64,000 bases of DNA from Pedobacter segetis (lineage in GTDB: Bacteria > Bacteroidota > Bacteroidia > Sphingobacteriales > Sphingobacteriaceae). Under the pieces are notes generated by a model, which was given only the letters and a program-made list of their open reading frames with translations, was not told the origin of the DNA and ran no database searches. The stretch covers positions 124,001-188,000 of the forward strand of contig NZ_JAEHFY010000004.1 of assembly GCF_016623585.1 (NCBI RefSeq). Reading direction: 5' to 3'. Below are positions 1 through 64,000 of this stretch, piece by piece (the stretch's first letter is position 1; each line of letters begins with the position of its first letter). A program made the position numbers and the translations under genes.

Positions 1-480
1 GCAAAACACATTGAATAAAGTATGATGGTCTATCTGCATTTTTCTGGCATAATGGGCATAATAGGATACTACGAAGAGCCTTAAAATATTTAGTAGCGTA
101 AAACCGATGATGCTAAAAACCAAGAACAGCACACGATCTTTTACTTTTTGATTGGGTACGGCTAAAGATAAAGCCATTAAAATGCTGATAATCCCATAAC
201 CTAAACAGCTATAAACTATTTTGATGCCCCCATGCCCAATAATTCTTAAAGAGGTATCATTGGTTAAATATCTCAAACCAAAAATATCACAAATTACCGT
301 AGAACCACCGATTAAAAAATGTCGATAAGCCCTTATAAAGTCAAGATGTTCATTGGCAAATTGCCAATATAAACCCCCTTGTGCGCATAAACCTATCCAA
401 AATCTAAAGAAGTAACTAAAAAAGAAATAACCTAAAACCAATATCAAGAAGAACCTAATTTGTACTTTATTTATTTTCAT
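1..480 (-). CDS. Exosortase-family membrane protein (partial, C-terminus beyond the window)
   Basis: The first 160 residues are visible, starting at an ATG at 480; the rest runs off the left edge. The protein is strongly hydrophobic with several membrane segments. It carries a small set of residues in the order expected for exosortase/archaeosortase enzymes: a Cys in 'YSCLGYG' (about residue 94), an Arg in 'NILRL' (about 134) and a His pair in 'DHHTLF' (about 151). Known members are membrane transpeptidases that process C-terminal sorting signals and usually sit in exopolysaccharide loci, as here. The start overlaps the end of the upstream glycosyltransferase gene by 14 bases, which indicates one transcript. 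Bacteroidota have several exosortase subtypes (XrtF, XrtN, XrtY); the subtype cannot be fixed from this fragment. A polysaccharide-locus membrane protein without protease activity is the alternative. Confidence 0.65.
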   Translation of the reverse strand, partial: MKINKVQIRFFLILVLGYFFFSYFFRFWIGLCAQGGLYWQFANEHLDFIRAYRHFLIGGSTVICDIFGLRYLTNDTSLRIIGHGGIKIVYSCLGYGIISILMALSLAVPNQKVKDRVLFLVFSIIGFTLLNILRLFVVSYYAHYARKMQIDHHTLFNVFC

Positions 481-1324
481 TTCTGGTTTTTCTTAATTCG
501 TAAATCTTGGCATCAATTAAAAATCGAAACCAAAAGCATTGTAAAAAATGAAATATCAATCCTCTTCTCCCATCCAAAAACCCTAAGCGTAAAAAATATC
601 GAATGAAGAAATACAAAGCTGGCCTAACAAAGAGCGGAAAGCGCTCATAGATGTTTTTGATGTATCTACGTTTGGCGATAGGATTTTTACTTGTTAATGA
701 ACCTTTTATGGTAGCATCGTTTATTTTTTGCTTTTCAAACTGCTCTAATGCCTCTAAGCCAGACCATTTATCGTGTCTCAAAGTAAAGGTACTCAAGGAT
801 TCGGTTATCAAATCTATGATGTCTCCGTTGAGTTTTAATACCTCGCCATCCACTTTAAAATGTTGATCGTACAATTTATCCTCACAAAAACCTTTTCCAT
901 TTCTAAAAATAACGGCATGATAGGTAGGATAATGCCCTCCATATTTTATCCATTTCCCCATAAACAGGGTTTTTCTGCTTGCAAGCATACCATTTATGGA
1001 TTGGCTGATGCCTTGTTTAAATTGGAAGGCAAGTTCGGTAATTATCTCGGGCGTAAGCCGATGATCGGCATCCATATTCAAAATCCATTCGGTTTGGATG
1101 GGTAAATTTTTAAAGGCCCAATTACGTTGTTTACTGTAATTTTCAAACGGATGTTGGATCACTTCAACAGGATAATTTTTTACGATATTTAAAGTATCAT
1201 CATTAGAGCCAGAATCAACCATAAAAACCTTTTCAAAGTGATGGCCGATACTATCCAAACAAGCGGTAATATTTTTTTCCTCGTTAAAGGTTAGTATAAT
1301 AACACTGATCGGGATTTTATTCAT
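467..1324 (-). CDS. Family 2 glycosyltransferase (WaaE/KdtX-like)
   Basis: 285 residues. The GT-A fold is visible from the start: 'VIILTFNEEKNI' at residues 8-19, 'VDSGSNDDT' at 36-44 and the metal-binding DxD in 'MDADHRLT' (Asp85, Asp87). The C-terminal third contains 'KWSGLEALEQFEKQK' and a basic, aromatic membrane-associating segment, as in the small WaaE/KdtX-like GT2 enzymes of lipopolysaccharide and exopolysaccharide loci. It should transfer one sugar from a nucleotide donor at the cytoplasmic face of the membrane. It is separated from the GT4 gene upstream by 172 bases of repeat-like DNA and overlaps the exosortase gene. Donor and acceptor cannot be told from the sequence. Confidence 0.85.
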   Translation of the reverse strand: MNKIPISVIILTFNEEKNITACLDSIGHHFEKVFMVDSGSNDDTLNIVKNYPVEVIQHPFENYSKQRNWAFKNLPIQTEWILNMDADHRLTPEIITELAFQFKQGISQSINGMLASRKTLFMGKWIKYGGHYPTYHAVIFRNGKGFCEDKLYDQHFKVDGEVLKLNGDIIDLITESLSTFTLRHDKWSGLEALEQFEKQKINDATIKGSLTSKNPIAKRRYIKNIYERFPLFVRPALYFFIRYFLRLGFLDGRRGLIFHFLQCFWFRFLIDAKIYELRKTRNENK

Positions 1325-1348
1325 GGAACAAATCTACGATTTTACCTT

Positions 1349-1475
1349 TACCTCGATCTGCCGGAAGGCGGAGAGAGGTCTGTTTGTTATAAACAATGAT
1401 CCTAAATGAAGCCATAGATAAAATTTATTTATCCTATTCAAAAGATATCTCCTCCTGCCCTCGTAGATATGACGT
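1349..1475. repeat. Intergenic REP-like palindromes between two glycosyltransferase genes
   Basis: The 172-base gap holds two motifs that recur elsewhere in the window. One is a GC-rich hairpin followed by 'gagagaggtctg' and 'gatcctaaat', compared with 33043-33078. The other is 'gatatctcctcctgccctcg' followed by 'tagatatgacgt' (1464-1475); the same 12-mer is at 32649-32660 after a similar 'ctccgccctccgg' stretch. The DNA between the copies differs, so these look like dispersed intergenic repeats, not conserved regulators. A 63-codon open frame across this interval has no protein-like features. Confidence 0.5.
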
Positions 1476-1496
1476 ATCTGGGAGGGAAATTCCTTG

Positions 1497-2735
1497 TTAC
1501 ACAAATTTCTTATCCAACACTTCATGATACATTTCCAAATATCTCTCCCTCAACTTATCCTCAGCGAAATCTTGTTTGATCGTATTTGTTAGTTTTTCAG
1601 GATTAAAATTTCTTGCCTTTTTTGCTTCATTAGCATTTTCTAATATTTCTATCATACCATCAAAAGAGCGTTCGCAAACCAAACCCAAATGATTTAAAGC
1701 AACATAATCACTTAAGCCCACATTCTTAGTAATCAACACGGGAGTACCAACAAAAAGACTCTCTATCACCACGTTCGCAAAATTCTCATCGTATGACGGA
1801 AGGATCAAATAATCATGTTGGGCCATCAAACCAAACTTTTCATTGCCATAAACAGCACCCATCCAATTTATTTTATCATCAATCTTTAAGCTTTTTGCCT
1901 TTTGCCTTAAGCTTTCTGCATATGAAAGTTCCCCATTCCCAACAACAGATAGTTTCCAGTTAAAGTTATGCGTGGCCAAAGCCTCAAAAAGTAATTCTAA
2001 ACCTTTTTTTCTTTCAATACGGGAGAGGAAAATCAAATGAAGGCAATCATTGTCTTTATCTTTAGAAAACTTATGCTCCCAAGGCAACTCCACAAAATTG
2101 GGGATATTGAAAATAGCCTTTGGGTTTAACAATACCTCTGTATCTGTTACTTCTTTTCTACTGGTGCAATGGAAATAGGTTTTGTTCAACAGAGATTTCC
2201 CTACCCATTTGTGGAAAAGAAATTTGAGTTTGTTGTTATTATTTTGAAATGAATAAGTGCTTAATGTGCCCCTAGGCGTTATAATAACTTTACATCCTCT
2301 AAATAAAACAACGAAACAAGCTGGCATGGTCACTAAATTCCACCAAGCATGTATGTGGATAATATCAAATTGTTTTACAGTTTTCCATAGCTTCCACAAT
2401 AAAGCTGGAGAAAAATGGCCATGGTCTTTGGTAGCCCTTTTGAAATAATGGACTTCCACACCATCCACTATTTTTATATCGCCATTTTTATAAGGAAGTT
2501 CCTCTTTGCCGTTGGCTAAAGTGGTGTAAACTGTTATTTGAGGTTTAGAAAGCTGAGATTTTGCTACGCTAGGTTGAGGATGAGTTTGTTGAGCGGTAAA
2601 TTTGTCGTTTTGAGCTTTTTGCTTTTTGCTTTCAGCTTTAAGCATGATTTCCTCGCATAGTTTAGCCACTGACATTACCGGGCCACCGTAAACGAAAGCT
2701 GGTTTATAGGAGGCGGTAATTTGTAGGATTTTCAA
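1497..2735 (-). CDS. Family 4 glycosyltransferase with a repeat-derived insertion
   Basis: 412 residues, GT-B fold. The N-terminal acceptor domain begins 'ILQITASYKPAFVYGGPV'. The C-terminal donor domain contains 'FLSRIERKKGLELLFEAL', 'VGNGEL', 'LPSYDENFANVVIES' and 'GTPVLIT', where the Glu-x7-Glu region binds the nucleotide sugar. Residues about 33-66 are an unusual hydrophilic stretch, rich in Lys, Gln, Ser and Pro, between helix 1 and the 'ITVYTT' strand, where relatives have only a few residues. The DNA there matches the dispersed 'gctacgctaggttgagg' repeat family found at 29280-30482. The start is a TTG (2735) overlapping the TGA of the FkbM gene as TTGA; no in-frame ATG fits better. The enzyme probably still folds, because the insert falls in a surface loop region. 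Confidence 0.85.
   Translation of the reverse strand: MKILQITASYKPAFVYGGPVMSVAKLCEEIMLKAESKKQKAQNDKFTAQQTHPQPSVAKSQLSKPQITVYTTLANGKEELPYKNGDIKIVDGVEVHYFKRATKDHGHFSPALLWKLWKTVKQFDIIHIHAWWNLVTMPACFVVLFRGCKVIITPRGTLSTYSFQNNNNKLKFLFHKWVGKSLLNKTYFHCTSRKEVTDTEVLLNPKAIFNIPNFVELPWEHKFSKDKDNDCLHLIFLSRIERKKGLELLFEALATHNFNWKLSVVGNGELSYAESLRQKAKSLKIDDKINWMGAVYGNEKFGLMAQHDYLILPSYDENFANVVIESLFVGTPVLITKNVGLSDYVALNHLGLVCERSFDGMIEILENANEAKKARNFNPEKLTNTIKQDFAEDKLRERYLEMYHEVLDKKFV
2563..2640. repeat. Fragment of the 'gctacgctaggttgagg' repeat family inside a coding region
   Basis: Positions 2563-2580 read 'gctacgctaggttgagga', matching the repeat arms at 29280-30482. They are followed by 'tgagtttgttgagcgg' and a simple 'gctttttgctttttgct' run up to 2640. 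The stretch is in frame with the GT4 gene on the minus strand and encodes its low-complexity insert. Confidence 0.6.
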
Positions 2736-3487
2736 ACCTTATTAAAAACAAACGTTGTACCCTTTTGAGCTACAATTTCCATAGAAAATTTTTGTTTAAA
2801 CATATTTGAAAGTTCTTTGATTTGATAGGTTTTATCCTCAAAATGAGTAGTGTGCAATTCTATAATTATTGTTTTGCAGGCAGAAACCACATCTTTATTT
2901 TTTTCACACAACAACAGTTCTATTTCAGCACCTTCAATATCGCAAACTAATGAATATTCAGAAAAATGATTATCCTTAATAATTTTTGAAAGTTGAATTG
3001 TTGAAACTGTTGTGTTTAAATCCGATGCACTTTTAGAACTGGAAAGCGTAGATTCATTTACAGAAAAACTGATTTCACTATTACCAGAATAATCAATCGC
3101 TGCTGAAATTATTTCTAAATTATAAAGCTTATTTTTTTCTTTCGTTTCTAAAAGACTAGAAAATAAATTAGGATTTGCTTCAACCGAAACAACTTTTGTT
3201 TTTGTCCCAACCTTTTTACAAATTTGAGTAGTAGTGACCCCCAAACTTGCCCCAAGTTCTATAACAGGAATGTTTTTTGGGAGATGATTTTTAATAAAAT
3301 AAATATCTTCACGTTCATATAATCCCCAAAATATTAAAGAAATAGGCTTAGAAGCTTTACTTCCTACTTTGACAAAGCCGGCCGAAGTATTTATGAAGCC
3401 ATTTTTTATAAAATAAGTTATAATTAAATTCCCTATTCTTGGAGAAGTTAGCGCTACCCACAATTTAGCTTTGATGTTATTTAGCAT
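2732..3487 (-). CDS. FkbM-family methyltransferase
   Basis: 251 residues. An S-adenosylmethionine-binding fold is visible: 'VIELGASLGVTTTQI' (motif I), 'VVSVEANPNLFSSL' (motif II, acidic residue for the ribose) and 'LVCDIEGAEIELL' (the acidic motif typical of FkbM proteins), with 'TIIIELH' after it. FkbM-type enzymes O-methylate sugars or polyketides. In a polysaccharide locus the expected role is methylation of a glycan hydroxyl, possibly at the chain end. It starts at ATG 3487, one base after the GT8 stop, and ends in a 4-nt TTGA overlap with the next gene. The N-terminal 50 residues contain no recognised motif. Confidence 0.8.
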   Translation of the reverse strand: MLNNIKAKLWVALTSPRIGNLIITYFIKNGFINTSAGFVKVGSKASKPISLIFWGLYEREDIYFIKNHLPKNIPVIELGASLGVTTTQICKKVGTKTKVVSVEANPNLFSSLLETKEKNKLYNLEIISAAIDYSGNSEISFSVNESTLSSSKSASDLNTTVSTIQLSKIIKDNHFSEYSLVCDIEGAEIELLLCEKNKDVVSACKTIIIELHTTHFEDKTYQIKELSNMFKQKFSMEIVAQKGTTFVFNKV

Positions 3488-3488
3488 G

Positions 3489-4367
3489 CTATTTAGTTAA
3501 AGTCTTGAGGTAAGTAGGTATTAATTTTATTATTCTTTTTAATGAAGTATATTTTAAATGATTTTCATTAGCTATGGAACTTAAATCATAATATTTTTTC
3601 CAAAGTTTATAATTGTAATGGATTTTATTGGCTAAAAAGTCCCAAGGTTTTGGCCCGCCAACAAAATGAAATATCTTCTCATCATTTATAGCTACATCGT
3701 ATTTATTGTTCCAATACATTGAGCTATTAATTGATGGGCCTAAAGCACAAAATTGATTATCAAATACAACATTTAATACCGCTTGATCGGCAGATATGAA
3801 ACTATTTGGGAATTTTTCTATAGTATCTAAGCACATTTGTAAGCCATTATTTTCTCTCCATTTTTTTAAATTCATTCCCAAAACACCTGCATTAAAACAT
3901 TTGCTATTCATATTTAATCCGGCTTTTTGGAATAAAACCCTATCAATCGAATAATTTTTAAGGTTGCAACCATCTACATAAAGTATAAAATCATCATTGA
4001 TTTTTTTAAAGATGGTTGTTACATCTAGCTGAACAATCAAATCTGTATCTAAATACAACAATTGATCAATATCAGGCAATAAATCAGCTAAAAAAAGCCT
4101 ACCATAAGTAGTGGTATTTCCTTGTAGAGAATTTGCACCTTTTATAGAGGTGTTGGGCGCATTTCTAATTTCAAAAGATTGATTTGCTTTCTTAAAATTT
4201 AAAAACGTATCTTCTAATTTAGATTGATGTTTTTTACTCAATTTATCAGCAAACAAAATAATGTGCAGTTTTTCTTTATTTATATGATGGGTAAGCAAAG
4301 AAACAAGTGTAGCGTGAGTGCCTGGTAGAATGGTTTTATCAGAAAAAAGAGCGACAGTATTAATCAT
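3489..4367 (-). CDS. Family 8 glycosyltransferase (LPS galactosyl/glucosyltransferase-like)
   Basis: 292 residues. The GT8 hallmarks are all present: 'YLDTDLIV' with the DxD metal ligands Asp107 and Asp109, 'FNAGVLGMNLKKWR', 'SADQAVLN' and the C-terminal 'HFVGGPKPWD', which completes the metal and UDP site. GT8 enzymes are retaining and commonly use UDP-galactose or UDP-glucose in LPS outer-core or capsule assembly. It is the only GT8 member in this otherwise GT2/GT4-rich locus. It starts at ATG 4367, six bases after the upstream GT4 gene. Confidence 0.9.
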   Translation of the reverse strand: MINTVALFSDKTILPGTHATLVSLLTHHINKEKLHIILFADKLSKKHQSKLEDTFLNFKKANQSFEIRNAPNTSIKGANSLQGNTTTYGRLFLADLLPDIDQLLYLDTDLIVQLDVTTIFKKINDDFILYVDGCNLKNYSIDRVLFQKAGLNMNSKCFNAGVLGMNLKKWRENNGLQMCLDTIEKFPNSFISADQAVLNVVFDNQFCALGPSINSSMYWNNKYDVAINDEKIFHFVGGPKPWDFLANKIHYNYKLWKKYYDLSSIANENHLKYTSLKRIIKLIPTYLKTLTK

Positions 4368-4373
4368 TAAAAA

Positions 4374-5483
4374 TTATTTACTTGCTGAAATTATTTCTTG
4401 CCACATAGTATGATAATTCCATTTATTTAAAATCTTTTCATTTGCATTCTTAATCTTTTCTTTGGGGATATTTAATGCCGTTGCGATATCATCAGCTAAT
4501 TCTTCTGAATTTCCATATTGATAGGTAAATCCATTCTCGCCTTCAACAAGCAAATCTTGTGCAGCACCTACCTTATCAGAACAGATTACAAAACAATCGC
4601 CTGCAATGGCCTCTTGAACAGAAACCCCCCAAGGTTCATCTTTTGCAGCGTGGATAAAAATGGAGCTCAATTTATAAAACTCTGGTAAATGCTGATAGGG
4701 GATATAACCTGGGAAAAATATTTTAAGATGGGCTTTTTTTTGTGCAAACTTTTCTAAAGCTCCTCGTTCATTACCATCGCCAATTAAAATCAAAACCAAA
4801 TCTTTGCGACCTAATTTAACGAAAGCTCTTAAAATATCCCATGGGCTTTCCCTGCCCACAAATTTGGCGACAGATAAAATAGCTATTTCATGATTTGGCT
4901 GGTATTTTTGTTTGATTTTTTTAAAATAATCAGAATCTTCTTTACCTGATAGGTTAAAATAGGAGTTATCTACACAATAAGAAAACAGGTTGATTTGATT
5001 TTCTGGGATACCCATTTCTAAACAGTAATCCTTAGAAACTTTTCCGGTAACTAAAAAATGGTCGAATTTTTTATATTCTTTTTTTAGGAAGATTTTACGT
5101 AACCAAATTTTATAAAATGGTTGATTAAATAGAACGCTATCAAGCTTGAGGGCTACCTTGATTTTTAATCCCTTACAAATAGCTGCAAAACCAGCATATT
5201 GGTTTTTATACCCATTGATGATGATTAAATTATAAGTTTTTTCTTTTAGTTTTTCTCTAAAAACTGAAAGTTTACCTTCTTGAGGTAAGAATAAAAATGG
5301 ATAGCCCTCAAATAAATCGAATCCCCATTTAACAGACTGTCGCAACTCGTTATCATAATGTTGATTTTCTTGCTCTTTTAAATAGAAAATCTCAAATTCA
5401 TCATGAGGAAAATTTTTAGCAACATATTGATAGAAAGGAACCTCAAACTGTGTGGGGTGATTGACTACAAACCCTATTCTCAT
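4374..5483 (-). CDS. Family 4 glycosyltransferase
   Basis: 369 residues, GT-B fold. The N-terminal half has 'VNHPTQFEVPFYQYV', typical of GT4 proteins that start by describing two parties' positions. The donor half has 'ILSVAKFVGRESPWDILRAF', 'ILIGDGNERGALE', 'FFPGYIPYQHLPEFYK' and 'EPWGVSVQEAIAGDCFVI', the expected Glu-x7-Glu donor site. It should add one sugar with retention. It is preceded by 221 bases without a gene, so it may begin a separate transcription unit running to the left edge. The ATG at 5483 is the first residue of a clean Rossmann strand. Confidence 0.85.
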   Translation of the reverse strand: MRIGFVVNHPTQFEVPFYQYVAKNFPHDEFEIFYLKEQENQHYDNELRQSVKWGFDLFEGYPFLFLPQEGKLSVFREKLKEKTYNLIIINGYKNQYAGFAAICKGLKIKVALKLDSVLFNQPFYKIWLRKIFLKKEYKKFDHFLVTGKVSKDYCLEMGIPENQINLFSYCVDNSYFNLSGKEDSDYFKKIKQKYQPNHEIAILSVAKFVGRESPWDILRAFVKLGRKDLVLILIGDGNERGALEKFAQKKAHLKIFFPGYIPYQHLPEFYKLSSIFIHAAKDEPWGVSVQEAIAGDCFVICSDKVGAAQDLLVEGENGFTYQYGNSEELADDIATALNIPKEKIKNANEKILNKWNYHTMWQEIISASK

Positions 5484-5704
5484 AAATTTGCTATATTATT
5501 TATCGATTTTTTTATTGGGTGATCTTGAAATATCCCTCCCGGGGTTAATATATTTCAAATAAATCGGTATGAAATAAATTTAAAACTCATGATTTATCAA
5601 CAATATAAGGAATGTTACCAGAGCGGAGCATTGTGATTTATGCTTCGACTCCGCTCAGCATTACAAAACTGCCCTGTTTATAATAATTTAATGAATAGAT
5701 AATC
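5484..5704. other. Intergenic gap with two hairpins
   Basis: No gene is visible. Two inverted repeats stand out: 'gaaatat' near 5531 with 'atatttc' near 5563, around 'ccctcccgggg'; and 'gagcggag' (5621-5628) with 'ctccgctc' (5649-5656), containing 'cttcgactccgctcagcat', a string I recognise as a common Bacteroidota intergenic repeat. This is the first gap over 100 bases in the cluster to the right of 1500, so a promoter for the leftward genes could lie here, but I cannot point to a convincing TAnnTTTG box. Confidence 0.45.
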
Positions 5705-6949
5705 TTAAATAACATTAATGGCATCGGAGTCAGAGGTCGATTTGAGCGGAATTGAAGAGAGGATTTCCTCAAAGACAGCTTTAACCCTAAGATCATAATT
5801 TTCCCAAGTCATTTCTTTAGCTTTCTCCAATACGCTATTCTTTAAAGTAAGTCGTTCAGCTTCGGTTAAACCGATAAACTTGTTGATGCAATTCAAAAGC
5901 GCATCCTCATTTAATTGATCCATCACAAAGCCATCAACACCGTTTTCCAACATTTCGGCAGCTCCAACAAAAGGGGATAAAATATTTGGGATACCCAACA
6001 TCATCGTTTCAGGAACCACCATCCCGAAGGAATCAAACCGACTGGCCAAAACATGTAAATGAACCCGATTTTTTAACAAAAATGCTGCAATATCTTTTTG
6101 CATCAATGGACCTGTTAAAATGATATTAGAATCGCCTAGATGATGATCAATACAGAATTCCGCTACCCATTTATTACTGATCTTACCAATTAAATAGAGT
6201 TTTTTTTCTTTTAACTCTATTTTAGAAAAAGCCTTGATCAACAGATCAATTCCCTTTCTTTTTTCGGTATTTGCCAAACAACAAATGTTTATCGAGTTGA
6301 TATTTGACCCTTTATTATTTACGTGTAAAATTTTATCTTCTGCGGCCAACCATAATGGGAAGTGCTTTTTTGCCGATGTTTTACTTTTATAGGTATCGGC
6401 AGCAAAAGCCGAACAGTTAAACGCATAATCTATACAATTTCTTTCTTTGGTTTTTAATTTGATGCCATAAGCGGTTTCTTTGATTCCTAAATCCATAGCC
6501 ACCTCATGACTGATAGAGGGGAAATCCATCACTACGGGGATATGCCATTTTTTTGCATAAAAGGTAATGGGCCAAGCGGCAGTTTCTGAAAGAACCAAAA
6601 GACTTTTTTTACGATTGAGATAAATGGCAGGAAGCAGAAACCAACCAAATAGTATTTGCATTTTATAACGTGGGTTATGTCCTTTATTGATTTTGAGAAC
6701 ATTCAATACCTTTAAATATAAAACCAATAACAATTCAAAAAAAGGGAAATTATAAATCTCGACTTTTGGATCAATCTTTTTAGCCCTTTTTTTGAAAGCA
6801 GGAAATCTAGATAAAAAACTGTCTTCTGATAAGGTAAACCAAGTATATAAGCTTACTTTATCAAACAGCTTACTTTTACTTAAAGCAGAGGCTATCCGAT
6901 AGGTGTATTGTAAACCAGGATGAACGAGAATAACCTTATTCCGCTTCAA
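5705..6949 (-). CDS. Family 4 glycosyltransferase
   Basis: 414 residues, GT-B fold. N-terminal 'VILVHPGLQYTYRIASAL' is followed by a long acceptor domain. The donor domain has 'ICCLANTEKRKGIDLLIKAF', 'YLIGKI', 'ILTGPLMQKDIAAFL' and 'ASRFDSFGMVVPETMMLGIPNI', which contains the catalytic Glu pair. The start is a TTG at 6949 that overlaps the end of the acyltransferase gene by 14 bases. The C-terminal tail (about 15 residues, Ser- and Asp-rich) looks unstructured. Sugar specificity is not readable. Confidence 0.82.
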   Translation of the reverse strand: MKRNKVILVHPGLQYTYRIASALSKSKLFDKVSLYTWFTLSEDSFLSRFPAFKKRAKKIDPKVEIYNFPFFELLLVLYLKVLNVLKINKGHNPRYKMQILFGWFLLPAIYLNRKKSLLVLSETAAWPITFYAKKWHIPVVMDFPSISHEVAMDLGIKETAYGIKLKTKERNCIDYAFNCSAFAADTYKSKTSAKKHFPLWLAAEDKILHVNNKGSNINSINICCLANTEKRKGIDLLIKAFSKIELKEKKLYLIGKISNKWVAEFCIDHHLGDSNIILTGPLMQKDIAAFLLKNRVHLHVLASRFDSFGMVVPETMMLGIPNILSPFVGAAEMLENGVDGFVMDQLNEDALLNCINKFIGLTEAERLTLKNSVLEKAKEMTWENYDLRVKAVFEEILSSIPLKSTSDSDAINVI

Positions 6950-8042
6950 TTTCGATTTTTTTTGGAGGATAGTGTTTTTGTCTGATACTAAGGAAATAGT
7001 TCTCTAAAAACTGCGTGAAAAACCAACCTGCTAAAATACTTAACGAGGCGAAAATGAAAAAATCAGGAAATGATGTTGACTTTATTTTGAGACTTTCCTC
7101 AATAAACCTCATGACGAAACTTAAAATGAAACCCTGCCATAAATAGATTGCATAAGACAGTGTGCCAATGTATGAAATAATGCGAACTAAAAAAGAAGAA
7201 AATTTAATTTCTTTAAATTCTAAACAATAGAAAAGTAAAATAGAAAAACCTAAAGAAATTAAAGTGAATCCATATGTAAAGACAAACGGGTTTTCTAGAT
7301 TTAAAATAAAAGCAGGTATAATAGTAATTAATATTAATGGAATAAAAATGTATATATACTTTAGAACAAAAGCTTTTATTTTAGATTTATTATAGTATTC
7401 ATCATAGCCTATCATTATACCAAATATTAATCCATCAATTCTGAAATGAGTACTAAATACATTCACGAAAATTTCAAAACTATGATTAGTGTGATAATGA
7501 TAGAGTCTAAAAATTAAGACTAATAAAATTAAAAAACTTGATATTGTATAAAACCATTTAACCTTAGTTAGATTTTTAATTTTAAATATTAATAAAAACA
7601 AAGGAAACAATAAATAAAAGTGTTCTTCGACAGCAATGGACCATGTGTGGTACCAAAATCCATGAAAATAATTCTGAATAAAGAAACATTCTATCAATAA
7701 AGACTTTAGAGATAATCTTTCTGCTAAATGGTCTGTGGTAAGAAACAATATATAAAGCGTAAGCACTGTAAAGAAAATAAAAAAATAAAAGTTAGGATAA
7801 ATTTTAAAGCCCCTTCTTATGTAGAAAAGTTTTAAATCTAATTTACCGGTATTAATTATTTCTTTAAAAAGTAGTCCTGAAATTAAATATCCGCTTAATA
7901 TAAAAAAAAGACTTACACCTATCCATCCGCCTTTTTGTAAAAAACCTAATGCGAGATGATGATTAAAAAGCACCAAGATTATAGCAACTCCCCTTAAAAC
8001 GTCAAGTATTTGGTATCTACTAACTAACTTAAACTTATTCAA
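6936..8042 (-). CDS. Membrane acyltransferase, family 3 (OafA-like)
   Basis: 368 residues with about ten hydrophobic segments. The N-terminus carries the family signature 'ILDVLRGVAIILVLFNHH', with the conserved Arg and His, and 'GVSLFFILSGYLI'; 'YHTWSIAVEEHFYLLFPL' follows in the middle. Such proteins move acetyl or other acyl groups across the inner membrane onto glycans, so this one probably decorates the polysaccharide. A TTG start overlaps the TGA of the Wzy-like gene as TTGA (8039-8042). It is one of two such acyltransferases in the locus, so more than one O-acylation is likely. Confidence 0.88.
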   Translation of the reverse strand: MNKFKLVSRYQILDVLRGVAIILVLFNHHLALGFLQKGGWIGVSLFFILSGYLISGLLFKEIINTGKLDLKLFYIRRGFKIYPNFYFFIFFTVLTLYILFLTTDHLAERLSLKSLLIECFFIQNYFHGFWYHTWSIAVEEHFYLLFPLFLLIFKIKNLTKVKWFYTISSFLILLVLIFRLYHYHTNHSFEIFVNVFSTHFRIDGLIFGIMIGYDEYYNKSKIKAFVLKYIYIFIPLILITIIPAFILNLENPFVFTYGFTLISLGFSILLFYCLEFKEIKFSSFLVRIISYIGTLSYAIYLWQGFILSFVMRFIEESLKIKSTSFPDFFIFASLSILAGWFFTQFLENYFLSIRQKHYPPKKIEIEAE

Positions 8043-9289
8043 GTTTCTAACAAATTTTTTTCTTCATCATAAGCTTGATTTAAAAGGATGAGGGCAACCC
8101 CTAAAAAAACCGAGCTATAAATATTGAAAACGATGGGAACTAAGAGGTTAATTGCGAAAAAAAGGAAAACTTTGAAAACCAAAGAAAATTCCATGATAGA
8201 TAAAAAATAAATCAACAAAACAATTCTCAAAATCACTAAAAGAAAACCACCTTCAATTAATATCCTAAATAGTTCTCCCTCGTAGGTAATATTTGAAAGA
8301 AGAGGCGACTCCCCAAATAAAGCATTTGCTCCTTGATAAGTTGAACCTAAACCTATACCTGTAACTTTATATTGAAAAGGAGAATTTAGGATATCATCTA
8401 TATCTTTAAAAACCCTTTTTTGGCCATCTTCTTGGCTTCCTTCTGCTCTTGTATAGAAGTTGTCATAACTCCTTTCAAATTTTGTAGAAATATTTAAAGG
8501 GTCCCCTAATCCAATATTTATTACTAGCAAGGCTATGGATATTAAAAATATATTAACAATAACCTTTAGTTTAGTTAGAATCCTGATTTCAAAAGCTAAA
8601 AAAATAATAGACGTCCCCACAGTAAATACAACCGTACCTCTAGATCCGCTAATTAAAGCACCATAGATGACTAGACCTAGTAAAATATAGCCGTAGTTTT
8701 TAAAAATATTGGTTTTAAGGGCATAAAAAACCGTGAAGAGGCCTAAAAACAGGAATGTGCTAAAACCTGCAATATAACTAAAAGTTCCTGTTACCCTAAT
8801 GGCGTCGCCCACCAAGGCAACACCAGTATTTACATCTTCTGCAACAGCATATCTATTGATAAAGCTATCAGCAGAAGACGCATATTGGATGCTTCCCAAA
8901 ACAACTTCAAACACTAAAAGACTTGTAGATATAAGAATTAAAAGCCGTGTATTTAACTTCGCTTTGTTTTTAAAGTAACTAACTAAAATAGAAAAAAAGC
9001 TAAGATGGATGATGAGGCCTAATATGCCATGATAAATGGTTGAATTTAAAGGATTTAATGCAAAAACAATTAAAAAGAAAAAATACACATAAAAAACAGA
9101 ATATTTCTTTTTTTCAATCAATTCAGCATGCTCATCTTTATAAAATAAAAGTAAAACAGGTAAAATTAAAACCAAGCCTAAAAGGGCATTGTTAACCGCT
9201 CCAGAGGTAGTAATCCATTTTCTAATCGCTCCTGATAAGGTAGTAACCAGCACAATAGCAATCATTAAGAAATTGTAATTAATTTTCAA
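8039..9289 (-). CDS. Wzy/O-antigen-ligase-like polymerase
   Basis: 416 residues, about eleven to twelve membrane segments and one long hydrophilic loop (about residues 255-320). The Arg-rich region 'ALISGSRGTVV' and the loop sequence 'YKVTGIGLGSTYQGANALFGE' recall the Wzy_C/O-antigen ligase superfamily, in which GIG-type turns before a large periplasmic loop are common. It would polymerise or ligate lipid-linked glycan units at the periplasmic face. Exosortase-associated Wzy-like proteins are known in Bacteroidota exopolysaccharide loci, and an exosortase-family gene lies at the left edge. The start is either TTG 9289 (overlapping the upstream GT4) or ATG 9265 at residue 9. Confidence 0.7.
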   Translation of the reverse strand: MKINYNFLMIAIVLVTTLSGAIRKWITTSGAVNNALLGLVLILPVLLLFYKDEHAELIEKKKYSVFYVYFFFLIVFALNPLNSTIYHGILGLIIHLSFFSILVSYFKNKAKLNTRLLILISTSLLVFEVVLGSIQYASSADSFINRYAVAEDVNTGVALVGDAIRVTGTFSYIAGFSTFLFLGLFTVFYALKTNIFKNYGYILLGLVIYGALISGSRGTVVFTVGTSIIFLAFEIRILTKLKVIVNIFLISIALLVINIGLGDPLNISTKFERSYDNFYTRAEGSQEDGQKRVFKDIDDILNSPFQYKVTGIGLGSTYQGANALFGESPLLSNITYEGELFRILIEGGFLLVILRIVLLIYFLSIMEFSLVFKVFLFFAINLLVPIVFNIYSSVFLGVALILLNQAYDEEKNLLET

Positions 9290-10337
9290 AATACGGCTTA
9301 ATGAGTTTCAAAATCTGTTCCCAGCTTGTGATATAATTTTTCATACTGAAAATTTCACTTCTTCTTAAGGTATTATCTTTTAAATTTTTGTACACTAGGG
9401 GGTCTGTTAATAATTTTTTTATTTCTTGTGCCAACGCATCAGCGATTCCTGTATCAAATGTTAACCCACAGTTTCCAATAACTTCTTTCATAGCTTCTTG
9501 ATTGGAGCATATAACTGGAGTTCCACAACTGATAGCCTCTGCAATCACAAGTGGATTTCCCTCAATGTGGGTGGTTGATGGCAAAACTAAAACTTTACTT
9601 TGATGGTATAATTTAATAAGTTCAAGCCCATCTATTTTCCCAACAAAGTTTGTCTCAACATTTTTTAATTTACAATATTCTTTAAACTTAACATCATCTT
9701 TCCCTTCACCAGCAAAAGTGCAATTATACCTAATACCTTTTAATGCCAAATTTTCAAGAGCATCAATTAACAGAAAAATTCCTTTGCCTTCAATTATCCT
9801 TCCTACAAACAAACAATCTATCGTTTTTTTGTATGGGCCATTTACTTTGTAATTATTGATGTTTTCAAGTTCGGTATCTATGGGATTATAGAGCACTCGC
9901 TTTCTATTGTTTTTAACTCGGAGTTGGCTTAATGAAATATGAGTGAGACAAATATTAAGTAATGCTTTTTCTGCAAAGAACTGACGGATCCTATTTTCAA
10001 TTTTAGCTTTAAAAGTTTTGTTTGAGTTTTGATTATATAAAGTGGCATTGGCATAAATTATCACATACTTTTTTCCTAAAAGATAAGCAAGTAATATAAT
10101 TCTTAAAGCTATGCCGCCATTTACTATTAAAAAATCATTTTTCATTAGCAGCCTTACGAGATTTTTACTTTTATTAGTTCTTAAAATGTTTAATTCATCA
10201 AGTTGTTCACTTTTAGTTTCAGTAACGATTGTTGCATGACAGCCCAAAGATTTTATGGTATGGTATATGGTATAGGTGTTTCTTTCTAGCCCCCCCATTT
10301 TTGGCCAAAACGTTTTGCTGTATAAAATAACTTTCAT
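9279..10337 (-). CDS. Family 4 glycosyltransferase
   Basis: 352 residues from the ATG at 10337; a TTG one codon upstream is a less likely start. The N-terminal 'ILYSKTFWPKMGGLERNTYTI' is the classic GT4 glycine-rich acceptor loop. The donor domain has 'CLFVGRIIEGKGIFLLIDAL', 'TFAGEGKDD', 'NFVGKIDGLELIKLYHQ' and 'HIEGNPLVIAEAISCGTPVI', with the Glu pair. It is predicted to be a retaining transferase. It overlaps the Wzy-like frame by 11 bases if that gene uses its TTG start. Confidence 0.87.
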   Translation of the reverse strand: MKVILYSKTFWPKMGGLERNTYTIYHTIKSLGCHATIVTETKSEQLDELNILRTNKSKNLVRLLMKNDFLIVNGGIALRIILLAYLLGKKYVIIYANATLYNQNSNKTFKAKIENRIRQFFAEKALLNICLTHISLSQLRVKNNRKRVLYNPIDTELENINNYKVNGPYKKTIDCLFVGRIIEGKGIFLLIDALENLALKGIRYNCTFAGEGKDDVKFKEYCKLKNVETNFVGKIDGLELIKLYHQSKVLVLPSTTHIEGNPLVIAEAISCGTPVICSNQEAMKEVIGNCGLTFDTGIADALAQEIKKLLTDPLVYKNLKDNTLRRSEIFSMKNYITSWEQILKLIKPYFEN

Positions 10338-10342
10338 CAATT

Positions 10343-11533
10343 TTATTGGTCAAATTTAGGTTGAGATGGAAGCTTCCGTTTTGTTTGTGAAAGGAAAGGT
10401 TTCTCTGTAATAAAATATAAATAGTTAGAAAATAACAACACGAAACCAACACCCACTATCATTAAATAAAATGTAGAAGGAAGATGCCCAGTATTCGCCC
10501 TCATGTATATAGCAGCTATAAAAATGAAAATCGAAGAGTGAACCAAATACAATGTATAAGAAAACTTGCCCAATTTGGTTAAAAAACTAGGCCATTTAAT
10601 TATTTGATGATATTTATAAGTGTAAAAGATAGTCGATATAATACCACATACCCCTATCGCAAAAATTAAATCCGCATAAAAATCTTTTAGATGAATGATA
10701 GAGGGAACTATAAGAAACAAAACCAAAAACGAATAGCTGACTTTCTGATGCAAACCTTTATGGATATAAATTTCTGATAAAGTTGCACCAAACCACCAAA
10801 GTAAAAAATAGCCCAAAATCTTAAAAATCATATTAGGATAAAATTCAAAAGCGATGATAGCAATTAAACTAAGGATAAAAACCACCGCGGTCATCTTAAT
10901 AAAAGATTTTTTATTAAGGAAAAGCATAATGGGATAAATCATATAAAACCACCATTCCATTTGCAATGACCAAATCACCGGATTACTGCCCCACAGTTCC
11001 GAATTATCTTTTTGTAGAAAAAATAGGTTTTTTAAAAAGAACACTAAATCAAAATTAGTGTTAAGGTGCAAAAAACTTAAGGTGTAATTAACCGCTCCTG
11101 TATATATAGGGGTGTAAATTTGTTTACCAAAACTATCTAAAGCAAAGGTTAACAGTAATGAGATAATAAATGGGGGGTAAATTCTTGTCAGCCTTCTATT
11201 AAAATAATAACCTAAATCTAAACGGTAAACCTTATTGAATAAACCATTATTTGCTTGCCTTAAATGAATGACAAAACCAGATAGAACGAAAAAAAAAATT
11301 ACCGCAAAATGCCCATATTTAAAAGCAGAGAACAGATACATCAAAAATTTATCGAAAAAATTATATTGTTGAGGATGCAAAACGTATCCGCTGCTAAATC
11401 CTTCCCATAAAATCCATCTTGCATGGGCCATAACCACATAAAACGCGGCGAGCCCTCTCAAAATATCTAGCATTTTTAAAGCAGGGTCTTTAGTTTTTAT
11501 CGCGATAGATTTTGAGATTGTTTTTTCTGACAA
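10343..11533 (-). CDS. Membrane acyltransferase, family 3 (second copy)
   Basis: 396 residues with about ten membrane segments. The signature 'MLDILRGLAAFYVVMAHARW' starts at residue 21; 'GHFAVIFFFVLSGFVIHL', 'YFNRRLTRIYPPFI' and 'VIWSLQMEWWFYMIYP' follow. These are the standard blocks of the acyltransferase-3 family, which O-acylates surface sugars across the membrane. The start is TTG 11533, directly abutting the upstream GT2 stop, and gives a 20-residue polar leader before the first helix; ATG at residue 21 is too late for the signature. It differs clearly from the copy at 6936-8042, so it is not a recent duplicate. Confidence 0.87.
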   Translation of the reverse strand: MSEKTISKSIAIKTKDPALKMLDILRGLAAFYVVMAHARWILWEGFSSGYVLHPQQYNFFDKFLMYLFSAFKYGHFAVIFFFVLSGFVIHLRQANNGLFNKVYRLDLGYYFNRRLTRIYPPFIISLLLTFALDSFGKQIYTPIYTGAVNYTLSFLHLNTNFDLVFFLKNLFFLQKDNSELWGSNPVIWSLQMEWWFYMIYPIMLFLNKKSFIKMTAVVFILSLIAIIAFEFYPNMIFKILGYFLLWWFGATLSEIYIHKGLHQKVSYSFLVLFLIVPSIIHLKDFYADLIFAIGVCGIISTIFYTYKYHQIIKWPSFLTKLGKFSYTLYLVHSSIFIFIAAIYMRANTGHLPSTFYLMIVGVGFVLLFSNYLYFITEKPFLSQTKRKLPSQPKFDQ

Positions 11534-12475
11534 TTAATTAGATCTATTAAAATGATACCTCAATAGCGTTTTTCTACTATTGATATATTCCTGTGGTTTC
11601 GATAATAATCTTCCTCCCAATAATTCAATGGAATATTTGATTATTATGAAAGTTTGAAACAATAATGGAGGGGTAGATAAATGTTTTTTTAACAATAGTG
11701 AATGTGCGATATGATAATCTATCACTCTTTTTTGAGACCATGCAGAAGATTGATTTTTATTATCGTGGATAACGCCTGGTGTATCAAGAACCATGTTTGT
11801 ATATCCAGCTTTCAAAAAAGACAAGCATAAATCAGCATCACTATCAGAAAACGGAAATATTTTACTGTCCATACCGCCAACCTCTTTCCAAGCTTTAGCT
11901 TTAATTAACAAGGGACTAGTAAAAATAATAGCAGATTTGTTAACCCTAACATTACCTGTTGTTTGCCAACTATCTTTGACTTGCTCAAAACCAAATTTTT
12001 TGGATAAAGTTTGACCGATTAAAAAACCTAATAGCGTTGGTTTTGTATTCCCATAGGTAATTTTTTTACCATCATATTTTTCTACAGTAAAACCAACACA
12101 GGCATAATTTGGGTCCTCAATGATTGCTAAAGCATTGCTTAAAGCTGCTGAATTTTTAAAATAATTATCAGTTTCAAATAAAAGGATATCATCTAAGTCA
12201 GGATAAAGCTTTAAGCTTGCATTTACTCCAATATTACAGCCCTCGCTAAAAGAAATGCTTTCTCCGTTTTTTGCAATCTCCGAAAATATAAAATCGTGTT
12301 TTTGCCGACAGTCTTCTATATACAACAAAGAGTCATCATCAGAACCTGCATCCACAATCATAATTAGATAATCAACAGAAACCTGCGGCATCAATTCTAT
12401 TAAGTTTGCGATACAATTCTTTAAAAGAGATAACCTATTAAAAGAATTGATAACAATTGCTAAACGCTTTCTCAT
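11534..12475 (-). CDS. Family 2 glycosyltransferase
   Basis: 313 residues. The GT-A nucleotide-binding region 'LAIVINSFNRLSLLKNCI' is followed by 'MIVDAGSDDDSLLYI', then 'ILLFETDNYFKNSAAL' in place of the canonical DxD (here ETD), and 'FPFSDSDADLCLSFLKAGY', the ED-like catalytic-base region of inverting GT2 enzymes. The rhamnosyltransferase-like layout suggests addition of one sugar. It starts at ATG 12475, three bases after the upstream gene. The Glu-for-Asp substitution at the metal motif is worth noting but common in this superfamily. Confidence 0.8.
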   Translation of the reverse strand: MRKRLAIVINSFNRLSLLKNCIANLIELMPQVSVDYLIMIVDAGSDDDSLLYIEDCRQKHDFIFSEIAKNGESISFSEGCNIGVNASLKLYPDLDDILLFETDNYFKNSAALSNALAIIEDPNYACVGFTVEKYDGKKITYGNTKPTLLGFLIGQTLSKKFGFEQVKDSWQTTGNVRVNKSAIIFTSPLLIKAKAWKEVGGMDSKIFPFSDSDADLCLSFLKAGYTNMVLDTPGVIHDNKNQSSAWSQKRVIDYHIAHSLLLKKHLSTPPLLFQTFIIIKYSIELLGGRLLSKPQEYINSRKTLLRYHFNRSN

Positions 12476-12478
12476 TGC

Positions 12479-13522
12479 TTAATTAAAAGAGTCGATAATT
12501 TCAATTATTTTATCTGTATGGTTTTTTAAATTTCTTGATCTGTACCATTCAAAAATATTCAATGATACTTGCTCATAATCCCGCTCTAAATCATTATAAA
12601 CCAAGTAATCTTCTCCTTTTACCAAAAAATCATTTTCGTTTTCGTGGTCAATGCTTAGGTTGATTGTAACTAAACCATGGCTAGCATAAGCTGCGAATAT
12701 CCCTGATTTTCCCAATAACGAATCATGATAATCTATGATTGCCCATTTATTGTTTTTAAAAATAATAGAGATTTCAGTAGCCGGAAGCTCATTTTTTATT
12801 TCATAAGGCAGTTGAAGATTTTCTAATATTTCAATGGTATCTCCTGGGCCAATATCTATGATGCCTTTCAAGTCTAATGATTTCATTAGGTTACGTAGTG
12901 CCGTTACATTTTTATAAACGGCATTTCTCCTACCCAAAGACCCAAAAACAATCGCATTATTCTTTCTATTAATCCAAGGTTTATCAATTGTAATTTCTGG
13001 GATATTAGAAAATATACCAATATTTTTAGCCTTTAGTCCTTTGTCATAGGTTTCATCTTTAATGATTTTTAATACTCGATCGTTACTGCAAAAATTAAAG
13101 TCAGATATTAAATATAATTGGCGGAAAATTTTCCTTTGTAAGGGCTTTAGCCAGAAAACAGATTGCCAAGGTTTACCAGAAGCATAAACCTCATGAAAAA
13201 AAGTCAGAATAAGTAAACCTTTATTTTTAGTCTTTTTAAGTTCAGCTAATAACCAAAAGGGTATTCCTTTTTTTTGATAGCCGTAATTGCTATAGTTGAT
13301 AAATATTAAATCAATCTTGTTTTTTTCTACAAGTTTGAAAATGCTTTGCTCCTGATTGATGACAGCATATGGCGATAGTTGTACCGTTTCTTTTTGAGGC
13401 AGCCCTGCATAAAAGATGCTAAGATGGGTATTCTTTAAACTTTTACCTAGCATTACACTATAATCCCCTAAACCGTTGATAGCTGATGGGTAGGCAGGGG
13501 AGATGATTAAAATGTTTTTCAA
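12479..13522 (-). CDS. GT-B glycosyltransferase-like protein
   Basis: 347 residues. 'ILIISPAYPSAINGLGDYSVMLG' resembles the glycine-rich N-terminal loop of GT4 proteins. The C-terminal half has 'IVFGSLGRRNAVYKNVTAL' and 'YHDSLLGKSGIFAAYASHGLVTI', which correspond in position to the donor domain, but the usual Glu-x7-Glu is replaced by a less conserved 'LLGKSGIFAAYASHG'. It therefore may be an atypical or inactive member. A TTG start (13522) overlaps the acyltransferase TGA as TTGA. Its place between transferases supports a role in the same glycan. Confidence 0.65.
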   Translation of the reverse strand: MKNILIISPAYPSAINGLGDYSVMLGKSLKNTHLSIFYAGLPQKETVQLSPYAVINQEQSIFKLVEKNKIDLIFINYSNYGYQKKGIPFWLLAELKKTKNKGLLILTFFHEVYASGKPWQSVFWLKPLQRKIFRQLYLISDFNFCSNDRVLKIIKDETYDKGLKAKNIGIFSNIPEITIDKPWINRKNNAIVFGSLGRRNAVYKNVTALRNLMKSLDLKGIIDIGPGDTIEILENLQLPYEIKNELPATEISIIFKNNKWAIIDYHDSLLGKSGIFAAYASHGLVTINLSIDHENENDFLVKGEDYLVYNDLERDYEQVSLNIFEWYRSRNLKNHTDKIIEIIDSFN

Positions 13523-14073
13523 TTCCTAACGCCTATTTTCTTAGCAGGTATGCCGGCCCATATTTCTTCAGCAGGAATAGATTTTGTAACAACGGAACCA
13601 GCCGCAACCACGGCCCCATCATTAACAACTACTCCTTTAAGGATTATTACATTTGCGCCCAACCATACATTAGATTTAATATGTATTTCTTCTTCTGGTC
13701 CTTTTTGTTCTCTAATTAATTTATTTTTAAATAAACCATGATTGTGGTCAATGAATTTGCATCCTGATGCTATAAGAGAGTCATCCCCTATAAATATTTT
13801 TTTACGAATATTAAATTCACACCCACTACCAATAAACACATTATTTTTTATTATAATACTTTTCCCATCTGAATAAGGGCCATCATGTTTAAAAAAAACC
13901 TCATGTTCAATTATTGTATTATAACCTATTGAAACTTTATGAGGCCAAGTAAATCTCACTTCTTTTAACTTAATATAACCAATGGTTTCTAAACCTAGTA
14001 ACTTTAGTATAAAAAAATTAAAAACTTCTATTAAGGAAAGCTTAAAAAAAAATATTCTAATCCATCTTTTCAT
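13519..14073 (-). CDS. Hexapeptide-repeat O-acetyltransferase (WcaF/NodL/LacA-type)
   Basis: 184 residues. From about residue 50 the sequence shows left-handed beta-helix hexapeptide repeats: 'SIIIKNNVFIGSGCEFNI', 'IHIKSNVWLGANVIILKG' and 'VVNDGAVVAAGSVVTKSIP', ending 'EIWAGIPAKKIG', which is the standard end of acetyl-CoA-dependent xenobiotic/sugar acetyltransferases. A His in 'FIDHNHGLF' is the likely catalytic base. It is cytosolic and would acetylate a sugar or lipid-linked intermediate. It starts at ATG 14073, five bases after the upstream gene. Confidence 0.88.
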   Translation of the reverse strand: MKRWIRIFFFKLSLIEVFNFFILKLLGLETIGYIKLKEVRFTWPHKVSIGYNTIIEHEVFFKHDGPYSDGKSIIIKNNVFIGSGCEFNIRKKIFIGDDSLIASGCKFIDHNHGLFKNKLIREQKGPEEEIHIKSNVWLGANVIILKGVVVNDGAVVAAGSVVTKSIPAEEIWAGIPAKKIGVRN

Positions 14074-14078
14074 TTTAT

Positions 14079-14888
14079 TTACGCAAAAATCAAAGCAAAA
14101 TTCAATATTATCTTTTCAAAATAAAAAGCTGTTCCCTTAAATCTAAATCTTATCAAGGCTTTTGTCATCTCAGGAATGCACCCTAAAAAAATTTTTATTC
14201 TGTTAATCCTGAATTGTGTTGAATTATAGTTAAAATGTCTTTTATAGTATTGATGTGAAAAAAACTGTTTCTTAAAAGTTGAGAATGGTAAAACCCTACG
14301 CCAAGGATGTATTACTTTAGCATCTTCAAGGAAAATAATTTTTTTGTTATCTTTTTTAATTCTTGTATGAAATTCAATATCCTCCATCGCTGCATATGGA
14401 AAACTCTCATTAAAGCCTTTAAAGCTTAAAAAGGTGTTTTTATTTATTGCAAAATTACAAGTCCATAGATTACCTCCCGCTAAATTAATAGGTGCTTCTT
14501 CATCGAACCGCATTTTCTCGCGTTCAGCAAAAGTATAACCCTCAAATATTTCTGCTTTATTTTCTTCTATAGCTTTTGTATACGATTGCAACCATTTTTT
14601 TTGCGGTATGCAATCATCATCTAAAAAAATAATCCATTTTCCTTTTGATTGTTTTACAGCAAAATTTCTATTGGAGGCGGGACCTTTTTTTGGACCTTCA
14701 ATCCATTTTACCCAAGAAAAATTATTCTCAATTAATTCTTTGGCATTATTATTTAAACTATCGTCGCTAACTATAACATCATACTCAATGCTTAAAACTT
14801 CTTGGTTATTTAGTTGTAACGCTTTTAAACATTTTAGCAATAATTCTTTTCTATTAAATGTTGGGATAATTATAGATATATTACTCAT
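14079..14888 (-). CDS. Family 2 glycosyltransferase
   Basis: 269 residues. 'ISIIIPTFNRKELLLKCL' opens the GT-A fold; 'VSDDSLNNNAKELI', 'GPASNRNFAVKQSKGKWIIF' and the metal site 'LDDDCIPQKKW' follow. 'AMEDIEFHTRIKK' supplies the catalytic Asp/Glu pair. A C-terminal hydrophobic segment may anchor it to the membrane. Its last codon overlaps the start region of the gene downstream by a base at 14888. It should be an inverting transferase; the donor sugar is unknown. Confidence 0.87.
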   Translation of the reverse strand: MSNISIIIPTFNRKELLLKCLKALQLNNQEVLSIEYDVIVSDDSLNNNAKELIENNFSWVKWIEGPKKGPASNRNFAVKQSKGKWIIFLDDDCIPQKKWLQSYTKAIEENKAEIFEGYTFAEREKMRFDEEAPINLAGGNLWTCNFAINKNTFLSFKGFNESFPYAAMEDIEFHTRIKKDNKKIIFLEDAKVIHPWRRVLPFSTFKKQFFSHQYYKRHFNYNSTQFRINRIKIFLGCIPEMTKALIRFRFKGTAFYFEKIILNFALIFA

Positions 14889-15793
14889 TATGACATTATG
14901 AAATGATATATCATCCTATTTAGGAAATAAGGGCTATAACGGCTTGCTATAAATACTTTTTTTAACAAATCATAAATATTTATTTTATAAGTAACTTCTT
15001 TATACAATTTAATGAATCTTAAAGCCCAGCAATTGTAGAATATATAACGATCTTTCCATTTTAACTCTAAAGATATATTTACAAGCACTTTAAAAATCTT
15101 ATAATATTCGTCTATGGTTTCAACAGTTTGGTTCGAGAGTTTCGTAACGGAACTCTCTAAAATGCGGAAATAATTTAGTCGCTTGTTTATAAAAACAGAT
15201 GGATAATCTTTGGACAATATTATCCAAAAGAAGTAATCTCCGTGTTTTTTATATTCAACTAGTTTTTCTAATTCGTTAAAGGCAATTTGTCTTTTGAAAA
15301 CCACAGCACTGCCATTATAAATATCAATGCCATTTAACAAGTGTTGTTTTATAAGTTCTTTTGGTTCAAAAAACTTAAAATCTGCATCAGTCTTCGCTCC
15401 CATTAGTTCCGCTGCGCTGTCTTTAATTATGTAGGAATCTGTATAAATCAAAGAAGCGTCCGGGTATAAATCTGCATACCTTATAACCTCTGTTAAAAAA
15501 TCTAGTTCGCTCCAATCGTCACTTTCAGCTATCCATATATAATCTCCTTTCGCAATTGTTATTCCTCTTGCCCACTGTATAAAAGGAGAGCCACTATTAA
15601 ATGAATTGTAAACAACTGAAACTCTTTTATCCAAAGAATAAGACTCTATAACTTGTTTACTACTATCAGTACTACAGTCGTCCAAGATAATAACTTCTAT
15701 ATCTTGAAAAGTTTGACTTAAAACAGTCTCTATTCTTTGATTTAAAAAATTTTCGTGATTATAGTTGGGTATAATTACTGAAACTCTAGGCAT
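14888..15793 (-). CDS. Family 2 glycosyltransferase
   Basis: 301 residues. The sequence begins 'VSVIIPNYNHENFLNQRI', then 'VIILDDCSTDSSKQVI', 'IQWARGITIAKGDYIWIAES' and the metal motif 'ESDDWSELDFL'. 'KKHGDYFFWIILSK' marks the catalytic-base block. It has the classical small GT2 layout with about 80 extra C-terminal residues that are rich in aromatics and lysine, typical of membrane association. It starts at ATG 15793 and overlaps the WbsX-like gene by 8 bases. Confidence 0.87.
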   Translation of the reverse strand: MPRVSVIIPNYNHENFLNQRIETVLSQTFQDIEVIILDDCSTDSSKQVIESYSLDKRVSVVYNSFNSGSPFIQWARGITIAKGDYIWIAESDDWSELDFLTEVIRYADLYPDASLIYTDSYIIKDSAAELMGAKTDADFKFFEPKELIKQHLLNGIDIYNGSAVVFKRQIAFNELEKLVEYKKHGDYFFWIILSKDYPSVFINKRLNYFRILESSVTKLSNQTVETIDEYYKIFKVLVNISLELKWKDRYIFYNCWALRFIKLYKEVTYKINIYDLLKKVFIASRYSPYFLNRMIYHFIMS

Positions 15794-16874
15794 TTACAAC
15801 TGCAGATTTAGTAGCTTCTAAATAATGTTTTCCCCATTGCTGGCAAGGCTCTAAATGGTTGCCTTCTGCCCATTCATTCCATGCATTAATAAATAAAAAA
15901 TTATCCTCTCCACGTCTATCTTTTATATCCGCTATAATTTTACTCAACCATTTTTCATATAGCTTAGGAGTGCTACCTTTTAAAATAAATCCTCCACTTT
16001 TTCTCCTTGCAGCATTATCCCACATAGGTGTTATGCAAGGATTAATATTTCCCAAACTTTGCTTTTCTTTAAATGTGTGGTAAGCTTCTTCACTAAACTG
16101 TTGATAATCACAAATGATATGTTCCCAATATGGGGTTTTTTTAATATTTAAGTTGTGGAGCTTAATATTTATCCTATTAGGAATTATCCTTTTAGCTTGT
16201 TTAAATTGTGGTTGAAAATCCATTACCGCATCAAAACCTAATTCCTTGGGTGAGTATTCTGCTTGATGTGCGTTAACCATAATCAAATGCAGGTCTTCAA
16301 AACCATGTTTTTGAGCAATCCCTCTCCACAGTTTTATAGTTGATTTTATATTTGGGAATAGCATTGGTCGATAAACAACAAAAACAGGTTTGCCATTTAC
16401 TAATATGTAATTTTTATGTTTAAAAAAACTCTCACACAAATAATTCATATGTTTCAAATCATCATCTTCACTATAGTTTTGCTCTATAAGTATCTCTTTA
16501 TCCTGTCCATCCCATCTTCTTGTCCAATTTTCATTTGCCCAACATAACATAAATGGAAATTCTAAATCGTTTTCTAAAACTATGTTCAATGCTTTATCCA
16601 TAAGTCGTTTACCATTAAACCAATAATGGTAATAGCAAAAACCCTCGATGCCATATGTCTTAGCCAAATTAATTTGATCAGTATGAGTTGTTTTTAATCG
16701 TAAGTCGTAAAAGCCTAAATCTGATGGTAAATGAGGTTGATAGTGGTTTCTGAATAAAGGTTTAGCCTTAACTACATTGTTCCATTCTGTGAAACCTTTT
16801 CCCCACCACTTATCATTTTCTTCAAATGGATGGAATTGTGGAAGATATATAGCAATCGGCTTAATGTTATGCAT
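15786..16874 (-). CDS. WbsX-like (GH99-like) polysaccharide biosynthesis protein
   Basis: 362 residues. The N-terminus reads 'IAIYLPQFHPFEENDKWWGK' followed by 'GFTEWNNVVKAKPLF' and 'LPSDLGFYDLR', the signature of the WbsX family, which has a GH99-like TIM barrel. Later blocks 'GIEGFCYYHYWFNGKRL', 'LCWANENWTRRWDG' and 'NAWNEWAEGNHLEP' also fit. Members sit in O-antigen and capsule loci but their reaction is not settled; they are called both glycosyltransferases and hydrolases. It is flanked by GT2 genes and overlaps both, so it works on the same glycan. The conserved Glu in 'WNEWAEG' is the candidate catalytic residue. Confidence 0.85.
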   Translation of the reverse strand: MHNIKPIAIYLPQFHPFEENDKWWGKGFTEWNNVVKAKPLFRNHYQPHLPSDLGFYDLRLKTTHTDQINLAKTYGIEGFCYYHYWFNGKRLMDKALNIVLENDLEFPFMLCWANENWTRRWDGQDKEILIEQNYSEDDDLKHMNYLCESFFKHKNYILVNGKPVFVVYRPMLFPNIKSTIKLWRGIAQKHGFEDLHLIMVNAHQAEYSPKELGFDAVMDFQPQFKQAKRIIPNRINIKLHNLNIKKTPYWEHIICDYQQFSEEAYHTFKEKQSLGNINPCITPMWDNAARRKSGGFILKGSTPKLYEKWLSKIIADIKDRRGEDNFLFINAWNEWAEGNHLEPCQQWGKHYLEATKSAVVNA

Positions 16875-17697
16875 TATAAAAGTTTTTTAATAATAGGGAT
16901 TGTTTAAAATTCACTTTGTTAAAACATTCTTTCCATATAAACTTCAATTTTTGCATCTCAAGACCTTTTAAAAACACCTCTGGTAAAAGATTGATAGACT
17001 TATCAAATGGAGAAACGTTAAAATACTTTAAAAAATTCTTTAGAAATTCTTTGAACAACAAATCAGTTTGACCGTTTAAAATTGTAGATGCTCCGCCGGT
17101 ATTAAAAACAGCAATCACTTGTTCAAAATGACTGAAATTAGTTATAGAGAAACATTTTAGATTAAAATCCCAATCTGATAAAGTCTGATATTTAAGATTG
17201 AATTTAATTTCATTTTTTTTTATAAAAGAAGTACTGTAGAATAAAGCTTGATGAGAAATATTTTTGTTTACAAGTTTTTCTAAATTATACGCACCGTCGT
17301 AAATATCACCATCTTTAGCCCAGACACAATTTCCCTTGATAATAACATTTCCGTAAACTATTTGAGATTTAACTCTATTTATAAAATTGTAAGTATTGCA
17401 TAGCACATCTACATCATAAAGCTCATCATCACTTCCTAAGAAGTACAACCACTCTCCTTTAGCCTTCTCGATTCCCTTATTCATTGCATCATATATTCCT
17501 TTATCCCCTTCGGAAAATATTTTAATTCGCTGATCGTTAAAACTTTTTGCAATGGCTAAGGTATTATCCTTAGACTTACCATCTATTACTAATATCTCAA
17601 AATTTTTATAATTTTGATTAATAATGCTTTTTAAAGCAATAGGTAACACTTTATCGCTGTTGTAAGTAGGGATTATGATGGAGAAAGTAATGTTCAA
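16867..17697 (-). CDS. Family 2 glycosyltransferase
   Basis: 276 residues. 'FSIIIPTYNSDKVLPIAL', 'EILVIDGKSKDNTLAIA', 'GIYDAMNKGIEKAKGEWLYF' and the metal motif 'LGSDDELYD' match the WcaA/AmsE-type GT2 group that often uses UDP-sugars. 'LSDWDFNLKCF' is the catalytic-base block. A TTG start (17697) overlaps the upstream TGA as TTGA. Closely similar layout to the next gene upstream suggests the two arose from an old duplication, but they are far apart in sequence. Confidence 0.87.
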   Translation of the reverse strand: MNITFSIIIPTYNSDKVLPIALKSIINQNYKNFEILVIDGKSKDNTLAIAKSFNDQRIKIFSEGDKGIYDAMNKGIEKAKGEWLYFLGSDDELYDVDVLCNTYNFINRVKSQIVYGNVIIKGNCVWAKDGDIYDGAYNLEKLVNKNISHQALFYSTSFIKKNEIKFNLKYQTLSDWDFNLKCFSITNFSHFEQVIAVFNTGGASTILNGQTDLLFKEFLKNFLKYFNVSPFDKSINLLPEVFLKGLEMQKLKFIWKECFNKVNFKQSLLLKNFYNA

Positions 17698-18494
17698 TTA
17701 AGATAATGATTATGAAAATGCGAAGTTATTCCTAATTTTTTCTGAATTTTATTATTTAGTTTTCTGAATTTTAAATTAACACTTTCATATAGGCCAAGCA
17801 ATTTAATTTCATTTTTTATTATGGTGTCCACTTCATCTAAATAATCGGCAATATTAGAAGAAATTTGACCATCTCTTTTTCTAAACCCACCAACTTTTTT
17901 GTCTATACAATACAAAAAGTCTGTTCTAAAAAACCGTATCCAAAGTTCAAAGTCTCCAGCAAGCCTATAGTTTTCCGATAAATATCCTCCAGCTTTATTC
18001 CATAAGTTTCTTCGCCAAAAAGTAGATTCTTGTTGTATAAATGAAAAATTATCCTTGTATTCCTTTAACAAAAAGAAAAACCTATTACTGACAGCTGGCC
18101 GTTCGTATATAACTTCATCATCCTCATTATATACACAGGGCTTACCTTGTAACCAGTTTACATTCTGATTTTTGTTAAAGTATTCGCCTATCATAAAGAG
18201 CGCTTTATTTTGTAACATATCATCAGAATTAATCCAACCCATTATTTCACCGGTAGAAACTTTGAAACCCTTGTTCAAAGCATTATAAAGTCCAGTGTCT
18301 TTTTCAATAATGATACTCGTAAAATGCTTTCTGTATTTATTAATAATAGCTAATGACGAGTCCGTAGACCCTCCATCTACAATTATATACTCAAGATTAG
18401 GGTAATCTTGTGATATAACTGATAAGATAGTTCTTTCCAAAAATTTGCCAAGATTGTAATTTGGCGTTACAATGGTAATTTTTGGCCAGTTCAC
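17694..18494 (-). CDS. Family 2 glycosyltransferase
   Basis: 266 residues. 'ITIVTPNYNLGKFLERTI', 'YIIVDGGSTDSSLAII', 'GLYNALNKGFKVSTGEIMGW' and the metal motif 'INSDDMLQ' define a GT2 domain of the WcaE/colanic-type group. 'LAGDFELWIRFF' supplies the catalytic block. It starts at a GTG (18494) that overlaps the FkbM TGA as GTGA. It probably acts directly after the neighbouring GT2 in assembling a repeat unit. Confidence 0.87.
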   Translation of the reverse strand: MNWPKITIVTPNYNLGKFLERTILSVISQDYPNLEYIIVDGGSTDSSLAIINKYRKHFTSIIIEKDTGLYNALNKGFKVSTGEIMGWINSDDMLQNKALFMIGEYFNKNQNVNWLQGKPCVYNEDDEVIYERPAVSNRFFFLLKEYKDNFSFIQQESTFWRRNLWNKAGGYLSENYRLAGDFELWIRFFRTDFLYCIDKKVGGFRKRDGQISSNIADYLDEVDTIIKNEIKLLGLYESVNLKFRKLNNKIQKKLGITSHFHNHYLN

Positions 18495-19237
18495 AAATAT
18501 CTGTTGCTTTTAAATATTTTATTATTTGATGGAATAAAAAATGCGTCACACTGCCAAAAAGCATTGTCTTTTGAACGTCTCATAATATCCACAATGTCCA
18601 ATAGTCTAAATCCTTTATCATCCATGTATTTGCACATTTGCCAAAACAGCAAACTGTCTTCTGTCAAATTAAACCCATAACATTCTATAATGAATAATTT
18701 GACATCACTTAGAATCGACTCACATCCTTCTAAGATTGGTATTTCAAAACCATGAGTATCTAATTTTATTATATAGGGCCCACTCAAATTCCTTACTCTA
18801 ACTTCCTCGTCCAGTCGTGAAATTTGGACTTCCCTAAAATTATCGTTACTAATTTCAGCTTCGTTTGCAATCCCACTTCCATCCAAATCTTCTGTAACTT
18901 TAAACTTAATAGATGATTTGGCATTACCCGCCGCCTTTGGTACAAATTGAAAATTTGATTGCTCAACACACAAATTATTTAACATCCCCGCTCGCTCAAC
19001 TAACGGCTCAAAAAGTAAATAATTACTATTTGGATAGAAATTCAAAGCATCCAAACTCCACTTACCTTCTGCTGCACCAACGTCAAAAATCGTATTTATA
19101 TCTAGATAATGTTTACGAAACCGCTCGATGCCTTTTGCCATTGCCTCATTTTTGTAAATAGGCATTGGTTTAGCATTATTTTTTCTCGTTATTTGAAGAC
19201 CAAACAATCCTAAAAAATTTTGTAAAAATGTTTTCAT
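18491..19237 (-). CDS. FkbM-family methyltransferase (second copy)
   Basis: 248 residues from the ATG at 19237; a TTG eleven codons upstream (19270) is possible but leaves a poor leader. Motif I is 'TIFDVGAAEGKWSLDAL', motif II 'YLLFEPLVERAGML', and the FkbM block is 'YIIKLDTHGFEIPILEGC' followed by 'LFIIECYGF'. The 'LDTHGFE' acidic motif is typical. It should O-methylate a sugar of the polysaccharide. It differs considerably from the copy at 2732-3487, so the two probably modify different positions. Its stop overlaps the next gene as GTGA. Confidence 0.82.
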   Translation of the reverse strand: MKTFLQNFLGLFGLQITRKNNAKPMPIYKNEAMAKGIERFRKHYLDINTIFDVGAAEGKWSLDALNFYPNSNYLLFEPLVERAGMLNNLCVEQSNFQFVPKAAGNAKSSIKFKVTEDLDGSGIANEAEISNDNFREVQISRLDEEVRVRNLSGPYIIKLDTHGFEIPILEGCESILSDVKLFIIECYGFNLTEDSLLFWQMCKYMDDKGFRLLDIVDIMRRSKDNAFWQCDAFFIPSNNKIFKSNRYL

Positions 19238-19278
19238 CTCAGTATTAAATCTTATTAAAGAGACGTTCAATTTTTGTT

Positions 19279-20415
19279 TTATTCTAATTGAGACAAAATC
19301 ACCTCATCAATTTTACCGCTATAAACTTCAGATGTGAATTCTAAATTGAAATTCAGTAGTGCGTCGTTTTGCAATTGGTTTACGTATGTTTTATCATTAT
19401 CTAATTTTAACATCAACACGCTTAGTTCATCAAAACTATCAAAAAGTAATCCTGTTTTATTGTGTTGAATTACCTCGGCATTACCAGCAGAATTATAACC
19501 TAAAACAACTTTACCATAACTCATTGCTTCTGCTGTAGTTCTTCCAAAACCTTCAAATTTTGCTGCTGATATTACTACATCCAATAAGTCATAGATATTT
19601 GCTCTTTCTGTTATCCGTCCAGTAAAAATTATATCTTCTTGTAAATTATTTTTCTTAATATATTCGCTTATCATTTGTGAATATTCTTCTGTATCTTCTC
19701 CAACCAAATACAATATACTATCAGTTAACTTCATTGATTTAAACCTTTGAAAAGCTTTTATTACTTCTAGCTGTTGCTTATATGGAACCATTAATCCAAC
19801 AACACCAAAACGTAGCTTTCCGATAACATTTTTTTTGGGGGTTATATTTCTTAAATTTCGGCTACTTACCACTCCATTATATACAATACTAGTATTGGAG
19901 GCATTAAGTTTATAATAACTGCCTATTGCTTTCGAAATAGCAATATTTCTATCGTTTATTTTTAACAAAAGCCTTTGAAATGTGAAACCAAAATCAGGAA
20001 TAAGGTTATAATCATTAAAGCCAAATTCTCTTAAATGCCAAACGTGGGGAATTGTTAAAAACTTAGCACAAAAAAAACCATAATAATTCACTGATGAGTT
20101 ACTGTAAATAATGGAAGGATTGTACCTTTTAATTGCTCGATAAAGATGTAACAATATTTTAATCCTTCGAAAAGCATTTATCTTACGTTTAAAATAACTA
20201 ATGTCGGCGAAGTCTGCATTATGCTCAAACCAATGGATATGATATTCTATATCCATTTTTTCTAATTCATTCAGCAATAATCCATTTTCAGGAGCTATTA
20301 CAATAAAATTTTTTAAAGGAATTTTAGTGTTTTCCAAAAATGCTAATAAAGATATATTAGCTCCATAAAGACTAGAATAATGCGTGATTATTAGAATTTT
20401 TTTGTTTTTTGTCAT
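19279..20415 (-). CDS. Family 4 glycosyltransferase
   Basis: 378 residues, GT-B fold. 'ILIITHYSSLYGANISLLAF' is the glycine/asparagine loop of GT4 proteins. The donor domain has 'FGVVGLMVPYKQQLEVIKAF', 'YLVGEDTEEYSQMI', 'IIFTGRITERANIYDLLDVV' and 'KFEGFGRTTAEAMSYGKVVL', with the Glu pair. It starts at ATG 20415, sharing one base with the stop of the hexapeptide acyltransferase, so coupling is likely. A retaining sugar transfer is expected. Confidence 0.88.
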   Translation of the reverse strand: MTKNKKILIITHYSSLYGANISLLAFLENTKIPLKNFIVIAPENGLLLNELEKMDIEYHIHWFEHNADFADISYFKRKINAFRRIKILLHLYRAIKRYNPSIIYSNSSVNYYGFFCAKFLTIPHVWHLREFGFNDYNLIPDFGFTFQRLLLKINDRNIAISKAIGSYYKLNASNTSIVYNGVVSSRNLRNITPKKNVIGKLRFGVVGLMVPYKQQLEVIKAFQRFKSMKLTDSILYLVGEDTEEYSQMISEYIKKNNLQEDIIFTGRITERANIYDLLDVVISAAKFEGFGRTTAEAMSYGKVVLGYNSAGNAEVIQHNKTGLLFDSFDELSVLMLKLDNDKTYVNQLQNDALLNFNLEFTSEVYSGKIDEVILSQLE

Positions 20416-21128
20416 TAATCTAAGATGTTTTTGAGCTTTTCAATAGTCAAATCACCATCAAACAAATGATAATTCCTTTTAATCCGCTCCTCATCCCAAT
20501 CCCACCATTTAATGGTTTGCAAAACTTTAATTATAGCATCGTCAAATCTATATGAAATTAATTTTGCTGGTGTGCCTCCAAAAATGGCATAATCTGGTAC
20601 ATCTGTATTGACTACACTATTCGCAGCTATGATGGCTCCATTTCCAATAGTAACCCCTGTTAAAATATTGTTTGCGGCTCCAATCCAAACATCATGACCT
20701 ATAGTAATGGGTCCCTTGGAAGCCATGTCCTTATATAAATCCTTTTTAAAGATATGTTTGTGAATATAGTAGGAGGTCATTGTTTTTGACTGATGGTTGA
20801 CTTCCTGGATCGTTGTGCCCCTTGCAATAGAACAGAATTTACCAATGGTGATAGGGTGAATAAATGAATGTATTTCAGTGGCGCTGCCGCTGATGCTAGT
20901 ATTTCTGCCTATTGAAACATTCCCATAAATGACAGTGTCATGTATCAAGGCATTTCTTCCAACCTTAATCTCACCCCTTAGGTTACTATACTGTACAATA
21001 GCTTTTTCATCTACACATTCTGGATTAGAAACGTATGAATCTAAAAATCGCGTAGGGACTATTGCTTTTTTTTTAGCTTTTATTTCGATACCAAAATATC
21101 TAATGAATCGCTTAATCAGTCTTTTCAT
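20415..21128 (-). CDS. Hexapeptide-repeat acetyltransferase (CatB/VatD-type)
   Basis: 237 residues. Hexapeptide repeats run from about residue 45 to 195: 'EIKVGRNALIHDTVIYGN', 'SIGRNTSISGSATEIHSF', then a long loop with 'TTIQEVNHQSKTMTSYYIHKH', then 'ITIGHDVWIGAANNILTG' and 'VTIGNGAIIAANSVVNTD', ending 'AIFGGTPAKLISYRF'. The loop with a His in 'EVNHQS' and the ending are typical of xenobiotic acetyltransferases. The last 35 residues add 'IKWWDWDEERIKRNY', also typical of that group. It is cytosolic and likely O- or N-acetylates a nucleotide-linked or lipid-linked sugar. Confidence 0.88.
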   Translation of the reverse strand: MKRLIKRFIRYFGIEIKAKKKAIVPTRFLDSYVSNPECVDEKAIVQYSNLRGEIKVGRNALIHDTVIYGNVSIGRNTSISGSATEIHSFIHPITIGKFCSIARGTTIQEVNHQSKTMTSYYIHKHIFKKDLYKDMASKGPITIGHDVWIGAANNILTGVTIGNGAIIAANSVVNTDVPDYAIFGGTPAKLISYRFDDAIIKVLQTIKWWDWDEERIKRNYHLFDGDLTIEKLKNILD

Positions 21129-21182
21129 GTGAGAAACAGGGTTTTAACTTATTATAGCGGGCTTTGTTGCCAACTACAGAAC

Positions 21183-22664
21183 TTAATTAAGTATTTCCTT
21201 TATTTTTCGCTCAATATTTGCTGTATCAACTAGTATTGGGTCAAATACTTTTAAATGGAAAGGCGATGTTAGGACTTTTTCCAATCCTTCGGTAGAGTTT
21301 ACATATTTAAAAGCACCCTCTTCAATATATAGTTTGTAAGCTTCATAACCTTCATCTCCAAAAATAATATTTTGAATACCAAAAGCCTGTGATTCTAATG
21401 CAGTACCTGAAAAAGAAGTTAAATTGTAATTTACTTCAGAAAAAACCTCATAAAGATTAGCAACATTAGCTTTTTCAACTTCTATTCGGTGTGGGAATTT
21501 TTTCTTTAGCATCTTAAGTTTGTCGTCATCCTTGGGATACCTTGGATGTAACCTAAAATACCATTTATACGTTTTATCATTTTCTATAAATTTTTCTATA
21601 AAACTGGGTATCCATATTCCTTGAAGACATACTAAAATCCCGTCATTTTTTTTCTTAATTTCAGCCGATTTTACTTGAATAGATAAAAATAGATTCCCAC
21701 CCACAATTATTTTTGGTTTGCTTTTTAGTTCAAGGAAATTTTTATTTAATGATTTTTCTTCAGTAGCACTCCAAACCCAGAAATAAGATGGAAAGTATGG
21801 TTTGCTTATTTTTTCCCATTTTGAATAGGCAAAATGATTATCAGACTGTGTGCTGTGTTGATACTCTACTAATACAATATTTAATTTTTTTGCGGCTCTA
21901 CTTAATGCTAAAATAATATTATCATAATAACAATAAGTCCAAATAAATTTAGGCTTGATGATTTTTAAGAAAGATTTGTAGCTAGCATAAATAATTGCTT
22001 GTTGTAATTGCGTTTCAAAAAGGATGTTTTTTAGCGTATTCGCTTCATAAATAGTTGTTTTTGAGGTAAAATCGACAACTATTTCTGCGTTTTTATAGGC
22101 TTTTCGATCTTCATGATTAAAGTAACATTTAATTCTAAACCATAATCTATAAAAATTGATTAAAAGATCTAATAGCTTATAGTCTTCATGTGAAGAATTA
22201 AAATCTTTAATTTTATCAATATATAAGAAATCATGCTTAATATTATTCTTTTTTAAGTAATCTAAAATAGGGTGTAAGTAAATATTATAAGACTCATTAT
22301 TTATAATTTTATTATGATGAGCGTATCCAATTAATAATGCATGTTTTTCTTTTCTAGAACTTCTAAATCTTAAGGGTAAGATTTTAATATAAATTTTCAC
22401 AAGATTTATAAAATCTTTCAATGTAACACTATTGGGTTTATAGGAGTTATTTTCAATAGAACTAGTACTTTTTTTTCGAATTCCTAGTAAATGAGTGTTA
22501 ATGAAATAGCCAGTTTGTATTTTCAAAACTATCCAAGGATTAAAACCCCAAACTTTTTGTAAGTCATTATATTTTTCTTTAAATAAGTTGTTTAGAAAGA
22601 AGATCGTGTCTTTTCTGTCTTTTATTCGCATGCGTTTCTCACTAAACAATGAATATTTTCGCAT
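21183..22664 (-). CDS. Candidate nonulosonic acid transferase (unassigned GT-B-like protein)
   Basis: 493 residues from the ATG at 22664, which lies one base past the neuA stop; an upstream ATG at 22694 would overlap neuA and is less likely. I do not recognise a named family. The C-terminal half has 'YKWYFRLHPRYPKDD' and 'NLTSFSGTALESQAFG' followed by 'IIFGDEGYEAY'. A His-Pro motif followed by a Ser/Thr-rich motif is the pattern of CMP-sialic-acid-using GT-B transferases and related capsule enzymes. The gene directly follows the CMP-nonulosonate synthetase gene, which makes a nonulosonate transferase the best guess. The N-terminal 90 residues are basic and may contact the membrane. Assignment is inference. 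Confidence 0.45.
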   Translation of the reverse strand: MRKYSLFSEKRMRIKDRKDTIFFLNNLFKEKYNDLQKVWGFNPWIVLKIQTGYFINTHLLGIRKKSTSSIENNSYKPNSVTLKDFINLVKIYIKILPLRFRSSRKEKHALLIGYAHHNKIINNESYNIYLHPILDYLKKNNIKHDFLYIDKIKDFNSSHEDYKLLDLLINFYRLWFRIKCYFNHEDRKAYKNAEIVVDFTSKTTIYEANTLKNILFETQLQQAIIYASYKSFLKIIKPKFIWTYCYYDNIILALSRAAKKLNIVLVEYQHSTQSDNHFAYSKWEKISKPYFPSYFWVWSATEEKSLNKNFLELKSKPKIIVGGNLFLSIQVKSAEIKKKNDGILVCLQGIWIPSFIEKFIENDKTYKWYFRLHPRYPKDDDKLKMLKKKFPHRIEVEKANVANLYEVFSEVNYNLTSFSGTALESQAFGIQNIIFGDEGYEAYKLYIEEGAFKYVNSTEGLEKVLTSPFHLKVFDPILVDTANIERKIKEILN

Positions 22665-22665
22665 G

Positions 22666-23346
22666 TTATTTTTTCTGGAGTAAAAACTCAGCAAATTCCC
22701 AGTCTAATGGGGTATCCAGATCTATAGAATTGGCTTCTTCCATTTCGTATTTAATTACCCTTTCAAATTGTAAATGGCTTCTTTTTTTAAGCGCTTTTGC
22801 ATTGATAATGTATATCGCTCCATTATATTGCCATACTTTCGGGCACTCTTGTCTTGAATTAAATTGCCCACTTTTGGACTTCACTAAAAATCCTTTTGAA
22901 TCATCTTCAAAGAGTACAAAATAAGGGTTTGCTGCCGTCTCAAAAACAGAAACCACCATTTCAATTGCTGGCTGGTAAAGTGCCAAAGCTTCTTCTAAAT
23001 GTGTCGCAGTTCTAAAAGGCGAGGTAGGTTGCATTAAGATGATAGTATCGTATGCTCCTTGAATATTTTCATAATGATGTAAGGCATGTAGTAAAACATC
23101 ATAAGTACTGGAATGATCAGTGGCAAGGCTTAAAGGTCTTTTAAATGGTACTTTTAAGCCAATTTCTTCTACAACTTTTATGATAAACTCATCTTCTGTG
23201 GAAACACAAATATCCTCATCGTTAAATAGGGTTCTTGCAACTTCTATGGTATAATGTATCAAAGGTTTTCCATTTAACAATTTTATGTTTTTATGGGGAA
23301 TGCCTTTACTCCCTCCTCTGGCGGGGATTACCACTAAACTTCTCAA
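22666..23346 (-). CDS. neuA: CMP-nonulosonate (sialate-type) cytidylyltransferase
   Basis: 226 residues. The nucleotide-binding motif 'IPARGGSKGIPHKNI' (residues 7-21), 'GKPLIHYTI', 'CVSTEDEFI' and 'LMQPTSPFRTATHLEEAL' are the diagnostic blocks of CMP-sialate/CMP-legionaminate/CMP-pseudaminate synthetases. It activates the sugar made by the NeuB-like enzyme as a CMP derivative in the cytosol. The start is a TTG (23346) that overlaps the TGA of the aminotransferase as TTGA; the fold starts immediately, so the TTG is credible. Whether the sugar is neuraminic, legionaminic or pseudaminic acid cannot be read here. Confidence 0.88.
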   Translation of the reverse strand: MRSLVVIPARGGSKGIPHKNIKLLNGKPLIHYTIEVARTLFNDEDICVSTEDEFIIKVVEEIGLKVPFKRPLSLATDHSSTYDVLLHALHHYENIQGAYDTIILMQPTSPFRTATHLEEALALYQPAIEMVVSVFETAANPYFVLFEDDSKGFLVKSKSGQFNSRQECPKVWQYNGAIYIINAKALKKRSHLQFERVIKYEMEEANSIDLDTPLDWEFAEFLLQKK

Positions 23347-24809
23347 TTTTCTATTTGATTAAAGGCTATCGTTGTAAAAGCTGTAGCGATGGCGGCGGTT
23401 ACATTTTCTAATTCTTCCATCGTAATATCTGCATAAGAAGGTAAGCTTAAACCCGTTTCTGAGATATAAATACTATTTTTTAAGTCTTCTTTACGACCGT
23501 ATTTTGCATAAATAGGCATGCTATGCATGGGGTAAAAAGTAGGTCGTGTTTCAATGCCATTTTTTGCCAAACGTTCAGCAAGTTCTTCTCTATTAAATTT
23601 AGAGCTTTCTTTAATCAGGAAAGTATACAGCCAATAACTATTAGTAGTATGATCTTTTTCACCATGTAATTGTAAGCTTGGATATTTACGAAGGGCTTGG
23701 TCATAAAATTGTGCAATTTTTCTTTTATGATATACAATATCATCTACTCTTTCCATTTGTGCAACGCCTACAGCTGCTTGCATATTGGTCATCCTATAGT
23801 TAAAGCCAATCATATCATGCCAATAGCGTTTATTCTTACTCATACCATGATCTCTTAAGATGGCTGCTCTTTCATAAACTGCTTTATCTTTAAAAAGCAA
23901 CATTCCACCCTCGCCAGTTGTGATGGTTTTATTACCGAAAAAGCTAAAAGAAGAGACATCTCCAAAACTCCCAATAGGTTGATCATGATAGGTACTTCCT
24001 AAAGCTTCTGCGCTATCTTCAATAACAAAAAGTTGATGTTCGTTAGCAATCTCCATAATAACGTCCATGTCAGCCGCATGACCGTAGATATGCACTGGCA
24101 TTATAGCTTTTGTTTTTGGAGTAATGGCTTTTTTAATGCAAATGGGGTCTATGGTCCAGCTCGTCAGGTCAACATCAACAATCACGGGTACTGCGCCAGT
24201 ATATAAAATAGCATTAATGGTAGCTGCAAAAGTAAAATCTGGAATAATTACTTCATCTCCTGCTCCAATACCTAAACTAACCAATGCTAAGTGTAAAGAG
24301 GTGGTGCCATTACTTACAGCTAGTGCATAAGGCATTTGACAGTATTTGGTGAAAGCCTCTTCAAATCTTTTGACATAACTACCCTGCGAAGATATCCAAC
24401 CACTAGTGATGCAATCACTAACATAAGCTAACTCATTCCCGCTCAATTGAGGTTGCATAATAGGGATTCGCTTGGTCCTGAATTTATTAGCAAAATCAAC
24501 CAGTCTTCCATCCTGGTCAACCAGTGGAATATGTTTAATTTTTTGATTGAGATTCCCATTGATAATGTCTGTGTGCGTATCAAAAGGAAGAACTGTAAAG
24601 TTCCTATTCATAATGTATTCAACACCATCTTGTAGTTTAGTGCCGTTTAAGAAAGCTCTTCTCAAATCACCATCAGTAAGAATACCTACAGGCCTTTGGA
24701 ATTCATCAACAATGAAACAGATCCCTTGTGCATTTTGGTCAATAACTTTTAATGCATTCTGTACAGTTGAGTTTACAGGTAATAAAAAATGCTCCAGACT
24801 AGTATTCAT
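23343..24809 (-). CDS. CBS-pair fused to a DegT/DnrJ/EryC1-type sugar aminotransferase
   Basis: 488 residues in two parts. Residues 1 to about 112 are two CBS motifs, with 'GILTDGDLRRAFL' at 42-54 and 'IPLVDQDGRLVDF' at 94-106. Residues 115-488 are a PLP-dependent sugar aminotransferase: 'SNGTTSLHLAL' (166-176), 'IEDSAEALGS' with Asp265 and Lys294 in 'FGNKTITTGEGG', the internal-aldimine lysine. Such enzymes aminate the 4-keto-6-deoxy sugar precursor of legionaminic or pseudaminic acid. In those pathways the CBS pair is usually fused to the nucleotidyltransferase (PtmE/LegF type), so its fusion to the aminotransferase is unusual. It overlaps its neighbours on both sides (TTGA with neuA, 11 bases with the TIM-barrel gene). 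Confidence 0.88.
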   Translation of the reverse strand: MNTSLEHFLLPVNSTVQNALKVIDQNAQGICFIVDEFQRPVGILTDGDLRRAFLNGTKLQDGVEYIMNRNFTVLPFDTHTDIINGNLNQKIKHIPLVDQDGRLVDFANKFRTKRIPIMQPQLSGNELAYVSDCITSGWISSQGSYVKRFEEAFTKYCQMPYALAVSNGTTSLHLALVSLGIGAGDEVIIPDFTFAATINAILYTGAVPVIVDVDLTSWTIDPICIKKAITPKTKAIMPVHIYGHAADMDVIMEIANEHQLFVIEDSAEALGSTYHDQPIGSFGDVSSFSFFGNKTITTGEGGMLLFKDKAVYERAAILRDHGMSKNKRYWHDMIGFNYRMTNMQAAVGVAQMERVDDIVYHKRKIAQFYDQALRKYPSLQLHGEKDHTTNSYWLYTFLIKESSKFNREELAERLAKNGIETRPTFYPMHSMPIYAKYGRKEDLKNSIYISETGLSLPSYADITMEELENVTAAIATAFTTIAFNQIEN

Positions 24810-25665
24810 ATGTTAAGAATTTTTCCAATAGTGCAATTTGTTTTTTTTTCATTTGAAGATTGATGTTTTTCACTTCCACCACGTGTGGCATGTTAGGCAG
24901 CGCACTTAATAAATTTCTGCACCAATAGTCATCTGTAAATGGGTCATTACTATCTGTTAAACCATCATTGTCACTGTGATGCATGGCCTTGATATAGGGT
25001 AGGATGTCCCGCATTTCATTCTCTGCATTTAATGATAGCGTTTCACAAGAGACTTTTAAGTGTGCAGTATCCAGTAAAAGGCCAAATAAGGGGTCTTGAA
25101 TAGTAGTAAAAAGTTCAATTATTTCTGTTGCCTCGCAACAAAATAGCGGATTTTGTAATTGCTCATTGGTATTAAATTTTGCAAGAACATTATTTTCAAT
25201 TAAAAAAGGAACATTTAAAGTTTGGGCATCAGCTAATACTTCAATGATGGAGGATAAGAAGAGTTGCCAATGTTTTGCTCTATCATATTCATGTACCGTC
25301 AGCAATTGTTTCCCTAAAAAATTAGGGTCAGGATCAATACAAAAGCCAGCATGTGCAGCATAAAAAGGACTATTTGCTGCCTTAGCCAAACGTAAACCAT
25401 TTTTACACATTTGGATGGATTTAAGCCTTAGGTCATGATTTTTACTTGCCAAATTCAATACAAATGGTGCTGATGGTGCAGGGAAATAATTATGAGGTAA
25501 TCGTTTTAGGTCACTACTTAAAAAAGCTTCTTCCATGGAAGGATCAAAGTCTAAACCAGAACTAAATTCTAAATTAAATGCTTGTGCGGTGGCCGCTGCA
25601 ATAATATCATGAATGTTGCGCTCATGAAAAGCTACGCTACTTAAATAGATAGTGGTTACATTCAT
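24799..25665 (-). CDS. Xylose-isomerase-like TIM-barrel protein (sugar isomerase/epimerase)
   Basis: 288 residues. The fold is that of AP-endonuclease-2/xylose-isomerase-like proteins: 'FNLEFSSGLDF', 'FVLNLASKNHDLRLKSI', 'FYAAHAGFCIDPDP', 'PFLIENNVLAK', 'FGLLLDTAHLKVSC' and 'IKAMHHSDNDG'. The His, Glu, Asp and His residues match the usual metal ligands of this barrel. In a nonulosonate cassette it could act as an isomerase or epimerase on an early hexosamine or ketose intermediate, perhaps replacing a missing NeuC/PseG-type step, but its reaction is not known. It overlaps both neighbouring genes, so it is co-translated. Confidence 0.75.
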   Translation of the reverse strand: MNVTTIYLSSVAFHERNIHDIIAAATAQAFNLEFSSGLDFDPSMEEAFLSSDLKRLPHNYFPAPSAPFVLNLASKNHDLRLKSIQMCKNGLRLAKAANSPFYAAHAGFCIDPDPNFLGKQLLTVHEYDRAKHWQLFLSSIIEVLADAQTLNVPFLIENNVLAKFNTNEQLQNPLFCCEATEIIELFTTIQDPLFGLLLDTAHLKVSCETLSLNAENEMRDILPYIKAMHHSDNDGLTDSNDPFTDDYWCRNLLSALPNMPHVVEVKNINLQMKKKQIALLEKFLTYEY

Positions 25666-26108
25666 TCGTTTTTTAGATAAACCATTTTTAATACTGACGG
25701 TGAAATCATTCCTAAAGATACAAAGTTGTATTTTTTATAAAGCGCAATGGCTTTGCTGTTTTCAACATCTACGCTTAAATGAATAGGGGCATAGTTCATT
25801 TTATCCACTTCCGCTATTAAATGTTCCATGATTAATTTACCAATACCTTTCCCAGTTTCAGTTTCTATAACAGCAATGCCCAGCCAGATGAATTCATTCT
25901 CTTTATCTAGATGGCCATAGGCTACCGGTGAACCGTCATTAAGCATTAAAATAGTGTGTAAATGTTGTTTAATGATGGTTAATGGTCGGTGGTCATAATA
26001 CCTGAAAGATTTTAAAGACTTTCCGGCTTTGGCAATAAATTCTTTTAAAAGAATTAAATCATGATTGTTTTGAGAGGATATTGATTTTAACGTTAAGGCC
26101 ACTACCAA
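25662..26108 (-). CDS. GNAT-family N-acetyltransferase
   Basis: 148 residues. The acetyl-CoA-binding block is 'IAVIETETGKGIGKLIMEHL' (motif A with the Gly-x-Gly loop), followed by 'IHLSVDVENSKAIALYKKYNF' (motif B). This is the usual GNAT signature. In the cassette it would N-acetylate the amino sugar made by the aminotransferase, the role that PseH/LegH or NeuD-type enzymes play. The start is a TTG at 26108, which overlaps the NeuB stop; an internal ATG would remove motif A. Substrate identity is inferred from neighbours only. Confidence 0.85.
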   Translation of the reverse strand: MVVALTLKSISSQNNHDLILLKEFIAKAGKSLKSFRYYDHRPLTIIKQHLHTILMLNDGSPVAYGHLDKENEFIWLGIAVIETETGKGIGKLIMEHLIAEVDKMNYAPIHLSVDVENSKAIALYKKYNFVSLGMISPSVLKMVYLKNE

Positions 26109-27115
26109 TTAATTGAATCTAATTGAATCGGCTGGTCCTTTACCATCTTTTGTTTAATAGATTTGCCTATTACCAAATCCAGATAGCTGGTATCTAAGCC
26201 ATTGAAAGGTCTTTTGAAACCTATTAATTTTTCTTCCAAAATACTTCCTGCTTTCAAGTCCTGTAAAACCACCAAACTTCTTTTCATGCCAAAGCTATTG
26301 GCATGCTCTGCTGCCGTTGGTCTTTTTATTCCATCCCCTAAAGAAAGTTCAATTTGTCTGACTCCATATACCAGTTCCTTAAATTCACTGGGCTCAAGGG
26401 AACTGGAATGATCAGGTCCTTGCATATTTTTATCAAGAGTGAAATGCTTTTCAATCACTTTTGCCCCAAGCGCTACTGCTGCATAACAGGCGTAATTTTC
26501 AGGAACATGATCTGAGTATCCAATATCAACTTTACAGGCATTTTGCATACTCAGCATTGCGTGTAGGTTCGCATCGCCTATCAACGAAGGATAGTTGGTA
26601 GTACATTGCAAAACACATATTTTTTGATTTCCAGTGGCTCTTATTGTTTCTACCGCATTAAAAACATTAGCCATATTCCCCATACCAGTAGATAAGTATA
26701 TTTTTTTTTGAGTATTAGCCACATATTTTATAAAAGGCAACTCAGTTAATTGCCCGGACGCAATCTTATACATAGAGACATTTATATTTTCTAGAAAATC
26801 CACATCTTCCTTATTGTAGGGTGTGGAAAGAAAATCCACATTCTCATTTTGGCATACCTCCAATAGGGTATGATAATCTGTTAAAGAAAGCTCTAACTTT
26901 TTTAACATCTCATACTGCGTCTCTTCTTTGCTGGTGACCTTTAACTGATAATTAGCTTTAGGAGAGGTTTGCGTGACGATTTGAGAGGCTTTGAAAGTTT
27001 GAAATTTTACACATTGTGCTCCAGCTTCCTTAGCTGCTTTAATTGAATTAATAGCGATACGGAGATCTCCATTGTGGTTAACACCTATTTCGGCAATTAT
27101 ATAAGTTGGCTTCAT
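26102..27115 (-). CDS. neuB: N-acetylneuraminate-type synthase (NeuB family)
   Basis: 337 residues. The NeuB TIM barrel has 'YIIAEIGVNHNGDL' (residues 5-18), 'VKFQTFKASQIV', 'DFLSTPYNKEDVDFLE', 'KIASGQLTELPFI' and 'YSDHVPENYACYAAVALGAK'. It is followed by 'VIEKHFTLDKNMQGPDHSSS'. Residues from about 275 to the end form the SAF (antifreeze-like) domain, including 'RSLVVLQDLKAGSI' and 'IGFKRPFNGLD'. The enzyme condenses an N-acetyl amino sugar with phosphoenolpyruvate to form a nine-carbon nonulosonic acid. It precedes the GNAT, TIM-barrel and CMP-synthetase genes, so the last steps of the pathway are together. The specific isomer is unknown. Confidence 0.9.
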   Translation of the reverse strand: MKPTYIIAEIGVNHNGDLRIAINSIKAAKEAGAQCVKFQTFKASQIVTQTSPKANYQLKVTSKEETQYEMLKKLELSLTDYHTLLEVCQNENVDFLSTPYNKEDVDFLENINVSMYKIASGQLTELPFIKYVANTQKKIYLSTGMGNMANVFNAVETIRATGNQKICVLQCTTNYPSLIGDANLHAMLSMQNACKVDIGYSDHVPENYACYAAVALGAKVIEKHFTLDKNMQGPDHSSSLEPSEFKELVYGVRQIELSLGDGIKRPTAAEHANSFGMKRSLVVLQDLKAGSILEEKLIGFKRPFNGLDTSYLDLVIGKSIKQKMVKDQPIQLDSINW

Positions 27116-28014
27116 TTTATTTTTCTGGTTATGGAAATTAATTTAGCTTTTAGATAAGCTAAAGTTTTGCCCGACCCTTTTTCTTTTGTATACGTTGAAG
27201 AAATAATTTTAAGTTGTTTCTTGTAAGCATTTATGAATGTAGTCGGTCTCTCCGTATCTCCCTGTTTAGCGATCACATATAATTCGCCATTTAGATTGTC
27301 TTTTAACTCCACTACCTTTAAACCTGCTTTATAAAGTAAATTATGAATGGTGTCTTTATTAAAGTAGGCAGTATGCACTGCTCTAAAATAGTAACTGTTT
27401 AACGGAGATAGGGGATGATAAGCATCAGGTATGGCTATATAGAGTAGACCATCTTTTGTTAAAGTAGAAGATATTTTTTTTAATGAGTTTAACGGGTCCA
27501 AGAGATGTTCTAAAACATGTCTCATAATAATTAAATCAAATTTGTTTTTAGACGATTCATTCCAGTTATTGTCCACGGTAGGTGATATAACCTTAATATT
27601 CTTGGTTGTCAAAAAATCAATACAAACACTGGAGGGCTCTATAGCATAATAGTTTGCTTGCTTAAACCGATTATTTTTAAAATATAAAAGAATATCTCCG
27701 AAGCCAGATCCTATATCTAATATGTTTTCAAATACTTGATCTTCTCTAAATTCATATAATCGGTTTGCGACCAATTGTGGTAATCTGTTATCTTTTTGTT
27801 TGTCAGAAGATGTGCGGGGGTAATAATTCTCATATTCAGAGACATAAAATTGATGGTAGCGATTTGGTGTCCACCTAGGGTTTAAATACATCAATCCACA
27901 TTCTTTACAAATCACCACATGAGTAGGAATCGCAAACTGTCCTATCTCAGTGATTTTTGTTTTTCTCTCAGAATGACAGTAGAGACATTTAATTCTTTCA
28001 AATTCAATCTTCAT
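27112..28014 (-). CDS. SAM-dependent methyltransferase with N-terminal Cys-rich segment
   Basis: 300 residues from the ATG at 28014, which overlaps the Wzt stop as ATGA; an ATG at 28038 is in frame but less favoured. The N-terminus has a four-Cys pattern ('IKCLYCHSER' then 'VICKECGLMYLNPRW') like a zinc ribbon, seen in C-methyltransferase-type proteins of sugar pathways. The Rossmann part has 'ILDIGSGFGDILLYF' (motif I), 'YYAIEPSSVCI' and 'LIIMRHVLEHLLDP'. It probably methylates a sugar of the exported glycan, possibly at its end, next to the transporter genes. Substrate is unknown. Confidence 0.8.
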   Translation of the reverse strand: MKIEFERIKCLYCHSERKTKITEIGQFAIPTHVVICKECGLMYLNPRWTPNRYHQFYVSEYENYYPRTSSDKQKDNRLPQLVANRLYEFREDQVFENILDIGSGFGDILLYFKNNRFKQANYYAIEPSSVCIDFLTTKNIKVISPTVDNNWNESSKNKFDLIIMRHVLEHLLDPLNSLKKISSTLTKDGLLYIAIPDAYHPLSPLNSYYFRAVHTAYFNKDTIHNLLYKAGLKVVELKDNLNGELYVIAKQGDTERPTTFINAYKKQLKIISSTYTKEKGSGKTLAYLKAKLISITRKIK

Positions 28015-29279
28015 TCTTCGATGTTTTTTAAATCCCATTTTAAAGGAAAATTAAGGTAACCTGGTCGTTGAAATCTAAATTGACTGAGTTCAATTTGTTC
28101 AAAGAACAATGCGTCTGTTTGATGATAGGTCTTTAAAGTATCTCTATTCACACAACCGAAGCTAACCGTATAGGAACTTGGTACTAAAATATTGTTGGGG
28201 ATTTTAAGCGAAACTTGATAATTTCCTGGATTAATCTTTAGGTATTTTCCATAATGATCTGTGATGTCAGAGAAAAAAACGACTTCATCCCGCTCATTTT
28301 TAAGAAACATAGATAAATGGAGTTGTTTAATAGGGATATTTACGGCATAATCTATTTTAATGATTAATTCATCTTCCGTCAAGATAGTTCCATCTAATTT
28401 AGATCCATTTTTTACAAGTGCAGCTTTAACCAATTGCACTTCAGCATCTACTTTCTTTTCAAAGTCAATTGCACTTTTCTTTGAACTGAAATTCAAATTC
28501 AAATACTCTTTTACAGCAGATTCAATCCCCCCTTCAAATGATATTCCCCCATTATGCAGCGTGATTCCTTTATTGCAAAGTCTGTTCACTGCATTCATAT
28601 TATGGCTCACAAATAAAACTGTTCTTCCTTCCCCCGCATTCACATCTTGCATTTTTCCCAAACATTTTTTCTGAAATTCCGCATCGCCTACTGCCAATAC
28701 TTCATCCACAATCAAAATCTCAGATTCCAGATGTGCGGCCACAGCAAAAGCCAAACGTACATACATCCCAGAAGAATAGCGTTTTACAGGGGTATCAATG
28801 TAGCGTTCTACGCCAGAGAAATCTACAATTTCATCAAACTTACGCTGGATTTCATGCTTACGCATCCCTAGAATGGCACCATTCAAAAAGATGTTTTCCC
28901 TACCGCTCAATTCTGGGTGGAAACCAGTACCAACTTCTAATAAACTGGCAATCCTGCCTCTTACCTTTACACTTCCTGTTGTTGGGCCAGTAACCCTGCT
29001 CAAAATTTTTAATAAGGTGCTTTTCCCTGCTCCGTTTCTGCCAATAATGCCAACGGCATCTCCTTGTTCAATCTCAAAATTAAGGTCTCTTAAGCTCCAA
29101 ACATATTCGCTATTGCCCTTGGTGCTACGGTCATTGGTCTCGCCAATTTTTAAATAGGGGTTTTCTTTTCCTCTTACCGTATGCCACCAACGGTTTAGAT
29201 CATGGGAGATAGACCCAGTACCAATGGAGCCGAGGCGGTATTGCTTAGAGAGGTTTTCTACTTTAATTACGGTGCTCAT
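28011..29279 (-). CDS. wzt: Polysaccharide ABC transporter, ATP-binding protein (Wzt-like)
   Basis: 422 residues. The ABC domain has Walker A 'GRNGAGKSTLL' (residues 80-90), signature 'RYSSGMYVRLAFA', Walker B 'EILIVDEVLAVGD' and the H-loop 'VLFVSHNM'. An extended N-terminus of about 55 residues is typical of O-antigen exporters. Residues from about 270 to 420 form an additional C-terminal domain, compatible with the Wzt_C module that recognises the chain terminus. It pairs with the permease at 30483-31346. The two are separated by a 1.2 kb repeat block instead of being adjacent, and the sequence just upstream of this start codon belongs to that block. Confidence 0.9.
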   Translation of the reverse strand: MSTVIKVENLSKQYRLGSIGTGSISHDLNRWWHTVRGKENPYLKIGETNDRSTKGNSEYVWSLRDLNFEIEQGDAVGIIGRNGAGKSTLLKILSRVTGPTTGSVKVRGRIASLLEVGTGFHPELSGRENIFLNGAILGMRKHEIQRKFDEIVDFSGVERYIDTPVKRYSSGMYVRLAFAVAAHLESEILIVDEVLAVGDAEFQKKCLGKMQDVNAGEGRTVLFVSHNMNAVNRLCNKGITLHNGGISFEGGIESAVKEYLNLNFSSKKSAIDFEKKVDAEVQLVKAALVKNGSKLDGTILTEDELIIKIDYAVNIPIKQLHLSMFLKNERDEVVFFSDITDHYGKYLKINPGNYQVSLKIPNNILVPSSYTVSFGCVNRDTLKTYHQTDALFFEQIELSQFRFQRPGYLNFPLKWDLKNIEE

Positions 29280-29319
29280 TTTTTGAGGTTAAGGTTGCGC
29301 TGCGCTAGGTTTAGGTTGA

Positions 29320-29485
29320 GTGATTTGTATTGTGTGTTAAGGTTAAGGTTTGCGCTTCGCTAGGTTGAGGTTGAGTGATTTGCATTGTGTATTAAGGTTA
29401 AGGTTTGCGCTTCGCTAGGTTGAGGTTGAGTTATTTGCATTGTTGTATTAAGGTTAAGGTTTATGCTTCGCTAGGTTGAGGCTGA
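29320..29485. repeat. Three tandem copies of a 55/55/56-base unit
   Basis: Units begin at 29320, 29375 and 29430, each starting 'gtgatttg'/'gttatttg' followed by 'cattgtgtattaaggttaagg' or a close variant, then 'tttgcgcttcgctaggttgaggttga'. The part 'tttgcattgtgtattaagg' also occurs at the start of the four-helix-bundle gene (around its initiation codon, 30154-30172), so these units carry partial copies of that gene's 5' end. Confidence 0.8.
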
Positions 29486-29506
29486 TGTTGCGCTGCGCTA
29501 GGATTA

Positions 29507-29602
29507 GGTTGCGCTACGCTAGGTTGAGATTGAGGTTGCGCTTCGCTAGGATTAGGTTGCGCTACGCTAGGTTGAGATTGAGGTTGCGCTTCGCTAGGAT
29601 TA
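29507..29602. repeat. Two identical 48-base tandem units
   Basis: Positions 29507-29554 and 29555-29602 are the same by eye, built of 'ggttgcgctacgctaggtt', 'gagattgaggttgcgcttcg' and 'ctaggatta'. Identity of both copies suggests recent duplication by slippage or unequal exchange. Confidence 0.8.
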
Positions 29603-29793
29603 GGTTGAGGTTGCGCTGCGCTAGGTTAAGGTTGAGTCTTGCAAGGTTGCCATGCTAACGGCTCAACCTTAACCTCAGCCTCAACCTCTTTTCTTGCCAC
29701 ACTACCAGCTCAACCTCAGCCTCTTTTCTTACCACACTACCAGCTCAACCTCAACTTTTTTTCTTACCACGCTATCGGCTCAACCTAATTCTC

Positions 29794-30159
29794 TTACTTC
29801 AAGCTTTTTATCAACTTATTCAACTCCAAATGTATTTGACTTTGCGTTTTTATTAATTCATCGGTTTCTTTAATTTCAAAATAGCCTACTTCTCTGCCAT
29901 AAATCAGTTGGTTTTTTGTTTCCAACGCCGAACCTCTTGACATGATGTAAAAATGCTTTTTGTCTTTGCTTGTCTCTCGTCCGAAACCTTCTGCTAAGTT
30001 ATCTGATATTGACAATGATGATCTTCTGATTTGTGATGTTAAAGCATAATCTTCTTGTTTGGGTAAACTAATCGTTAGCTTATAAATAGCTACTGCATAT
30101 CGCATCGCTAATTTCCAAACTGTCATATCGGTAAAATCGGTGTACATGGTGCTTTGCAT
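29794..30159 (-). CDS. Four-helix-bundle protein (23S rRNA intervening-sequence/S23 family)
   Basis: 121 residues. 'VWKLAMRYAVAIYKLTISLP', 'YALTSQIRRSSLSISDNLAE' and 'GFGRETSKDKKHFYIMSRGS' followed by 'LETKNQL' are the standard blocks of the S23/IVP family, all alpha-helical. Members occur as inserts in 23S rRNA genes and scattered in Bacteroidota genomes. The accessory protein Avd of diversity-generating retroelements has the same fold. No reverse transcriptase is present in the window. The gene is flanked on both sides by the same repeat block, and its 5' end is duplicated within those repeats. It starts at ATG 30159; ATG at residue 5 is also possible. It has no evident tie to polysaccharide synthesis. 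Confidence 0.88.
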   Translation of the reverse strand: MQSTMYTDFTDMTVWKLAMRYAVAIYKLTISLPKQEDYALTSQIRRSSLSISDNLAEGFGRETSKDKKHFYIMSRGSALETKNQLIYGREVGYFEIKETDELIKTQSQIHLELNKLIKSLK

Positions 30160-30482
30160 TGTGTATTAAGGTTGAGGTTGCGCTTCGCTAGGTTTAGGTT
30201 GCGCTGCGCTAGGATTAGGTTGCGCTACGCTAGGTTAAGATTGAGGTTGCGCTATGCTAGGTTTAGGTTGAGTCTTGCATGGTTGCCATGCTAACGGCTC
30301 AACCTTAACCTCAGCCTCAACCTCTTTTCCTACCACACTACCAGCTCAACCTCAACCTCTTTTCTTACCACGCTACCAGCTCAACCTCAACCTTAACCTT
30401 TTTCTTCCCACACTATCGGCTCAACCTCAACCTCAACCTTTTTTTTCTTGCCACGCTACCGGCTCAACCTCAACCTCCTTGC
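30160..30482. repeat. Composite repeat block, second copy (between the four-helix-bundle gene and wzm)
   Basis: No gene. It repeats the plan of 29280-29793: a G-rich arm ('gttgcgcttcgctagg' units), a hairpin centre at about 30267-30303 ('gttgagtcttgcatggttgc', with a perfect 'gcatgg ttg ccatgc' stem-loop) and a C-rich arm ('ctcaacctcaacctcttttc' and 'cttaccacgctaccagctc' units). The centre and following 60 bases match 29631-29735 closely, so the two blocks are direct repeats of one module. The C-rich arm ends just before the wzm stop codon. Confidence 0.85.
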
Positions 30483-31346
30483 CTAAACCGTATCCATAAA
30501 AGTTTTCTCTACCCTATTAAAAATGATGTAACCCAAACTAACCGAAACCATCATAAAAACCACGCTATAAAGAACAGAATAGGGCTCTACCAATCCTTTC
30601 CCGAAAATACAATATTTAAAGGCCTCTATTAAAGAACTTAGAGGATTCAAATCGATGATCCATTTATAACTTTTCCCTTGTAAGTAAGAAAGCGGGTAGA
30701 TAACAGGGGTGGCGTACATCAGCAATTGTATGGCAAAACCCAAAAGAACCGTAAAATCTCTATACTTGGTGGTTAAAGATGAAAATATGATCCCCAAACC
30801 TAAACTGATCCCCGCCACCACGATCAAGATCAATGGGATATATAGTAAATGTATGGTGGCATGATAGGGAAAGCCGTTAAAATTGTAATAAACGATGATG
30901 CAGATCAGCAAAGCGATTTGAATACCGAACTTGACCAAGTTGGATAAAATGATAGAAATTGGGGTAACGATCCTTGGAAAATAAACTTTCCCAAATATCC
31001 CCGCATTAGAGGTAAAAGTATTGGAAGTGCCGGTAAAACAAGCAGAAAAGTAGCCCCAAATGGCCAAGCCCGCCATATAAAAAGCTGGTGGTGCAATACC
31101 GTCTGTAGGGATTTTAGCAATTTTGCCGAAGACCAACAAAAACATGATAGTGGTTAACGCAGGTTGTACCACATGCCAAAAAGGCCCTAAAATGGTTTGT
31201 TTAAACTGTGCGGTAAAATCACGTTTCACAAAAAGCCACATCAAATCGCGGTAATGCCAAACCTCTTTTAATTGAAGATCGAAAAGTTTATTCTTGGGTT
31301 TTATCTCTATATCCCAGGTATTGCTATCAATTGGCATTTGATCCAT
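30483..31346 (-). CDS. wzm: Polysaccharide ABC transporter permease (Wzm-like)
   Basis: 287 residues with six hydrophobic segments. 'LMWLFVKRDFTAQFKQTILG' and 'PFWHVVQPALTTIMFLLVFG' are the conserved ABC-2-type polysaccharide export motif, and 'LYATPVIYPLSYLQGKSYKW' followed by 'NPLSSLIEAFKYCIFG' closes the family pattern. It should form the membrane channel of the exporter with Wzt and push the finished glycan, attached to a lipid carrier, across the inner membrane. It starts at ATG 31346, 13 bases after the upstream GT4 gene. The downstream repeat block separates it from its ATPase gene. Confidence 0.92.
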   Translation of the reverse strand: MDQMPIDSNTWDIEIKPKNKLFDLQLKEVWHYRDLMWLFVKRDFTAQFKQTILGPFWHVVQPALTTIMFLLVFGKIAKIPTDGIAPPAFYMAGLAIWGYFSACFTGTSNTFTSNAGIFGKVYFPRIVTPISIILSNLVKFGIQIALLICIIVYYNFNGFPYHATIHLLYIPLILIVVAGISLGLGIIFSSLTTKYRDFTVLLGFAIQLLMYATPVIYPLSYLQGKSYKWIIDLNPLSSLIEAFKYCIFGKGLVEPYSVLYSVVFMMVSVSLGYIIFNRVEKTFMDTV

Positions 31347-31359
31347 TTATTGAGCTGTT

Positions 31360-32481
31360 TTAATTGATGTAGGTTTTTAAGTTCTTCTGAAAGTTTTGGT
31401 ATCCAAAAAGATTTTTACATTCTTTCTGTAAAAGCACTTTTTCAGAATATGAGCTTGGGTTTTTATAAAACTCTGTCAAGGCCGATGTTAATTCTTTAAT
31501 ATTTTGGGGATCGATCGTTTTATTATACTTAGTTGGGATAACCGCATCAACACTCCCGTCTTTATCACCTGATAATACGTTTAAACCTGCGGCTTGCGCT
31601 TCTATAAATACCAGTCCAAAACCTTCTTTATCGCTCGGCAATACAAAAGCATCGGCGGCTTGTTGGATATTGATGATTTCATCGTTACTTAAAAAACCGG
31701 GCATCATTAGGTTTTCAACAAAATCTAATGATACTGCTAATTTTTTTAAGCGGTTTAATTCTGCTTCTTCATATTTTCCACATAAAAAATAATAGGCAGG
31801 CAAACCTCCTTTTTTCATCTGCGCTAAACATTGTATTACTTGATCGTAATTTTTGTTTTTTTCGCTGCTTTTGATCCTGCAAACGGCCATAAAAATTGGG
31901 AACTCTTTTTTTAAATGGTATTGCCCATAAACTTTTTCTTTGGTGTCTATTATTTCAGGGAATTGGTATAATGGATCTAAAGAATTAGGGATCACTAAAA
32001 CTTTTTCTGGGTTTACGTGATGCCAGCTTGTTACACTTGTTGCCGTAAAACGGCTAACGGCTATAATTTGGTCAACTTTCTTTAAAAATGTTTTTTTAAC
32101 GATGTTGATTGGTCGCCAAATTTCTATACCGTGTGCCCAAAGCACCACTTTGGTTTTAGGGTTTAATAGTTTAATCATCAAACCGATTGGAGATAGGTTG
32201 ATATGGCTTAAAATGACCAAATCTTGTTGTATTCCAGATTTTATCGAGGAAAAAAAACCTGAAATTCTCCTTCCTTCAAATCCCTTAAATAGTTTAGATT
32301 CAATATAATGCTCATCAGGCAAATGATCATAAAGAGAAATCATGCTAAAAGCTATCTGTGCGTCTAAGTGTTCTTGATTGTAATGATAGCAGATATTCTT
32401 GCAAACATTTTCTATCCCGCCGGTAAGGTTAAAACAACGAAGGCTAACAAAGAGGATTTTTTTATTTGGGCTAGGTAGCAA
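31360..32481 (-). CDS. Family 4 glycosyltransferase (first gene of the cluster)
   Basis: 373 residues, GT-B fold. 'ILFVSLRCFNLTGGIENVCKN' is the N-terminal loop; the donor domain has 'FMAVCRIKSSEKNKNYDQVI', 'YFLCGKYEEAELNRL', 'MMPGFLSNDEIINIQQAADA' and 'FVLPSDKEGFGLVFIEAQAAG', with the Glu pair. It starts at TTG 32481; no ATG fits near the fold's first strand. It is the most upstream gene of the long minus-strand run, so the promoter should be in 32482-32694, but I see no convincing -7/-33 pair there. Confidence 0.87.
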   Translation of the reverse strand: MLPSPNKKILFVSLRCFNLTGGIENVCKNICYHYNQEHLDAQIAFSMISLYDHLPDEHYIESKLFKGFEGRRISGFFSSIKSGIQQDLVILSHINLSPIGLMIKLLNPKTKVVLWAHGIEIWRPINIVKKTFLKKVDQIIAVSRFTATSVTSWHHVNPEKVLVIPNSLDPLYQFPEIIDTKEKVYGQYHLKKEFPIFMAVCRIKSSEKNKNYDQVIQCLAQMKKGGLPAYYFLCGKYEEAELNRLKKLAVSLDFVENLMMPGFLSNDEIINIQQAADAFVLPSDKEGFGLVFIEAQAAGLNVLSGDKDGSVDAVIPTKYNKTIDPQNIKELTSALTEFYKNPSSYSEKVLLQKECKNLFGYQNFQKNLKTYIN

Positions 32482-32631
32482 TCTTTATCAATGTTGCAGC
32501 TGCTTAAACACAGCTCCGCTTCCTCAGTCCCAATTTTTGTTTTGGAAAGAGTGCGCTTTTTTATAAGGTGTAAAAATATTATTATTTTTTTAAGGATGTA
32601 ACTTAATAAGAATTAAAATTAGCGGATATAT

Positions 32632-32660
32632 CTCCGCCCTCCGGCGCATAGATATGACGT
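32632..32660. repeat. REP-like element between the cluster and the GIY-YIG gene
   Basis: The stretch 'ctccgccctccggcgcatag' followed by 'atatgacgt' carries a short GC-rich palindrome and the 12-mer 'tagatatgacgt', which also occurs at 1464-1475 after a similar sequence. It lies within the 213-base gap between the last cluster gene and the GIY-YIG gene. Confidence 0.5.
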
Positions 32661-32694
32661 TTCGTGGTATTAAAAATATTTCCCTATTTTAATT

Positions 32695-32994
32695 ATGAAA
32701 AGAAGGGGTTGCGTTTACATCCTTACAAATAAAAACAAAACCACCCTATATGTTGGAGTTACTTCTGGTTTATACAACCGATTGTTGGAACATGTTAACC
32801 ACAAATATCCAAGCAGTTTCTCGGCCCCGGTACAATATAGAATACGCATCTGCTATGAATTTTTCTCAACTATCCAAGAAGCCATTTATCGAGAGAAAGG
32901 ATTGAAAAAATGGAGGAGGGAAAAAAAGGAAACGTTGATTAATGATTTTAATCGGAATTGGAAATTCTTGAACGAAGGGATTGGTTTATGCTAG
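32695..32994 (+). CDS. GIY-YIG nuclease-domain protein
   Basis: 99 residues. The pattern 'VYILTNKNKTTLYVGVTSGL' matches the N-terminal GIY-YIG block, here V-Y-I and Y-V-G, with 'YNRLLEH' providing the Arg/His site and 'EAIYREKGLKKW' the Glu. The family includes single-domain proteins of unknown function that are common in Bacteroidota; UvrC-type or homing activity is not implied. It is the only plus-strand gene in a minus-strand neighbourhood and stands alone. The start codon is ATG 32695 with an A-rich leader. Confidence 0.85.
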   Translation: MKRRGCVYILTNKNKTTLYVGVTSGLYNRLLEHVNHKYPSSFSAPVQYRIRICYEFFSTIQEAIYREKGLKKWRREKKETLINDFNRNWKFLNEGIGLC

Positions 32995-33042
32995 TACTGG
33001 TTGGGTTGCGAGTTCCTTATGTAACCCGTTAGCCCGACGATA

Positions 33043-33078
33043 GAGAGAGGCCTGCCCGTTAAAAAACGGGATCCTAAA
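33043..33078. repeat. REP-like hairpin with 'gagagagg' and 'gatcctaaat'
   Basis: 'cccgtt' and 'aacggg' pair around 'aaaa' inside the stretch 'gagagaggcctg' to 'gatcctaaat'. The same 'gagagagg' and 'gatcctaaat' strings surround a different loop at 1371-1406. It lies in the 159-base gap between the GIY-YIG gene and the CBS gene. Confidence 0.5.
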
Positions 33079-33153
33079 TTAAGGTAGAAACCTGAAATTC
33101 ATTTACCATGTTGTTGCTAATTTTAAAGTTTTTTTATTATCAAACTCAGGCTA

Positions 33154-33582
33154 TTAGCTATTTATATATGATTCTAAATTTTTGATGGTTTGTTTCTGAT
33201 CTTCTATGATATATTTTACCACATCGCCAATAGATACCATACCTGTAAGCTTTCCATCGGTTTTAACGGGTAAATGCCTAATGTGCATATCTGTCATCAG
33301 TTTCATGCAATGGTCTAAGCTATCATTTGGGTTGATCGTTACTGGGTTGCTTGTCATCACTTCTGAAATCTTTACCTCTTTAGAAGATTTACCCTTTAAA
33401 ACAACCTTTCTGGCATAATCACGTTCGGTAAAAATCCCTTTAAGCTGTTGTTCATCAACAATCATGATTGCGCTGATGTTAAAATTATTCATGACCTCTA
33501 GGGCTTCATAAACCATAGCATCAGGAGAAACGGTAATTAATCTACTTTCCTTTTGAGATAAAATTTGGTGTACTGCAATCAT
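33154..33582 (-). CDS. CBS-domain pair protein
   Basis: 142 residues from the ATG at 33582; the longer frame to 33633 adds 17 residues without a domain. The protein is two CBS motifs: 'AMVYEALEVMNNFNISAIMI' with 'GIFTERDYARKVVL', and 'DSLDHCMKLMTDMHIRHLPV' with 'GMVSIGDVVKYII'. Stand-alone CBS pairs bind adenine nucleotides and act as sensors, often on a partner enzyme. No partner is visible next to it: upstream is the SDR/DUF2867 gene and downstream repeats. It ends with a short charged tail. Confidence 0.87.
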   Translation of the reverse strand: MIAVHQILSQKESRLITVSPDAMVYEALEVMNNFNISAIMIVDEQQLKGIFTERDYARKVVLKGKSSKEVKISEVMTSNPVTINPNDSLDHCMKLMTDMHIRHLPVKTDGKLTGMVSIGDVVKYIIEDQKQTIKNLESYINS

Positions 33583-33666
33583 AATCAGGTATTTTGGTGT
33601 ATATAAATTAAGGTAAAATAAACCAGAAATCAAAAATTCTTAAATTTTTGGCCATTAAACCATTGA

Positions 33667-35109
33667 TCACGCTTTGTACTTGATCAAATTTTTGGCCATA
33701 CCGTTAAAAATGAAAAGATGGAATGGCCACATTAACCACCAATAAACACGTCCCCATAAGCCGCTAGGCCTAAAGGTTGCAATTTGGCTTAAAAATTTTT
33801 TATCATGTCTTTCTACAAGCTTAAATTCTAACCAAGCTTCTCCGGGCAGTTTCATTTCGGCATAAAGCAATAATCTTTTACTTTTTCTATCCGCTAAAAT
33901 TACCCGCCAAAAATCTAGGGCATCGCCAGCTGCAATCTGGTTTCCGCTCCTCCTGCCTCTTCTGGTGCCAACGCCACCAACTAATTGATCAATCAATCCT
34001 CGTAAATTCCACAACCAATCTAAATAGTACCAGCCTCTTTTACCACCTATAGACCAAATATTATCTAAAACGATGGCCGAATCCTTTTTAAATTCTCTTT
34101 TTACTTTATAACTTAAGGTGCCATTTTGTGGCACTTTTACCTGATCCATAAAAGAGGTGTTAAGGTAACCTTTGTTTAAAGCATCTCGCCAGCTAGATAC
34201 AATGGAATTTTGTTCTATTTTAACAAATGCCAGTTTTAAAGCTTCTTGATAGCTAAAGCATTTCATGGGTACTACTTGTTTGATTTTATCATCTTGGCAA
34301 ACCACTTCGTTACGCATACTTTCTACCAAACTACTGGCAATATTATAGTTAACAGAGGTTACAATATTTAACCAATAAGAAGATAACCTAGGGGTAAGCA
34401 CCGGAATTGTTAAGATATATCTTTTCAATTTTCTGGCTTTTGCATAACCCAAAAGCATTTCTTTGTAGGTTAAAATATCGGGGCCTCCAATATCAAAGGT
34501 TTGGTTTAAAGCCTTATAGTTCCCTAAAACTCCTTTTAAATAAGAGAGTACATCGCGTATGGCAATGGGTTGGCATCTTGTGCGCAACCATTTTGGTGCC
34601 ACCATTATGGGCAACTTTTCGGTTAAATCCCTAATAATCTCAAAAGATGCGCTACCAGAACCAATAATTATTGCTGCCCTTAAAAAAGTATGCCCGATTT
34701 TGCTTTGTTTAAGAATACCTTCTACCCCTAATCTCGATTTTAGATGTTCTGATAACCCCTCATCATTAACAATGCCCGTTAAATAAATAATTTGCTTACA
34801 GTTTGTTTTTGACAAAGCATTCACAAAGTTATTGGCCGATAATTCTTCTAAGGCCCTAAAATCTGTATGTGCGTTCCCCATAGAATGTACCAAGTAATAT
34901 GCGGCATCTATATCCTTCGGCAAATTTTCTAAAGATGCCTCATCTAACAGATCGGCGGTAACAATTTTAATTTGGGTATCTAAACCGGTATCTTCTTTAA
35001 ACCTTCTTTTATCCCTTACCAAACAATATACTTCGTGTTTTGCTGCCAACAACAAAGGCAGTAACCTTGTGCCTATATAACCGTTTGCGCCCGTAAGAAG
35101 AATCTTCAT
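33667..35109 (-). CDS. SDR-family NAD(P)-binding protein with C-terminal DUF2867
   Basis: 480 residues. Residues 1-240 are a Rossmann fold of the atypical SDR type: 'ILLTGANGYIGTRLLPLLLA' with Gly7, Gly10 and Gly13, 'DLLDEASLENLP' and 'DIDAAYYLVHSMG'. From about residue 320 the sequence matches the DUF2867 type, with 'WYYLDWLWNLRGLIDQLVGG' and 'RRGRRSGNQIAAGDALDFWR'. Such fusions are widespread in Bacteroidota and Actinobacteria; the substrate is unknown. It is a monocistronic-looking gene, with repeats on its upstream side. Function can only be given as a predicted oxidoreductase or epimerase-like protein. Confidence 0.85.
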   Translation of the reverse strand: MKILLTGANGYIGTRLLPLLLAAKHEVYCLVRDKRRFKEDTGLDTQIKIVTADLLDEASLENLPKDIDAAYYLVHSMGNAHTDFRALEELSANNFVNALSKTNCKQIIYLTGIVNDEGLSEHLKSRLGVEGILKQSKIGHTFLRAAIIIGSGSASFEIIRDLTEKLPIMVAPKWLRTRCQPIAIRDVLSYLKGVLGNYKALNQTFDIGGPDILTYKEMLLGYAKARKLKRYILTIPVLTPRLSSYWLNIVTSVNYNIASSLVESMRNEVVCQDDKIKQVVPMKCFSYQEALKLAFVKIEQNSIVSSWRDALNKGYLNTSFMDQVKVPQNGTLSYKVKREFKKDSAIVLDNIWSIGGKRGWYYLDWLWNLRGLIDQLVGGVGTRRGRRSGNQIAAGDALDFWRVILADRKSKRLLLYAEMKLPGEAWLEFKLVERHDKKFLSQIATFRPSGLWGRVYWWLMWPFHLFIFNGMAKNLIKYKA

Positions 35110-35253
35110 AAAAGGTTAACAAATTTTTAAGGTTTGGGTTTTATATGGTGCCATAATATAAGTGCATTAACTATTGGAAAGGCATCTCTGCTTGTAATTC
35201 GGGCAGGCTTATTTTGCTACTGGCCATTAGGCAGATAGCAAAAAAAGATATAT

Positions 35254-35267
35254 CCGCCAGGTGGCGG
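35254..35267. repeat. Small GC-rich palindrome (REP-like)
   Basis: 'ccgcc' (35254-35258), 'aggt' and 'ggcgg' (35263-35267) form a hairpin in the 288-base gap between divergent genes. Similar 'tccgcc/ggcgga' sequences occur at 1355 and 32636. It may be a dispersed repeat of the same group. No promoter box is evident beside it. Confidence 0.45.
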
Positions 35268-35397
35268 AGTGTTAAAATGCCCAAATAATTATGTTCAAGG
35301 GCCAACATCTCATTTTTAAATAGAGCGGATGTAACAATTTGTAGGTTAAACTTGTCTTAACCAAACAATTTGTATTTTTAGCATCTAGCAACATTAA

Positions 35398-36633
35398 ATG
35401 GAGAATATAGAAATAGTAAAAATTGCCCTACACGCCATCAAGAGCAATAAATTGAGGACTTTTTTAACGGCCTTGATCATTGCGATTGGCTTAATGGCTT
35501 TGGTGGGCATTTTAACTTCTATAGATGCCATAAAAGGTTCGCTAAACAATACGTTTGCAAGTATGGGTGCCAATTCTTTTACCATACGCAACCGAGGTAC
35601 CGGGATTAGGATCGGCGGAAAAGGGAATAGGCCCAAAAGCTGGCCGGTAATTACCTACCGAGAGGCAATGGATTTTAAGGAGCGTTTTAATATGCCATCT
35701 ATGGTTTCTGTAAACACTTTTGTGAGCTTTGCCTCAACCGTAAAATATAAAAACGAAAAAACCAATCCTAATATTTCTGTTTTAGGGGCCGATGCAGCTT
35801 ATGTTTCTACGGGTGGTTATAAAATTGCCGAAGGGAGAAATTTCTCTAACAGCGAAATGGAATTTGGGGCTAGCGTTGTTATTATTGGAGACGAGATTAA
35901 GCAGAAATTCTTTTCAGATGATGGATCTGCGATAGATAAGATCATTACCATTGGAAGTACAAAATTTAAGATAATAGGTGTTTTTGCTAAAAAAGGATCG
36001 AGCGTGGGTTTTGGCGGAGATAAGGTTTGTGTAATCCCTTTGTTTAAGGGGAGGCAAATTATGGCAAACCCAAACCCAACTTATACTATTTCTGTATTGG
36101 TAAATGATCCAGAACAAATGGATATAGCTACAGGAGAAGCTACTGCTTTGTTGAGGAAAATACGCAATTTGAATATCCAAGAGGACACCAATTTTGAGAT
36201 AACGAAAAGTGATGCCATTGCAGAGACGTTGATAGATAATTTAAAATTTGTTCAAATAGCTGGTATTGCTATCGGTTTTATCACTTTATTGGGTGCTGCA
36301 ATAGCTTTGATGAACATTATGATGGTTTCTGTTACAGAAAGGACACGTGAAATTGGGGTAAGAAAAGCAATTGGGGCAAACCCTAGTTTGATACGAAAAC
36401 AGTTTTTGTACGAGGCTATCGTAATTTGTTTGATTGGCGGAGGAGTTGGGATATTTTTAGGGATTGTAATGGGAAACCTTTTGGCAATAGCCATGGGGGC
36501 ATCTTTTTTGATCCCGTGGCTTTGGATTTTTATTGGCTTGGCAGCTTGCATAGGTACGGGTTTAGCCTCTGGGATCATACCGGCATCAAAGGCTTCTAAA
36601 TTAGATCCCGTAGAGGCGTTACGTTATGAATAA
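35398..36633 (+). CDS. MacB/FtsX-type ABC transporter permease
   Basis: 411 residues. One N-terminal membrane segment ('[20 protein letters not shown]'), a long periplasmic MacB_PCD-like domain (about residues 40-250) and three C-terminal segments ending '[20 protein letters not shown]', with '[20 protein letters not shown]', are the layout of MacB/LolC-like permeases. The protein moves substrates such as lipoproteins or peptides or acts in mechanotransmission with a separate ATPase. No ATPase gene is next to it in this window, so the partner must be elsewhere. It starts at ATG 35398. Confidence 0.9.
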
Positions 36634-36763
36634 AGCCGAAACAGAATTTATGAAAATAAACGGTGGCTATTTTAAGTGGCATTAGGTTAACTAAAAAGGG
36701 TATTCTCTAAAACTGGCAGATTTTAAACTGATTGTTTTAAACTTAAATTAATACCGTAACCAA

Positions 36764-37411
36764 TTAAAAAATATCTTTCCATAAAGAAACTATAAAAGAA
36801 AGGTATAAAAAATGCCTTAAAGATAACCTTAACCTGCCTAAGGCTTTTCTCATGTGCTGCTCTACGGTGTTTTCAGAGATGTTTAAAACCTTTGAAATTT
36901 CTTTATTAGATAAATTTTTCTTCCTGCTTAGTAGAAACACTTTTTTACATTTTTCTGGTAATAGATCAATAGCTTTCTCTATCTGCTTCTCAAGATCTTG
37001 GGTCTCTATCCTCTCTATCAAAGAATTATCCTCAGCTTTTCCGTTTACAGAAATATAAGCTTCATATTTTTGGTGTACTGCCTGTTTTCTATAATAGTTG
37101 AGGATTTGGTTTTTTAAGATCACATATAAAAACGCGAACACAGAGGTTTTATCTTCTAAAGAGTTTTTATGCTGATAAAACTTTAAAAACGAATTTTGCA
37201 CAAGCTCTTCGGCATCATCTCTACTTGGCGTTTTATTAACTGCAATAGCCATCAATTTTAAAACATACCGCTTGTAAAGTTCAGAAAATGCGTTTTCATT
37301 ACCGCTTTTCCAAAGCAATACAAGTTCATCGTCTTTATGGTTTTCTAAGATTTCTATAACAAGTTTAATTATTGGTGTGATAAATATGAGGTTTATTAAA
37401 CTAAAAATCAA
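36764..37411 (-). CDS. ECF-type RNA polymerase sigma factor
   Basis: 215 residues. Region 2 is 'NAFSELYKRYVLKLMAIAVN' and 'DDAEELVQNSFLKFYQH', and region 4 is 'LLPEKCKKVFLLSRKKNLSN' with 'KEISKVLNISENTVEQHMRKALGRL'. It is the type found beside FecR/SusC in Bacteroidota. The listed start is a TTG (37411); the first 20 residues are hydrophobic and not part of the domain, so initiation may lie further in, at a codon I cannot choose. It is divergent from the glycoside hydrolase gene and is probably the partner of the FecR protein at 40635, with three genes in between. Confidence 0.88.
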   Translation of the reverse strand: MIFSLINLIFITPIIKLVIEILENHKDDELVLLWKSGNENAFSELYKRYVLKLMAIAVNKTPSRDDAEELVQNSFLKFYQHKNSLEDKTSVFAFLYVILKNQILNYYRKQAVHQKYEAYISVNGKAEDNSLIERIETQDLEKQIEKAIDLLPEKCKKVFLLSRKKNLSNKEISKVLNISENTVEQHMRKALGRLRLSLRHFLYLSFIVSLWKDIF

Positions 37412-37881
37412 ATAGAAGTTAGTAAATCAACCATTCATAAAAGCCAAATTAAACAAAACAAATTTTCATTTTGCTTAAAAAATTTACTGATGATGGTAAT
37501 TTTTTAGGTTTTTTAAATTTTTGCTTTTTGTGAACAAACCTATAATTGGACAACTGAACGGCCATTAAACCTGCACTAATTATCCCTAAAAAAATAACCC
37601 GCAACATCAATTATCGATGCGAAACCTGTATAATGATGAAACACAAGATAACGGTTAGGGAAGAGTTGTTTGTTATATAAATGAACGCGATACTAAACAT
37701 AGCTAATTAAGCATCGCAACTAACCAATTCATAAAAAACATATTTGTCTTTTTCATGCTAACGAAAACCGTTTTCAAATGCTGTTTTTATTGTTTCAGGT
37801 TACCGATCAAAACGTAAGGTGTTTTTCTGGTTTATCATCACATTTAAAAACATGGTTATTAAAATTTAAAAATTGTATAAG
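37412..37881. other. Divergent intergenic region with a palindrome
   Basis: About 470 bases without a gene separate the divergent sigma gene and the glycoside hydrolase gene. A 13-base palindrome with perfect 6-base arms, 'gaaaaccgttttc' (37763-37775), lies about 105 bases upstream of the hydrolase start and resembles operators of sugar-responsive regulators. No clear TAnnTTTG box could be identified. Confidence 0.4.
37763..37775. promoter_or_regulatory. Possible operator palindrome upstream of the hydrolase gene
   Basis: Arms 'gaaaac' and 'gttttc' are separated by a single base. Such symmetrical AT-rich arms are common in LacI-type operators. No LacI-family gene is present in the window, so the assignment is weak. 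Confidence 0.25.
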
Positions 37882-39357
37882 ATGTACAACAAAAAAATCA
37901 AATCTATTATTACCCTGATCTCTTTAGTAGGGTTGGCAAGTTGCTCTCGTGATAAAACAGGTGCGCCAGCAAAGCCCACAGATCCCGTAATCAATGCCGA
38001 AAAGCAAAATCTTGTTCTAAATTCTGAAGATTACAAACAAGAGTTTCTGGGAGGTGGGGTCTCTATTGGCCTTTTCTTGGGGCATCATTACAGCATGAGC
38101 GCTACCGCACAAGACCAAGCTGTAAGATTGATCGCCAAAGATTGTAATATGCAATACCTGCAAGATTATATTGAGATATACCCGGCCGATGACCCTGAGT
38201 ATTTTGACAGAAGGGCCAACTATATTAAAGCGGCCAAGGCTTATCAGCCCGATTTAAAGTTTTCTTTAGTAGGCAACAAATTCCCGGCAGATCTGATGCA
38301 TGACATTGTGGTAAATGGAGAAACCTTGCAAGCCCTTAACACAGACGACCCTGCCATATATGATAAAGTAGCGAATTGGTGGTATAAAATGACCGAAGGC
38401 TTTTACCAACGTGGTGTGGCAACGGATATTTTAAATGTAGTTAACGAGCCAGATCTAGATAGAACTTTTAGAAAAAACCATTATGGATTGGCTGGCGACA
38501 CTAAAGAAGCCGTTGCCCGTGTTTTTAAATATGCTGTGCCAAAATATAAAGCCATGCTGGCAAACCCGTCCATTAGTACCTTAAATATGAAAACCCCTTT
38601 AATTATGGGGCCAAGTACCATCTCTCCAGTAGGATGTTTGGATTATATCCAGTATTTCAAAACCAACCACCCCGATGTTTGGAAAGGTATAGACATTGTA
38701 TCAACCCATCAGTATGAAAATGGTGGCCGGCCAGAATTGTTCCAAACCATTATGAGCCAAGCAGATGGCAAGCCCATTTACCAATCAGAAACACACGCCT
38801 TAATGGGCGATGCCTTAAATTTTAATGGGGTTTTTATCAGCAAGGCACTTAATGCGGCATTATCTTTATCCAATCTATTTTGTACGGCGGTAAACAATGG
38901 CGTAAGTTCTTGGTGGTATTTTGAAACCAATTACCCTAACGTAGAGGTGCATCCCGGAGGGCTTTTAAGCATCCCTTGGGCGGCGCAAGAGCCAATTCCG
39001 TACAAGCATTATTATGCTTTTAAACAACTTACATCGGCCCAACCGGCATCTTCCAATGTGATCGGTTATGTTTTAGAGAACAAACCAAATACCCAGGTCA
39101 TAGCTTTTAGAAAGAAAAACCAGAACGTTATCTATGCCGATTATTCTAATTACAACACCAAACCTATGAATGTTTCTATAACGGTTAAGGGTACAAACGG
39201 CAACCGCAAAATAGCGGGTTATACATTAACCACCACCAGCGAACTGGATAATGGCGCATTGCTAAAAGATACTACTTTTGCAAGCCCACAAGATGCTGCC
39301 GTAATTTTTACCAAAAACCTATCGCTCAATACCATAAAACTAAACTTGGCCAATTAA
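37882..39357 (+). CDS. Secreted lipoprotein glycoside hydrolase, clan-A type (GH30-like)
   Basis: 491 residues from the ATG at 37882; a TTG three codons upstream is less likely. Signal: 'SIITLISLVGLASC' with the lipobox Cys at residue 21, so it is a lipoprotein, probably surface-exposed. The barrel pattern includes 'FLGGGVSIGLFLG', 'NVVNEPDLD' with Glu189, the likely acid/base, and 'PIYQSETHAL' with Glu303, the likely nucleophile. A C-terminal beta domain ('QVIAFRKKNQNVIYADYSNY') fits GH30 proteins. The subfamily and substrate are not clear. It is the first gene of the polysaccharide-utilisation locus and ends in a strong terminator, so it is probably a transcription unit of its own. Confidence 0.7.
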   Translation: MYNKKIKSIITLISLVGLASCSRDKTGAPAKPTDPVINAEKQNLVLNSEDYKQEFLGGGVSIGLFLGHHYSMSATAQDQAVRLIAKDCNMQYLQDYIEIYPADDPEYFDRRANYIKAAKAYQPDLKFSLVGNKFPADLMHDIVVNGETLQALNTDDPAIYDKVANWWYKMTEGFYQRGVATDILNVVNEPDLDRTFRKNHYGLAGDTKEAVARVFKYAVPKYKAMLANPSISTLNMKTPLIMGPSTISPVGCLDYIQYFKTNHPDVWKGIDIVSTHQYENGGRPELFQTIMSQADGKPIYQSETHALMGDALNFNGVFISKALNAALSLSNLFCTAVNNGVSSWWYFETNYPNVEVHPGGLLSIPWAAQEPIPYKHYYAFKQLTSAQPASSNVIGYVLENKPNTQVIAFRKKNQNVIYADYSNYNTKPMNVSITVKGTNGNRKIAGYTLTTTSELDNGALLKDTTFASPQDAAVIFTKNLSLNTIKLNLAN

Positions 39358-39375
39358 AGGCTTTGATCCTTAATT

Positions 39376-39416
39376 CCCTGTCTTTAAACCAGCAAATGAT
39401 AAAGACAGGGTTTTTT
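39376..39416 (+). terminator. Rho-independent terminator after the glycoside hydrolase gene
   Basis: An 11-base perfect stem, 'ccctgtcttta' (39376-39386) and 'taaagacaggg' (39400-39410), with a 13-base loop, is followed by six T residues (39411-39416). Confidence 0.9.
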
Positions 39417-39436
39417 CTTAAAAAATAAATCTATTT

Positions 39437-40387
39437 ATGAGAAAGCTCTATATACTTATAATCCTTATTATTTTTTGCTTAAAAACCCATGGGCAACAAC
39501 TTTATAGCACTACCTATTTAAAATTTAACAATATAGAAGTTGACTCTGCTAATCTGGCCGATTATACCAGATATATTTACTACACAGATTCTACTAAAAA
39601 AAAGGTCAAAATTATAGAGAAATACAAAAATGGAAACCTCAAACAAACAGGAGAAGTTTCTGAGGCATCGCTACCTTTTCCAAATTATATTGGTGTAGTT
39701 AATAATTACTATGATGATGGGACATTAAAATCTGAACTGACCTATTACCGGGGCTCTCTCAAGGGGCCAGCCACTTACTATGCAAAAAATGGCAGTGTAT
39801 TATCCAAAGGCGAATATGTTAACCACTATACAAAATCTTACTTTAAAGCACATCAGCTTTATAACACTAAAAATGAAAACATTTTAGACCAGTATGGTAA
39901 CGGAATATTATATACCGAACAAAATTTTACTACCTACCACGGAGCATATAAAAATGGTTTTAAGGATGGAAAGTGGAAAATTGTAGATAAAAGGTATAAA
40001 AATGAGTATGATGAGGTTTACAAAAACGGGAAACTTAAAGGCGGTAGCTGCACCGATGTAAATGGTAATAAAAGAACCTATGATTACATTCAAACCTATC
40101 CTTATTTCGATGGGGCGCAAAATATGAAAGACTTTGGAGAAAACAGCTGGGAACCTATAAGTGTTATCATGAAATCTAATGATTTAGAGGGTGCTGTTGC
40201 TTACAGCTTTGATATTGACAAGTATGGGAGGCTAAGTAATTTTAAGCTGCTAAAATCACTTTCAGAATATAGTGATAAAAAAGCTTTAGACTATATTAAA
40301 CGTCAAAAGTGGCATCCCGCTAGTTACATGGGTATAACCACAGAAACTCATGGGTTTATATTTACCATTAGTTATAGGGCAGATTAA
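39437..40387 (+). CDS. Secreted MORN/YwqK-like protein with a TonB-C-like domain
   Basis: 316 residues. The signal peptide is 'LYILIILIIFCLKTHG'. Residues about 60-180 contain repeats of the YwqK/MORN type: 'YKNGNLKQTGE', 'YYDDGTLKSELTYYRG', 'GPATYYAKNGSVLSKGEYV' and 'GAYKNGFKDGKWKI'. The last 90 residues contain 'VAYSFDIDKYGRLSNFKLLK' and 'ALDYIKRQKWHPASY', which match the C-terminal domain of TonB-type energy transducers. No TonB proline-rich linker or membrane anchor is seen. It lies between the hydrolase gene and fecR. Role is unknown. Confidence 0.7.
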   Translation: MRKLYILIILIIFCLKTHGQQLYSTTYLKFNNIEVDSANLADYTRYIYYTDSTKKKVKIIEKYKNGNLKQTGEVSEASLPFPNYIGVVNNYYDDGTLKSELTYYRGSLKGPATYYAKNGSVLSKGEYVNHYTKSYFKAHQLYNTKNENILDQYGNGILYTEQNFTTYHGAYKNGFKDGKWKIVDKRYKNEYDEVYKNGKLKGGSCTDVNGNKRTYDYIQTYPYFDGAQNMKDFGENSWEPISVIMKSNDLEGAVAYSFDIDKYGRLSNFKLLKSLSEYSDKKALDYIKRQKWHPASYMGITTETHGFIFTISYRAD

Positions 40388-40634
40388 TGTTTTTTATCCG
40401 CAAAGCCTATCAAGCCTTAATAAAATCTAATCATAATCAATTAATTATTTTAGATATGGAACATTAGAAATCCTTTAGCTTAGGGGATGGGGCGGCTAAT
40501 TTTTTAAGAAATTTTAAAATTTCCAATAAAAAATAAAATTGGAGTAACGGTTTTGTCTTTTAAGATTGTCTTACTTTTAGAGACGCTCAATTTCTTATTA
40601 AAGGGCCTCCTAAACCAATTATCAAAACAAGAAA
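40388..40634. other. Gap upstream of fecR with a perfect AT palindrome
   Basis: The 247 bases contain a perfect 16-base palindrome, 'gaaattttaaaatttc' (40508-40523), and the stretch 'ggagtaacggttttgtcttt' followed by 'taagattgtcttac'. Sequences like these are often seen upstream of FecR/SusC units in Bacteroidota, so an ECF-type promoter may lie here, but this is a suggestion only. Confidence 0.3.
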
Positions 40635-41786
40635 ATGCAAAAAGAATATCTAAGCCATCTTTTAGATTTATATAGTAAAGGAGAATTGTCTAAAGAGCAA
40701 GCAGAAGATCTGGATAATTGGTTCCACTCCTTAGATTATGCCCATACCAATATCGATGCTATCATTAAAGAAGCCGGCAGCAAGAGTAATTTGATCAATC
40801 AGCTTTATCAAGATTTTGAAAACTATCATCACCAAAAAAGAGCTAACGTTTTTAGCCTTAGAAATATTTCTATTGCCGCTAGCGTTTTAATAGCCATTTC
40901 TTTTGGGATATATTTTTACGCCATAAACAAAACCCCAATAATTGCCAAAAAAGAACTGGCAAAGATCCAACCTCAAATCATAAAACCGGGGGGCAACAAG
41001 GCAATCCTTACCCTATCTAACGGAAAGCAAATTGATTTAGATGATCAGGTTAAAGGAGAGCTTATCCAACAAAAAGGGATAAAAATCACCAAAACAAAAG
41101 ATGGCCAGTTATTGTATCAAACGGTTGCCTCAAACTCTGCGGAAGATATAGGTACAAATACCATATACACTCCTAGAGGAGGACAGTACCAAGTTATTTT
41201 AGAAGATGGCACACACGTTTGGTTAAATGCCGCTTCAACCTTAAAATATCCTACAAAATTTACGGGCAACAAAAGGGAAGTAGAGTTAAGTGGCGAAGCT
41301 TATTTTGAAGTTGCGCATAATGCCAATGCCCCGTTTAGGGTTAAAACCAAAGATCAAACCTTAACTGTTTTGGGCACCCATTTTAATGTAAACAGCTATG
41401 ATGATGAAGATTTTGTTAAAACCACCTTATTGCAAGGTAGCGTAAAAGTGGTAAGCGTTAAAAACAATCAATCTAAAATGTTAACGCCAGGGCAGCAGTC
41501 GGTGTTAGAAAACAACCAATTAAATGTAAAGTTAGCCGATGTTAAAAACGTTATTGCCTGGAAAAACGGGTATTTTAGGTTTAACGATGAAGATATTCAC
41601 GTTATCATGAACCAAATTGCCAGATGGTACGATGTTGATATAGCCTACAATGGGAACTTTAACGATATGCGTTTTGGGGGATACATATCTAGAGATAAAA
41701 GCATTAATGAAATTCTCAATTTAATGCAAGTAACAAAAAGTATCAGATTTAATATAGAAGGGAGGAAGGTTATTGTCATGAAATAA
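40635..41786 (+). CDS. FecR-type anti-sigma factor
   Basis: 383 residues. The N-terminal 75 residues are cytosolic and should bind the sigma factor. A membrane helix follows ('ISIAASVLIAISFGIYFYAI', about residues 78-97). The FecR domain contains 'TPRGGQYQVILEDGTHVWLN' and 'VLGTHFNVNSY'. A C-terminal DUF4974-type domain ('FRFNDEDIHVIMNQIARWYD') ends the protein. It senses SusC occupancy through the latter's STN domain and frees the sigma factor. It is followed by a hairpin and susC. Its sigma partner is probably 36764-37411, unusually distant. Confidence 0.92.
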   Translation: MQKEYLSHLLDLYSKGELSKEQAEDLDNWFHSLDYAHTNIDAIIKEAGSKSNLINQLYQDFENYHHQKRANVFSLRNISIAASVLIAISFGIYFYAINKTPIIAKKELAKIQPQIIKPGGNKAILTLSNGKQIDLDDQVKGELIQQKGIKITKTKDGQLLYQTVASNSAEDIGTNTIYTPRGGQYQVILEDGTHVWLNAASTLKYPTKFTGNKREVELSGEAYFEVAHNANAPFRVKTKDQTLTVLGTHFNVNSYDDEDFVKTTLLQGSVKVVSVKNNQSKMLTPGQQSVLENNQLNVKLADVKNVIAWKNGYFRFNDEDIHVIMNQIARWYDVDIAYNGNFNDMRFGGYISRDKSINEILNLMQVTKSIRFNIEGRKVIVMK

Positions 41787-41829
41787 AATTACCAAGAATT
41801 TTAAAATGACAATAAATCAGGGACGCTAC

Positions 41830-41871
41830 CAACGCCCCCGATTTTAGCCTTAAAGGCGTTGTCAGGTTTTT
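41830..41871 (+). terminator. Terminator or attenuator hairpin between fecR and susC
   Basis: 'caacgcc' (41830-41836) pairs with 'ggcgttg' (41855-41861), followed by 'tcagg' and a run of five T residues (41867-41871). It may reduce readthrough from fecR into susC, so that susC depends mainly on its own promoter. Confidence 0.5.
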
Positions 41872-41903
41872 AATCTATTCACCAATTAATCCTAACTAAT
41901 CAA

Positions 41904-44900
41904 ATGTATAAAAATTATTTTGCAAGTAAGTGCGATACTGTTTGTCGTGACCTAACCAAATTGTTTCTCGCTATGAAATTGATAGCCGTTTTAATGTTTG
42001 TTAGCATTTTACAAGTCAGCGCTAATTCATACGCACAAAACGTTAACCTAAACGTCAAAAACGCTTCTTTAAAAGAAGTTTTCCGATTATTGACAGACCA
42101 AACCGAATACGAGTTTATTTATAACTCATCTATGCTGCAAAACACTAATAAAATAAGTATTGTAGCTAAAAATGAACCATTTTTAAACGTACTCAAAAAG
42201 TGTTTTTTAGATCAACCCGTTAGTTTCTTGATAAAAAACAACACCATTGTTATTACCAAACCAGAACAAGGCTTGGCCGTTAATGATAAAGTTGTACAAA
42301 ACACCATCAGCGGTACGGTAATCTCTTCTGACGATGGAAAACCATTGCCCGGTGTTTCTGTAAAGGTAAAAGGCGTAAATAAAAATGCCATTACTGATAT
42401 TAACGGTAATTTTAAGATTGAAGCAGATATAAACCAAACATTGGTTTTTAGCTATGTAGGTTTTGAAAATCAAGAGGTGCTGATAAAAAGCCTAGACCCA
42501 ATTAAAGTTTCTCTAAAAGTATCTGTAAAATCTTTATCAGATGTGGTTGTAATAGGCTACGGTACCCGTAAAAAAGAAGATTTATCTGGAGCGGTAACCC
42601 AAGTAACCGCAAAAGAAATAACCAAACAGCCCGTAACCTCGTTTGATCAGGCTTTGCAAGGTTTAGTGCCAGGCGTAACCATAAGAGAAGGTACTGGTGC
42701 ACCGGGTGCTGGCCCAGAAATATTGGTAAGGGGGATCAACACCTTTGGTAATAATAAACCATTGATCGTAATAGATGACGTGATCTATGAAGGTTACAAC
42801 GATCAAAACAATAATCCCTTAGCTTTATTGAACCCCGAAGATATTGAAAGTATTTCTGTACTTAAAGATGCGGCAAGTAAATCTATTTATGGTTCTAGGG
42901 CTACCGCAGGTGTTATTCTGGTAACCACTAAAAAAGGGATGATTGGCAAACCTAAAATAAATTACTCATTTAGTGGTGGTTTTTCTAATTACATGAAATT
43001 TGAAAAACCCAAGGTTTTAAACGCTACTGAATTGGCACAATTTAGAAGAGAAGCAACAATCGATAGGATCCGTTTTACTAACCCTGCCTATGCAGACCCA
43101 AATACAACCGTACCAGAATCTCTTATCCCCACAGAGTTCCAAAACCCATCGCAATATGGCGTAGGTACAGATTGGTTTGATGAAGTAACCAGAACGGCTT
43201 ATCAACAAAACCAAAACTTGAGCGTAAACGGAGGTACAGAAAACGTGAAATATTACGTAAGCGGGAACTATCTAAACCAAGATGGTATCGTTATAGGTAA
43301 CGATATCAAAAGGTACTCTTTTCGCTCTAACGTAGATTTTAAGATTTCCCCAAAATGGAATTTCGGTTTAAACGTTGCACCATCCAGAACCTTGGCCAAC
43401 CGCCCAGCAGATGACCCTAGCGCTGGCCAGTTTAGTGCTTATTCTACCATTACTTCTACCTATTGGATAAGTCCAGAGGCAAAAGTAAAAGACGCAAACG
43501 GTAATTTTGTATATACCACTCAATCTCCGCTTTTGGTAAGCTGGACGGCTAACCCCGTTTATCAAATAGAAGCAGAAACAGAAAAAAGATTGAACAATCA
43601 ATTGGCATTTGGTTCTTATCTAGAATTTAAGCCCATTAAAAATTTAAGCTTTAAAACAAAAATATCTTATAGTAACAACCTTAGTAGAACAGAAGCTTTC
43701 TCACCTAGTACGGTTGCTGGCGATGGTTTAAACCCAACGGTACCACGCTTAATAGGTGCTACGGCAGCTCAATTCTCCCAAGATTTTAGCAATATCATTA
43801 GCGATAACTTGGTTACTTACAGCTTTAATAAAAATAAGCACCAATTAGATTTATTGGGAGGTTTAACTTATCAGGATACCAAGTTAACTGTAACTTCAAT
43901 AAATGCCCAACGCCTGTTAGACGAGAATTTAACGCAACCTTCTTTCAGTAACGTAGATAAATCTACCGTTGGTAATTTCTCTGGGGGCGAATCATTCGGA
44001 GAAAACAACATCATTTCTTATATCTCAAGGGCCAATTATATCTATAACAACAGATATTATGTAAATGCTACGGCCAGATATGATATATCTTCAAAATTTG
44101 GTAGAAATGTGCAAGGTGGTTTTTTCCCGGCAGCTTCGGTAGCTTGGAGGGCAACGGAAGAAGAATTTGTTAAAAACCTAAATATAAAATGGTTAAATGA
44201 TTTAAGGTTTGAAGTTGGTTACGGGATTACCGGAAGTACCCAGGGTAACGGCATCGGAAATTATAGTTATTTAGGTTCTGTAGGGCAGTCTAACTATATT
44301 TTTGGAGGCGTATCTACTTTAGGGAATACCCTTACAGGCTTACCAAACCCCGATCTAACATGGGAAGAAAGTAAACAACTAGATTTGGGCATAAATGCTG
44401 ATCTATTGAAAGGTAGGGTTAGTTTGGCCTTCAATATGTACAAACAAAATACATCGGGTTTATTGGCTTCTGTACCTTTACCATTAATTACAGGTTTTGG
44501 TGGTGTTGGGGGTAATTTAGGCGAAGTTCAAAACAAAGGTTTTGAAGCAGATATTCAGGCTATACCTGTAAAAACAAAGAACTTTAGTTGGACAACCGGC
44601 CTAAACTTCTCTAGGTACAAAAATAAGATCATCAGCTTACCTAACGGAACATTTTATAGTGCAAATGCGGGTAATGGTACCCAAATAGCAAAATCAGAAG
44701 TGGGGCAACCTGTTGGGATGTATATTGGCTTAAAAGTATTGGGCTTATTTACCGCAGCAGATATTGCAGACCCCAATGTACCTAAATATCCTGGTGCGGC
44801 AGTGGGTACAATCAAATACCTAGACGGAAACGGAAATGGGAAGTTGGAGGTAGCGGCAGACTACGTAACCTTGGCAAACCCACACCCAGATTTGATGTTC

Positions 44901-45392
44901 GGTTGGAACAACCAGTTCAACTATAAAAAGTTTAACCTCAGGACTATTTTCGCAGGGCAATTAGGTGGTGCTATTTATGATCTTCGTAAAGAAATCATGT
45001 ATAATTTAGATGGTAACTTTAACGTAAGCAGGGATGTTTTAGAAAGATACAGGCCCGGTGATGATCCAAGCACTAAGAAATATGCCACTAGCGCTACTGC
45101 TACCAATTATTTCAGGTTTCCGAATAGCCAAAAAGTATTTGATGGCACTTACATAGCTTTAAAGAACTTAACCTTTGGTTATGATATAACAACCCTAACT
45201 AATTTCAAAAAGAAAATATTAGATAAGGCAGAAGTCTTTGTTAGCGCAAGAAACGTGTTTTATATTGCCGCCTACAAAGAGGGCAACCCAGAGATCAGAA
45301 GATCTAACGATGGTAGTGCGGTTAGGAGCGTAAACTATGGTAGTTACCCTATCTCTACAACTTTCTTATTTGGCCTAAATGTTTCCTTTTAA
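41904..45392 (+). CDS. susC: SusC/RagA-family TonB-linked outer membrane transporter
   Basis: 1162 residues. After a signal segment (about residues 20-45) is an STN domain (46-118: 'NASLKEVFRLLTDQTEYEFI'), which contacts FecR. A carboxypeptidase-D-like domain follows (134-205: 'ISGTVISSDDGKPLPGVSV'), then the plug ('SDVVVIGYGTRKKEDLSGAV' to 'SRATAGVILVTTKKG', about 212-345), and a long beta-barrel ending 'STTFLFGLNVSF', whose final Phe is the usual assembly signal. It imports oligosaccharides across the outer membrane using TonB energy with the SusD partner. The presence of STN marks this as a sigma/FecR-regulated system. Confidence 0.95.
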   Translation: MYKNYFASKCDTVCRDLTKLFLAMKLIAVLMFVSILQVSANSYAQNVNLNVKNASLKEVFRLLTDQTEYEFIYNSSMLQNTNKISIVAKNEPFLNVLKKCFLDQPVSFLIKNNTIVITKPEQGLAVNDKVVQNTISGTVISSDDGKPLPGVSVKVKGVNKNAITDINGNFKIEADINQTLVFSYVGFENQEVLIKSLDPIKVSLKVSVKSLSDVVVIGYGTRKKEDLSGAVTQVTAKEITKQPVTSFDQALQGLVPGVTIREGTGAPGAGPEILVRGINTFGNNKPLIVIDDVIYEGYNDQNNNPLALLNPEDIESISVLKDAASKSIYGSRATAGVILVTTKKGMIGKPKINYSFSGGFSNYMKFEKPKVLNATELAQFRREATIDRIRFTNPAYADPNTTVPESLIPTEFQNPSQYGVGTDWFDEVTRTAYQQNQNLSVNGGTENVKYYVSGNYLNQDGIVIGNDIKRYSFRSNVDFKISPKWNFGLNVAPSRTLANRPADDPSAGQFSAYSTITSTYWISPEAKVKDANGNFVYTTQSPLLVSWTANPVYQIEAETEKRLNNQLAFGSYLEFKPIKNLSFKTKISYSNNLSRTEAFSPSTVAGDGLNPTVPRLIGATAAQFSQDFSNIISDNLVTYSFNKNKHQLDLLGGLTYQDTKLTVTSINAQRLLDENLTQPSFSNVDKSTVGNFSGGESFGENNIISYISRANYIYNNRYYVNATARYDISSKFGRNVQGGFFPAASVAWRATEEEFVKNLNIKWLNDLRFEVGYGITGSTQGNGIGNYSYLGSVGQSNYIFGGVSTLGNTLTGLPNPDLTWEESKQLDLGINADLLKGRVSLAFNMYKQNTSGLLASVPLPLITGFGGVGGNLGEVQNKGFEADIQAIPVKTKNFSWTTGLNFSRYKNKIISLPNGTFYSANAGNGTQIAKSEVGQPVGMYIGLKVLGLFTAADIADPNVPKYPGAAVGTIKYLDGNGNGKLEVAADYVTLANPHPDLMFGWNNQFNYKKFNLRTIFAGQLGGAIYDLRKEIMYNLDGNFNVSRDVLERYRPGDDPSTKKYATSATATNYFRFPNSQKVFDGTYIALKNLTFGYDITTLTNFKKKILDKAEVFVSARNVFYIAAYKEGNPEIRRSNDGSAVRSVNYGSYPISTTFLFGLNVSF

Positions 45393-45402
45393 ATTTAAAA
45401 CA

Positions 45403-46881
45403 ATGAAAACAAAACATATTTTCACAAGTATATTTTTTGTAATGATAGGCCTTAGTGCTTGCAAAAAAGAAAAAACATATCTAGATCCAACAAACAATTA
45501 TTCTTATTACAACTTTCCAGAAAACGAAGACCAGGTAAACCAGGCCGTAGTGGCCATCTATACCCAAGCTAGGTCTTTATATAATGCAGATTTATGGCAA
45601 TTTGGGGAGTTTAGGAGCGATAATACTTCTTTTAGATACAACCCAAACGATAGGGGAGGTTTAAATACAGAGCAACTAGATGAATTTACCGCTCTTTCTG
45701 ATAATGGTAGCATTAACGCCATGTGGGCAGATAGCTACAACGGAATAGCCAAAGCAAATTATGCCCTACAAAATTTGGATGCCATTACTTTTAGAGATCC
45801 GGCGGTTAAAACCCAAAGACAATCAGAAGCTAAGTTTTGGAGGGCTTGGTTCTACTTTAATTTAGTAAGGCTGTATGGTGATGTGCCTTTAGTAACTAAA
45901 GTGGTGATATCCCCATCAGAAGGCCCAACCTACCAAAGAGAGGCAACCAGTAAAATTTATTCTGATCTGATCATTCCGGATGCTATGGCGGCAGTAAGTG
46001 GCCTACCCCCTACCATTGGAACTAGCGATAAAGGTAGGTTGAGCAAAGGTGCTGGCTTGATGCTTTTGGCAGAAGTTTACATGACTTTGAAACGCTTTGA
46101 CGATGCAAATACTACTTTACAACAATTAACCACGCTTGGTTATTCTTTAGATGCAAATTACGCAGACAACTTTGATCCCACCAAAAAGAATGGGCCCGAG
46201 TCAATCTTAGAGATGCAATCTGATGCCACCCAAGGTATAACTTTCGGTTTTTATGGCGCATGGACTCCATACGCAACAGGAGCTAATATTTATCCTGGAG
46301 GATCAAACTCTAGAGGTGGTTTAAACCAACCCACAAAAGACTTGATCAATAGCTATGAGACTGGCGACAAAAGAAAAGCAGTTACCGTAGGTACTTATAA
46401 CAATATAGATTACCTTAAAAAGTTTCTGTATTGGGATGCTTCAACTAGAGCTAATCCTGTAAATTTTGTTACTTATAGGTATGCAGATGCTTTATTGATG
46501 TATGCAGAAAGCCTAAATGAAATATCTTTTCCAAATGCCCAAGCTTTTTCAATGCTCAATCAAGTAAGAACAAGGGCTGGTTTACCTAATAAAACACAGG
46601 CAAATATTATCCCTGCTCTCGCAATAAATTCTCAAGCAGATTTTAGATTGGCAATAGAAAAAGAAAGAAGGGTTGAGTTGGCAGGAGAAAACCACCGTTG
46701 GTTTGATCTTTTAAGAACAGGCCGGGCAGTTGCCGTGATGACGGCCCATGGTGCCCAAGAAAAAGCCTTGAAACCTACCACAATTGGTTCAGGAGCTTAT
46801 GATAACATCAGAACATTATTAGCGATACCTTTTAGGCAAGCGCAACAATACGGGTATGCGCAAAACCCTGGTTGGGAATAA
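45403..46881 (+). CDS. susD: SusD/RagB-family glycan-binding lipoprotein
   Basis: 492 residues from the ATG at 45403, eleven bases after susC; an ATG at 45379 overlaps susC and leaves no signal. Signal 'HIFTSIFFVMIGLSAC' with lipobox Cys20. TPR-like helices and the family endings 'FWRAWFYFNLVRLYGDVPLV', 'YRYADALLMYAESLNEISFP' and 'AIEKERRVELAGENHRWFDL' with 'LLRTGRAV' are all present. It is the surface lid that binds the glycan over SusC. It ends at a terminator, so the enzyme genes downstream are probably expressed separately or by readthrough. Confidence 0.94.
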   Translation: MKTKHIFTSIFFVMIGLSACKKEKTYLDPTNNYSYYNFPENEDQVNQAVVAIYTQARSLYNADLWQFGEFRSDNTSFRYNPNDRGGLNTEQLDEFTALSDNGSINAMWADSYNGIAKANYALQNLDAITFRDPAVKTQRQSEAKFWRAWFYFNLVRLYGDVPLVTKVVISPSEGPTYQREATSKIYSDLIIPDAMAAVSGLPPTIGTSDKGRLSKGAGLMLLAEVYMTLKRFDDANTTLQQLTTLGYSLDANYADNFDPTKKNGPESILEMQSDATQGITFGFYGAWTPYATGANIYPGGSNSRGGLNQPTKDLINSYETGDKRKAVTVGTYNNIDYLKKFLYWDASTRANPVNFVTYRYADALLMYAESLNEISFPNAQAFSMLNQVRTRAGLPNKTQANIIPALAINSQADFRLAIEKERRVELAGENHRWFDLLRTGRAVAVMTAHGAQEKALKPTTIGSGAYDNIRTLLAIPFRQAQQYGYAQNPGWE

Positions 46882-46906
46882 AAAACTTGGTTTAAGTTGG
46901 TTAGAA

Positions 46907-46938
46907 TTGGTTGGGAGGTAATCCCAGCCAGTTTTTTT
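46907..46938 (+). terminator. Rho-independent terminator after susD
   Basis: 'ttggttggga' (46907-46916) pairs with 'tcccagccag' (46922-46931) around a five-base loop, with two wobble pairs, followed by seven T residues (46932-46938). Confidence 0.8.
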
Positions 46939-46970
46939 GTTATTCCAAAAATCTATCATCTCTATCTAAT

Positions 46971-49310
46971 ATGAAATTTAAACACTTTCAATATATATTC
47001 TTCCTGATATTCTTACTAGGGGCAACACAAATTGTTGAAGCACAACCCGCTATAAAAACAAATTGGAAAGCCAACTGGATAACATACGAAAAAACCAATA
47101 CCAAAAAGAACAGCTGGACGATTTATCGGAAATCTTTTATTTTAGATGAAAAACCCAAAAATTCGGCTTTAGCCGATATTGCTACAGACAGCAAATATTG
47201 GCTTTACATAAACAATAAACTTGTTGTTTTTGAGGGCGAATTAAAAAGAGGCCCAACGCCAAAGGATACTTACTATGATGAAGTGGAGATTGGGAAATAT
47301 CTGCAAAAAGGCAAAAACACTATTGCTATTTTGGTTTGGTTTTGGGGTCAGGATGGGTTTTGCCACAAGGATAGCGGTAAATCGGGTTTGCTATTTGAAG
47401 CCGATTTAGGAAACCAATTTTTAATGAGCGATACCACCTGGAAAGTTGCAGAGCATACCGCTTTTGGAGCAAGCAAAGCTCCATTCCCCAATTATCGTTT
47501 GCCGGAATTTAATATTCATTTTGATGCAAAAACAGATATTCCAAATTGGTATCAAACAGATTTTGATGATACCAAACTTGAAAATGCAACCTTAGCAGGT
47601 AAAGCAGGTGTAGCACCATGGAACCAATTATGGAAAAGACCCATCCCCTTATGGAAAGATAGCGGCATTATTCCTTATGAAAATAACAATTCCTGGCCTT
47701 TGGAAAGTACCGGAGACAGCATCGCGATGAAGCTGCCCAAAAACATCACCGTAACCCCTTATCTTAAAATTGATGCCCCCGCCGGATTATTGATTGATAT
47801 ACGAACAGACAATTACAAAGGTGGCAGCGAATACAACGTGAGGACGGAATATGTAACCAAAGCTGGTGTGCAGGAATTTGAAACCCCGGGTTATATGAAC
47901 GGACATGTGGTTTATTACCACATCCCAAAAGGGGTTAAAATCTTAGACCTTCAATATCGGGAAACGCGATATAACAGTGAATACGTTGGTTATTTTAATT
48001 CGGATAATAAGGATTTAAATACGCTCTGGGAAAAATCTTTAAACACCATGAACGTGAATTTGCGGGATGCTATACAAGACCCCGACAGGGAAAGGGCGCA
48101 ATGGTGGGGCGATGCCGTGATTATTCTGGGAGAGATTTTTTACAGTGCCGATAGCAATGGGGTAAAAGCCATACAAAAAGCTATCAGTAACCTGGTAGAA
48201 TGGCAAAAAAAAGATAGCGTGTTGTTTTCTCCGGTTCCTTCTGGTAAGTGGGATAAAGAACTGCCTGCCCAAATGCTGGCTTCGGTGGGTAAATATGGTT
48301 TCTATAAATATTTTGAATACACCAACGATAGCACTTTGGTAAAATATGTTTATCCGCATGTGCGGGATTATATGAGCCTTTGGAAGATGGATGAAAATAA
48401 TTTGGTGATACACCGCAAAGGCGGCTGGGACTGGCAGGATTGGGGAGATAAAATTGATGCTCCATTACTCGAAAACGCCTGGTATTACATGGCTTTAGAT
48501 GGCGCAGCTGGAATGGCAGATGTTGCGGGGTTTCCTTCAGAAGCTGCTGCTTACCGTAAAAAAATGGCTCTTCTGAAGGCCGCATTTAATAAAAGTTTCT
48601 GGCAGGGGCAATATTATAAAAGCGATGACTACACCTTTACCATGGATGACCGCGGGAATGGTTTAGCCGTGGTAGCAGGTTTAGCCGATGAAAAGCAATG
48701 GAAAGCCATGCGACCTATTTTAGATACCACTTTTAACAGCGGGCCTTATTTAGAAAAATATGTATTGGAGGCCTATTTTAAAATGAACAATGCCGAAGCC
48801 GGTACAGCAAGAATGTTAAAAAGGTACGATGCCATGATTAAAAGCCCAATTACCACATTATGGGAAGGCTGGCAAATTGGAAGCGGCACTTATGGCGGAG
48901 GAACCTATAACCATGGCTGGAGCGGCGGACCGCTTACGCTAATGAGCCAATACATTACAGGGTTAACACCTGACGGGCCGGGCTATCAAAACATCAACGT
49001 TTTCCCCGAACCGGGCAATTTAAAACAGGCAAAAATGGGGACTGAAACCGTTGCAGGATACATGAAAACAGCCTTTGAAAAAGATGAAAATCAGTTTCAG
49101 CTTTTTTTGGAGTTGCCAAAAGACAAAAACGTAAGATTGGGAATTCCAAAGTTTAAGCATCCCTATAAAAAGATAAAACTGAACGGAAAAACCATTTGGA
49201 AAAAGGGAAAGGCCATTAAAAATCAGGAGGCGGTTTTTGAATATGAATCTGAAAACTATATTGTTTTTGATGCACCAAGTGGAAACTTAACGGTACAGGC
49301 TAAATTTTGA
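46971..49310 (+). CDS. GH78-like alpha-L-rhamnosidase
   Basis: 779 residues from the ATG at 46971; an upstream ATG at 46911 lies within the susD terminator and can be discarded. Signal peptide 'YIFFLIFLLGATQIVEAQ'. Two N-terminal beta domains precede the (alpha/alpha)6 barrel. The GH78 signature 'DAIQDPDRERAQWWGD' (residues 366-381) holds the acidic catalytic residues, and 'TTLWEGWQIGSG' contains the second Glu. 'YNHGWSGGPLTLMSQYI' is also standard. It removes terminal alpha-linked L-rhamnose from the glycan, probably in the periplasm. The first Cys-free signal suggests a soluble secreted or periplasmic protein. Confidence 0.87.
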   Translation: MKFKHFQYIFFLIFLLGATQIVEAQPAIKTNWKANWITYEKTNTKKNSWTIYRKSFILDEKPKNSALADIATDSKYWLYINNKLVVFEGELKRGPTPKDTYYDEVEIGKYLQKGKNTIAILVWFWGQDGFCHKDSGKSGLLFEADLGNQFLMSDTTWKVAEHTAFGASKAPFPNYRLPEFNIHFDAKTDIPNWYQTDFDDTKLENATLAGKAGVAPWNQLWKRPIPLWKDSGIIPYENNNSWPLESTGDSIAMKLPKNITVTPYLKIDAPAGLLIDIRTDNYKGGSEYNVRTEYVTKAGVQEFETPGYMNGHVVYYHIPKGVKILDLQYRETRYNSEYVGYFNSDNKDLNTLWEKSLNTMNVNLRDAIQDPDRERAQWWGDAVIILGEIFYSADSNGVKAIQKAISNLVEWQKKDSVLFSPVPSGKWDKELPAQMLASVGKYGFYKYFEYTNDSTLVKYVYPHVRDYMSLWKMDENNLVIHRKGGWDWQDWGDKIDAPLLENAWYYMALDGAAGMADVAGFPSEAAAYRKKMALLKAAFNKSFWQGQYYKSDDYTFTMDDRGNGLAVVAGLADEKQWKAMRPILDTTFNSGPYLEKYVLEAYFKMNNAEAGTARMLKRYDAMIKSPITTLWEGWQIGSGTYGGGTYNHGWSGGPLTLMSQYITGLTPDGPGYQNINVFPEPGNLKQAKMGTETVAGYMKTAFEKDENQFQLFLELPKDKNVRLGIPKFKHPYKKIKLNGKTIWKKGKAIKNQEAVFEYESENYIVFDAPSGNLTVQAKF

Positions 49311-49314
49311 ATCG

Positions 49315-49446
49315 ATGAAGAGCGGAAAAATAAAGATTGGCTTGTTTGGGATTGGTTTAGATAATTATTGCTCTCCATTTAAAGTTTGGCAATGTTTAAT
49401 TATTGCATCATTAAAATCAAGCTCTCCAAATTCTTTAAGAAACTAA
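49315..49446 (+). pseudogene. Remnant of an L-arabinose/L-fucose-isomerase-like gene
   Basis: A 43-codon frame starts at ATG 49315 and ends at 49446. It reads 'MKSGKIKIGLFGIGLDNY', a strong match to the first strand of L-arabinose/L-fucose isomerase-family proteins, then loses the expected pattern. Shifting by one base near 49386 continues with 'GLAMFNYCIIKIKLSKFF', again plausible. It lies between the rhamnosidase and the GH43-like gene, so it may be the leftover of an intact sugar-catabolic gene. I regard it as a decayed 5' fragment. Confidence 0.5.
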
Positions 49447-49495
49447 CCTTTCTATCAGGCATGAATAAATCAGAATTTGTTAATCAACCTTTAAA

Positions 49496-50920
49496 ATGAA
49501 GAAAATTTTAACGCAATTACTTTTAGCTGTGTCATTTATTACGGGTGCATTCGCTCAGCAGAAAATAGAAGTAAATAATGAGCATCCCAGGACAGACACC
49601 CAGGGAAATATTGTGGATGCCCACGATGGCCGGGTGGTGCAATTTGGCGATACTTTTTACTGGTACGGCACCCATTATGGCGATACCAACGGTTTTGTAC
49701 ATACCAATAAATATGTGGTTTACAGCTCTAAAAACCTTAAAACCTGGAAATTTGAGGGAGATTTATTCCAATCCGCTCCCGAAGGGGTTTACTACCGCCC
49801 GCATGTAATTTATAATAAAAAAACCCATCAATATGTGATGTGGTACAATTGGTACCCAAAACTCTGGAACGGACAGTTTGGTGTAGCCGTCAGTAATTCG
49901 CCAACAGGGCCTTTCAACATCATTAATGAAAATGCAAAAGTTAAACACAGCGATTTGGGCGTAGGCGATTTGGGTCTGTTTGTTGATGACAACCAAAAAG
50001 CCTATTTAAGCTACAATACCATCAATGGCCATAGTGTTTCTGTGGAAGAATTAGATGATGATTATACAGCAAGCAAGCTCATTGGCAGCGAGTTTATAGC
50101 CAAAGATTGTGAAGCCGGGAGCATGTTTAAGCGGGATGGAATTTACTACCTGCTCACAGATTATACCTGCTGCTTTTGTACCCAGGGTTCCGGAGCGAGG
50201 GTTTATATTGCAAAAAATCCTCTGGGGCCTTATACTTTAAGCAATAACATTAACCGTTATCCGGGAGAATATGCTGCCCTACTGAACGATGGCTTTGCCA
50301 AAGACAATCAGTACATCAACCTCACACAAAAAAGTAATGAAATAGAGCTTGAATTAAATGATTTTGAAAACATTTCTTCCTTACAAATCCACCAGTTTAC
50401 AGGCGATAGAAAAGGACAATGTGGCGAAGTGGGTAACCCAAAAGTGCATGACCCCATTTTAGATTACGGTTTTGAAATCAGCTATTTTGAGGATGGCGTT
50501 TGGAAAAAGTTAATTATCCGCCAAAAGGAAATTTTAAAGACGGCGCTATCCAATACCTATCAGTTGAGTTTCGATGGGATAAAAACAGATAAAATCAGCA
50601 TCAAACCCATTTTTAAAAATGAGGCAGAAGTATTTCATCTTTCAGAAATCAGCATCAATCAAAACTCAAAAAACTTCCGGGCATATATCAAAAATAATAA
50701 TGGCAAACCCATCATTCCGGCACAGCAAGCCTACGTAATGCGGGTTGAAACCAAAAAAGGGCCTCAATTTATTTGGATGGGAGATTTATGGGGTTCCGCT
50801 CTGGATAATGTAAAAGGACACGACTTTCAATACTGGTCGGCACCTTTAACTTTTTATAAAAATGGCTGGATAAAACCTTTAGAATATACCAATCAATGGA
50901 AATTAAAAATAAGCAAATGA
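49496..50920 (+). CDS. GH43-like enzyme (subfamily 24/34 type)
   Basis: 474 residues. The signal peptide is 'ILTQLLLAVSFITGAFAQ'. The five-bladed propeller starts 'DAHDGRVVQFGDTFYWYGTH', where GH43 enzymes normally have a catalytic Asp base; this position reads Ala-His-Asp-Gly, as in the GH43_24/34 exo-galactosidase subgroups that use another base. The likely acid is Glu in 'CEAGSMFKRDGIYYLLT', and 'DLGVGDLGLFVDDNQKAYL' supplies the pKa-modulating Asp. About 170 C-terminal residues form a beta-rich extension. Its stop overlaps the sulfatase start as ATGA. Substrate: possibly a galactan-type side chain; inferred. Confidence 0.75.
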   Translation: MKKILTQLLLAVSFITGAFAQQKIEVNNEHPRTDTQGNIVDAHDGRVVQFGDTFYWYGTHYGDTNGFVHTNKYVVYSSKNLKTWKFEGDLFQSAPEGVYYRPHVIYNKKTHQYVMWYNWYPKLWNGQFGVAVSNSPTGPFNIINENAKVKHSDLGVGDLGLFVDDNQKAYLSYNTINGHSVSVEELDDDYTASKLIGSEFIAKDCEAGSMFKRDGIYYLLTDYTCCFCTQGSGARVYIAKNPLGPYTLSNNINRYPGEYAALLNDGFAKDNQYINLTQKSNEIELELNDFENISSLQIHQFTGDRKGQCGEVGNPKVHDPILDYGFEISYFEDGVWKKLIIRQKEILKTALSNTYQLSFDGIKTDKISIKPIFKNEAEVFHLSEISINQNSKNFRAYIKNNNGKPIIPAQQAYVMRVETKKGPQFIWMGDLWGSALDNVKGHDFQYWSAPLTFYKNGWIKPLEYTNQWKLKISK

Positions 50921-52350
50921 AAAATTTAAAAAATGCGCTCATCGCTTTCGCAGTTGTACTGATATCATGTAACAGCGCAAAAAAAGTTGTCAATACCAAT
51001 ACTTCAAATGAAAAACCGCTGAATATTGTATTGATAGTTGCAGATGATTTAGGCTGGGCCGATTTAGGTTGTTATGGCAATAAATTTATGGAAACCCCGA
51101 ATTTGGATGCGCTGGCTAAAAAAGGAATCAGATTTACCAATGGTTATGCCGCTGCCCCGCTTTGCAGCCCTACCCGGGCAAGTATTATTACCGGAAATAA
51201 CCCTGCCCGTATCAATTTTACCGAACATTTGCATGGGTATAGCAAACCAACGCCTCAGCAAAAATTAATACCGCCAACCATTGTGAAGGGTTTGCCTACA
51301 GATTTGCTGACTCTTCCGCAAGCTTTAAACAAAGCAGGATATTATACCGGGCATATCGGGAAATGGCATTTGGGTGAAGGCGAATCTTCGCCAGCCGCCC
51401 GGGGCTTTGATTTTGTATATGGTGGAGGCCCGCAGGGATTGGCAAAAACGCATTTCTATCCTTTCTTTTGGGGAAACCCCTATCCATCTTTGATAAATGA
51501 TACCAAACCCGGGGATTACCTTGCGGATGCCCTGACCAACAGAGCTTTAAAATTTTTGGATGAACATAAAGCGAATAAGTTTTTTGTGGAGCTAAACTTT
51601 TATTCCCCACATGTGCCTATAGAGGGCCCAAAAAACCTGGTTAAAAAATATGATGACAAGCGAGTGAAAACCAATCATCAGGGTTTACCCGAGGATGAAT
51701 ACGCCGCCATGGTAGATAATCTGGATTATAATGTTGGGCGGTTGCTTAGCTATTTAAAAGAAAATAATCTGGATAAAAATACCATCATTCTTTTTACCTC
51801 TGATAATGGAGGCTTAACGGTAGAAGAAGTTCCGGCGTTTGCCAAACATACACCACCTACTACAAACGCACCATTGAAAGGCGGTAAGGGTACTATTTAC
51901 GAAGGAGGAATCAGAGAACCTTACATTCTTTATCATCCTGAAATGAAAGTCGAAAATCATGTGGATAGTACCACCCTCATTACCTCGGATGATATTTTTG
52001 ATACGTTTATGGATATTGCCGGCGTGAAGACAAAAAGTCCTGATGGGATGAGTATTTTGAAAAATATGGCTCAGCATAATCCAAACCGGCCTTATTATTT
52101 ACATTTTCCGCATTACAGTCCACAACACGGTTGGCCGGGAGATGCCATCAGGGTTGGTGATTATAAGCTGATTGTTTGGTATGAGACCGGAAAATCAGAA
52201 TTGTTTAATTTAAGAACAGACATCGGCGAAAGCCATGATATTGCTGCAAAATACCCTGAAAAGGTAGCTGAACTTAAAAAGAAGTTAGATGCTTGGAAAA
52301 AGGATGTTGGTGCTAAAGAGCCTACGGCAAATCCTATCTATCAACCGTAA
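50917..52350 (+). CDS. Sulfatase lipoprotein (formylglycine type)
   Basis: 477 residues from the ATG at 50917; the ATG at 50896 is upstream in frame but leaves a weaker signal. 'LIAFAVVLISC' with Cys18 is a lipobox. The metal site 'VADDLGWADLGCYG' (Asp43, Asp44) and the sulfatase signature 'PLCSPTRASIITG' (Cys83 in C-x-P-x-R, modified to formylglycine by an anaerobic or FGE-type maturase) are intact. 'GHIGKWHLGEG' and 'LFTSDNGG' provide further ligands. It hydrolyses sulfate esters on the imported glycan. It is translationally coupled to the GH43-like gene and ends in a terminator. Confidence 0.92.
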   Translation: MKNLKNALIAFAVVLISCNSAKKVVNTNTSNEKPLNIVLIVADDLGWADLGCYGNKFMETPNLDALAKKGIRFTNGYAAAPLCSPTRASIITGNNPARINFTEHLHGYSKPTPQQKLIPPTIVKGLPTDLLTLPQALNKAGYYTGHIGKWHLGEGESSPAARGFDFVYGGGPQGLAKTHFYPFFWGNPYPSLINDTKPGDYLADALTNRALKFLDEHKANKFFVELNFYSPHVPIEGPKNLVKKYDDKRVKTNHQGLPEDEYAAMVDNLDYNVGRLLSYLKENNLDKNTIILFTSDNGGLTVEEVPAFAKHTPPTTNAPLKGGKGTIYEGGIREPYILYHPEMKVENHVDSTTLITSDDIFDTFMDIAGVKTKSPDGMSILKNMAQHNPNRPYYLHFPHYSPQHGWPGDAIRVGDYKLIVWYETGKSELFNLRTDIGESHDIAAKYPEKVAELKKKLDAWKKDVGAKEPTANPIYQP

Positions 52351-52362
52351 AAATTAGCTTTT

Positions 52363-52416
52363 AAACCGGGTAGAATTGAACCTTTGTAAATTTCAATTCT
52401 ACTCGGTTTAATTTTT
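52363..52416 (+). terminator. Rho-independent terminator after the sulfatase gene
   Basis: 'aaaccgggtagaattga' (52363-52379) pairs with 'tcaattctactcggttt' (52393-52409), with one mismatch-like wobble, followed by 'aattttt'. It closes the polysaccharide-utilisation locus. Confidence 0.85.
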
Positions 52417-52443
52417 CAAACTGTTTTCAAAATTCGAGACATC

Positions 52444-53178
52444 TTATCTAACCACAATATTTCTCAGATCAATTTCAGAGAGCTTAGAAAGTTTATCCTG
52501 CTCAAATAATACATAATAATCAGATAAAGGCAGTTTTTTGTTCCCTTTATATTCAAAATTCTGATAATCTTGGAAATAGTAGCCCTCTCCAGACTTGATC
52601 AAACCGTTTATTGCCCTAAAACGATTACCGCCTTTACTGTAAGCAAAATAATCCATGCTGTGATCTTCAGCATCAAACCAAAAATAAAAAACGTCATCAT
52701 GGTGCATACCGCCGTTTTCTTGTTTAAAACTAACCTCAATCTCATCATAAGGCATGCCCTTAATCATTACAGATTTTAAATATTTCTTTTGTACGGCATC
52801 ATCGTTTAATTTTAAAGGGAGCAGCGCAAAATAAACCACAGAGTTAACAGATTCGGCATATTTTACCGAATCTTTTGTAGAAAGCGGCGTAACCAAACCA
52901 TTGATCTCCCTTACCAAACCATGGCTAGAAAGCTGGTCTTTTACTTTCCCTAATGTGCTATCAACAAAAGAGCGTTCATAAAACCATTCGCTTTTATCGA
53001 GTTTTACCGAATAATGGAAATTTCTAAAATCAAAGTCTATGGTTTTATTATCTAGGTTATCCATACCATAAAAATGGATAGAATGATCAATGATCTTTTG
53101 TGGGCTTGGCGATAAATTACAAGATGACAAGCCTAAGGAGATAACGATTAAGGTAAAGAAGAAGTAGTTCTTTTGCAT
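52444..53178 (-). CDS. DUF6503-like lipoprotein
   Basis: 244 residues. Signal 'FFTLIVISLGLSSC' with the lipobox Cys at about residue 20. The rest is a beta-rich protein with 'IIDHSIHFYGMDNLDNKTID' and 'FYFWFDAEDHSMDYFAYSKG', which resembles the DUF6503 type found only in Bacteroidota. The function is unknown; LolA/outer-membrane-lipid-binding-like folds are a possibility for such families. It is convergent with the sulfatase gene and divergent from the next gene, so it does not belong to the utilisation locus. Confidence 0.7.
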   Translation of the reverse strand: MQKNYFFFTLIVISLGLSSCNLSPSPQKIIDHSIHFYGMDNLDNKTIDFDFRNFHYSVKLDKSEWFYERSFVDSTLGKVKDQLSSHGLVREINGLVTPLSTKDSVKYAESVNSVVYFALLPLKLNDDAVQKKYLKSVMIKGMPYDEIEVSFKQENGGMHHDDVFYFWFDAEDHSMDYFAYSKGGNRFRAINGLIKSGEGYYFQDYQNFEYKGNKKLPLSDYYVLFEQDKLSKLSEIDLRNIVVR

Positions 53179-53309
53179 AAAGTAAATTTAGCCTTTTTAT
53201 TTTTTGATGAAGTTTAAAAAGGTTTAAAAACTGTTGTTTTTTGTGATTTCATTGTCAATCTCTGGGCAAAGGCTCGTATATCAAAAAACCAATCGTATTT
53301 TTACAGCTT

Positions 53310-54293
53310 ATGCAAGCAAAATTATATCATCCTTTTAATAAAATGCAATTTGATGATGTGCATTGTTTTTTAACGGGAGAAAATAATGTGATAGAGAATA
53401 AGCTCCCTGTTTTTGCAGATTGGCTTTCTGAAAAGTACCATTTAAAAGATATGCCTTTTAAAATGTTAGATGAAAGCATGAAAACCTATGCCGATATAAA
53501 AATCCCTTGTTCGCAAACATCAGCAGATCAAATCAATAATTTAGAGGAGAAAATAGAGCAAGCGTTTGAGAATGGTTATGAAGCGGTGGTTAAATTAGAT
53601 AAGGGCCTGATCTTTATTTGGGTTGCAAAAACGGTTTATGGCGTTATCTTTAATGAGATTCAGTCTGCTATTAAACAGCAAAATACCTTTGCAGAGGGTT
53701 TTAATATGTCGCAAGGTTTGATCCATAAATTTGGCATGTTGCATACTATGCTTCAGAAAGTAAACCTGCCAATTGTTTTTGATGGTTTTATGCCTTATTC
53801 TTTATTTATCGTTAAAGTAAATAATACAGAAAATGAATTTGCTTACCGCGATGAGATAAACACCCTAAGTTTTTCTTTGAGGATGAAAGATTTTGGCCTC
53901 TTGATCAACCTGCAAGATAATGGGGCAAATAAAGTTTATCATCAAGAAATTTGGGATAAGATCAAGGGTAAAACGTTGCATCCTATACAGTTTGAAGAGC
54001 TTTGCGCCAAGGTTTTTTATTCGGCTTATTTGTTTAACCGCTTGCCAGAATACCATATTATCCCCACAGAAAGTGAAATTTTTATAGAGGCGATGCCTTT
54101 AAGGGGCATGAGCAGTAAACCTATTTTTGATGATTGGCAGTTTAAAACTTACGGACAAGTAGTAGAAAATTTCTGGAAACGCTGGGGTTTTCTTTTGTTA
54201 GAAATCATCAAAAACCCCGAAAAACCAATGAGTTTCTTATTTGATGAAAACGATGGTTTTGTACCTGCTGATCAAATCGGGTTGCCTTTATGA
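53310..54293 (+). CDS. Unrecognised 327-residue protein
   Basis: I do not recognise a family. It has no signal peptide or membrane helix and is predicted to be soluble. It is rich in aromatic and acidic residues: 'KLDKGLIFIWVAKTVYGVIF', 'HKFGMLHTMLQKVNLPIVFD' and 'WQFKTYGQVVENFWKRWGFL'. There is no clear catalytic motif. It stands alone between a divergent lipoprotein gene and a direct repeat. The start at ATG 53310 gives a coherent N-terminus. Confidence 0.75.
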   Translation: MQAKLYHPFNKMQFDDVHCFLTGENNVIENKLPVFADWLSEKYHLKDMPFKMLDESMKTYADIKIPCSQTSADQINNLEEKIEQAFENGYEAVVKLDKGLIFIWVAKTVYGVIFNEIQSAIKQQNTFAEGFNMSQGLIHKFGMLHTMLQKVNLPIVFDGFMPYSLFIVKVNNTENEFAYRDEINTLSFSLRMKDFGLLINLQDNGANKVYHQEIWDKIKGKTLHPIQFEELCAKVFYSAYLFNRLPEYHIIPTESEIFIEAMPLRGMSSKPIFDDWQFKTYGQVVENFWKRWGFLLLEIIKNPEKPMSFLFDENDGFVPADQIGLPL

Positions 54294-54297
54294 TTAG

Positions 54298-54427
54298 AAA
54301 ATTGTTTGGATAAGGATTTATGGGATTATAAGTTTTGTAAGATTTAAAACCAAATTATATTGCAATCAGCTCTGTGAACTTTGTGTCATCTGTGTTTAAA
54401 AAATTGTTTGTATAAGGATTTGTGGGA
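54298..54427. repeat. Imperfect 28-base direct repeat in an intergenic region
   Basis: Positions 54298-54325 and 54400-54427 share the pattern 'aaaattgttt', 'ataaggattt', 'tggga', with only two base differences. Between them is 'gtgaactttgtgtcatctgt', a string that I recall from repeat clusters in other Bacteroidota genomes. The remainder of the 254-base gap to 54547 has no gene. Confidence 0.75.
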
Positions 54428-54547
54428 CAAGAGGATTTGCAGTATTAAATTCCATTAAACCTCGCGAATAAAAAGAAATCAAAACAAATACCTCAAAACC
54501 CAATTGCATTTATTAGCTTTAAATCAAACAATTTGTTTCATCTAATT

Positions 54548-56704
54548 ATGAAAAAATTATTCCTTTTAATCATTTTGGCCTTAATAATTACCAGCTGTAA
54601 CAATAATAAAACAGCCGTTTCAGAAGATATGATAGCACCAGTAGATAGCATCAAAAATTTACCTTATCCAAAAACCACCAAAGTAAACGTGATAGACGAT
54701 TATTTCGGGACAAAAGTAGCAGATCCTTACCGTTGGTTAGAAAACGATACCTCTGCAGAAACAAAAGCTTGGGTTGTTGCAGAGAATAAGGTAACCCAAG
54801 ATTACCTTTCCCAAATCCCTTATCGCGAAGAGATTAAAAAGAAATTAGAGGTTTTATGGAACTATGAAAAATACTCTGCCCCGTTTAAAGAAGGCAGATA
54901 TACTTATTTCTATAAAAACGATGGTTTGCAAAACCAGGCCGTTTTATACCGGCAGTTAGGAGACGCAGAACCAGAAATTTTTTTAAACCCAAATGAGTTT
55001 TCTAAAGATGGCACCACTTCACTAGCAGATATAGAGTTCTCTAAAAACGGCAGTTTGGCAGCTTACCAAATGTCTGAAGGGGGGTCTGATTGGCGTAAAG
55101 TTATCGTTATAAAAACCGAGGATAAAACTAGCGTTGGCGATACATTGACAGATGTTAAATTCTCTGGTTTGGCTTGGCGAGGAACAGAGGGTTTTTATTA
55201 TAGCAGCTACGATAAGCCCTCGGAAGGTTCGCAATTATCGGGTTTAACCCAATACCACAAATTATATTTTCATCAATTAGGCACTCCACAAACTGCCGAT
55301 AAACTGATTTTTGGCGGCAACCAAACCCAAAGAAGATATATTGGCGCTTACTTAACCGAAGACGAACGTTTTTTGGTAATTACCGCCGCAAATTCTACCA
55401 CGGGTAACGAGCTTTATTTTAAAGATTTAACCAAACCAAACAGTGAGATTATTAAAGTAGCGGGTGGTTTTGATACCGAGCAAAGCATCATTACCAATAA
55501 AGGGAGCTTGCTTTATATTTACACCAACTATAAAGCACCAAATTATCGATTAGTTACCGTTAATGCGTCTAATCCGGATAAAGCAAACTGGAAAGATCTG
55601 ATCCCAGAAACGGAAAACGTGATGACCGCAAGTACCGGTGGCGAAAAGATTTTTGCCAATTACCTTAAAGATGCCACCTCTTTGGTGATACAGTATGATA
55701 TGGATGGGAAAAAGGAAAGAGAAATTGCGCTCCCGGGCATTGGTACCGCATCTGGCTTTAGCGCCAAAAAAGGAGAGAAAGAATTGTATTTCAACTTTAC
55801 TTCTTACGTATATCCTTCTACAATTTTTAAGTACAATATACAAAGCGGGCAATCAGAAATATATAAAAAATCTGGGGTACTTTTTGATCCTAATAGGTAC
55901 CAATCAAAGCAGGTTTTCTATAAATCTAAAGATGGCACAAAAATCCCGATGATCATTACCTTTAAAAAAGGCATCGAATTAAATGGGAAAAACCCAACTT
56001 TATTATATGCCTACGGAGGTTTTAGCATCAGTTTAACGCCTGCTTTTAGTACCTCAAATATTATCTTATTAGAGCAAGGCGGTATTTATGCAGTCCCAAA
56101 TTTACGTGGTGGCGGAGAGTATGGCGAACAATGGCACAATGCAGGCACCAAAATGCAGAAGCAAAATGTGTTTGATGATTTTTTTGCCGCTGCCCAATAT
56201 CTAATTACCAATAAATACACTTCTACACCTTACTTGGCAATATCAGGCGGTTCTAACGGTGGTTTATTAATTGGGGCAAGCATTACACAGCATCCAGAAA
56301 TGTTTAAGGTTGCTTTCCCGGCAGTTGGCGTTTTAGATATGCTAAGGTATAATAAATTTACCGCTGGGGCGGGATGGGCTTATGATTATGGCACAGCCGA
56401 AGATTCTAAAGAAATGTTTGATTACCTGTATAAATATTCTCCTTATGCCGCACTAAAACCCGGCACAAATTATCCCGCTACATTAATTACCACTGCAGAT
56501 CATGATGATAGAGTGGTACCCGCACATTCTTTTAAGTTTGCCGCTCGTTTGCAGGAATATCACAAAGGTAACGCTCCTGTTTTAATCAGGATAGAAAGCA
56601 ATGCAGGGCATGGTGCAGGAAAACCAACCTCTAAAATTATAGAAGAACAGGCTGATAAATGGGCGTTCATGTTCCAAAATATGGGAATTACCTATCAGAA
56701 GTAG
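54548..56704 (+). CDS. Prolyl oligopeptidase-family serine peptidase
   Basis: 718 residues from the ATG at 54548; an ATG at 54533 is in frame but has a worse signal. 'LFLLIILALIITSC' with lipobox Cys17 makes it a lipoprotein. The seven-bladed propeller domain starts 'DDYFGTKVADPYRWLEND'. The C-terminal alpha/beta hydrolase has the nucleophile Ser in 'AISGGSNGGLLIGAS', the Asp in 'TADHDDRVVPAHSFKF' and the His in 'ESNAGHGAGKP'. It cleaves short peptides after proline, outside the cytosol. It appears to be monocistronic, with its own terminator. Confidence 0.93.
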   Translation: MKKLFLLIILALIITSCNNNKTAVSEDMIAPVDSIKNLPYPKTTKVNVIDDYFGTKVADPYRWLENDTSAETKAWVVAENKVTQDYLSQIPYREEIKKKLEVLWNYEKYSAPFKEGRYTYFYKNDGLQNQAVLYRQLGDAEPEIFLNPNEFSKDGTTSLADIEFSKNGSLAAYQMSEGGSDWRKVIVIKTEDKTSVGDTLTDVKFSGLAWRGTEGFYYSSYDKPSEGSQLSGLTQYHKLYFHQLGTPQTADKLIFGGNQTQRRYIGAYLTEDERFLVITAANSTTGNELYFKDLTKPNSEIIKVAGGFDTEQSIITNKGSLLYIYTNYKAPNYRLVTVNASNPDKANWKDLIPETENVMTASTGGEKIFANYLKDATSLVIQYDMDGKKEREIALPGIGTASGFSAKKGEKELYFNFTSYVYPSTIFKYNIQSGQSEIYKKSGVLFDPNRYQSKQVFYKSKDGTKIPMIITFKKGIELNGKNPTLLYAYGGFSISLTPAFSTSNIILLEQGGIYAVPNLRGGGEYGEQWHNAGTKMQKQNVFDDFFAAAQYLITNKYTSTPYLAISGGSNGGLLIGASITQHPEMFKVAFPAVGVLDMLRYNKFTAGAGWAYDYGTAEDSKEMFDYLYKYSPYAALKPGTNYPATLITTADHDDRVVPAHSFKFAARLQEYHKGNAPVLIRIESNAGHGAGKPTSKIIEEQADKWAFMFQNMGITYQK

Positions 56705-56739
56705 AATTAATAATTTTTGTTTTGAGTTGAATTAAATAT

Positions 56740-56772
56740 ATCCCTTTGCATTATTTGTGAAGGGATTTTTTT
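56740..56772 (+). terminator. Rho-independent terminator after the prolyl oligopeptidase gene
   Basis: 'atccctt' (56740-56746) pairs with 'aagggat' (56760-56766), and seven T residues follow from 56766. Confidence 0.75.
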
Positions 56773-56925
56773 ATATAAAAAAAATCAGTTCAATCACAGT
56801 TTCTAATTTTTAAAAGCTATTGTCAAGTATCATTCTATCAGATTTAACCGTAACTAATAAAAATATAAAAGTTTACAATTGATTAAATATTATTATCATT
56901 GAAGAAATAAACCTAAACTATAAAC

Positions 56926-57606
56926 ATGAAAAAATTATTTACAACTATTTTAATGACCCTAATTTTTGGAATCTTCTTAACATTTGCCCAAGATAAAATC
57001 TATAAAAAAGGAGGGGAGATACTTGAAACTAAAGTAACAGAAATTGGGAAAACGGAGATAAAATATAAAATATTTTCAAATTTGAACGGACCTATTTATA
57101 CTATTGAAAAAGAACAAGTTATAAAAATAGTTTATGAAAATGGGAATACAGAGATTTATGAAGGTTCAGGAAATATTTCAGCTGATGTTGATCAAAAAAG
57201 AGCCCAAAATGTTTATGTTGAGTTAGGAGCACAAGGATTACTATTTACTGCAAATTATGATACAAGGTTTAATAAAAAACGAAATGGAATTGGTGGTAGA
57301 GTTGGTCTTGGTGGATTTGGAGGAGGAGGAACAGGGCTGTTTACTGTTCCCGTTTCTTTAAATTATTTGTTGGGTAACGGCAAAAACTTTTTTGAAATTG
57401 GTTTAGGAGCAACTTATGCTAAACTTAGTGCAAATGATGATTTCCTGTTTGGAGATGGAGGAACTACCGTTTTTGGCACTATGGCTTTTATGTATCGTTT
57501 ACAACCAATAAAAAGTGGCTTTTCATTTAGAGGCGGTTTAACACCAATTTTTAATTCGAATGGATTTTTCCCTTATTATGGGCTAAGTTTAGGATATACT
57601 TTTTAA
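56926..57606 (+). CDS. Outer-membrane-beta-barrel-like protein
   Basis: 226 residues. Signal peptide 'LFTTILMTLIFGIFLTFAQ'. The N-terminal part 'YKKGGEILETKVTEIGKTEI' followed by 'YKIFSNLNGPIYTIEKEQV' is a domain that often precedes small beta-barrels in Bacteroidota. From about residue 95 alternating polar and hydrophobic strands end in 'FFPYYGLSLGYTF', with a C-terminal Phe as in outer-membrane proteins. The family is not further identified. It ends in a hairpin shared with the convergent ribF gene. Confidence 0.65.
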   Translation: MKKLFTTILMTLIFGIFLTFAQDKIYKKGGEILETKVTEIGKTEIKYKIFSNLNGPIYTIEKEQVIKIVYENGNTEIYEGSGNISADVDQKRAQNVYVELGAQGLLFTANYDTRFNKKRNGIGGRVGLGGFGGGGTGLFTVPVSLNYLLGNGKNFFEIGLGATYAKLSANDDFLFGDGGTTVFGTMAFMYRLQPIKSGFSFRGGLTPIFNSNGFFPYYGLSLGYTF

Positions 57607-57610
57607 ATTG

Positions 57611-57640
57611 AAGGGGCATCAAATGAATTTGTTGCCCCTT
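57611..57640. terminator. Bidirectional terminator between the barrel gene and ribF
   Basis: 'aaggggca' (57611-57618) pairs with 'tgcccctt' (57633-57640), and the inner 'caaat/atttg' extends the stem past one mismatch. 'ttttagataattttt' follows on the plus strand. It is a plausible terminator for the plus-strand gene and, less clearly, for ribF. Confidence 0.7.
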
Positions 57641-57658
57641 TTAGATAATTTTTAAAAT

Positions 57659-58666
57659 TCAGGTTTGCTCTTCAAAATAAGCTAAAGTAGCTTCTTTATC
57701 TTTTCCCAACTGTTCCGTTAGCTTTTCTAAACCTTCAAACTTCACATCATGACGGATAAAATGAAGAAATTCCATCCTTATATTTTGGTAATAGATATCT
57801 GCCGAAAAATCAAAAATATTTACCTCAATATTTTGGCTCAATCCATTAATGGTTGGTCTGTGACCTATATAAGCCATCCCTTTGTACTTTTGAGTTTCTA
57901 CTTTTAACTTTCGATCTTCTAAAGGATAATAAGGGTCTGATAGTTCTTGGTTCTTATTTCTATTCTCTAGAATCTCTAATTGTACGGCATAAATCCCATC
58001 AGACGGAATTAGTTTATAGTTTTCTTCTACAAAAAGATTAGCGGTTGGATAACCTAAGGTTCTACCAATCTGATCTCCTTTTATTACCTTTCCTGTTAAC
58101 ACAAAAGGATGCCCCATTAAAGCATTTGCAAGGTCAACATCGCCTTTGGCAATAGATTTTCTGATCCTGGTAGATGAAACCGCCAAATTTTGTATGTCTG
58201 CTTCGGGGATTTCATTGATCTGATAATTATAAACTTGGCTGTATTGTTGCAATTCTGCCAAACTGCCCTTTCTATCTTTTCCAAACCGATGATCATAACC
58301 GATCACGATGGATCTCATCCCTATATTTCCCATCAAAACATCTTTGATATAATCTTCTGCGGTTTGGTTAGAAAAATCGCGGGTAAAGGGTGTAATTATT
58401 AAGTGATCTACGCCTAGATCTTGCAATAACCTAGCCTTTTCTGGCATGGTATTGATCATCTTTATTTGATGATCTTCTGGGTTTAGGATCATCCTTGGAT
58501 GAGGAAAAAAAGTAAGGATTACAGATTCGCCACCTGTTTCTTTAGCTTCTTCTACCAATTTTTTGATGATTTTTTGATGCCCAAAATGTACGCCATCAAA
58601 AGTGCCGATGGTTACAACGGCATTTTTTAATCTTTTAAAATCATTGATATGGTGGTATATTTTCAT
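57659..58666 (-). CDS. ribF: Bifunctional riboflavin kinase/FMN adenylyltransferase
   Basis: 335 residues. The N-terminal adenylyltransferase has 'TIGTFDGVHFGHQKII', 'TFFPHPRMIL', 'IGYDHRFGKDRKG' and 'SSTRIRKSI'. The C-terminal flavokinase (about 185-335) has 'KVIKGDQIGRTLGYPTANLF' and 'MAYIGHRPTINGL' followed by 'VNIFDFSADIY'. It makes FMN and FAD from riboflavin. It is the last gene of a minus-strand run that starts with ftsX, the order commonly seen in Bacteroidota. A 52-base gap precedes it. Confidence 0.95.
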   Translation of the reverse strand: MKIYHHINDFKRLKNAVVTIGTFDGVHFGHQKIIKKLVEEAKETGGESVILTFFPHPRMILNPEDHQIKMINTMPEKARLLQDLGVDHLIITPFTRDFSNQTAEDYIKDVLMGNIGMRSIVIGYDHRFGKDRKGSLAELQQYSQVYNYQINEIPEADIQNLAVSSTRIRKSIAKGDVDLANALMGHPFVLTGKVIKGDQIGRTLGYPTANLFVEENYKLIPSDGIYAVQLEILENRNKNQELSDPYYPLEDRKLKVETQKYKGMAYIGHRPTINGLSQNIEVNIFDFSADIYYQNIRMEFLHFIRHDVKFEGLEKLTEQLGKDKEATLAYFEEQT

Positions 58667-58718
58667 TTATGATACAATGATCTTAACTTTATACTATCCA
58701 CTCTAAACTTACAACTTA

Positions 58719-59441
58719 TCACTTAAAATCTTCCTCACGCTTTATTTCTCTGATATGATTAACCAGTTCCATAATTTCAAACGCATCCTCGATCTTAAAG
58801 TTTCCGCTCCTTGTTCTTTTTAATCTAGAAAGATACGCTCCATTGTTTAGCTTTTCGCCAAAATCTTTAGCTAAAGAACGTATATATGTCCCTTTGCTAC
58901 AAACTACCCTAAAATCAACTTCGGGCAATTCTAATCTGGTAATCTCAAACTCTTTGATGGTTACTTTCCTGGTTTTTAACGCTACCTCTTCGCCTCTTCT
59001 TGCCTTTAAATACAAACGTTCGCCATCAACCTTTATGGCCGAATGTGCGGGTGGAAACTGGTCTAGATCACCAATAAAATGTTCACAGTTTTCTAGTATC
59101 TGTGCTTCGGTAAGGTTAGAAAGGTCAAAAGTTTGGTCTATCTCTGTTTCTAGATCGTAAGAAGGAGTGGTTGCGCCCAAGGTAAAAGTGCCGGTATATT
59201 CTTTTTCTTCAGCTTGGTAAATATCGATCTGCTTGGTAAGTTTACCCGTACAAATGATCAATAAACCCGTGGCAAGTGGATCTAATGTGCCGGCATGGCC
59301 AACTTTTAATTTTAAGGGCTTAAAAGAATTCCGTATTTTCCCAACAACATCAAAAGAAGTCCATTTATAGGGTTTGTTCAATAAAAGAACCTCGCCTTGG
59401 GTAAAATCAAATTTTGGGAAAGCTTTCTTAATCTCAGTCAT
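58719..59441 (-). CDS. truB: tRNA pseudouridine(55) synthase TruB
   Basis: 240 residues. 'LLLNKPYKWTSFDVVGKIR' opens the fold and 'VGHAGTLDPLATGLLIICTG' holds the catalytic Asp54. 'PPAHSAIKVDGERLYLKARRG' and 'CSKGTYIRSLAKDFG' complete the pattern. It converts U55 of tRNAs to pseudouridine. It starts at ATG 59441, five bases after the uppP stop, and lacks the C-terminal PUA domain of longer TruB proteins, which is normal in this phylum. Confidence 0.95.
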   Translation of the reverse strand: MTEIKKAFPKFDFTQGEVLLLNKPYKWTSFDVVGKIRNSFKPLKLKVGHAGTLDPLATGLLIICTGKLTKQIDIYQAEEKEYTGTFTLGATTPSYDLETEIDQTFDLSNLTEAQILENCEHFIGDLDQFPPAHSAIKVDGERLYLKARRGEEVALKTRKVTIKEFEITRLELPEVDFRVVCSKGTYIRSLAKDFGEKLNNGAYLSRLKRTRSGNFKIEDAFEIMELVNHIREIKREEDFK

Positions 59442-59446
59442 TCAGA

Positions 59447-60241
59447 TCAAATAACCTTTAAAGAATGTCCGCTTAAAAGCAAAACTATTATGATACCTCC
59501 CAAAATAATCCTATAGATACCAAAAACCCTAAAACCATGTTTGCTTAAATAATCTATAAAGCTTTTTATCGCAATTAAAGCCACCACAAAACCAATCACG
59601 TTCCCGATCAACAACAGATTGATTTCTTGTGGGGTAATGATGTTCCCATCTTTATAATAATCATATATCTGTTTTACGGTAGCACCAAACATGGTTGGTA
59701 CCGCTAAAAAGAAAGAAAACTCGGCAGCTGCTTTGCGGGTTAATTTTTGGGTCATGCCACCAATTATAGAAGCTGCGGACCTAGAAACACCGGGAACCAT
59801 TGCTAAACATTGGAAAAAACCTATTTTTATAGCCGTAGGATAATTGATCTGATCAGCATCATCAACGTTGGCGTTTTTAAACCATTTATCTACAAACAAT
59901 AAAACAATACCGCCCAGCAACAAAGAAACAGCAACCGTTAATGGGCTTTCTAACAATTTCTCTATTTGTTTTTTTAGCAATAACCCAAAAACAACGGCAG
60001 GGATAACGGCGGCAAAAAGCTTAAAGTAAAAATCAAAACTCCTAAAAAAACGTTTCCAATAAAGCACTACAACAGAAAGTATGGTGCCCAACTGAATGGC
60101 AACAGTAAACAATTTCACAAAATTATCTGTCTGTATGCCCATCAAAGAAGATGCGATGATCATGTGACCGGTAGAAGAAACGGGCAAAAATTCTGTAAGG
60201 CCCTCAATAATGGCCAATACAATTACTTCAAAAATATTCAT
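59447..60241 (-). CDS. uppP: Undecaprenyl-diphosphate phosphatase
   Basis: 264 residues and about eight membrane segments. '[20 protein letters not shown]' is the family signature, with the Glu and Ser residues of the active site, and '[19 protein letters not shown]' is the second, with the Arg. It recycles the lipid carrier used for peptidoglycan and the surface polysaccharides at the left of the window. It overlaps the DUF3098 gene by four bases (60238-60241). Confidence 0.95.
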
Positions 60242-60474
60242 GGTTTATCTGGCGATTTCTTAAAGATGGCAAAGAACCCTAAGATAAAGCCTCCAATTAC
60301 TACAATTGGTGCCAGTACAATTTTCCTAAAACTGTAGATATCTGTAGTGCCGCTCATCAAAACAAACCCTATGAACACTACAACAATGCTCAAAATTAGC
60401 AATTGGTAATTCTGTTTCCCAAAAACGAAGGTAACGCTTCCGTTTTCTGGGGTTTTAACTGGTTTTTGGGCCAT
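60238..60474 (-). CDS. DUF3098 small membrane protein
   Basis: 78 residues. Two hydrophobic segments ('[18 protein letters not shown]' and '[19 protein letters not shown]') follow a basic N-terminus, 'FVFGKQNYQ'. This matches the DUF3098 family, which is restricted to Bacteroidota and usually lies between ftsX and uppP as here. The function is unknown; the fixed position suggests a link to cell-envelope synthesis or division. Confidence 0.87.
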
Positions 60475-60476
60475 AA

Positions 60477-61355
60477 CTATCTATATAAATCTTGTGTTTT
60501 TAATCCTAAATATTTGGTTACTGCAAAATAGGTGCTAATGCCAGAAATTAAGATACCAACGCCTATCACTCCTAAAAATACCATTCCAAACTCTACATAA
60601 TCTGTTAAAATTACCAATTCTGGGATTTCCTTTTGTGCAAAATAAAGCGTTAATACCAATAAAATTATGGCAATTAAACCGGCTATAAACCCATGTAAAA
60701 TACCATAATTGATAAAGGGTTTTCTAATAAAACCACGGGTTGCACCCACCAACTGCATACTTTTGATGATAAACCTCTGTGAATAAATGGCCAAACGGAT
60801 GGTGTTATTGATCAAAGCAACGGCAATGATCAGCAGCACAGCACCAAAGCCTAAGATCACCAAAGAAATGGTACGTATGTTCTGGTTGATCATATCTACC
60901 AAAGACTTTTGGTAGCGCACCTCATTGATCATCGGGTTTTTTTGCAGTTGTTTACTCAAAATATCTATGCTCTCATTATTGGCATAATCTGCTTTCATAT
61001 AAACATCAATAGAAGAAAGCAACGGGTTATAGCCCAAAAATTTGATAAAATCTTCCCCAAGATCTTGCGTTAAGTTTCTGGCGGCAAGCTCTTTGCTAAT
61101 ATATTGTGTGCTTTTAACATAATTGTTTGCCTCTATTTGTTTTTGTAGCTGCAAAACGTCAACCTCTTTTGTTCCTTCGTTTATGATCACGTTTAAAACT
61201 ATATTCTCTTTTACGTAGTTAGATAGTTTACGCCCGTGAACCAAAATTAAACCCAATAAACCTACCATCAAAAGCACCAAAGAAATGCTGATCACCGTAG
61301 AAATATATATGGTTTTGGTTTTTTTTGCTGCTCGGCTGTCTTCAAATTCTTCCAT
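60477..61355 (-). CDS. ftsX: Cell-division permease FtsX
   Basis: 292 residues. One N-terminal membrane helix ('ISTVISISLVLLMVGLLGLI'), an extracellular domain with 'NVIINEGTKEVDVLQLQKQI' and 'YISKELAARNLTQDLGEDFI', and three C-terminal helices with 'QRFIIKSMQLVGATRGFIRK' are the standard FtsX topology. With FtsE (not in the window) it regulates peptidoglycan hydrolases at the division site. It starts at ATG 61355 and is the first gene of the run; its promoter must lie in the adjoining repeat-rich gap. Confidence 0.93.
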   Translation of the reverse strand: MEEFEDSRAAKKTKTIYISTVISISLVLLMVGLLGLILVHGRKLSNYVKENIVLNVIINEGTKEVDVLQLQKQIEANNYVKSTQYISKELAARNLTQDLGEDFIKFLGYNPLLSSIDVYMKADYANNESIDILSKQLQKNPMINEVRYQKSLVDMINQNIRTISLVILGFGAVLLIIAVALINNTIRLAIYSQRFIIKSMQLVGATRGFIRKPFINYGILHGFIAGLIAIILLVLTLYFAQKEIPELVILTDYVEFGMVFLGVIGVGILISGISTYFAVTKYLGLKTQDLYR

Positions 61356-61463
61356 AAAGTAATATTAATTTGCGAAATTAATAAATAGGTGCTTAAAATA
61401 AGCATCATTAAAAAGTAATCTGCCAATTTTAACTATTTTTAGCATTTTATCTTTTGGGCATGT

Positions 61464-61700
61464 CCCGCAGAAGGGCGGGTCGGGTTATCCGCTATACTCC
61501 GTTTGCCCTCCTAAGGTCGGGCAATCCGGGGTGCCGCTGCTACCCCTCATGCAAAACAGACAACAAAAACCTTAGCCCACACATTACGGTTGGCGGCTTT
61601 GCGGATTTTTAGCCCCAAAGTTGGTACGAAGCACCAAAGCCCAAATTTAGAGAAAAGATCCATACGAAATATTGAACCTGCCATTAGCTAAGTGCCCGTT
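61464..61700. repeat. Intergenic repeat pair downstream of the PIN gene
   Basis: The 358-base gap holds two elements. The first (about 61464-61555) has 'cccgc' (61464-61468) paired with 'gcggg' (61475-61479), 'gggtcgggttatccg', and 'ttgccc' (61503-61508) paired with 'gggcaa' (61519-61524), ending 'ggtgccgctgctacccctca'. I recognise this as a widely dispersed REP-like type in Bacteroidota. The second (about 61573-61700) begins 'ttagcccacacattacgg' and ends 'gtgcccgttgtgcttagg', an imperfect inverted pair around 'ggctttgcgg' and 'gaaatattgaacctgcc'. No gene is present. Confidence 0.6.
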
Positions 61701-61713
61701 GTGCTTAGGTTTT

Positions 61714-62289
61714 CTATTGGAAGTCAATGTTGATACCCTCATATGTTGCAATTAGTTCGGGTAAAGTCATGGTTTCAATTTCTAATTCTTTGCAGATTGC
61801 TGGAATTTTCTTAAAAAGCTTATTGTCGTTACTGTTTTCAGTTTCTTCTGTCACTAATACAACCCTTTCATTATCCTTTATAAGGTTTAAACATAGAATT
61901 ATTTGCTTCATATCTGCATCATTCAGAAATGAACTCTTTTGATTTTCAAACTCAGTATCGGTAAGTTTCTTTTGTCGTTTTACAACTGTATTTACGAATT
62001 GATTTTCTACTTGTCGTAAAAATTTTGATGGTGAAGGAGCAAGTAAAGAATCGGTCTTGTATGGGACTTTTGAAGACTTCAAAAATGTCTTATTGTTTAA
62101 ATAATCAAGTGTTGCTAACACAACCCCTTTTGAATTGTATGTGCATTCTTGATATACTTTGTCAATGATTATGATTTCGCCTTTTTCAATTTTTACTTTG
62201 AAGAACTTAAAAAGAACTCCCTTTTTGTCAAAAGGTAAGTAGTAACGAACCAATGACAAGAGTGAATTTGTGTCGATCACTACTTTCAT
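61714..62289 (-). CDS. PIN-domain (DUF4411-like) putative toxin
   Basis: 191 residues. The PIN fold opens with 'MKVVIDTNSLLSLVRYYLPF' (Asp6), 'IIIIDKVYQECTYNSKGV' follows, and 'SSFLNDADMKQIILCLNL' and 'VVLVTEETENSNDNKLFKKI' hold further acidic residues typical of PIN nucleases. The DUF4411 group pairs with an ImmA/IrrE peptidase. Its start ATG (62289) overlaps the ImmA/IrrE stop by 4 bases. It should cleave RNA when released, but activity is inferred. Confidence 0.78.
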   Translation of the reverse strand: MKVVIDTNSLLSLVRYYLPFDKKGVLFKFFKVKIEKGEIIIIDKVYQECTYNSKGVVLATLDYLNNKTFLKSSKVPYKTDSLLAPSPSKFLRQVENQFVNTVVKRQKKLTDTEFENQKSSFLNDADMKQIILCLNLIKDNERVVLVTEETENSNDNKLFKKIPAICKELEIETMTLPELIATYEGINIDFQ

Positions 62290-63452
62290 TGTAAATACTT
62301 TTCAAGTTTATCTGGTAAAATATTTAAAGTCTTGCAAACGTCATACTCGTTTATAATTCCTTCATAGAAAGCTGTTTGAATGGTAGAAATAAGTAAGGGT
62401 GAATTAATAGGTTTAGGAGTTGATCCACCCTTTTGAATACCTTGCAATTTGTCTAGCTCTCTTTGTTTCTGTTCTTCTTCTTTTCGTAAACGATATTTTT
62501 CGTCAAAATCGGCCTTAATATTGTTATAGTTGCTCTGAGATATTTTCTTTTGATATAATAGTTTAGTGAATAAAGCAATTTGACTTAAATGAGTTTTCTT
62601 GGAAATACTTTCAATCAAGTCAAAATGGTAGTCATTGCTTCCATCCGCTTTGTCGATTTCCTCGAACGATCTATCGTATTCACCTACAAGAAATTGATAA
62701 GCAAAATTATTGCACCACCTTTCAATTGATGATAGTTTGTTACTTGCGAAGTTTGAAATATCTAGTTCTTCGATTTCCTCTTCGTTGATTAGGTAGTGTC
62801 CTAACTCGTGAATTAATGTGAATATTTCTCTTCTGAAAGATGACTGCTGTCTTTTAAGAACGATAACATTTGGGTTCAGAAAGAAACCGTCAACATTTGC
62901 TTTTTCCTTTTTATTCCAAGTTTCCACAAATTCAAAAACAAGGATGTTGTTTTCTGCGAATGTTGAAATTAAGGATCTTAGAAATTCCTTTGGAATAGGA
63001 TTGAACTCAGGGGACAATTTCTTTCTAATCTTTTTTGCAACATTTTTTGGGTCATCATTAATCGTGTAAACTGGTAAAGTCCTGTCAATATTAATTTCAG
63101 CAAGTTTCGAAATTGCCGAGAGTGATATTTTGAATTCCTCAAATTGGTTTACAATTTTTTTTGCACCAATATTTAGGTCTGTCCCAAATTTGTTTTTCCG
63201 AAAGAATATGCTTGCGTCTTGAGATACTTCTGGCGATTTAGGATCTAAATAGTAATGTAGCCCTTTGTTGAATACCTTGTCGATACGCTTTAAGTGACTA
63301 ACATTGATTTCGTCTGAAAGTATGTCGCTTTTTGTTAATGGATTTTTAAGTCCTTCACTTATAGTTAATAACAAGTCGTCTGCTGTCATTTTATACAATG
63401 TCAGCAGGTACTTTAATCTTGCTATATTTTGTTCTACTTTCAATGGGGTCAA
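62286..63452 (-). CDS. ImmA/IrrE-family metallopeptidase (putative antitoxin/regulator)
   Basis: 388 residues. The zinc site is 'TLIHELGHYLINEEE', with His215, Glu216 and His219, followed by 'SSIERWCNNFAYQFLV', which holds the third ligand region. The N-terminal 120 residues are helical and may be an HTH/XRE-type region. Family members cleave repressors or antitoxins. The start is a TTG at 63452; another TTG three codons in is also possible. It is upstream of and coupled to the PIN gene, the order of known toxin-antitoxin-like pairs. It is more divergent in style than the housekeeping neighbours. Confidence 0.82.
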   Translation of the reverse strand: MTPLKVEQNIARLKYLLTLYKMTADDLLLTISEGLKNPLTKSDILSDEINVSHLKRIDKVFNKGLHYYLDPKSPEVSQDASIFFRKNKFGTDLNIGAKKIVNQFEEFKISLSAISKLAEINIDRTLPVYTINDDPKNVAKKIRKKLSPEFNPIPKEFLRSLISTFAENNILVFEFVETWNKKEKANVDGFFLNPNVIVLKRQQSSFRREIFTLIHELGHYLINEEEIEELDISNFASNKLSSIERWCNNFAYQFLVGEYDRSFEEIDKADGSNDYHFDLIESISKKTHLSQIALFTKLLYQKKISQSNYNNIKADFDEKYRLRKEEEQKQRELDKLQGIQKGGSTPKPINSPLLISTIQTAFYEGIINEYDVCKTLNILPDKLEKYLQ

Positions 63453-63556
63453 ATTTTTTTAGGTCTGCAAATTTACAATTTTAAATGTTACTTTCTTTTT
63501 GTAACGGTGTCCTTCTAAACTTACGTCTTACTAACAATTTGTGTGATATTCCATTA

Positions 63557-63826
63557 TCATTGAGCATCAACAGAATCATTGCTTTTACCTTTCTCTATCC
63601 TTTTGATGTTATAAAGGTACATATACTCTACTTTTGCCCTTGCCCAAGGTGTTTTCCTCAAAAAAGCTAAGCTCGATTTTATGTTGGGGTTTTTTAAAAA
63701 ACAGTTGATGGGGATCTGTTTACCCATCTTTTCCCAACCCACATAAGCCACTAAATCTGCCAGCAAGGCGGCCAACGTGATACCATGTAAAGGGTTGTTT
63801 TTTTGAAGGCTTTCTTTTTTTTGCAT
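63557..63826 (-). CDS. VF530-type (DUF2132) small DNA-binding-like protein
   Basis: 89 residues. '[20 protein letters not shown]' then '[20 protein letters not shown]' and '[20 protein letters not shown]' are the near-invariant blocks of the VF530 family, whose structure suggests double-stranded DNA binding. Family members are stand-alone proteins of about 80 residues and unknown role. The extra tail is basic and Ser-rich. It begins at ATG 63826 and is separated by 104 bases from the ImmA gene. Confidence 0.9.
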
Positions 63827-64000
63827 CTGATAAAATTAAAAATTAAATACCGCTTTTATTAATTGCTTGCAATCTTTACTAATTAAAACGCTACAGTTAA
63901 GTTTACTTAAATGAAATAAGCTATATTAAGCCTAGGTTTTCTATTTTTACCCACAATATATCGTTTTAAAAAAAATGAGCTTATACCATACCTTCTCTAT
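63827..64000. other. Right-edge region without a supported gene
   Basis: 174 AT-rich bases. An ATG at 63975 opens a frame of eight codons up to the window edge, too short to judge. Nothing else is visible. Confidence 0.4.

Follow-up and report, generated by a model that had tools for sequence, protein, structure and literature searches.

Gene content and extent of the locus

A complete Sus-type polysaccharide-utilization locus (PUL) lies at 36764–52350, with both bounds inside the window, the term used here for the whole 64-kb stretch of DNA that was analyzed. It extends from the minus-strand gene of a sigma factor (36764–37411) to the stop codon of a sulfatase gene, and it contains adjacent susC and susD genes together with genes for carbohydrate-active enzymes (Table 1). 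The first-pass annotation had read this region as a PUL with a rhamnosidase, a GH43 enzyme, a GH30-like lipoprotein, and a sulfatase; Pfam, NCBIfam, and PDB matches place all four where it had put them, and the SusC/SusD pair beside carbohydrate-active enzymes bears out the reading. Of the extent it gave (36764–52420), the start is correct, but the end lies 70 bases beyond the sulfatase stop. Its statement that there is no second sulfatase or lyase holds for the ten proteins of the cluster region run through Pfam; elsewhere in the window's genome there are 26 further PF00884 matches, one of them short.

Table 1. Genes of the locus, their positions in the window, and the matches or features that identify them.
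Gene product	Position	Strand	Evidence
ECF sigma factor	36764..37411	-	TIGR02985 150.9 bits (cut-off 126.4); PF08281, PF04542; divergent from operon
GH30-like lipoprotein	37873..39357	+	PDB match 9ywn; GH30-like predicted fold; lipobox LASC by eye
MORN_2/TonB_C protein	39437..40387	+	PF03544 3.2e-7; signal sequence by eye
FecR anti-sigma factor	40635..41786	+	PF04773 2.1e-20, PF16344 4.4e-19
SusC/RagA TonB-dependent transporter, N-terminal STN domain	41904..45392	+	TIGR04056 795 bits; PF07660 1.1e-8, PF07715 1.1e-23
SusD-like glycan-binding lipoprotein	45379..46881	+	PF07980 2.9e-29, PF14322 1.3e-19
GH78-type alpha-L-rhamnosidase	46911..49310	+	PF17389 8.6e-26, PF17390 6.2e-9; best PDB match RhaB 2okx, 5.9e-39; orthologs 45–46%
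GH43 enzyme	49496..50920	+	PF04616 1.2e-14; residue alignments; canonical Asp44 base, inserted stretch
S1 sulfatase	50896..52350	+	PF00884 2.3e-60; 9fo1 (S1_16) 1.7e-102; lipoprotein-like start by eye

The MORN_2/TonB_C protein also matched PF07661 at 3.3e-4, under that model's cut-off, and had no match among the listed ORFs of at least 150 residues in the related clusters of genomes G1003 and G816 described below. A scan with the Bacteroidetes promoter pattern gave six matches in the window, where 50 mononucleotide-shuffled sequences averaged 3.8, and the only match between 35 and 53.5 kb was intragenic and on the opposite strand. The G+C content of the four enzyme genes is 0.39–0.41 versus 0.31–0.39 in the other genes measured, a weak difference on which we do not rely.

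Predicted active sites of the four enzymes

The rhamnosidase has six-hairpin catalytic and C-terminal domains, and alignment shows that it and both of its orthologs retain four acidic residues of RhaB, D567, E572, D579, and E841. Its likely true start is the ATG at 46971, which by eye precedes a signal sequence. The sulfatase carries the C-x-P-x-R motif of S1 enzymes as CSPTR, with the formylglycine Cys90 at 51163–51165, and calcium ligands as DD and DN (motif and ligands as described in PMC11760155). Compared to AMOR_S1_16A (9fo1), as described in the same source, the window sulfatase retains the Cys, the calcium ligands, Lys287, His201, His125, Glu270, and Gln370, whereas by hand alignment Trp79 is replaced by His, His149 by Leu, and Asn369 by Pro. 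All five sulfatases compared in an alignment share with the window protein this His at the position of the stacking Trp79, and the Trp is reported in only 37% of S1_16 enzymes (PMC10154612). Judged by its sequence, the enzyme is nearest to S1_16 but does not have the Trp linked to 4-sulfo-galactose specificity; PMC8857213 describes the activity of S1_16 within one PUL as unknown.

The GH43 enzyme has an Asp44 base (49625–49627), also Asp in five of the nine other GH43 genes of its genome, and Asp158 and Glu206 in the columns of the pKa-modulating Asp and the acid Glu, respectively. Its closest PDB relatives include GH43_24 exo-beta-1,3-galactanases, an assignment that these matches first suggested and that residue comparison ruled out. 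GH43_24 enzymes are described as having no canonical Asp base and as using Glu102 and Trp229 to recognize terminal galactose (PMC7939473). The window enzyme has Asp44 where GH43_24-type genes have Gly, Tyr in the Glu102 column, and no Trp in the 229 column; Gln263 is matched by a Gln aligned downstream of an inserted stretch. Because the Asp base is retained and the galactose-recognition Glu is absent, we conclude that this enzyme is not a GH43_24 exo-galactanase. The insertion (residues ~253–408; ~50252–50719) is present in the G1003 and G816 orthologs and missing from 10 other GH43 proteins aligned. The predicted model, made from a single sequence, had a pLDDT of 38 and was set aside as evidence, so the insertion is left without an assigned fold; it gives the impression, and only that, of being discoidin-like. 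A search of 301 genomes at 1e-10 gave GH43 matches in 146, the best outside the window's own genome being 41% identical over residues 9–251 only.

Neither Pfam, searched as far as E 1, nor NCBIfam, at 0.01, gave a match for the GH30-like lipoprotein, but a PDB search matched it to the GH30-type enzyme 9ywn (6.5e-10; 1.3e-13 in a profile search). Its predicted model, of middling quality (pLDDT 64, with 165 residues below 50), has the TIM barrel and side beta-domain of GH30 enzymes, and the top match in a structure search was XynC 3kl3 (Z 20.5, rmsd 6.9 over 344 residues). Most of the 50 structure matches shown were GH30 xylanases, glucanases, or acid-beta-glucosidase, the exceptions being row 16, titled GH5, and row 44, an unnamed exported protein. 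The predicted catalytic residues, Glu192 (NEPD; 38446–38448) and Glu306 (QSE; 38788–38790), align with NEPD and QTE of 9ywn and are conserved in all seven GH30-like proteins aligned, the window's included. The protein resembles GH30 enzymes such as XynC 3kl3, AcXbh30A 7n6h, and 9ywn in predicted fold and in its two predicted catalytic Glu residues, but differs from them in its low identity (~15% in structural alignment), its lack of a Pfam match, its rarity, and its genomic setting. One of four GH30-like members scanned against family models had a weak GH59 match (0.0029).

Distribution of the enzymes in other genomes

The four enzymes co-occur in G1003 and G816, two genomes of the family of Galbibacter mesophilus, with identities to the window proteins of 64–65% (GH30-like), 52–53% (GH43), 48–49% (sulfatase), and 45–46% (rhamnosidase); SusC/D relatives in the same clusters are 37–43% identical. 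This co-occurrence in two other genomes indicates that the window cluster is no chance grouping. Both clusters also contain LacZ-type GH2 and further sulfatase and rhamnosidase genes. The G1003 cluster encodes RhaT (504.5 bits) and RhaD-ADH (TIGR02632, 952 bits), both above cut-off, and a RhaI-like isomerase under it (TIGR02629, 498 bits), and the four-enzyme set of G1003 directly adjoins the tra genes of a conjugative transposon. In G816, AraA, AraD, AraB, and a galactose-1-epimerase-like gene adjoin the FecR and sigma genes, and a tagaturonate reductase gene near the cluster (NF002969, 647 bits, above cut-off) may be a sign that the glycan includes a uronic acid. Rhamnose genes thus stand by one ortholog and arabinose genes by the other, never both together, and orthologous PULs can differ in substrate. 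The G816 SusC consists of two overlapping ORFs, so this copy may be broken or mis-sequenced.

Within the window's own family, SusD relatives at 1e-60 were found in 82 of 301 genomes, its own genome counted. Ten regions, picked by choice from these genomes, were compared. Six have a GH43 that is 35–38% identical to the window's, four of them with full SusC/D, and at 1e-5 all six lacked matches to the GH30-like protein, the sulfatase, and GH78. In the remaining four, SusC/D occur but that GH43 does not; one of these (L089) has a weak GH78 match (22%). We rejected these regions as versions of the same PUL and regard them as related loci for other glycans.

Matches to the GH30-like protein were scarce in all genome sets searched, and the idea of a common family was dropped: they occurred in the window's own genome and, weakly, in one other of the 301 genomes of its family, in its own genome only in a set of 395, and in 4 of 349 genomes in a further set. 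Two peptide patterns found two loci in a contig collection, and no relative was found in plasmid records. The seven relatives compared are the window, C13 of the same genome, L016, L017, L099, L100, and L101; a match in G233 (30%, residues 118–436) is probably another GH30 and was excluded. Sulfatase and GH43 genes accompany the GH30-like gene in six of the seven loci and LacZ-type GH2 in five, although in C13, where the contig ends, the GH2 is fragmentary (38% identity over 299 residues). The GH30-like protein is a rare, uncharacterized family with no Pfam or NCBIfam match. More speculatively, it might represent an uncharacterized GH30 subfamily, or even a new family within clan GH-A, whose members are surface endo-hydrolases acting on sulfated galactans that bear rhamnose, with the four-enzyme set, which in G1003 adjoins tra genes, moving as a mobile cassette, a combined proposal that we make tentatively.

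Candidate substrates and comparison with known systems

With moderate confidence, we read the locus as a Sus-type PUL that targets a sulfated heteroglycan, most likely algal, whose sugars include L-rhamnose and probably beta-linked galactose and/or arabinose. A sulfated, rhamnose-containing glycan is likely, and galactose and arabinose are plausible components. The sequences themselves show which genes are present, that catalytic residues are retained, that the four-enzyme set is conserved, and that genes of rhamnose type exist; the substrate, its linkages, and the location and order of the cuts are what we infer. The sulfated or rhamnose-rich target proposed at first pass fits well: sulfation is very probable, and rhamnose is backed by RhaT, RhaI-like, and RhaD-ADH genes in the G1003 cluster and by a rhamnose-type operon in the window's own genome. 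Rhamnose use was doubted because classical RhaA (PF06134) had no match in that genome at E 0.001; the case was partly restored by contig C72, which carries a RhaI-like gene together with RhaT and RhaD-ADH above cut-off. The RhaI-like match is under both cut-offs (407 versus 531 bits and 503 versus 647), and the rhamnulokinase match is weak (53 versus 528 bits).

For such a glycan, the GH30-like lipoprotein would make the first cut, outside the cell or at the outer membrane, and SusD and SusC would capture and import the pieces, with ligand sensed and the operon switched on through the SusC STN domain, FecR, and the ECF sigma factor. The sulfatase would remove sulfate, the GH78 enzyme would release rhamnose, and the GH43 enzyme would free a further terminal residue, be it arabinose, xylose, or galactose. 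This surface and periplasmic staging is suggested by signal sequences identified by eye. Rhamnose would be burned via the RhaT/RhaI-like/kinase-like/RhaD-ADH operon elsewhere in the genome. With a single sulfatase and without GH2, the window cluster alone would hardly clear a multiply sulfated galactan.

A rather unlikely alternative is a PUL for sulfated arabinogalactan-protein, in which rhamnose caps and arabinose side chains decorate a sulfated beta-1,3/1,6-galactan and the GH30-like enzyme is an endo-beta-1,6-galactanase. The arabinose operon by G816, the GH2 genes of both orthologous clusters, the GH43_24-type genes and sulfatases of paralogous GH30-like loci, the GH43_24 enzymes among the nearest PDB relatives of the window GH43, and the use of sulfated arabinogalactan-protein by Bacteroides plebeius via a sulfatase and GH43_24 (PMC8406133) all speak for it and keep the arabinogalactan-type target of the first-pass annotation alive. 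That target is weakened by the window GH43, which does not have the GH43_24 residues and whose ortholog is the only GH43 found in the G1003 and G816 clusters (best blastp matches, ORFs of at least 150 residues). Improbable, in our estimate, is an auxiliary PUL of ulvan or rhamnogalacturonan type that trims rhamnose-sulfate oligosaccharides from lyases encoded elsewhere. Ulvan PULs are described as containing GH78 and sulfatases (PMC8511951), PF07470 (GH88/105) occurs elsewhere in all three genomes, G000 (8, one below cut-off), G1003 (3), and G816 (6), and G816 has its nearby tagaturonate reductase. However, none of the three clusters contains GH88/105 (the nearest in G1003 is ~37 kb past the last base examined there, and PF07470 had no match on contig C44), and no lyase was recognized among the ten window proteins in Pfam or the annotated ORFs of the orthologous clusters. 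Both absences speak against a route by way of ulvan or pectin and leave the earlier suggestion of ulvan or rhamnogalacturonan less well supported. A mixed or decaying PUL, with sulfatase and GH43 acting on different glycans, would fit a cluster smaller than its orthologs and without their GH2 and extra sulfatases, but is very improbable given that every gene is open and the four-enzyme set is conserved in two other genomes.

The carbon in sulfated algal heteroglycans forms a large pool that is used slowly, and to our knowledge few of the enzymes able to open these glycans have been described. The locus offers a small, testable enzyme set common to genomes of two bacterial families, including a rare GH30-like family without Pfam or NCBIfam matches and a GH43 enzyme that carries an uncharacterized insertion. 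A literature search covering mostly sources other than subscription journals gave no description that we recognized of this four-enzyme set; what is new here is comparative, namely the finding of all four side by side in two genomes of another family.

Ulvan PUL H of Formosa agariphila similarly directs a sulfatase and GH78 to rhamnose-sulfate oligosaccharides, but as described it opens ulvan with lyases PL24/25/28/40 and GH88/105, none of which was recognized in the window cluster (PMC8511951). Arabinogalactan PUL 7 of Maribacter sp. MAR_2009_72 likewise combines SusC/D, GH43, GH78, and one sulfatase, and adds GH105, GH115, and GH29; GH30 is not mentioned in the main text of that report (PMC11036162). 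The sulfated arabinogalactan-protein loci PUL5 and PUL13 of B. plebeius are also Sus-type and bring a sulfatase and galactan- and rhamnose-acting enzymes to one sulfated glycan, with GH43_24 and GH145/GH105 described in PUL5 and S1_8 and S1_14 sulfatases in PUL13 (PMC8406133), whereas the window locus combines a canonical-base GH43 carrying an insertion with a GH78 enzyme, an S1_16-like sulfatase, and the GH30-like lipoprotein.

Layout and borders of the cluster

The Sus-type polysaccharide-utilisation locus (PUL) of the window lies in a genome of 3.84 Mb that is 99.84% complete, on contig C44, of which the window takes positions 124001-188000. By gene coordinates, the SusC and SusD genes overlap by 14 bases and the GH43 and sulfatase genes by 25 bases. 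In the contig flanks outside the window (20 kb left, 19 kb right), ORFs of at least 150 amino acids gave no match to the cluster proteins at 1e-5. The MORN/TonB_C protein has no counterpart among the ORFs listed for the orthologous clusters of G1003 and G816, two genomes from the family of Galbibacter mesophilus. Neither open gene adjoining the PUL has a Pfam match at 0.001, and the long run of minus-strand genes elsewhere in the window, where G+C is low (about 29–33%) up to 24 kb, looks like a region of surface polysaccharide synthesis.

Coordinates of the cluster, its surroundings and related regions
Feature	Location	Remark
ECF sigma, then GH30-like lipoprotein, MORN/TonB_C, FecR, SusC, SusD, GH78, GH43, S1 sulfatase	window 36764-52350	sigma minus, remainder plus
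MORN/TonB_C gene	window 39437-40387	between GH30-like gene and FecR
MacB-type permease gene	window 35398-36633	bounds cluster on one side
DUF6503 gene	window 52444-53178	bounds cluster on other side
Open genes	window 53310-54293, 56926-57606	adjoin PUL
Gene run	window 5705-32481	minus
Glycosyltransferase and ABC-2 genes	window 30483-32481	within that run
Conjugative transposon tra genes	L099 1-5025, L106 18784-20000	adjoin G1003 PUL
SusC as two overlapping ORFs	L109 1974-5565	G816
Arabinose/fucose-type isomerase near window-related GH43 genes	L083, L084, L086, L092, L099	
Large own cluster L012-L015	contig C13, 14000-82937	8 sulfatase matches, two GH43 (one of GH43_24 pattern), GH2-type, GH115

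Predicted active-site residues of the enzymes

Family libraries did not recognise the GH30-like lipoprotein, either in Pfam at E values up to 1 or in NCBIfam at 0.01; a weak GH59 match (0.0029) appeared in one of the four members scanned, which included the window protein. In the PDB, phmmer matched it to 9ywn, which bears the name glucuronoarabinoxylan xylanase (6.5e-10). A four-member profile aligned to 9ywn along most of its length at 1.3e-13, with the GH30 enzyme 7n6h as the next match (8.6e-5). An AlphaFold model built from three sequences was middling (pLDDT 64); in Foldseek and VIA-align comparisons it fell among GH30 structures, the top Z of 20.5 coming with an rmsd of 6.9 across 344 residues and ~15% identity. 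Both predicted catalytic glutamates are present in 7/7 proteins, and the G942 relative carries NEKG in place of NEPD.

GH43_24 exo-beta-1,3-galactanases are among the closest solved structures to the window GH43. According to the available text of PMC7939473, these enzymes have no Asp base, use Gln263, and contact the terminal galactose through Glu102 and Trp229. The window and G1003 enzymes have Asp at the base column, aligned with the Asp of five of nine further GH43 genes from the window's genome, as well as Tyr at the Glu102 column, no Trp at the 229 column and the acid Glu; the Gln is retained in the window enzyme, and the G816 enzyme has the same residues. Asp base, Tyr and missing Trp rule out membership of GH43_24 and, with the acid Glu, mark the window enzyme, as judged from aligned residues, as a canonical-triad GH43, near GH43_24 yet outside it. 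Its insertion (about residues 253–408) is absent from all 10 other GH43 proteins in the alignment. Eight fetched regions, chosen by us, have a GH43 that shares 35% identity or more with the window enzyme; five of them contain an isomerase 51–53% identical to that of G1003 (or the G1003 isomerase itself), and this recurrence fits a pentose or deoxy-sugar product.

The top PDB match of the window sulfatase is the S1_16 enzyme 9fo1. The PDB alignment, read by hand against the available text of PMC11760155, showed Cys58, Asp18-Asp19, Asp263-Asn264, Lys287, His201, His125, Glu270 and Gln370 to be retained, with Trp79 changed to His, His149 to Leu and Asn369 to Pro. The 4S-Gal/GalNAc enzymes become inactive when this Trp is lost, yet only 37% of S1_16 have it (available text of PMC10154612); no sulfate position is thus predicted for the window sulfatase.

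Conservation and distribution of the enzyme set

The four enzymes recur in G1003 (locus L099) and G816 (locus L100), where they span roughly 10 kb and 7 kb, respectively, at identities to the window of about 65% (GH30-like), 52–53% (GH43, over 475–477 columns, insertion included), 48–49% (sulfatase) and 45–46% (GH78). Both clusters contain SusC/SusD relatives (37–43%), and that of G816 also FecR and ECF sigma relatives; its split SusC may reflect a frameshift or a sequencing error. Annotated ORFs of the G1003 cluster also include GH16, two LacZ-type GH2, an esterase-type gene, a second rhamnosidase and two more sulfatases, together with RhaT, an arabinose/fucose-type isomerase, RhaD-ADH and a RhaI-like gene, and those of the G816 cluster GH2, a second sulfatase and a second rhamnosidase-type gene. 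A sodium/solute symporter, an aldose epimerase-like gene, AraA, AraD and AraB adjoin the G816 sigma gene, with a dehydratase-like gene and tagaturonate reductase on the opposite side. Rhamnose and arabinose pathways are thus tied to one enzyme set, in separate genomes.

GH30-like genes are rare: they occurred in the own genome and, weakly, one other among 301 genomes of the window's family, in the own genome only among 395 of its class, and in 4/349 of the family of Galbibacter mesophilus, the species whose genome contains L017, the 301- and 395-genome samples overlapping and queries and cut-offs differing between searches. In genome_contigs, a search limited to two peptide patterns gave two loci. 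In a tree of seven proteins, with one inner branch lacking resolution and G942 on a long branch, the window copy forms a group with those of G1003 and G816, supported at 98/98 and well separated from the C13 paralog (33% identity). TraG P-loop, TraM and DUF4138 genes, the last of TraN type, lie immediately upstream of the G1003 cluster. Plasmid records contained no relative of the GH30-like protein. The patchy distribution and the tra neighbour are compatible with spread by a putative conjugative element.

Substrate of the locus

GH43 and sulfatase genes accompany the GH30-like gene in six of seven loci (window, C13, L017, L099, L100, L101); in L016, from a Chitinophagaceae MAG, comparison with the window cluster's other proteins gave no match within 10 kb either side. 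LacZ-type GH2 occurs in five (L017, L099, L100, L101 and, as a fragment, at the end of C13). GH43 genes of GH43_24 pattern (AHGGG, ERPK) are present in C13 and L017, where each locus's second GH43 deviates, and L101 has one as judged by the first of these motifs together with 56% identity to its C13 counterpart. This context points to sulfated, beta-galactose-bearing glycans as targets of the whole GH30-like family. The C13 cluster, which has a second GH30-like gene and, by eye, two susC/susD-like pairs, is probably a separate sulfated-galactan locus.

RhaA (PF06134) was not found in the own genome at E 0.001. One gene run on contig C72 contains RhaT (533 bits) and RhaD-ADH (955 bits on TIGR02632), each exceeding its cut-off. 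In this run there are also a RhaI-like isomerase, which scores 407 and 503 bits and stays under the cut-offs, a gene with a weak rhamnulokinase match (53 bits), and genes of lactate-oxidation type; C72 also has a second rhamnosidase-family match.

The first-pass annotation had suggested a sulfated or rhamnose-rich glycan, or an arabinogalactan-type plant polymer, as target. Sulfate and rhamnose are strengthened by our analysis, lyase-type substrates are weakened, and arabinogalactan may be the target. The window PUL is an ordinary kind of system with unusual content.
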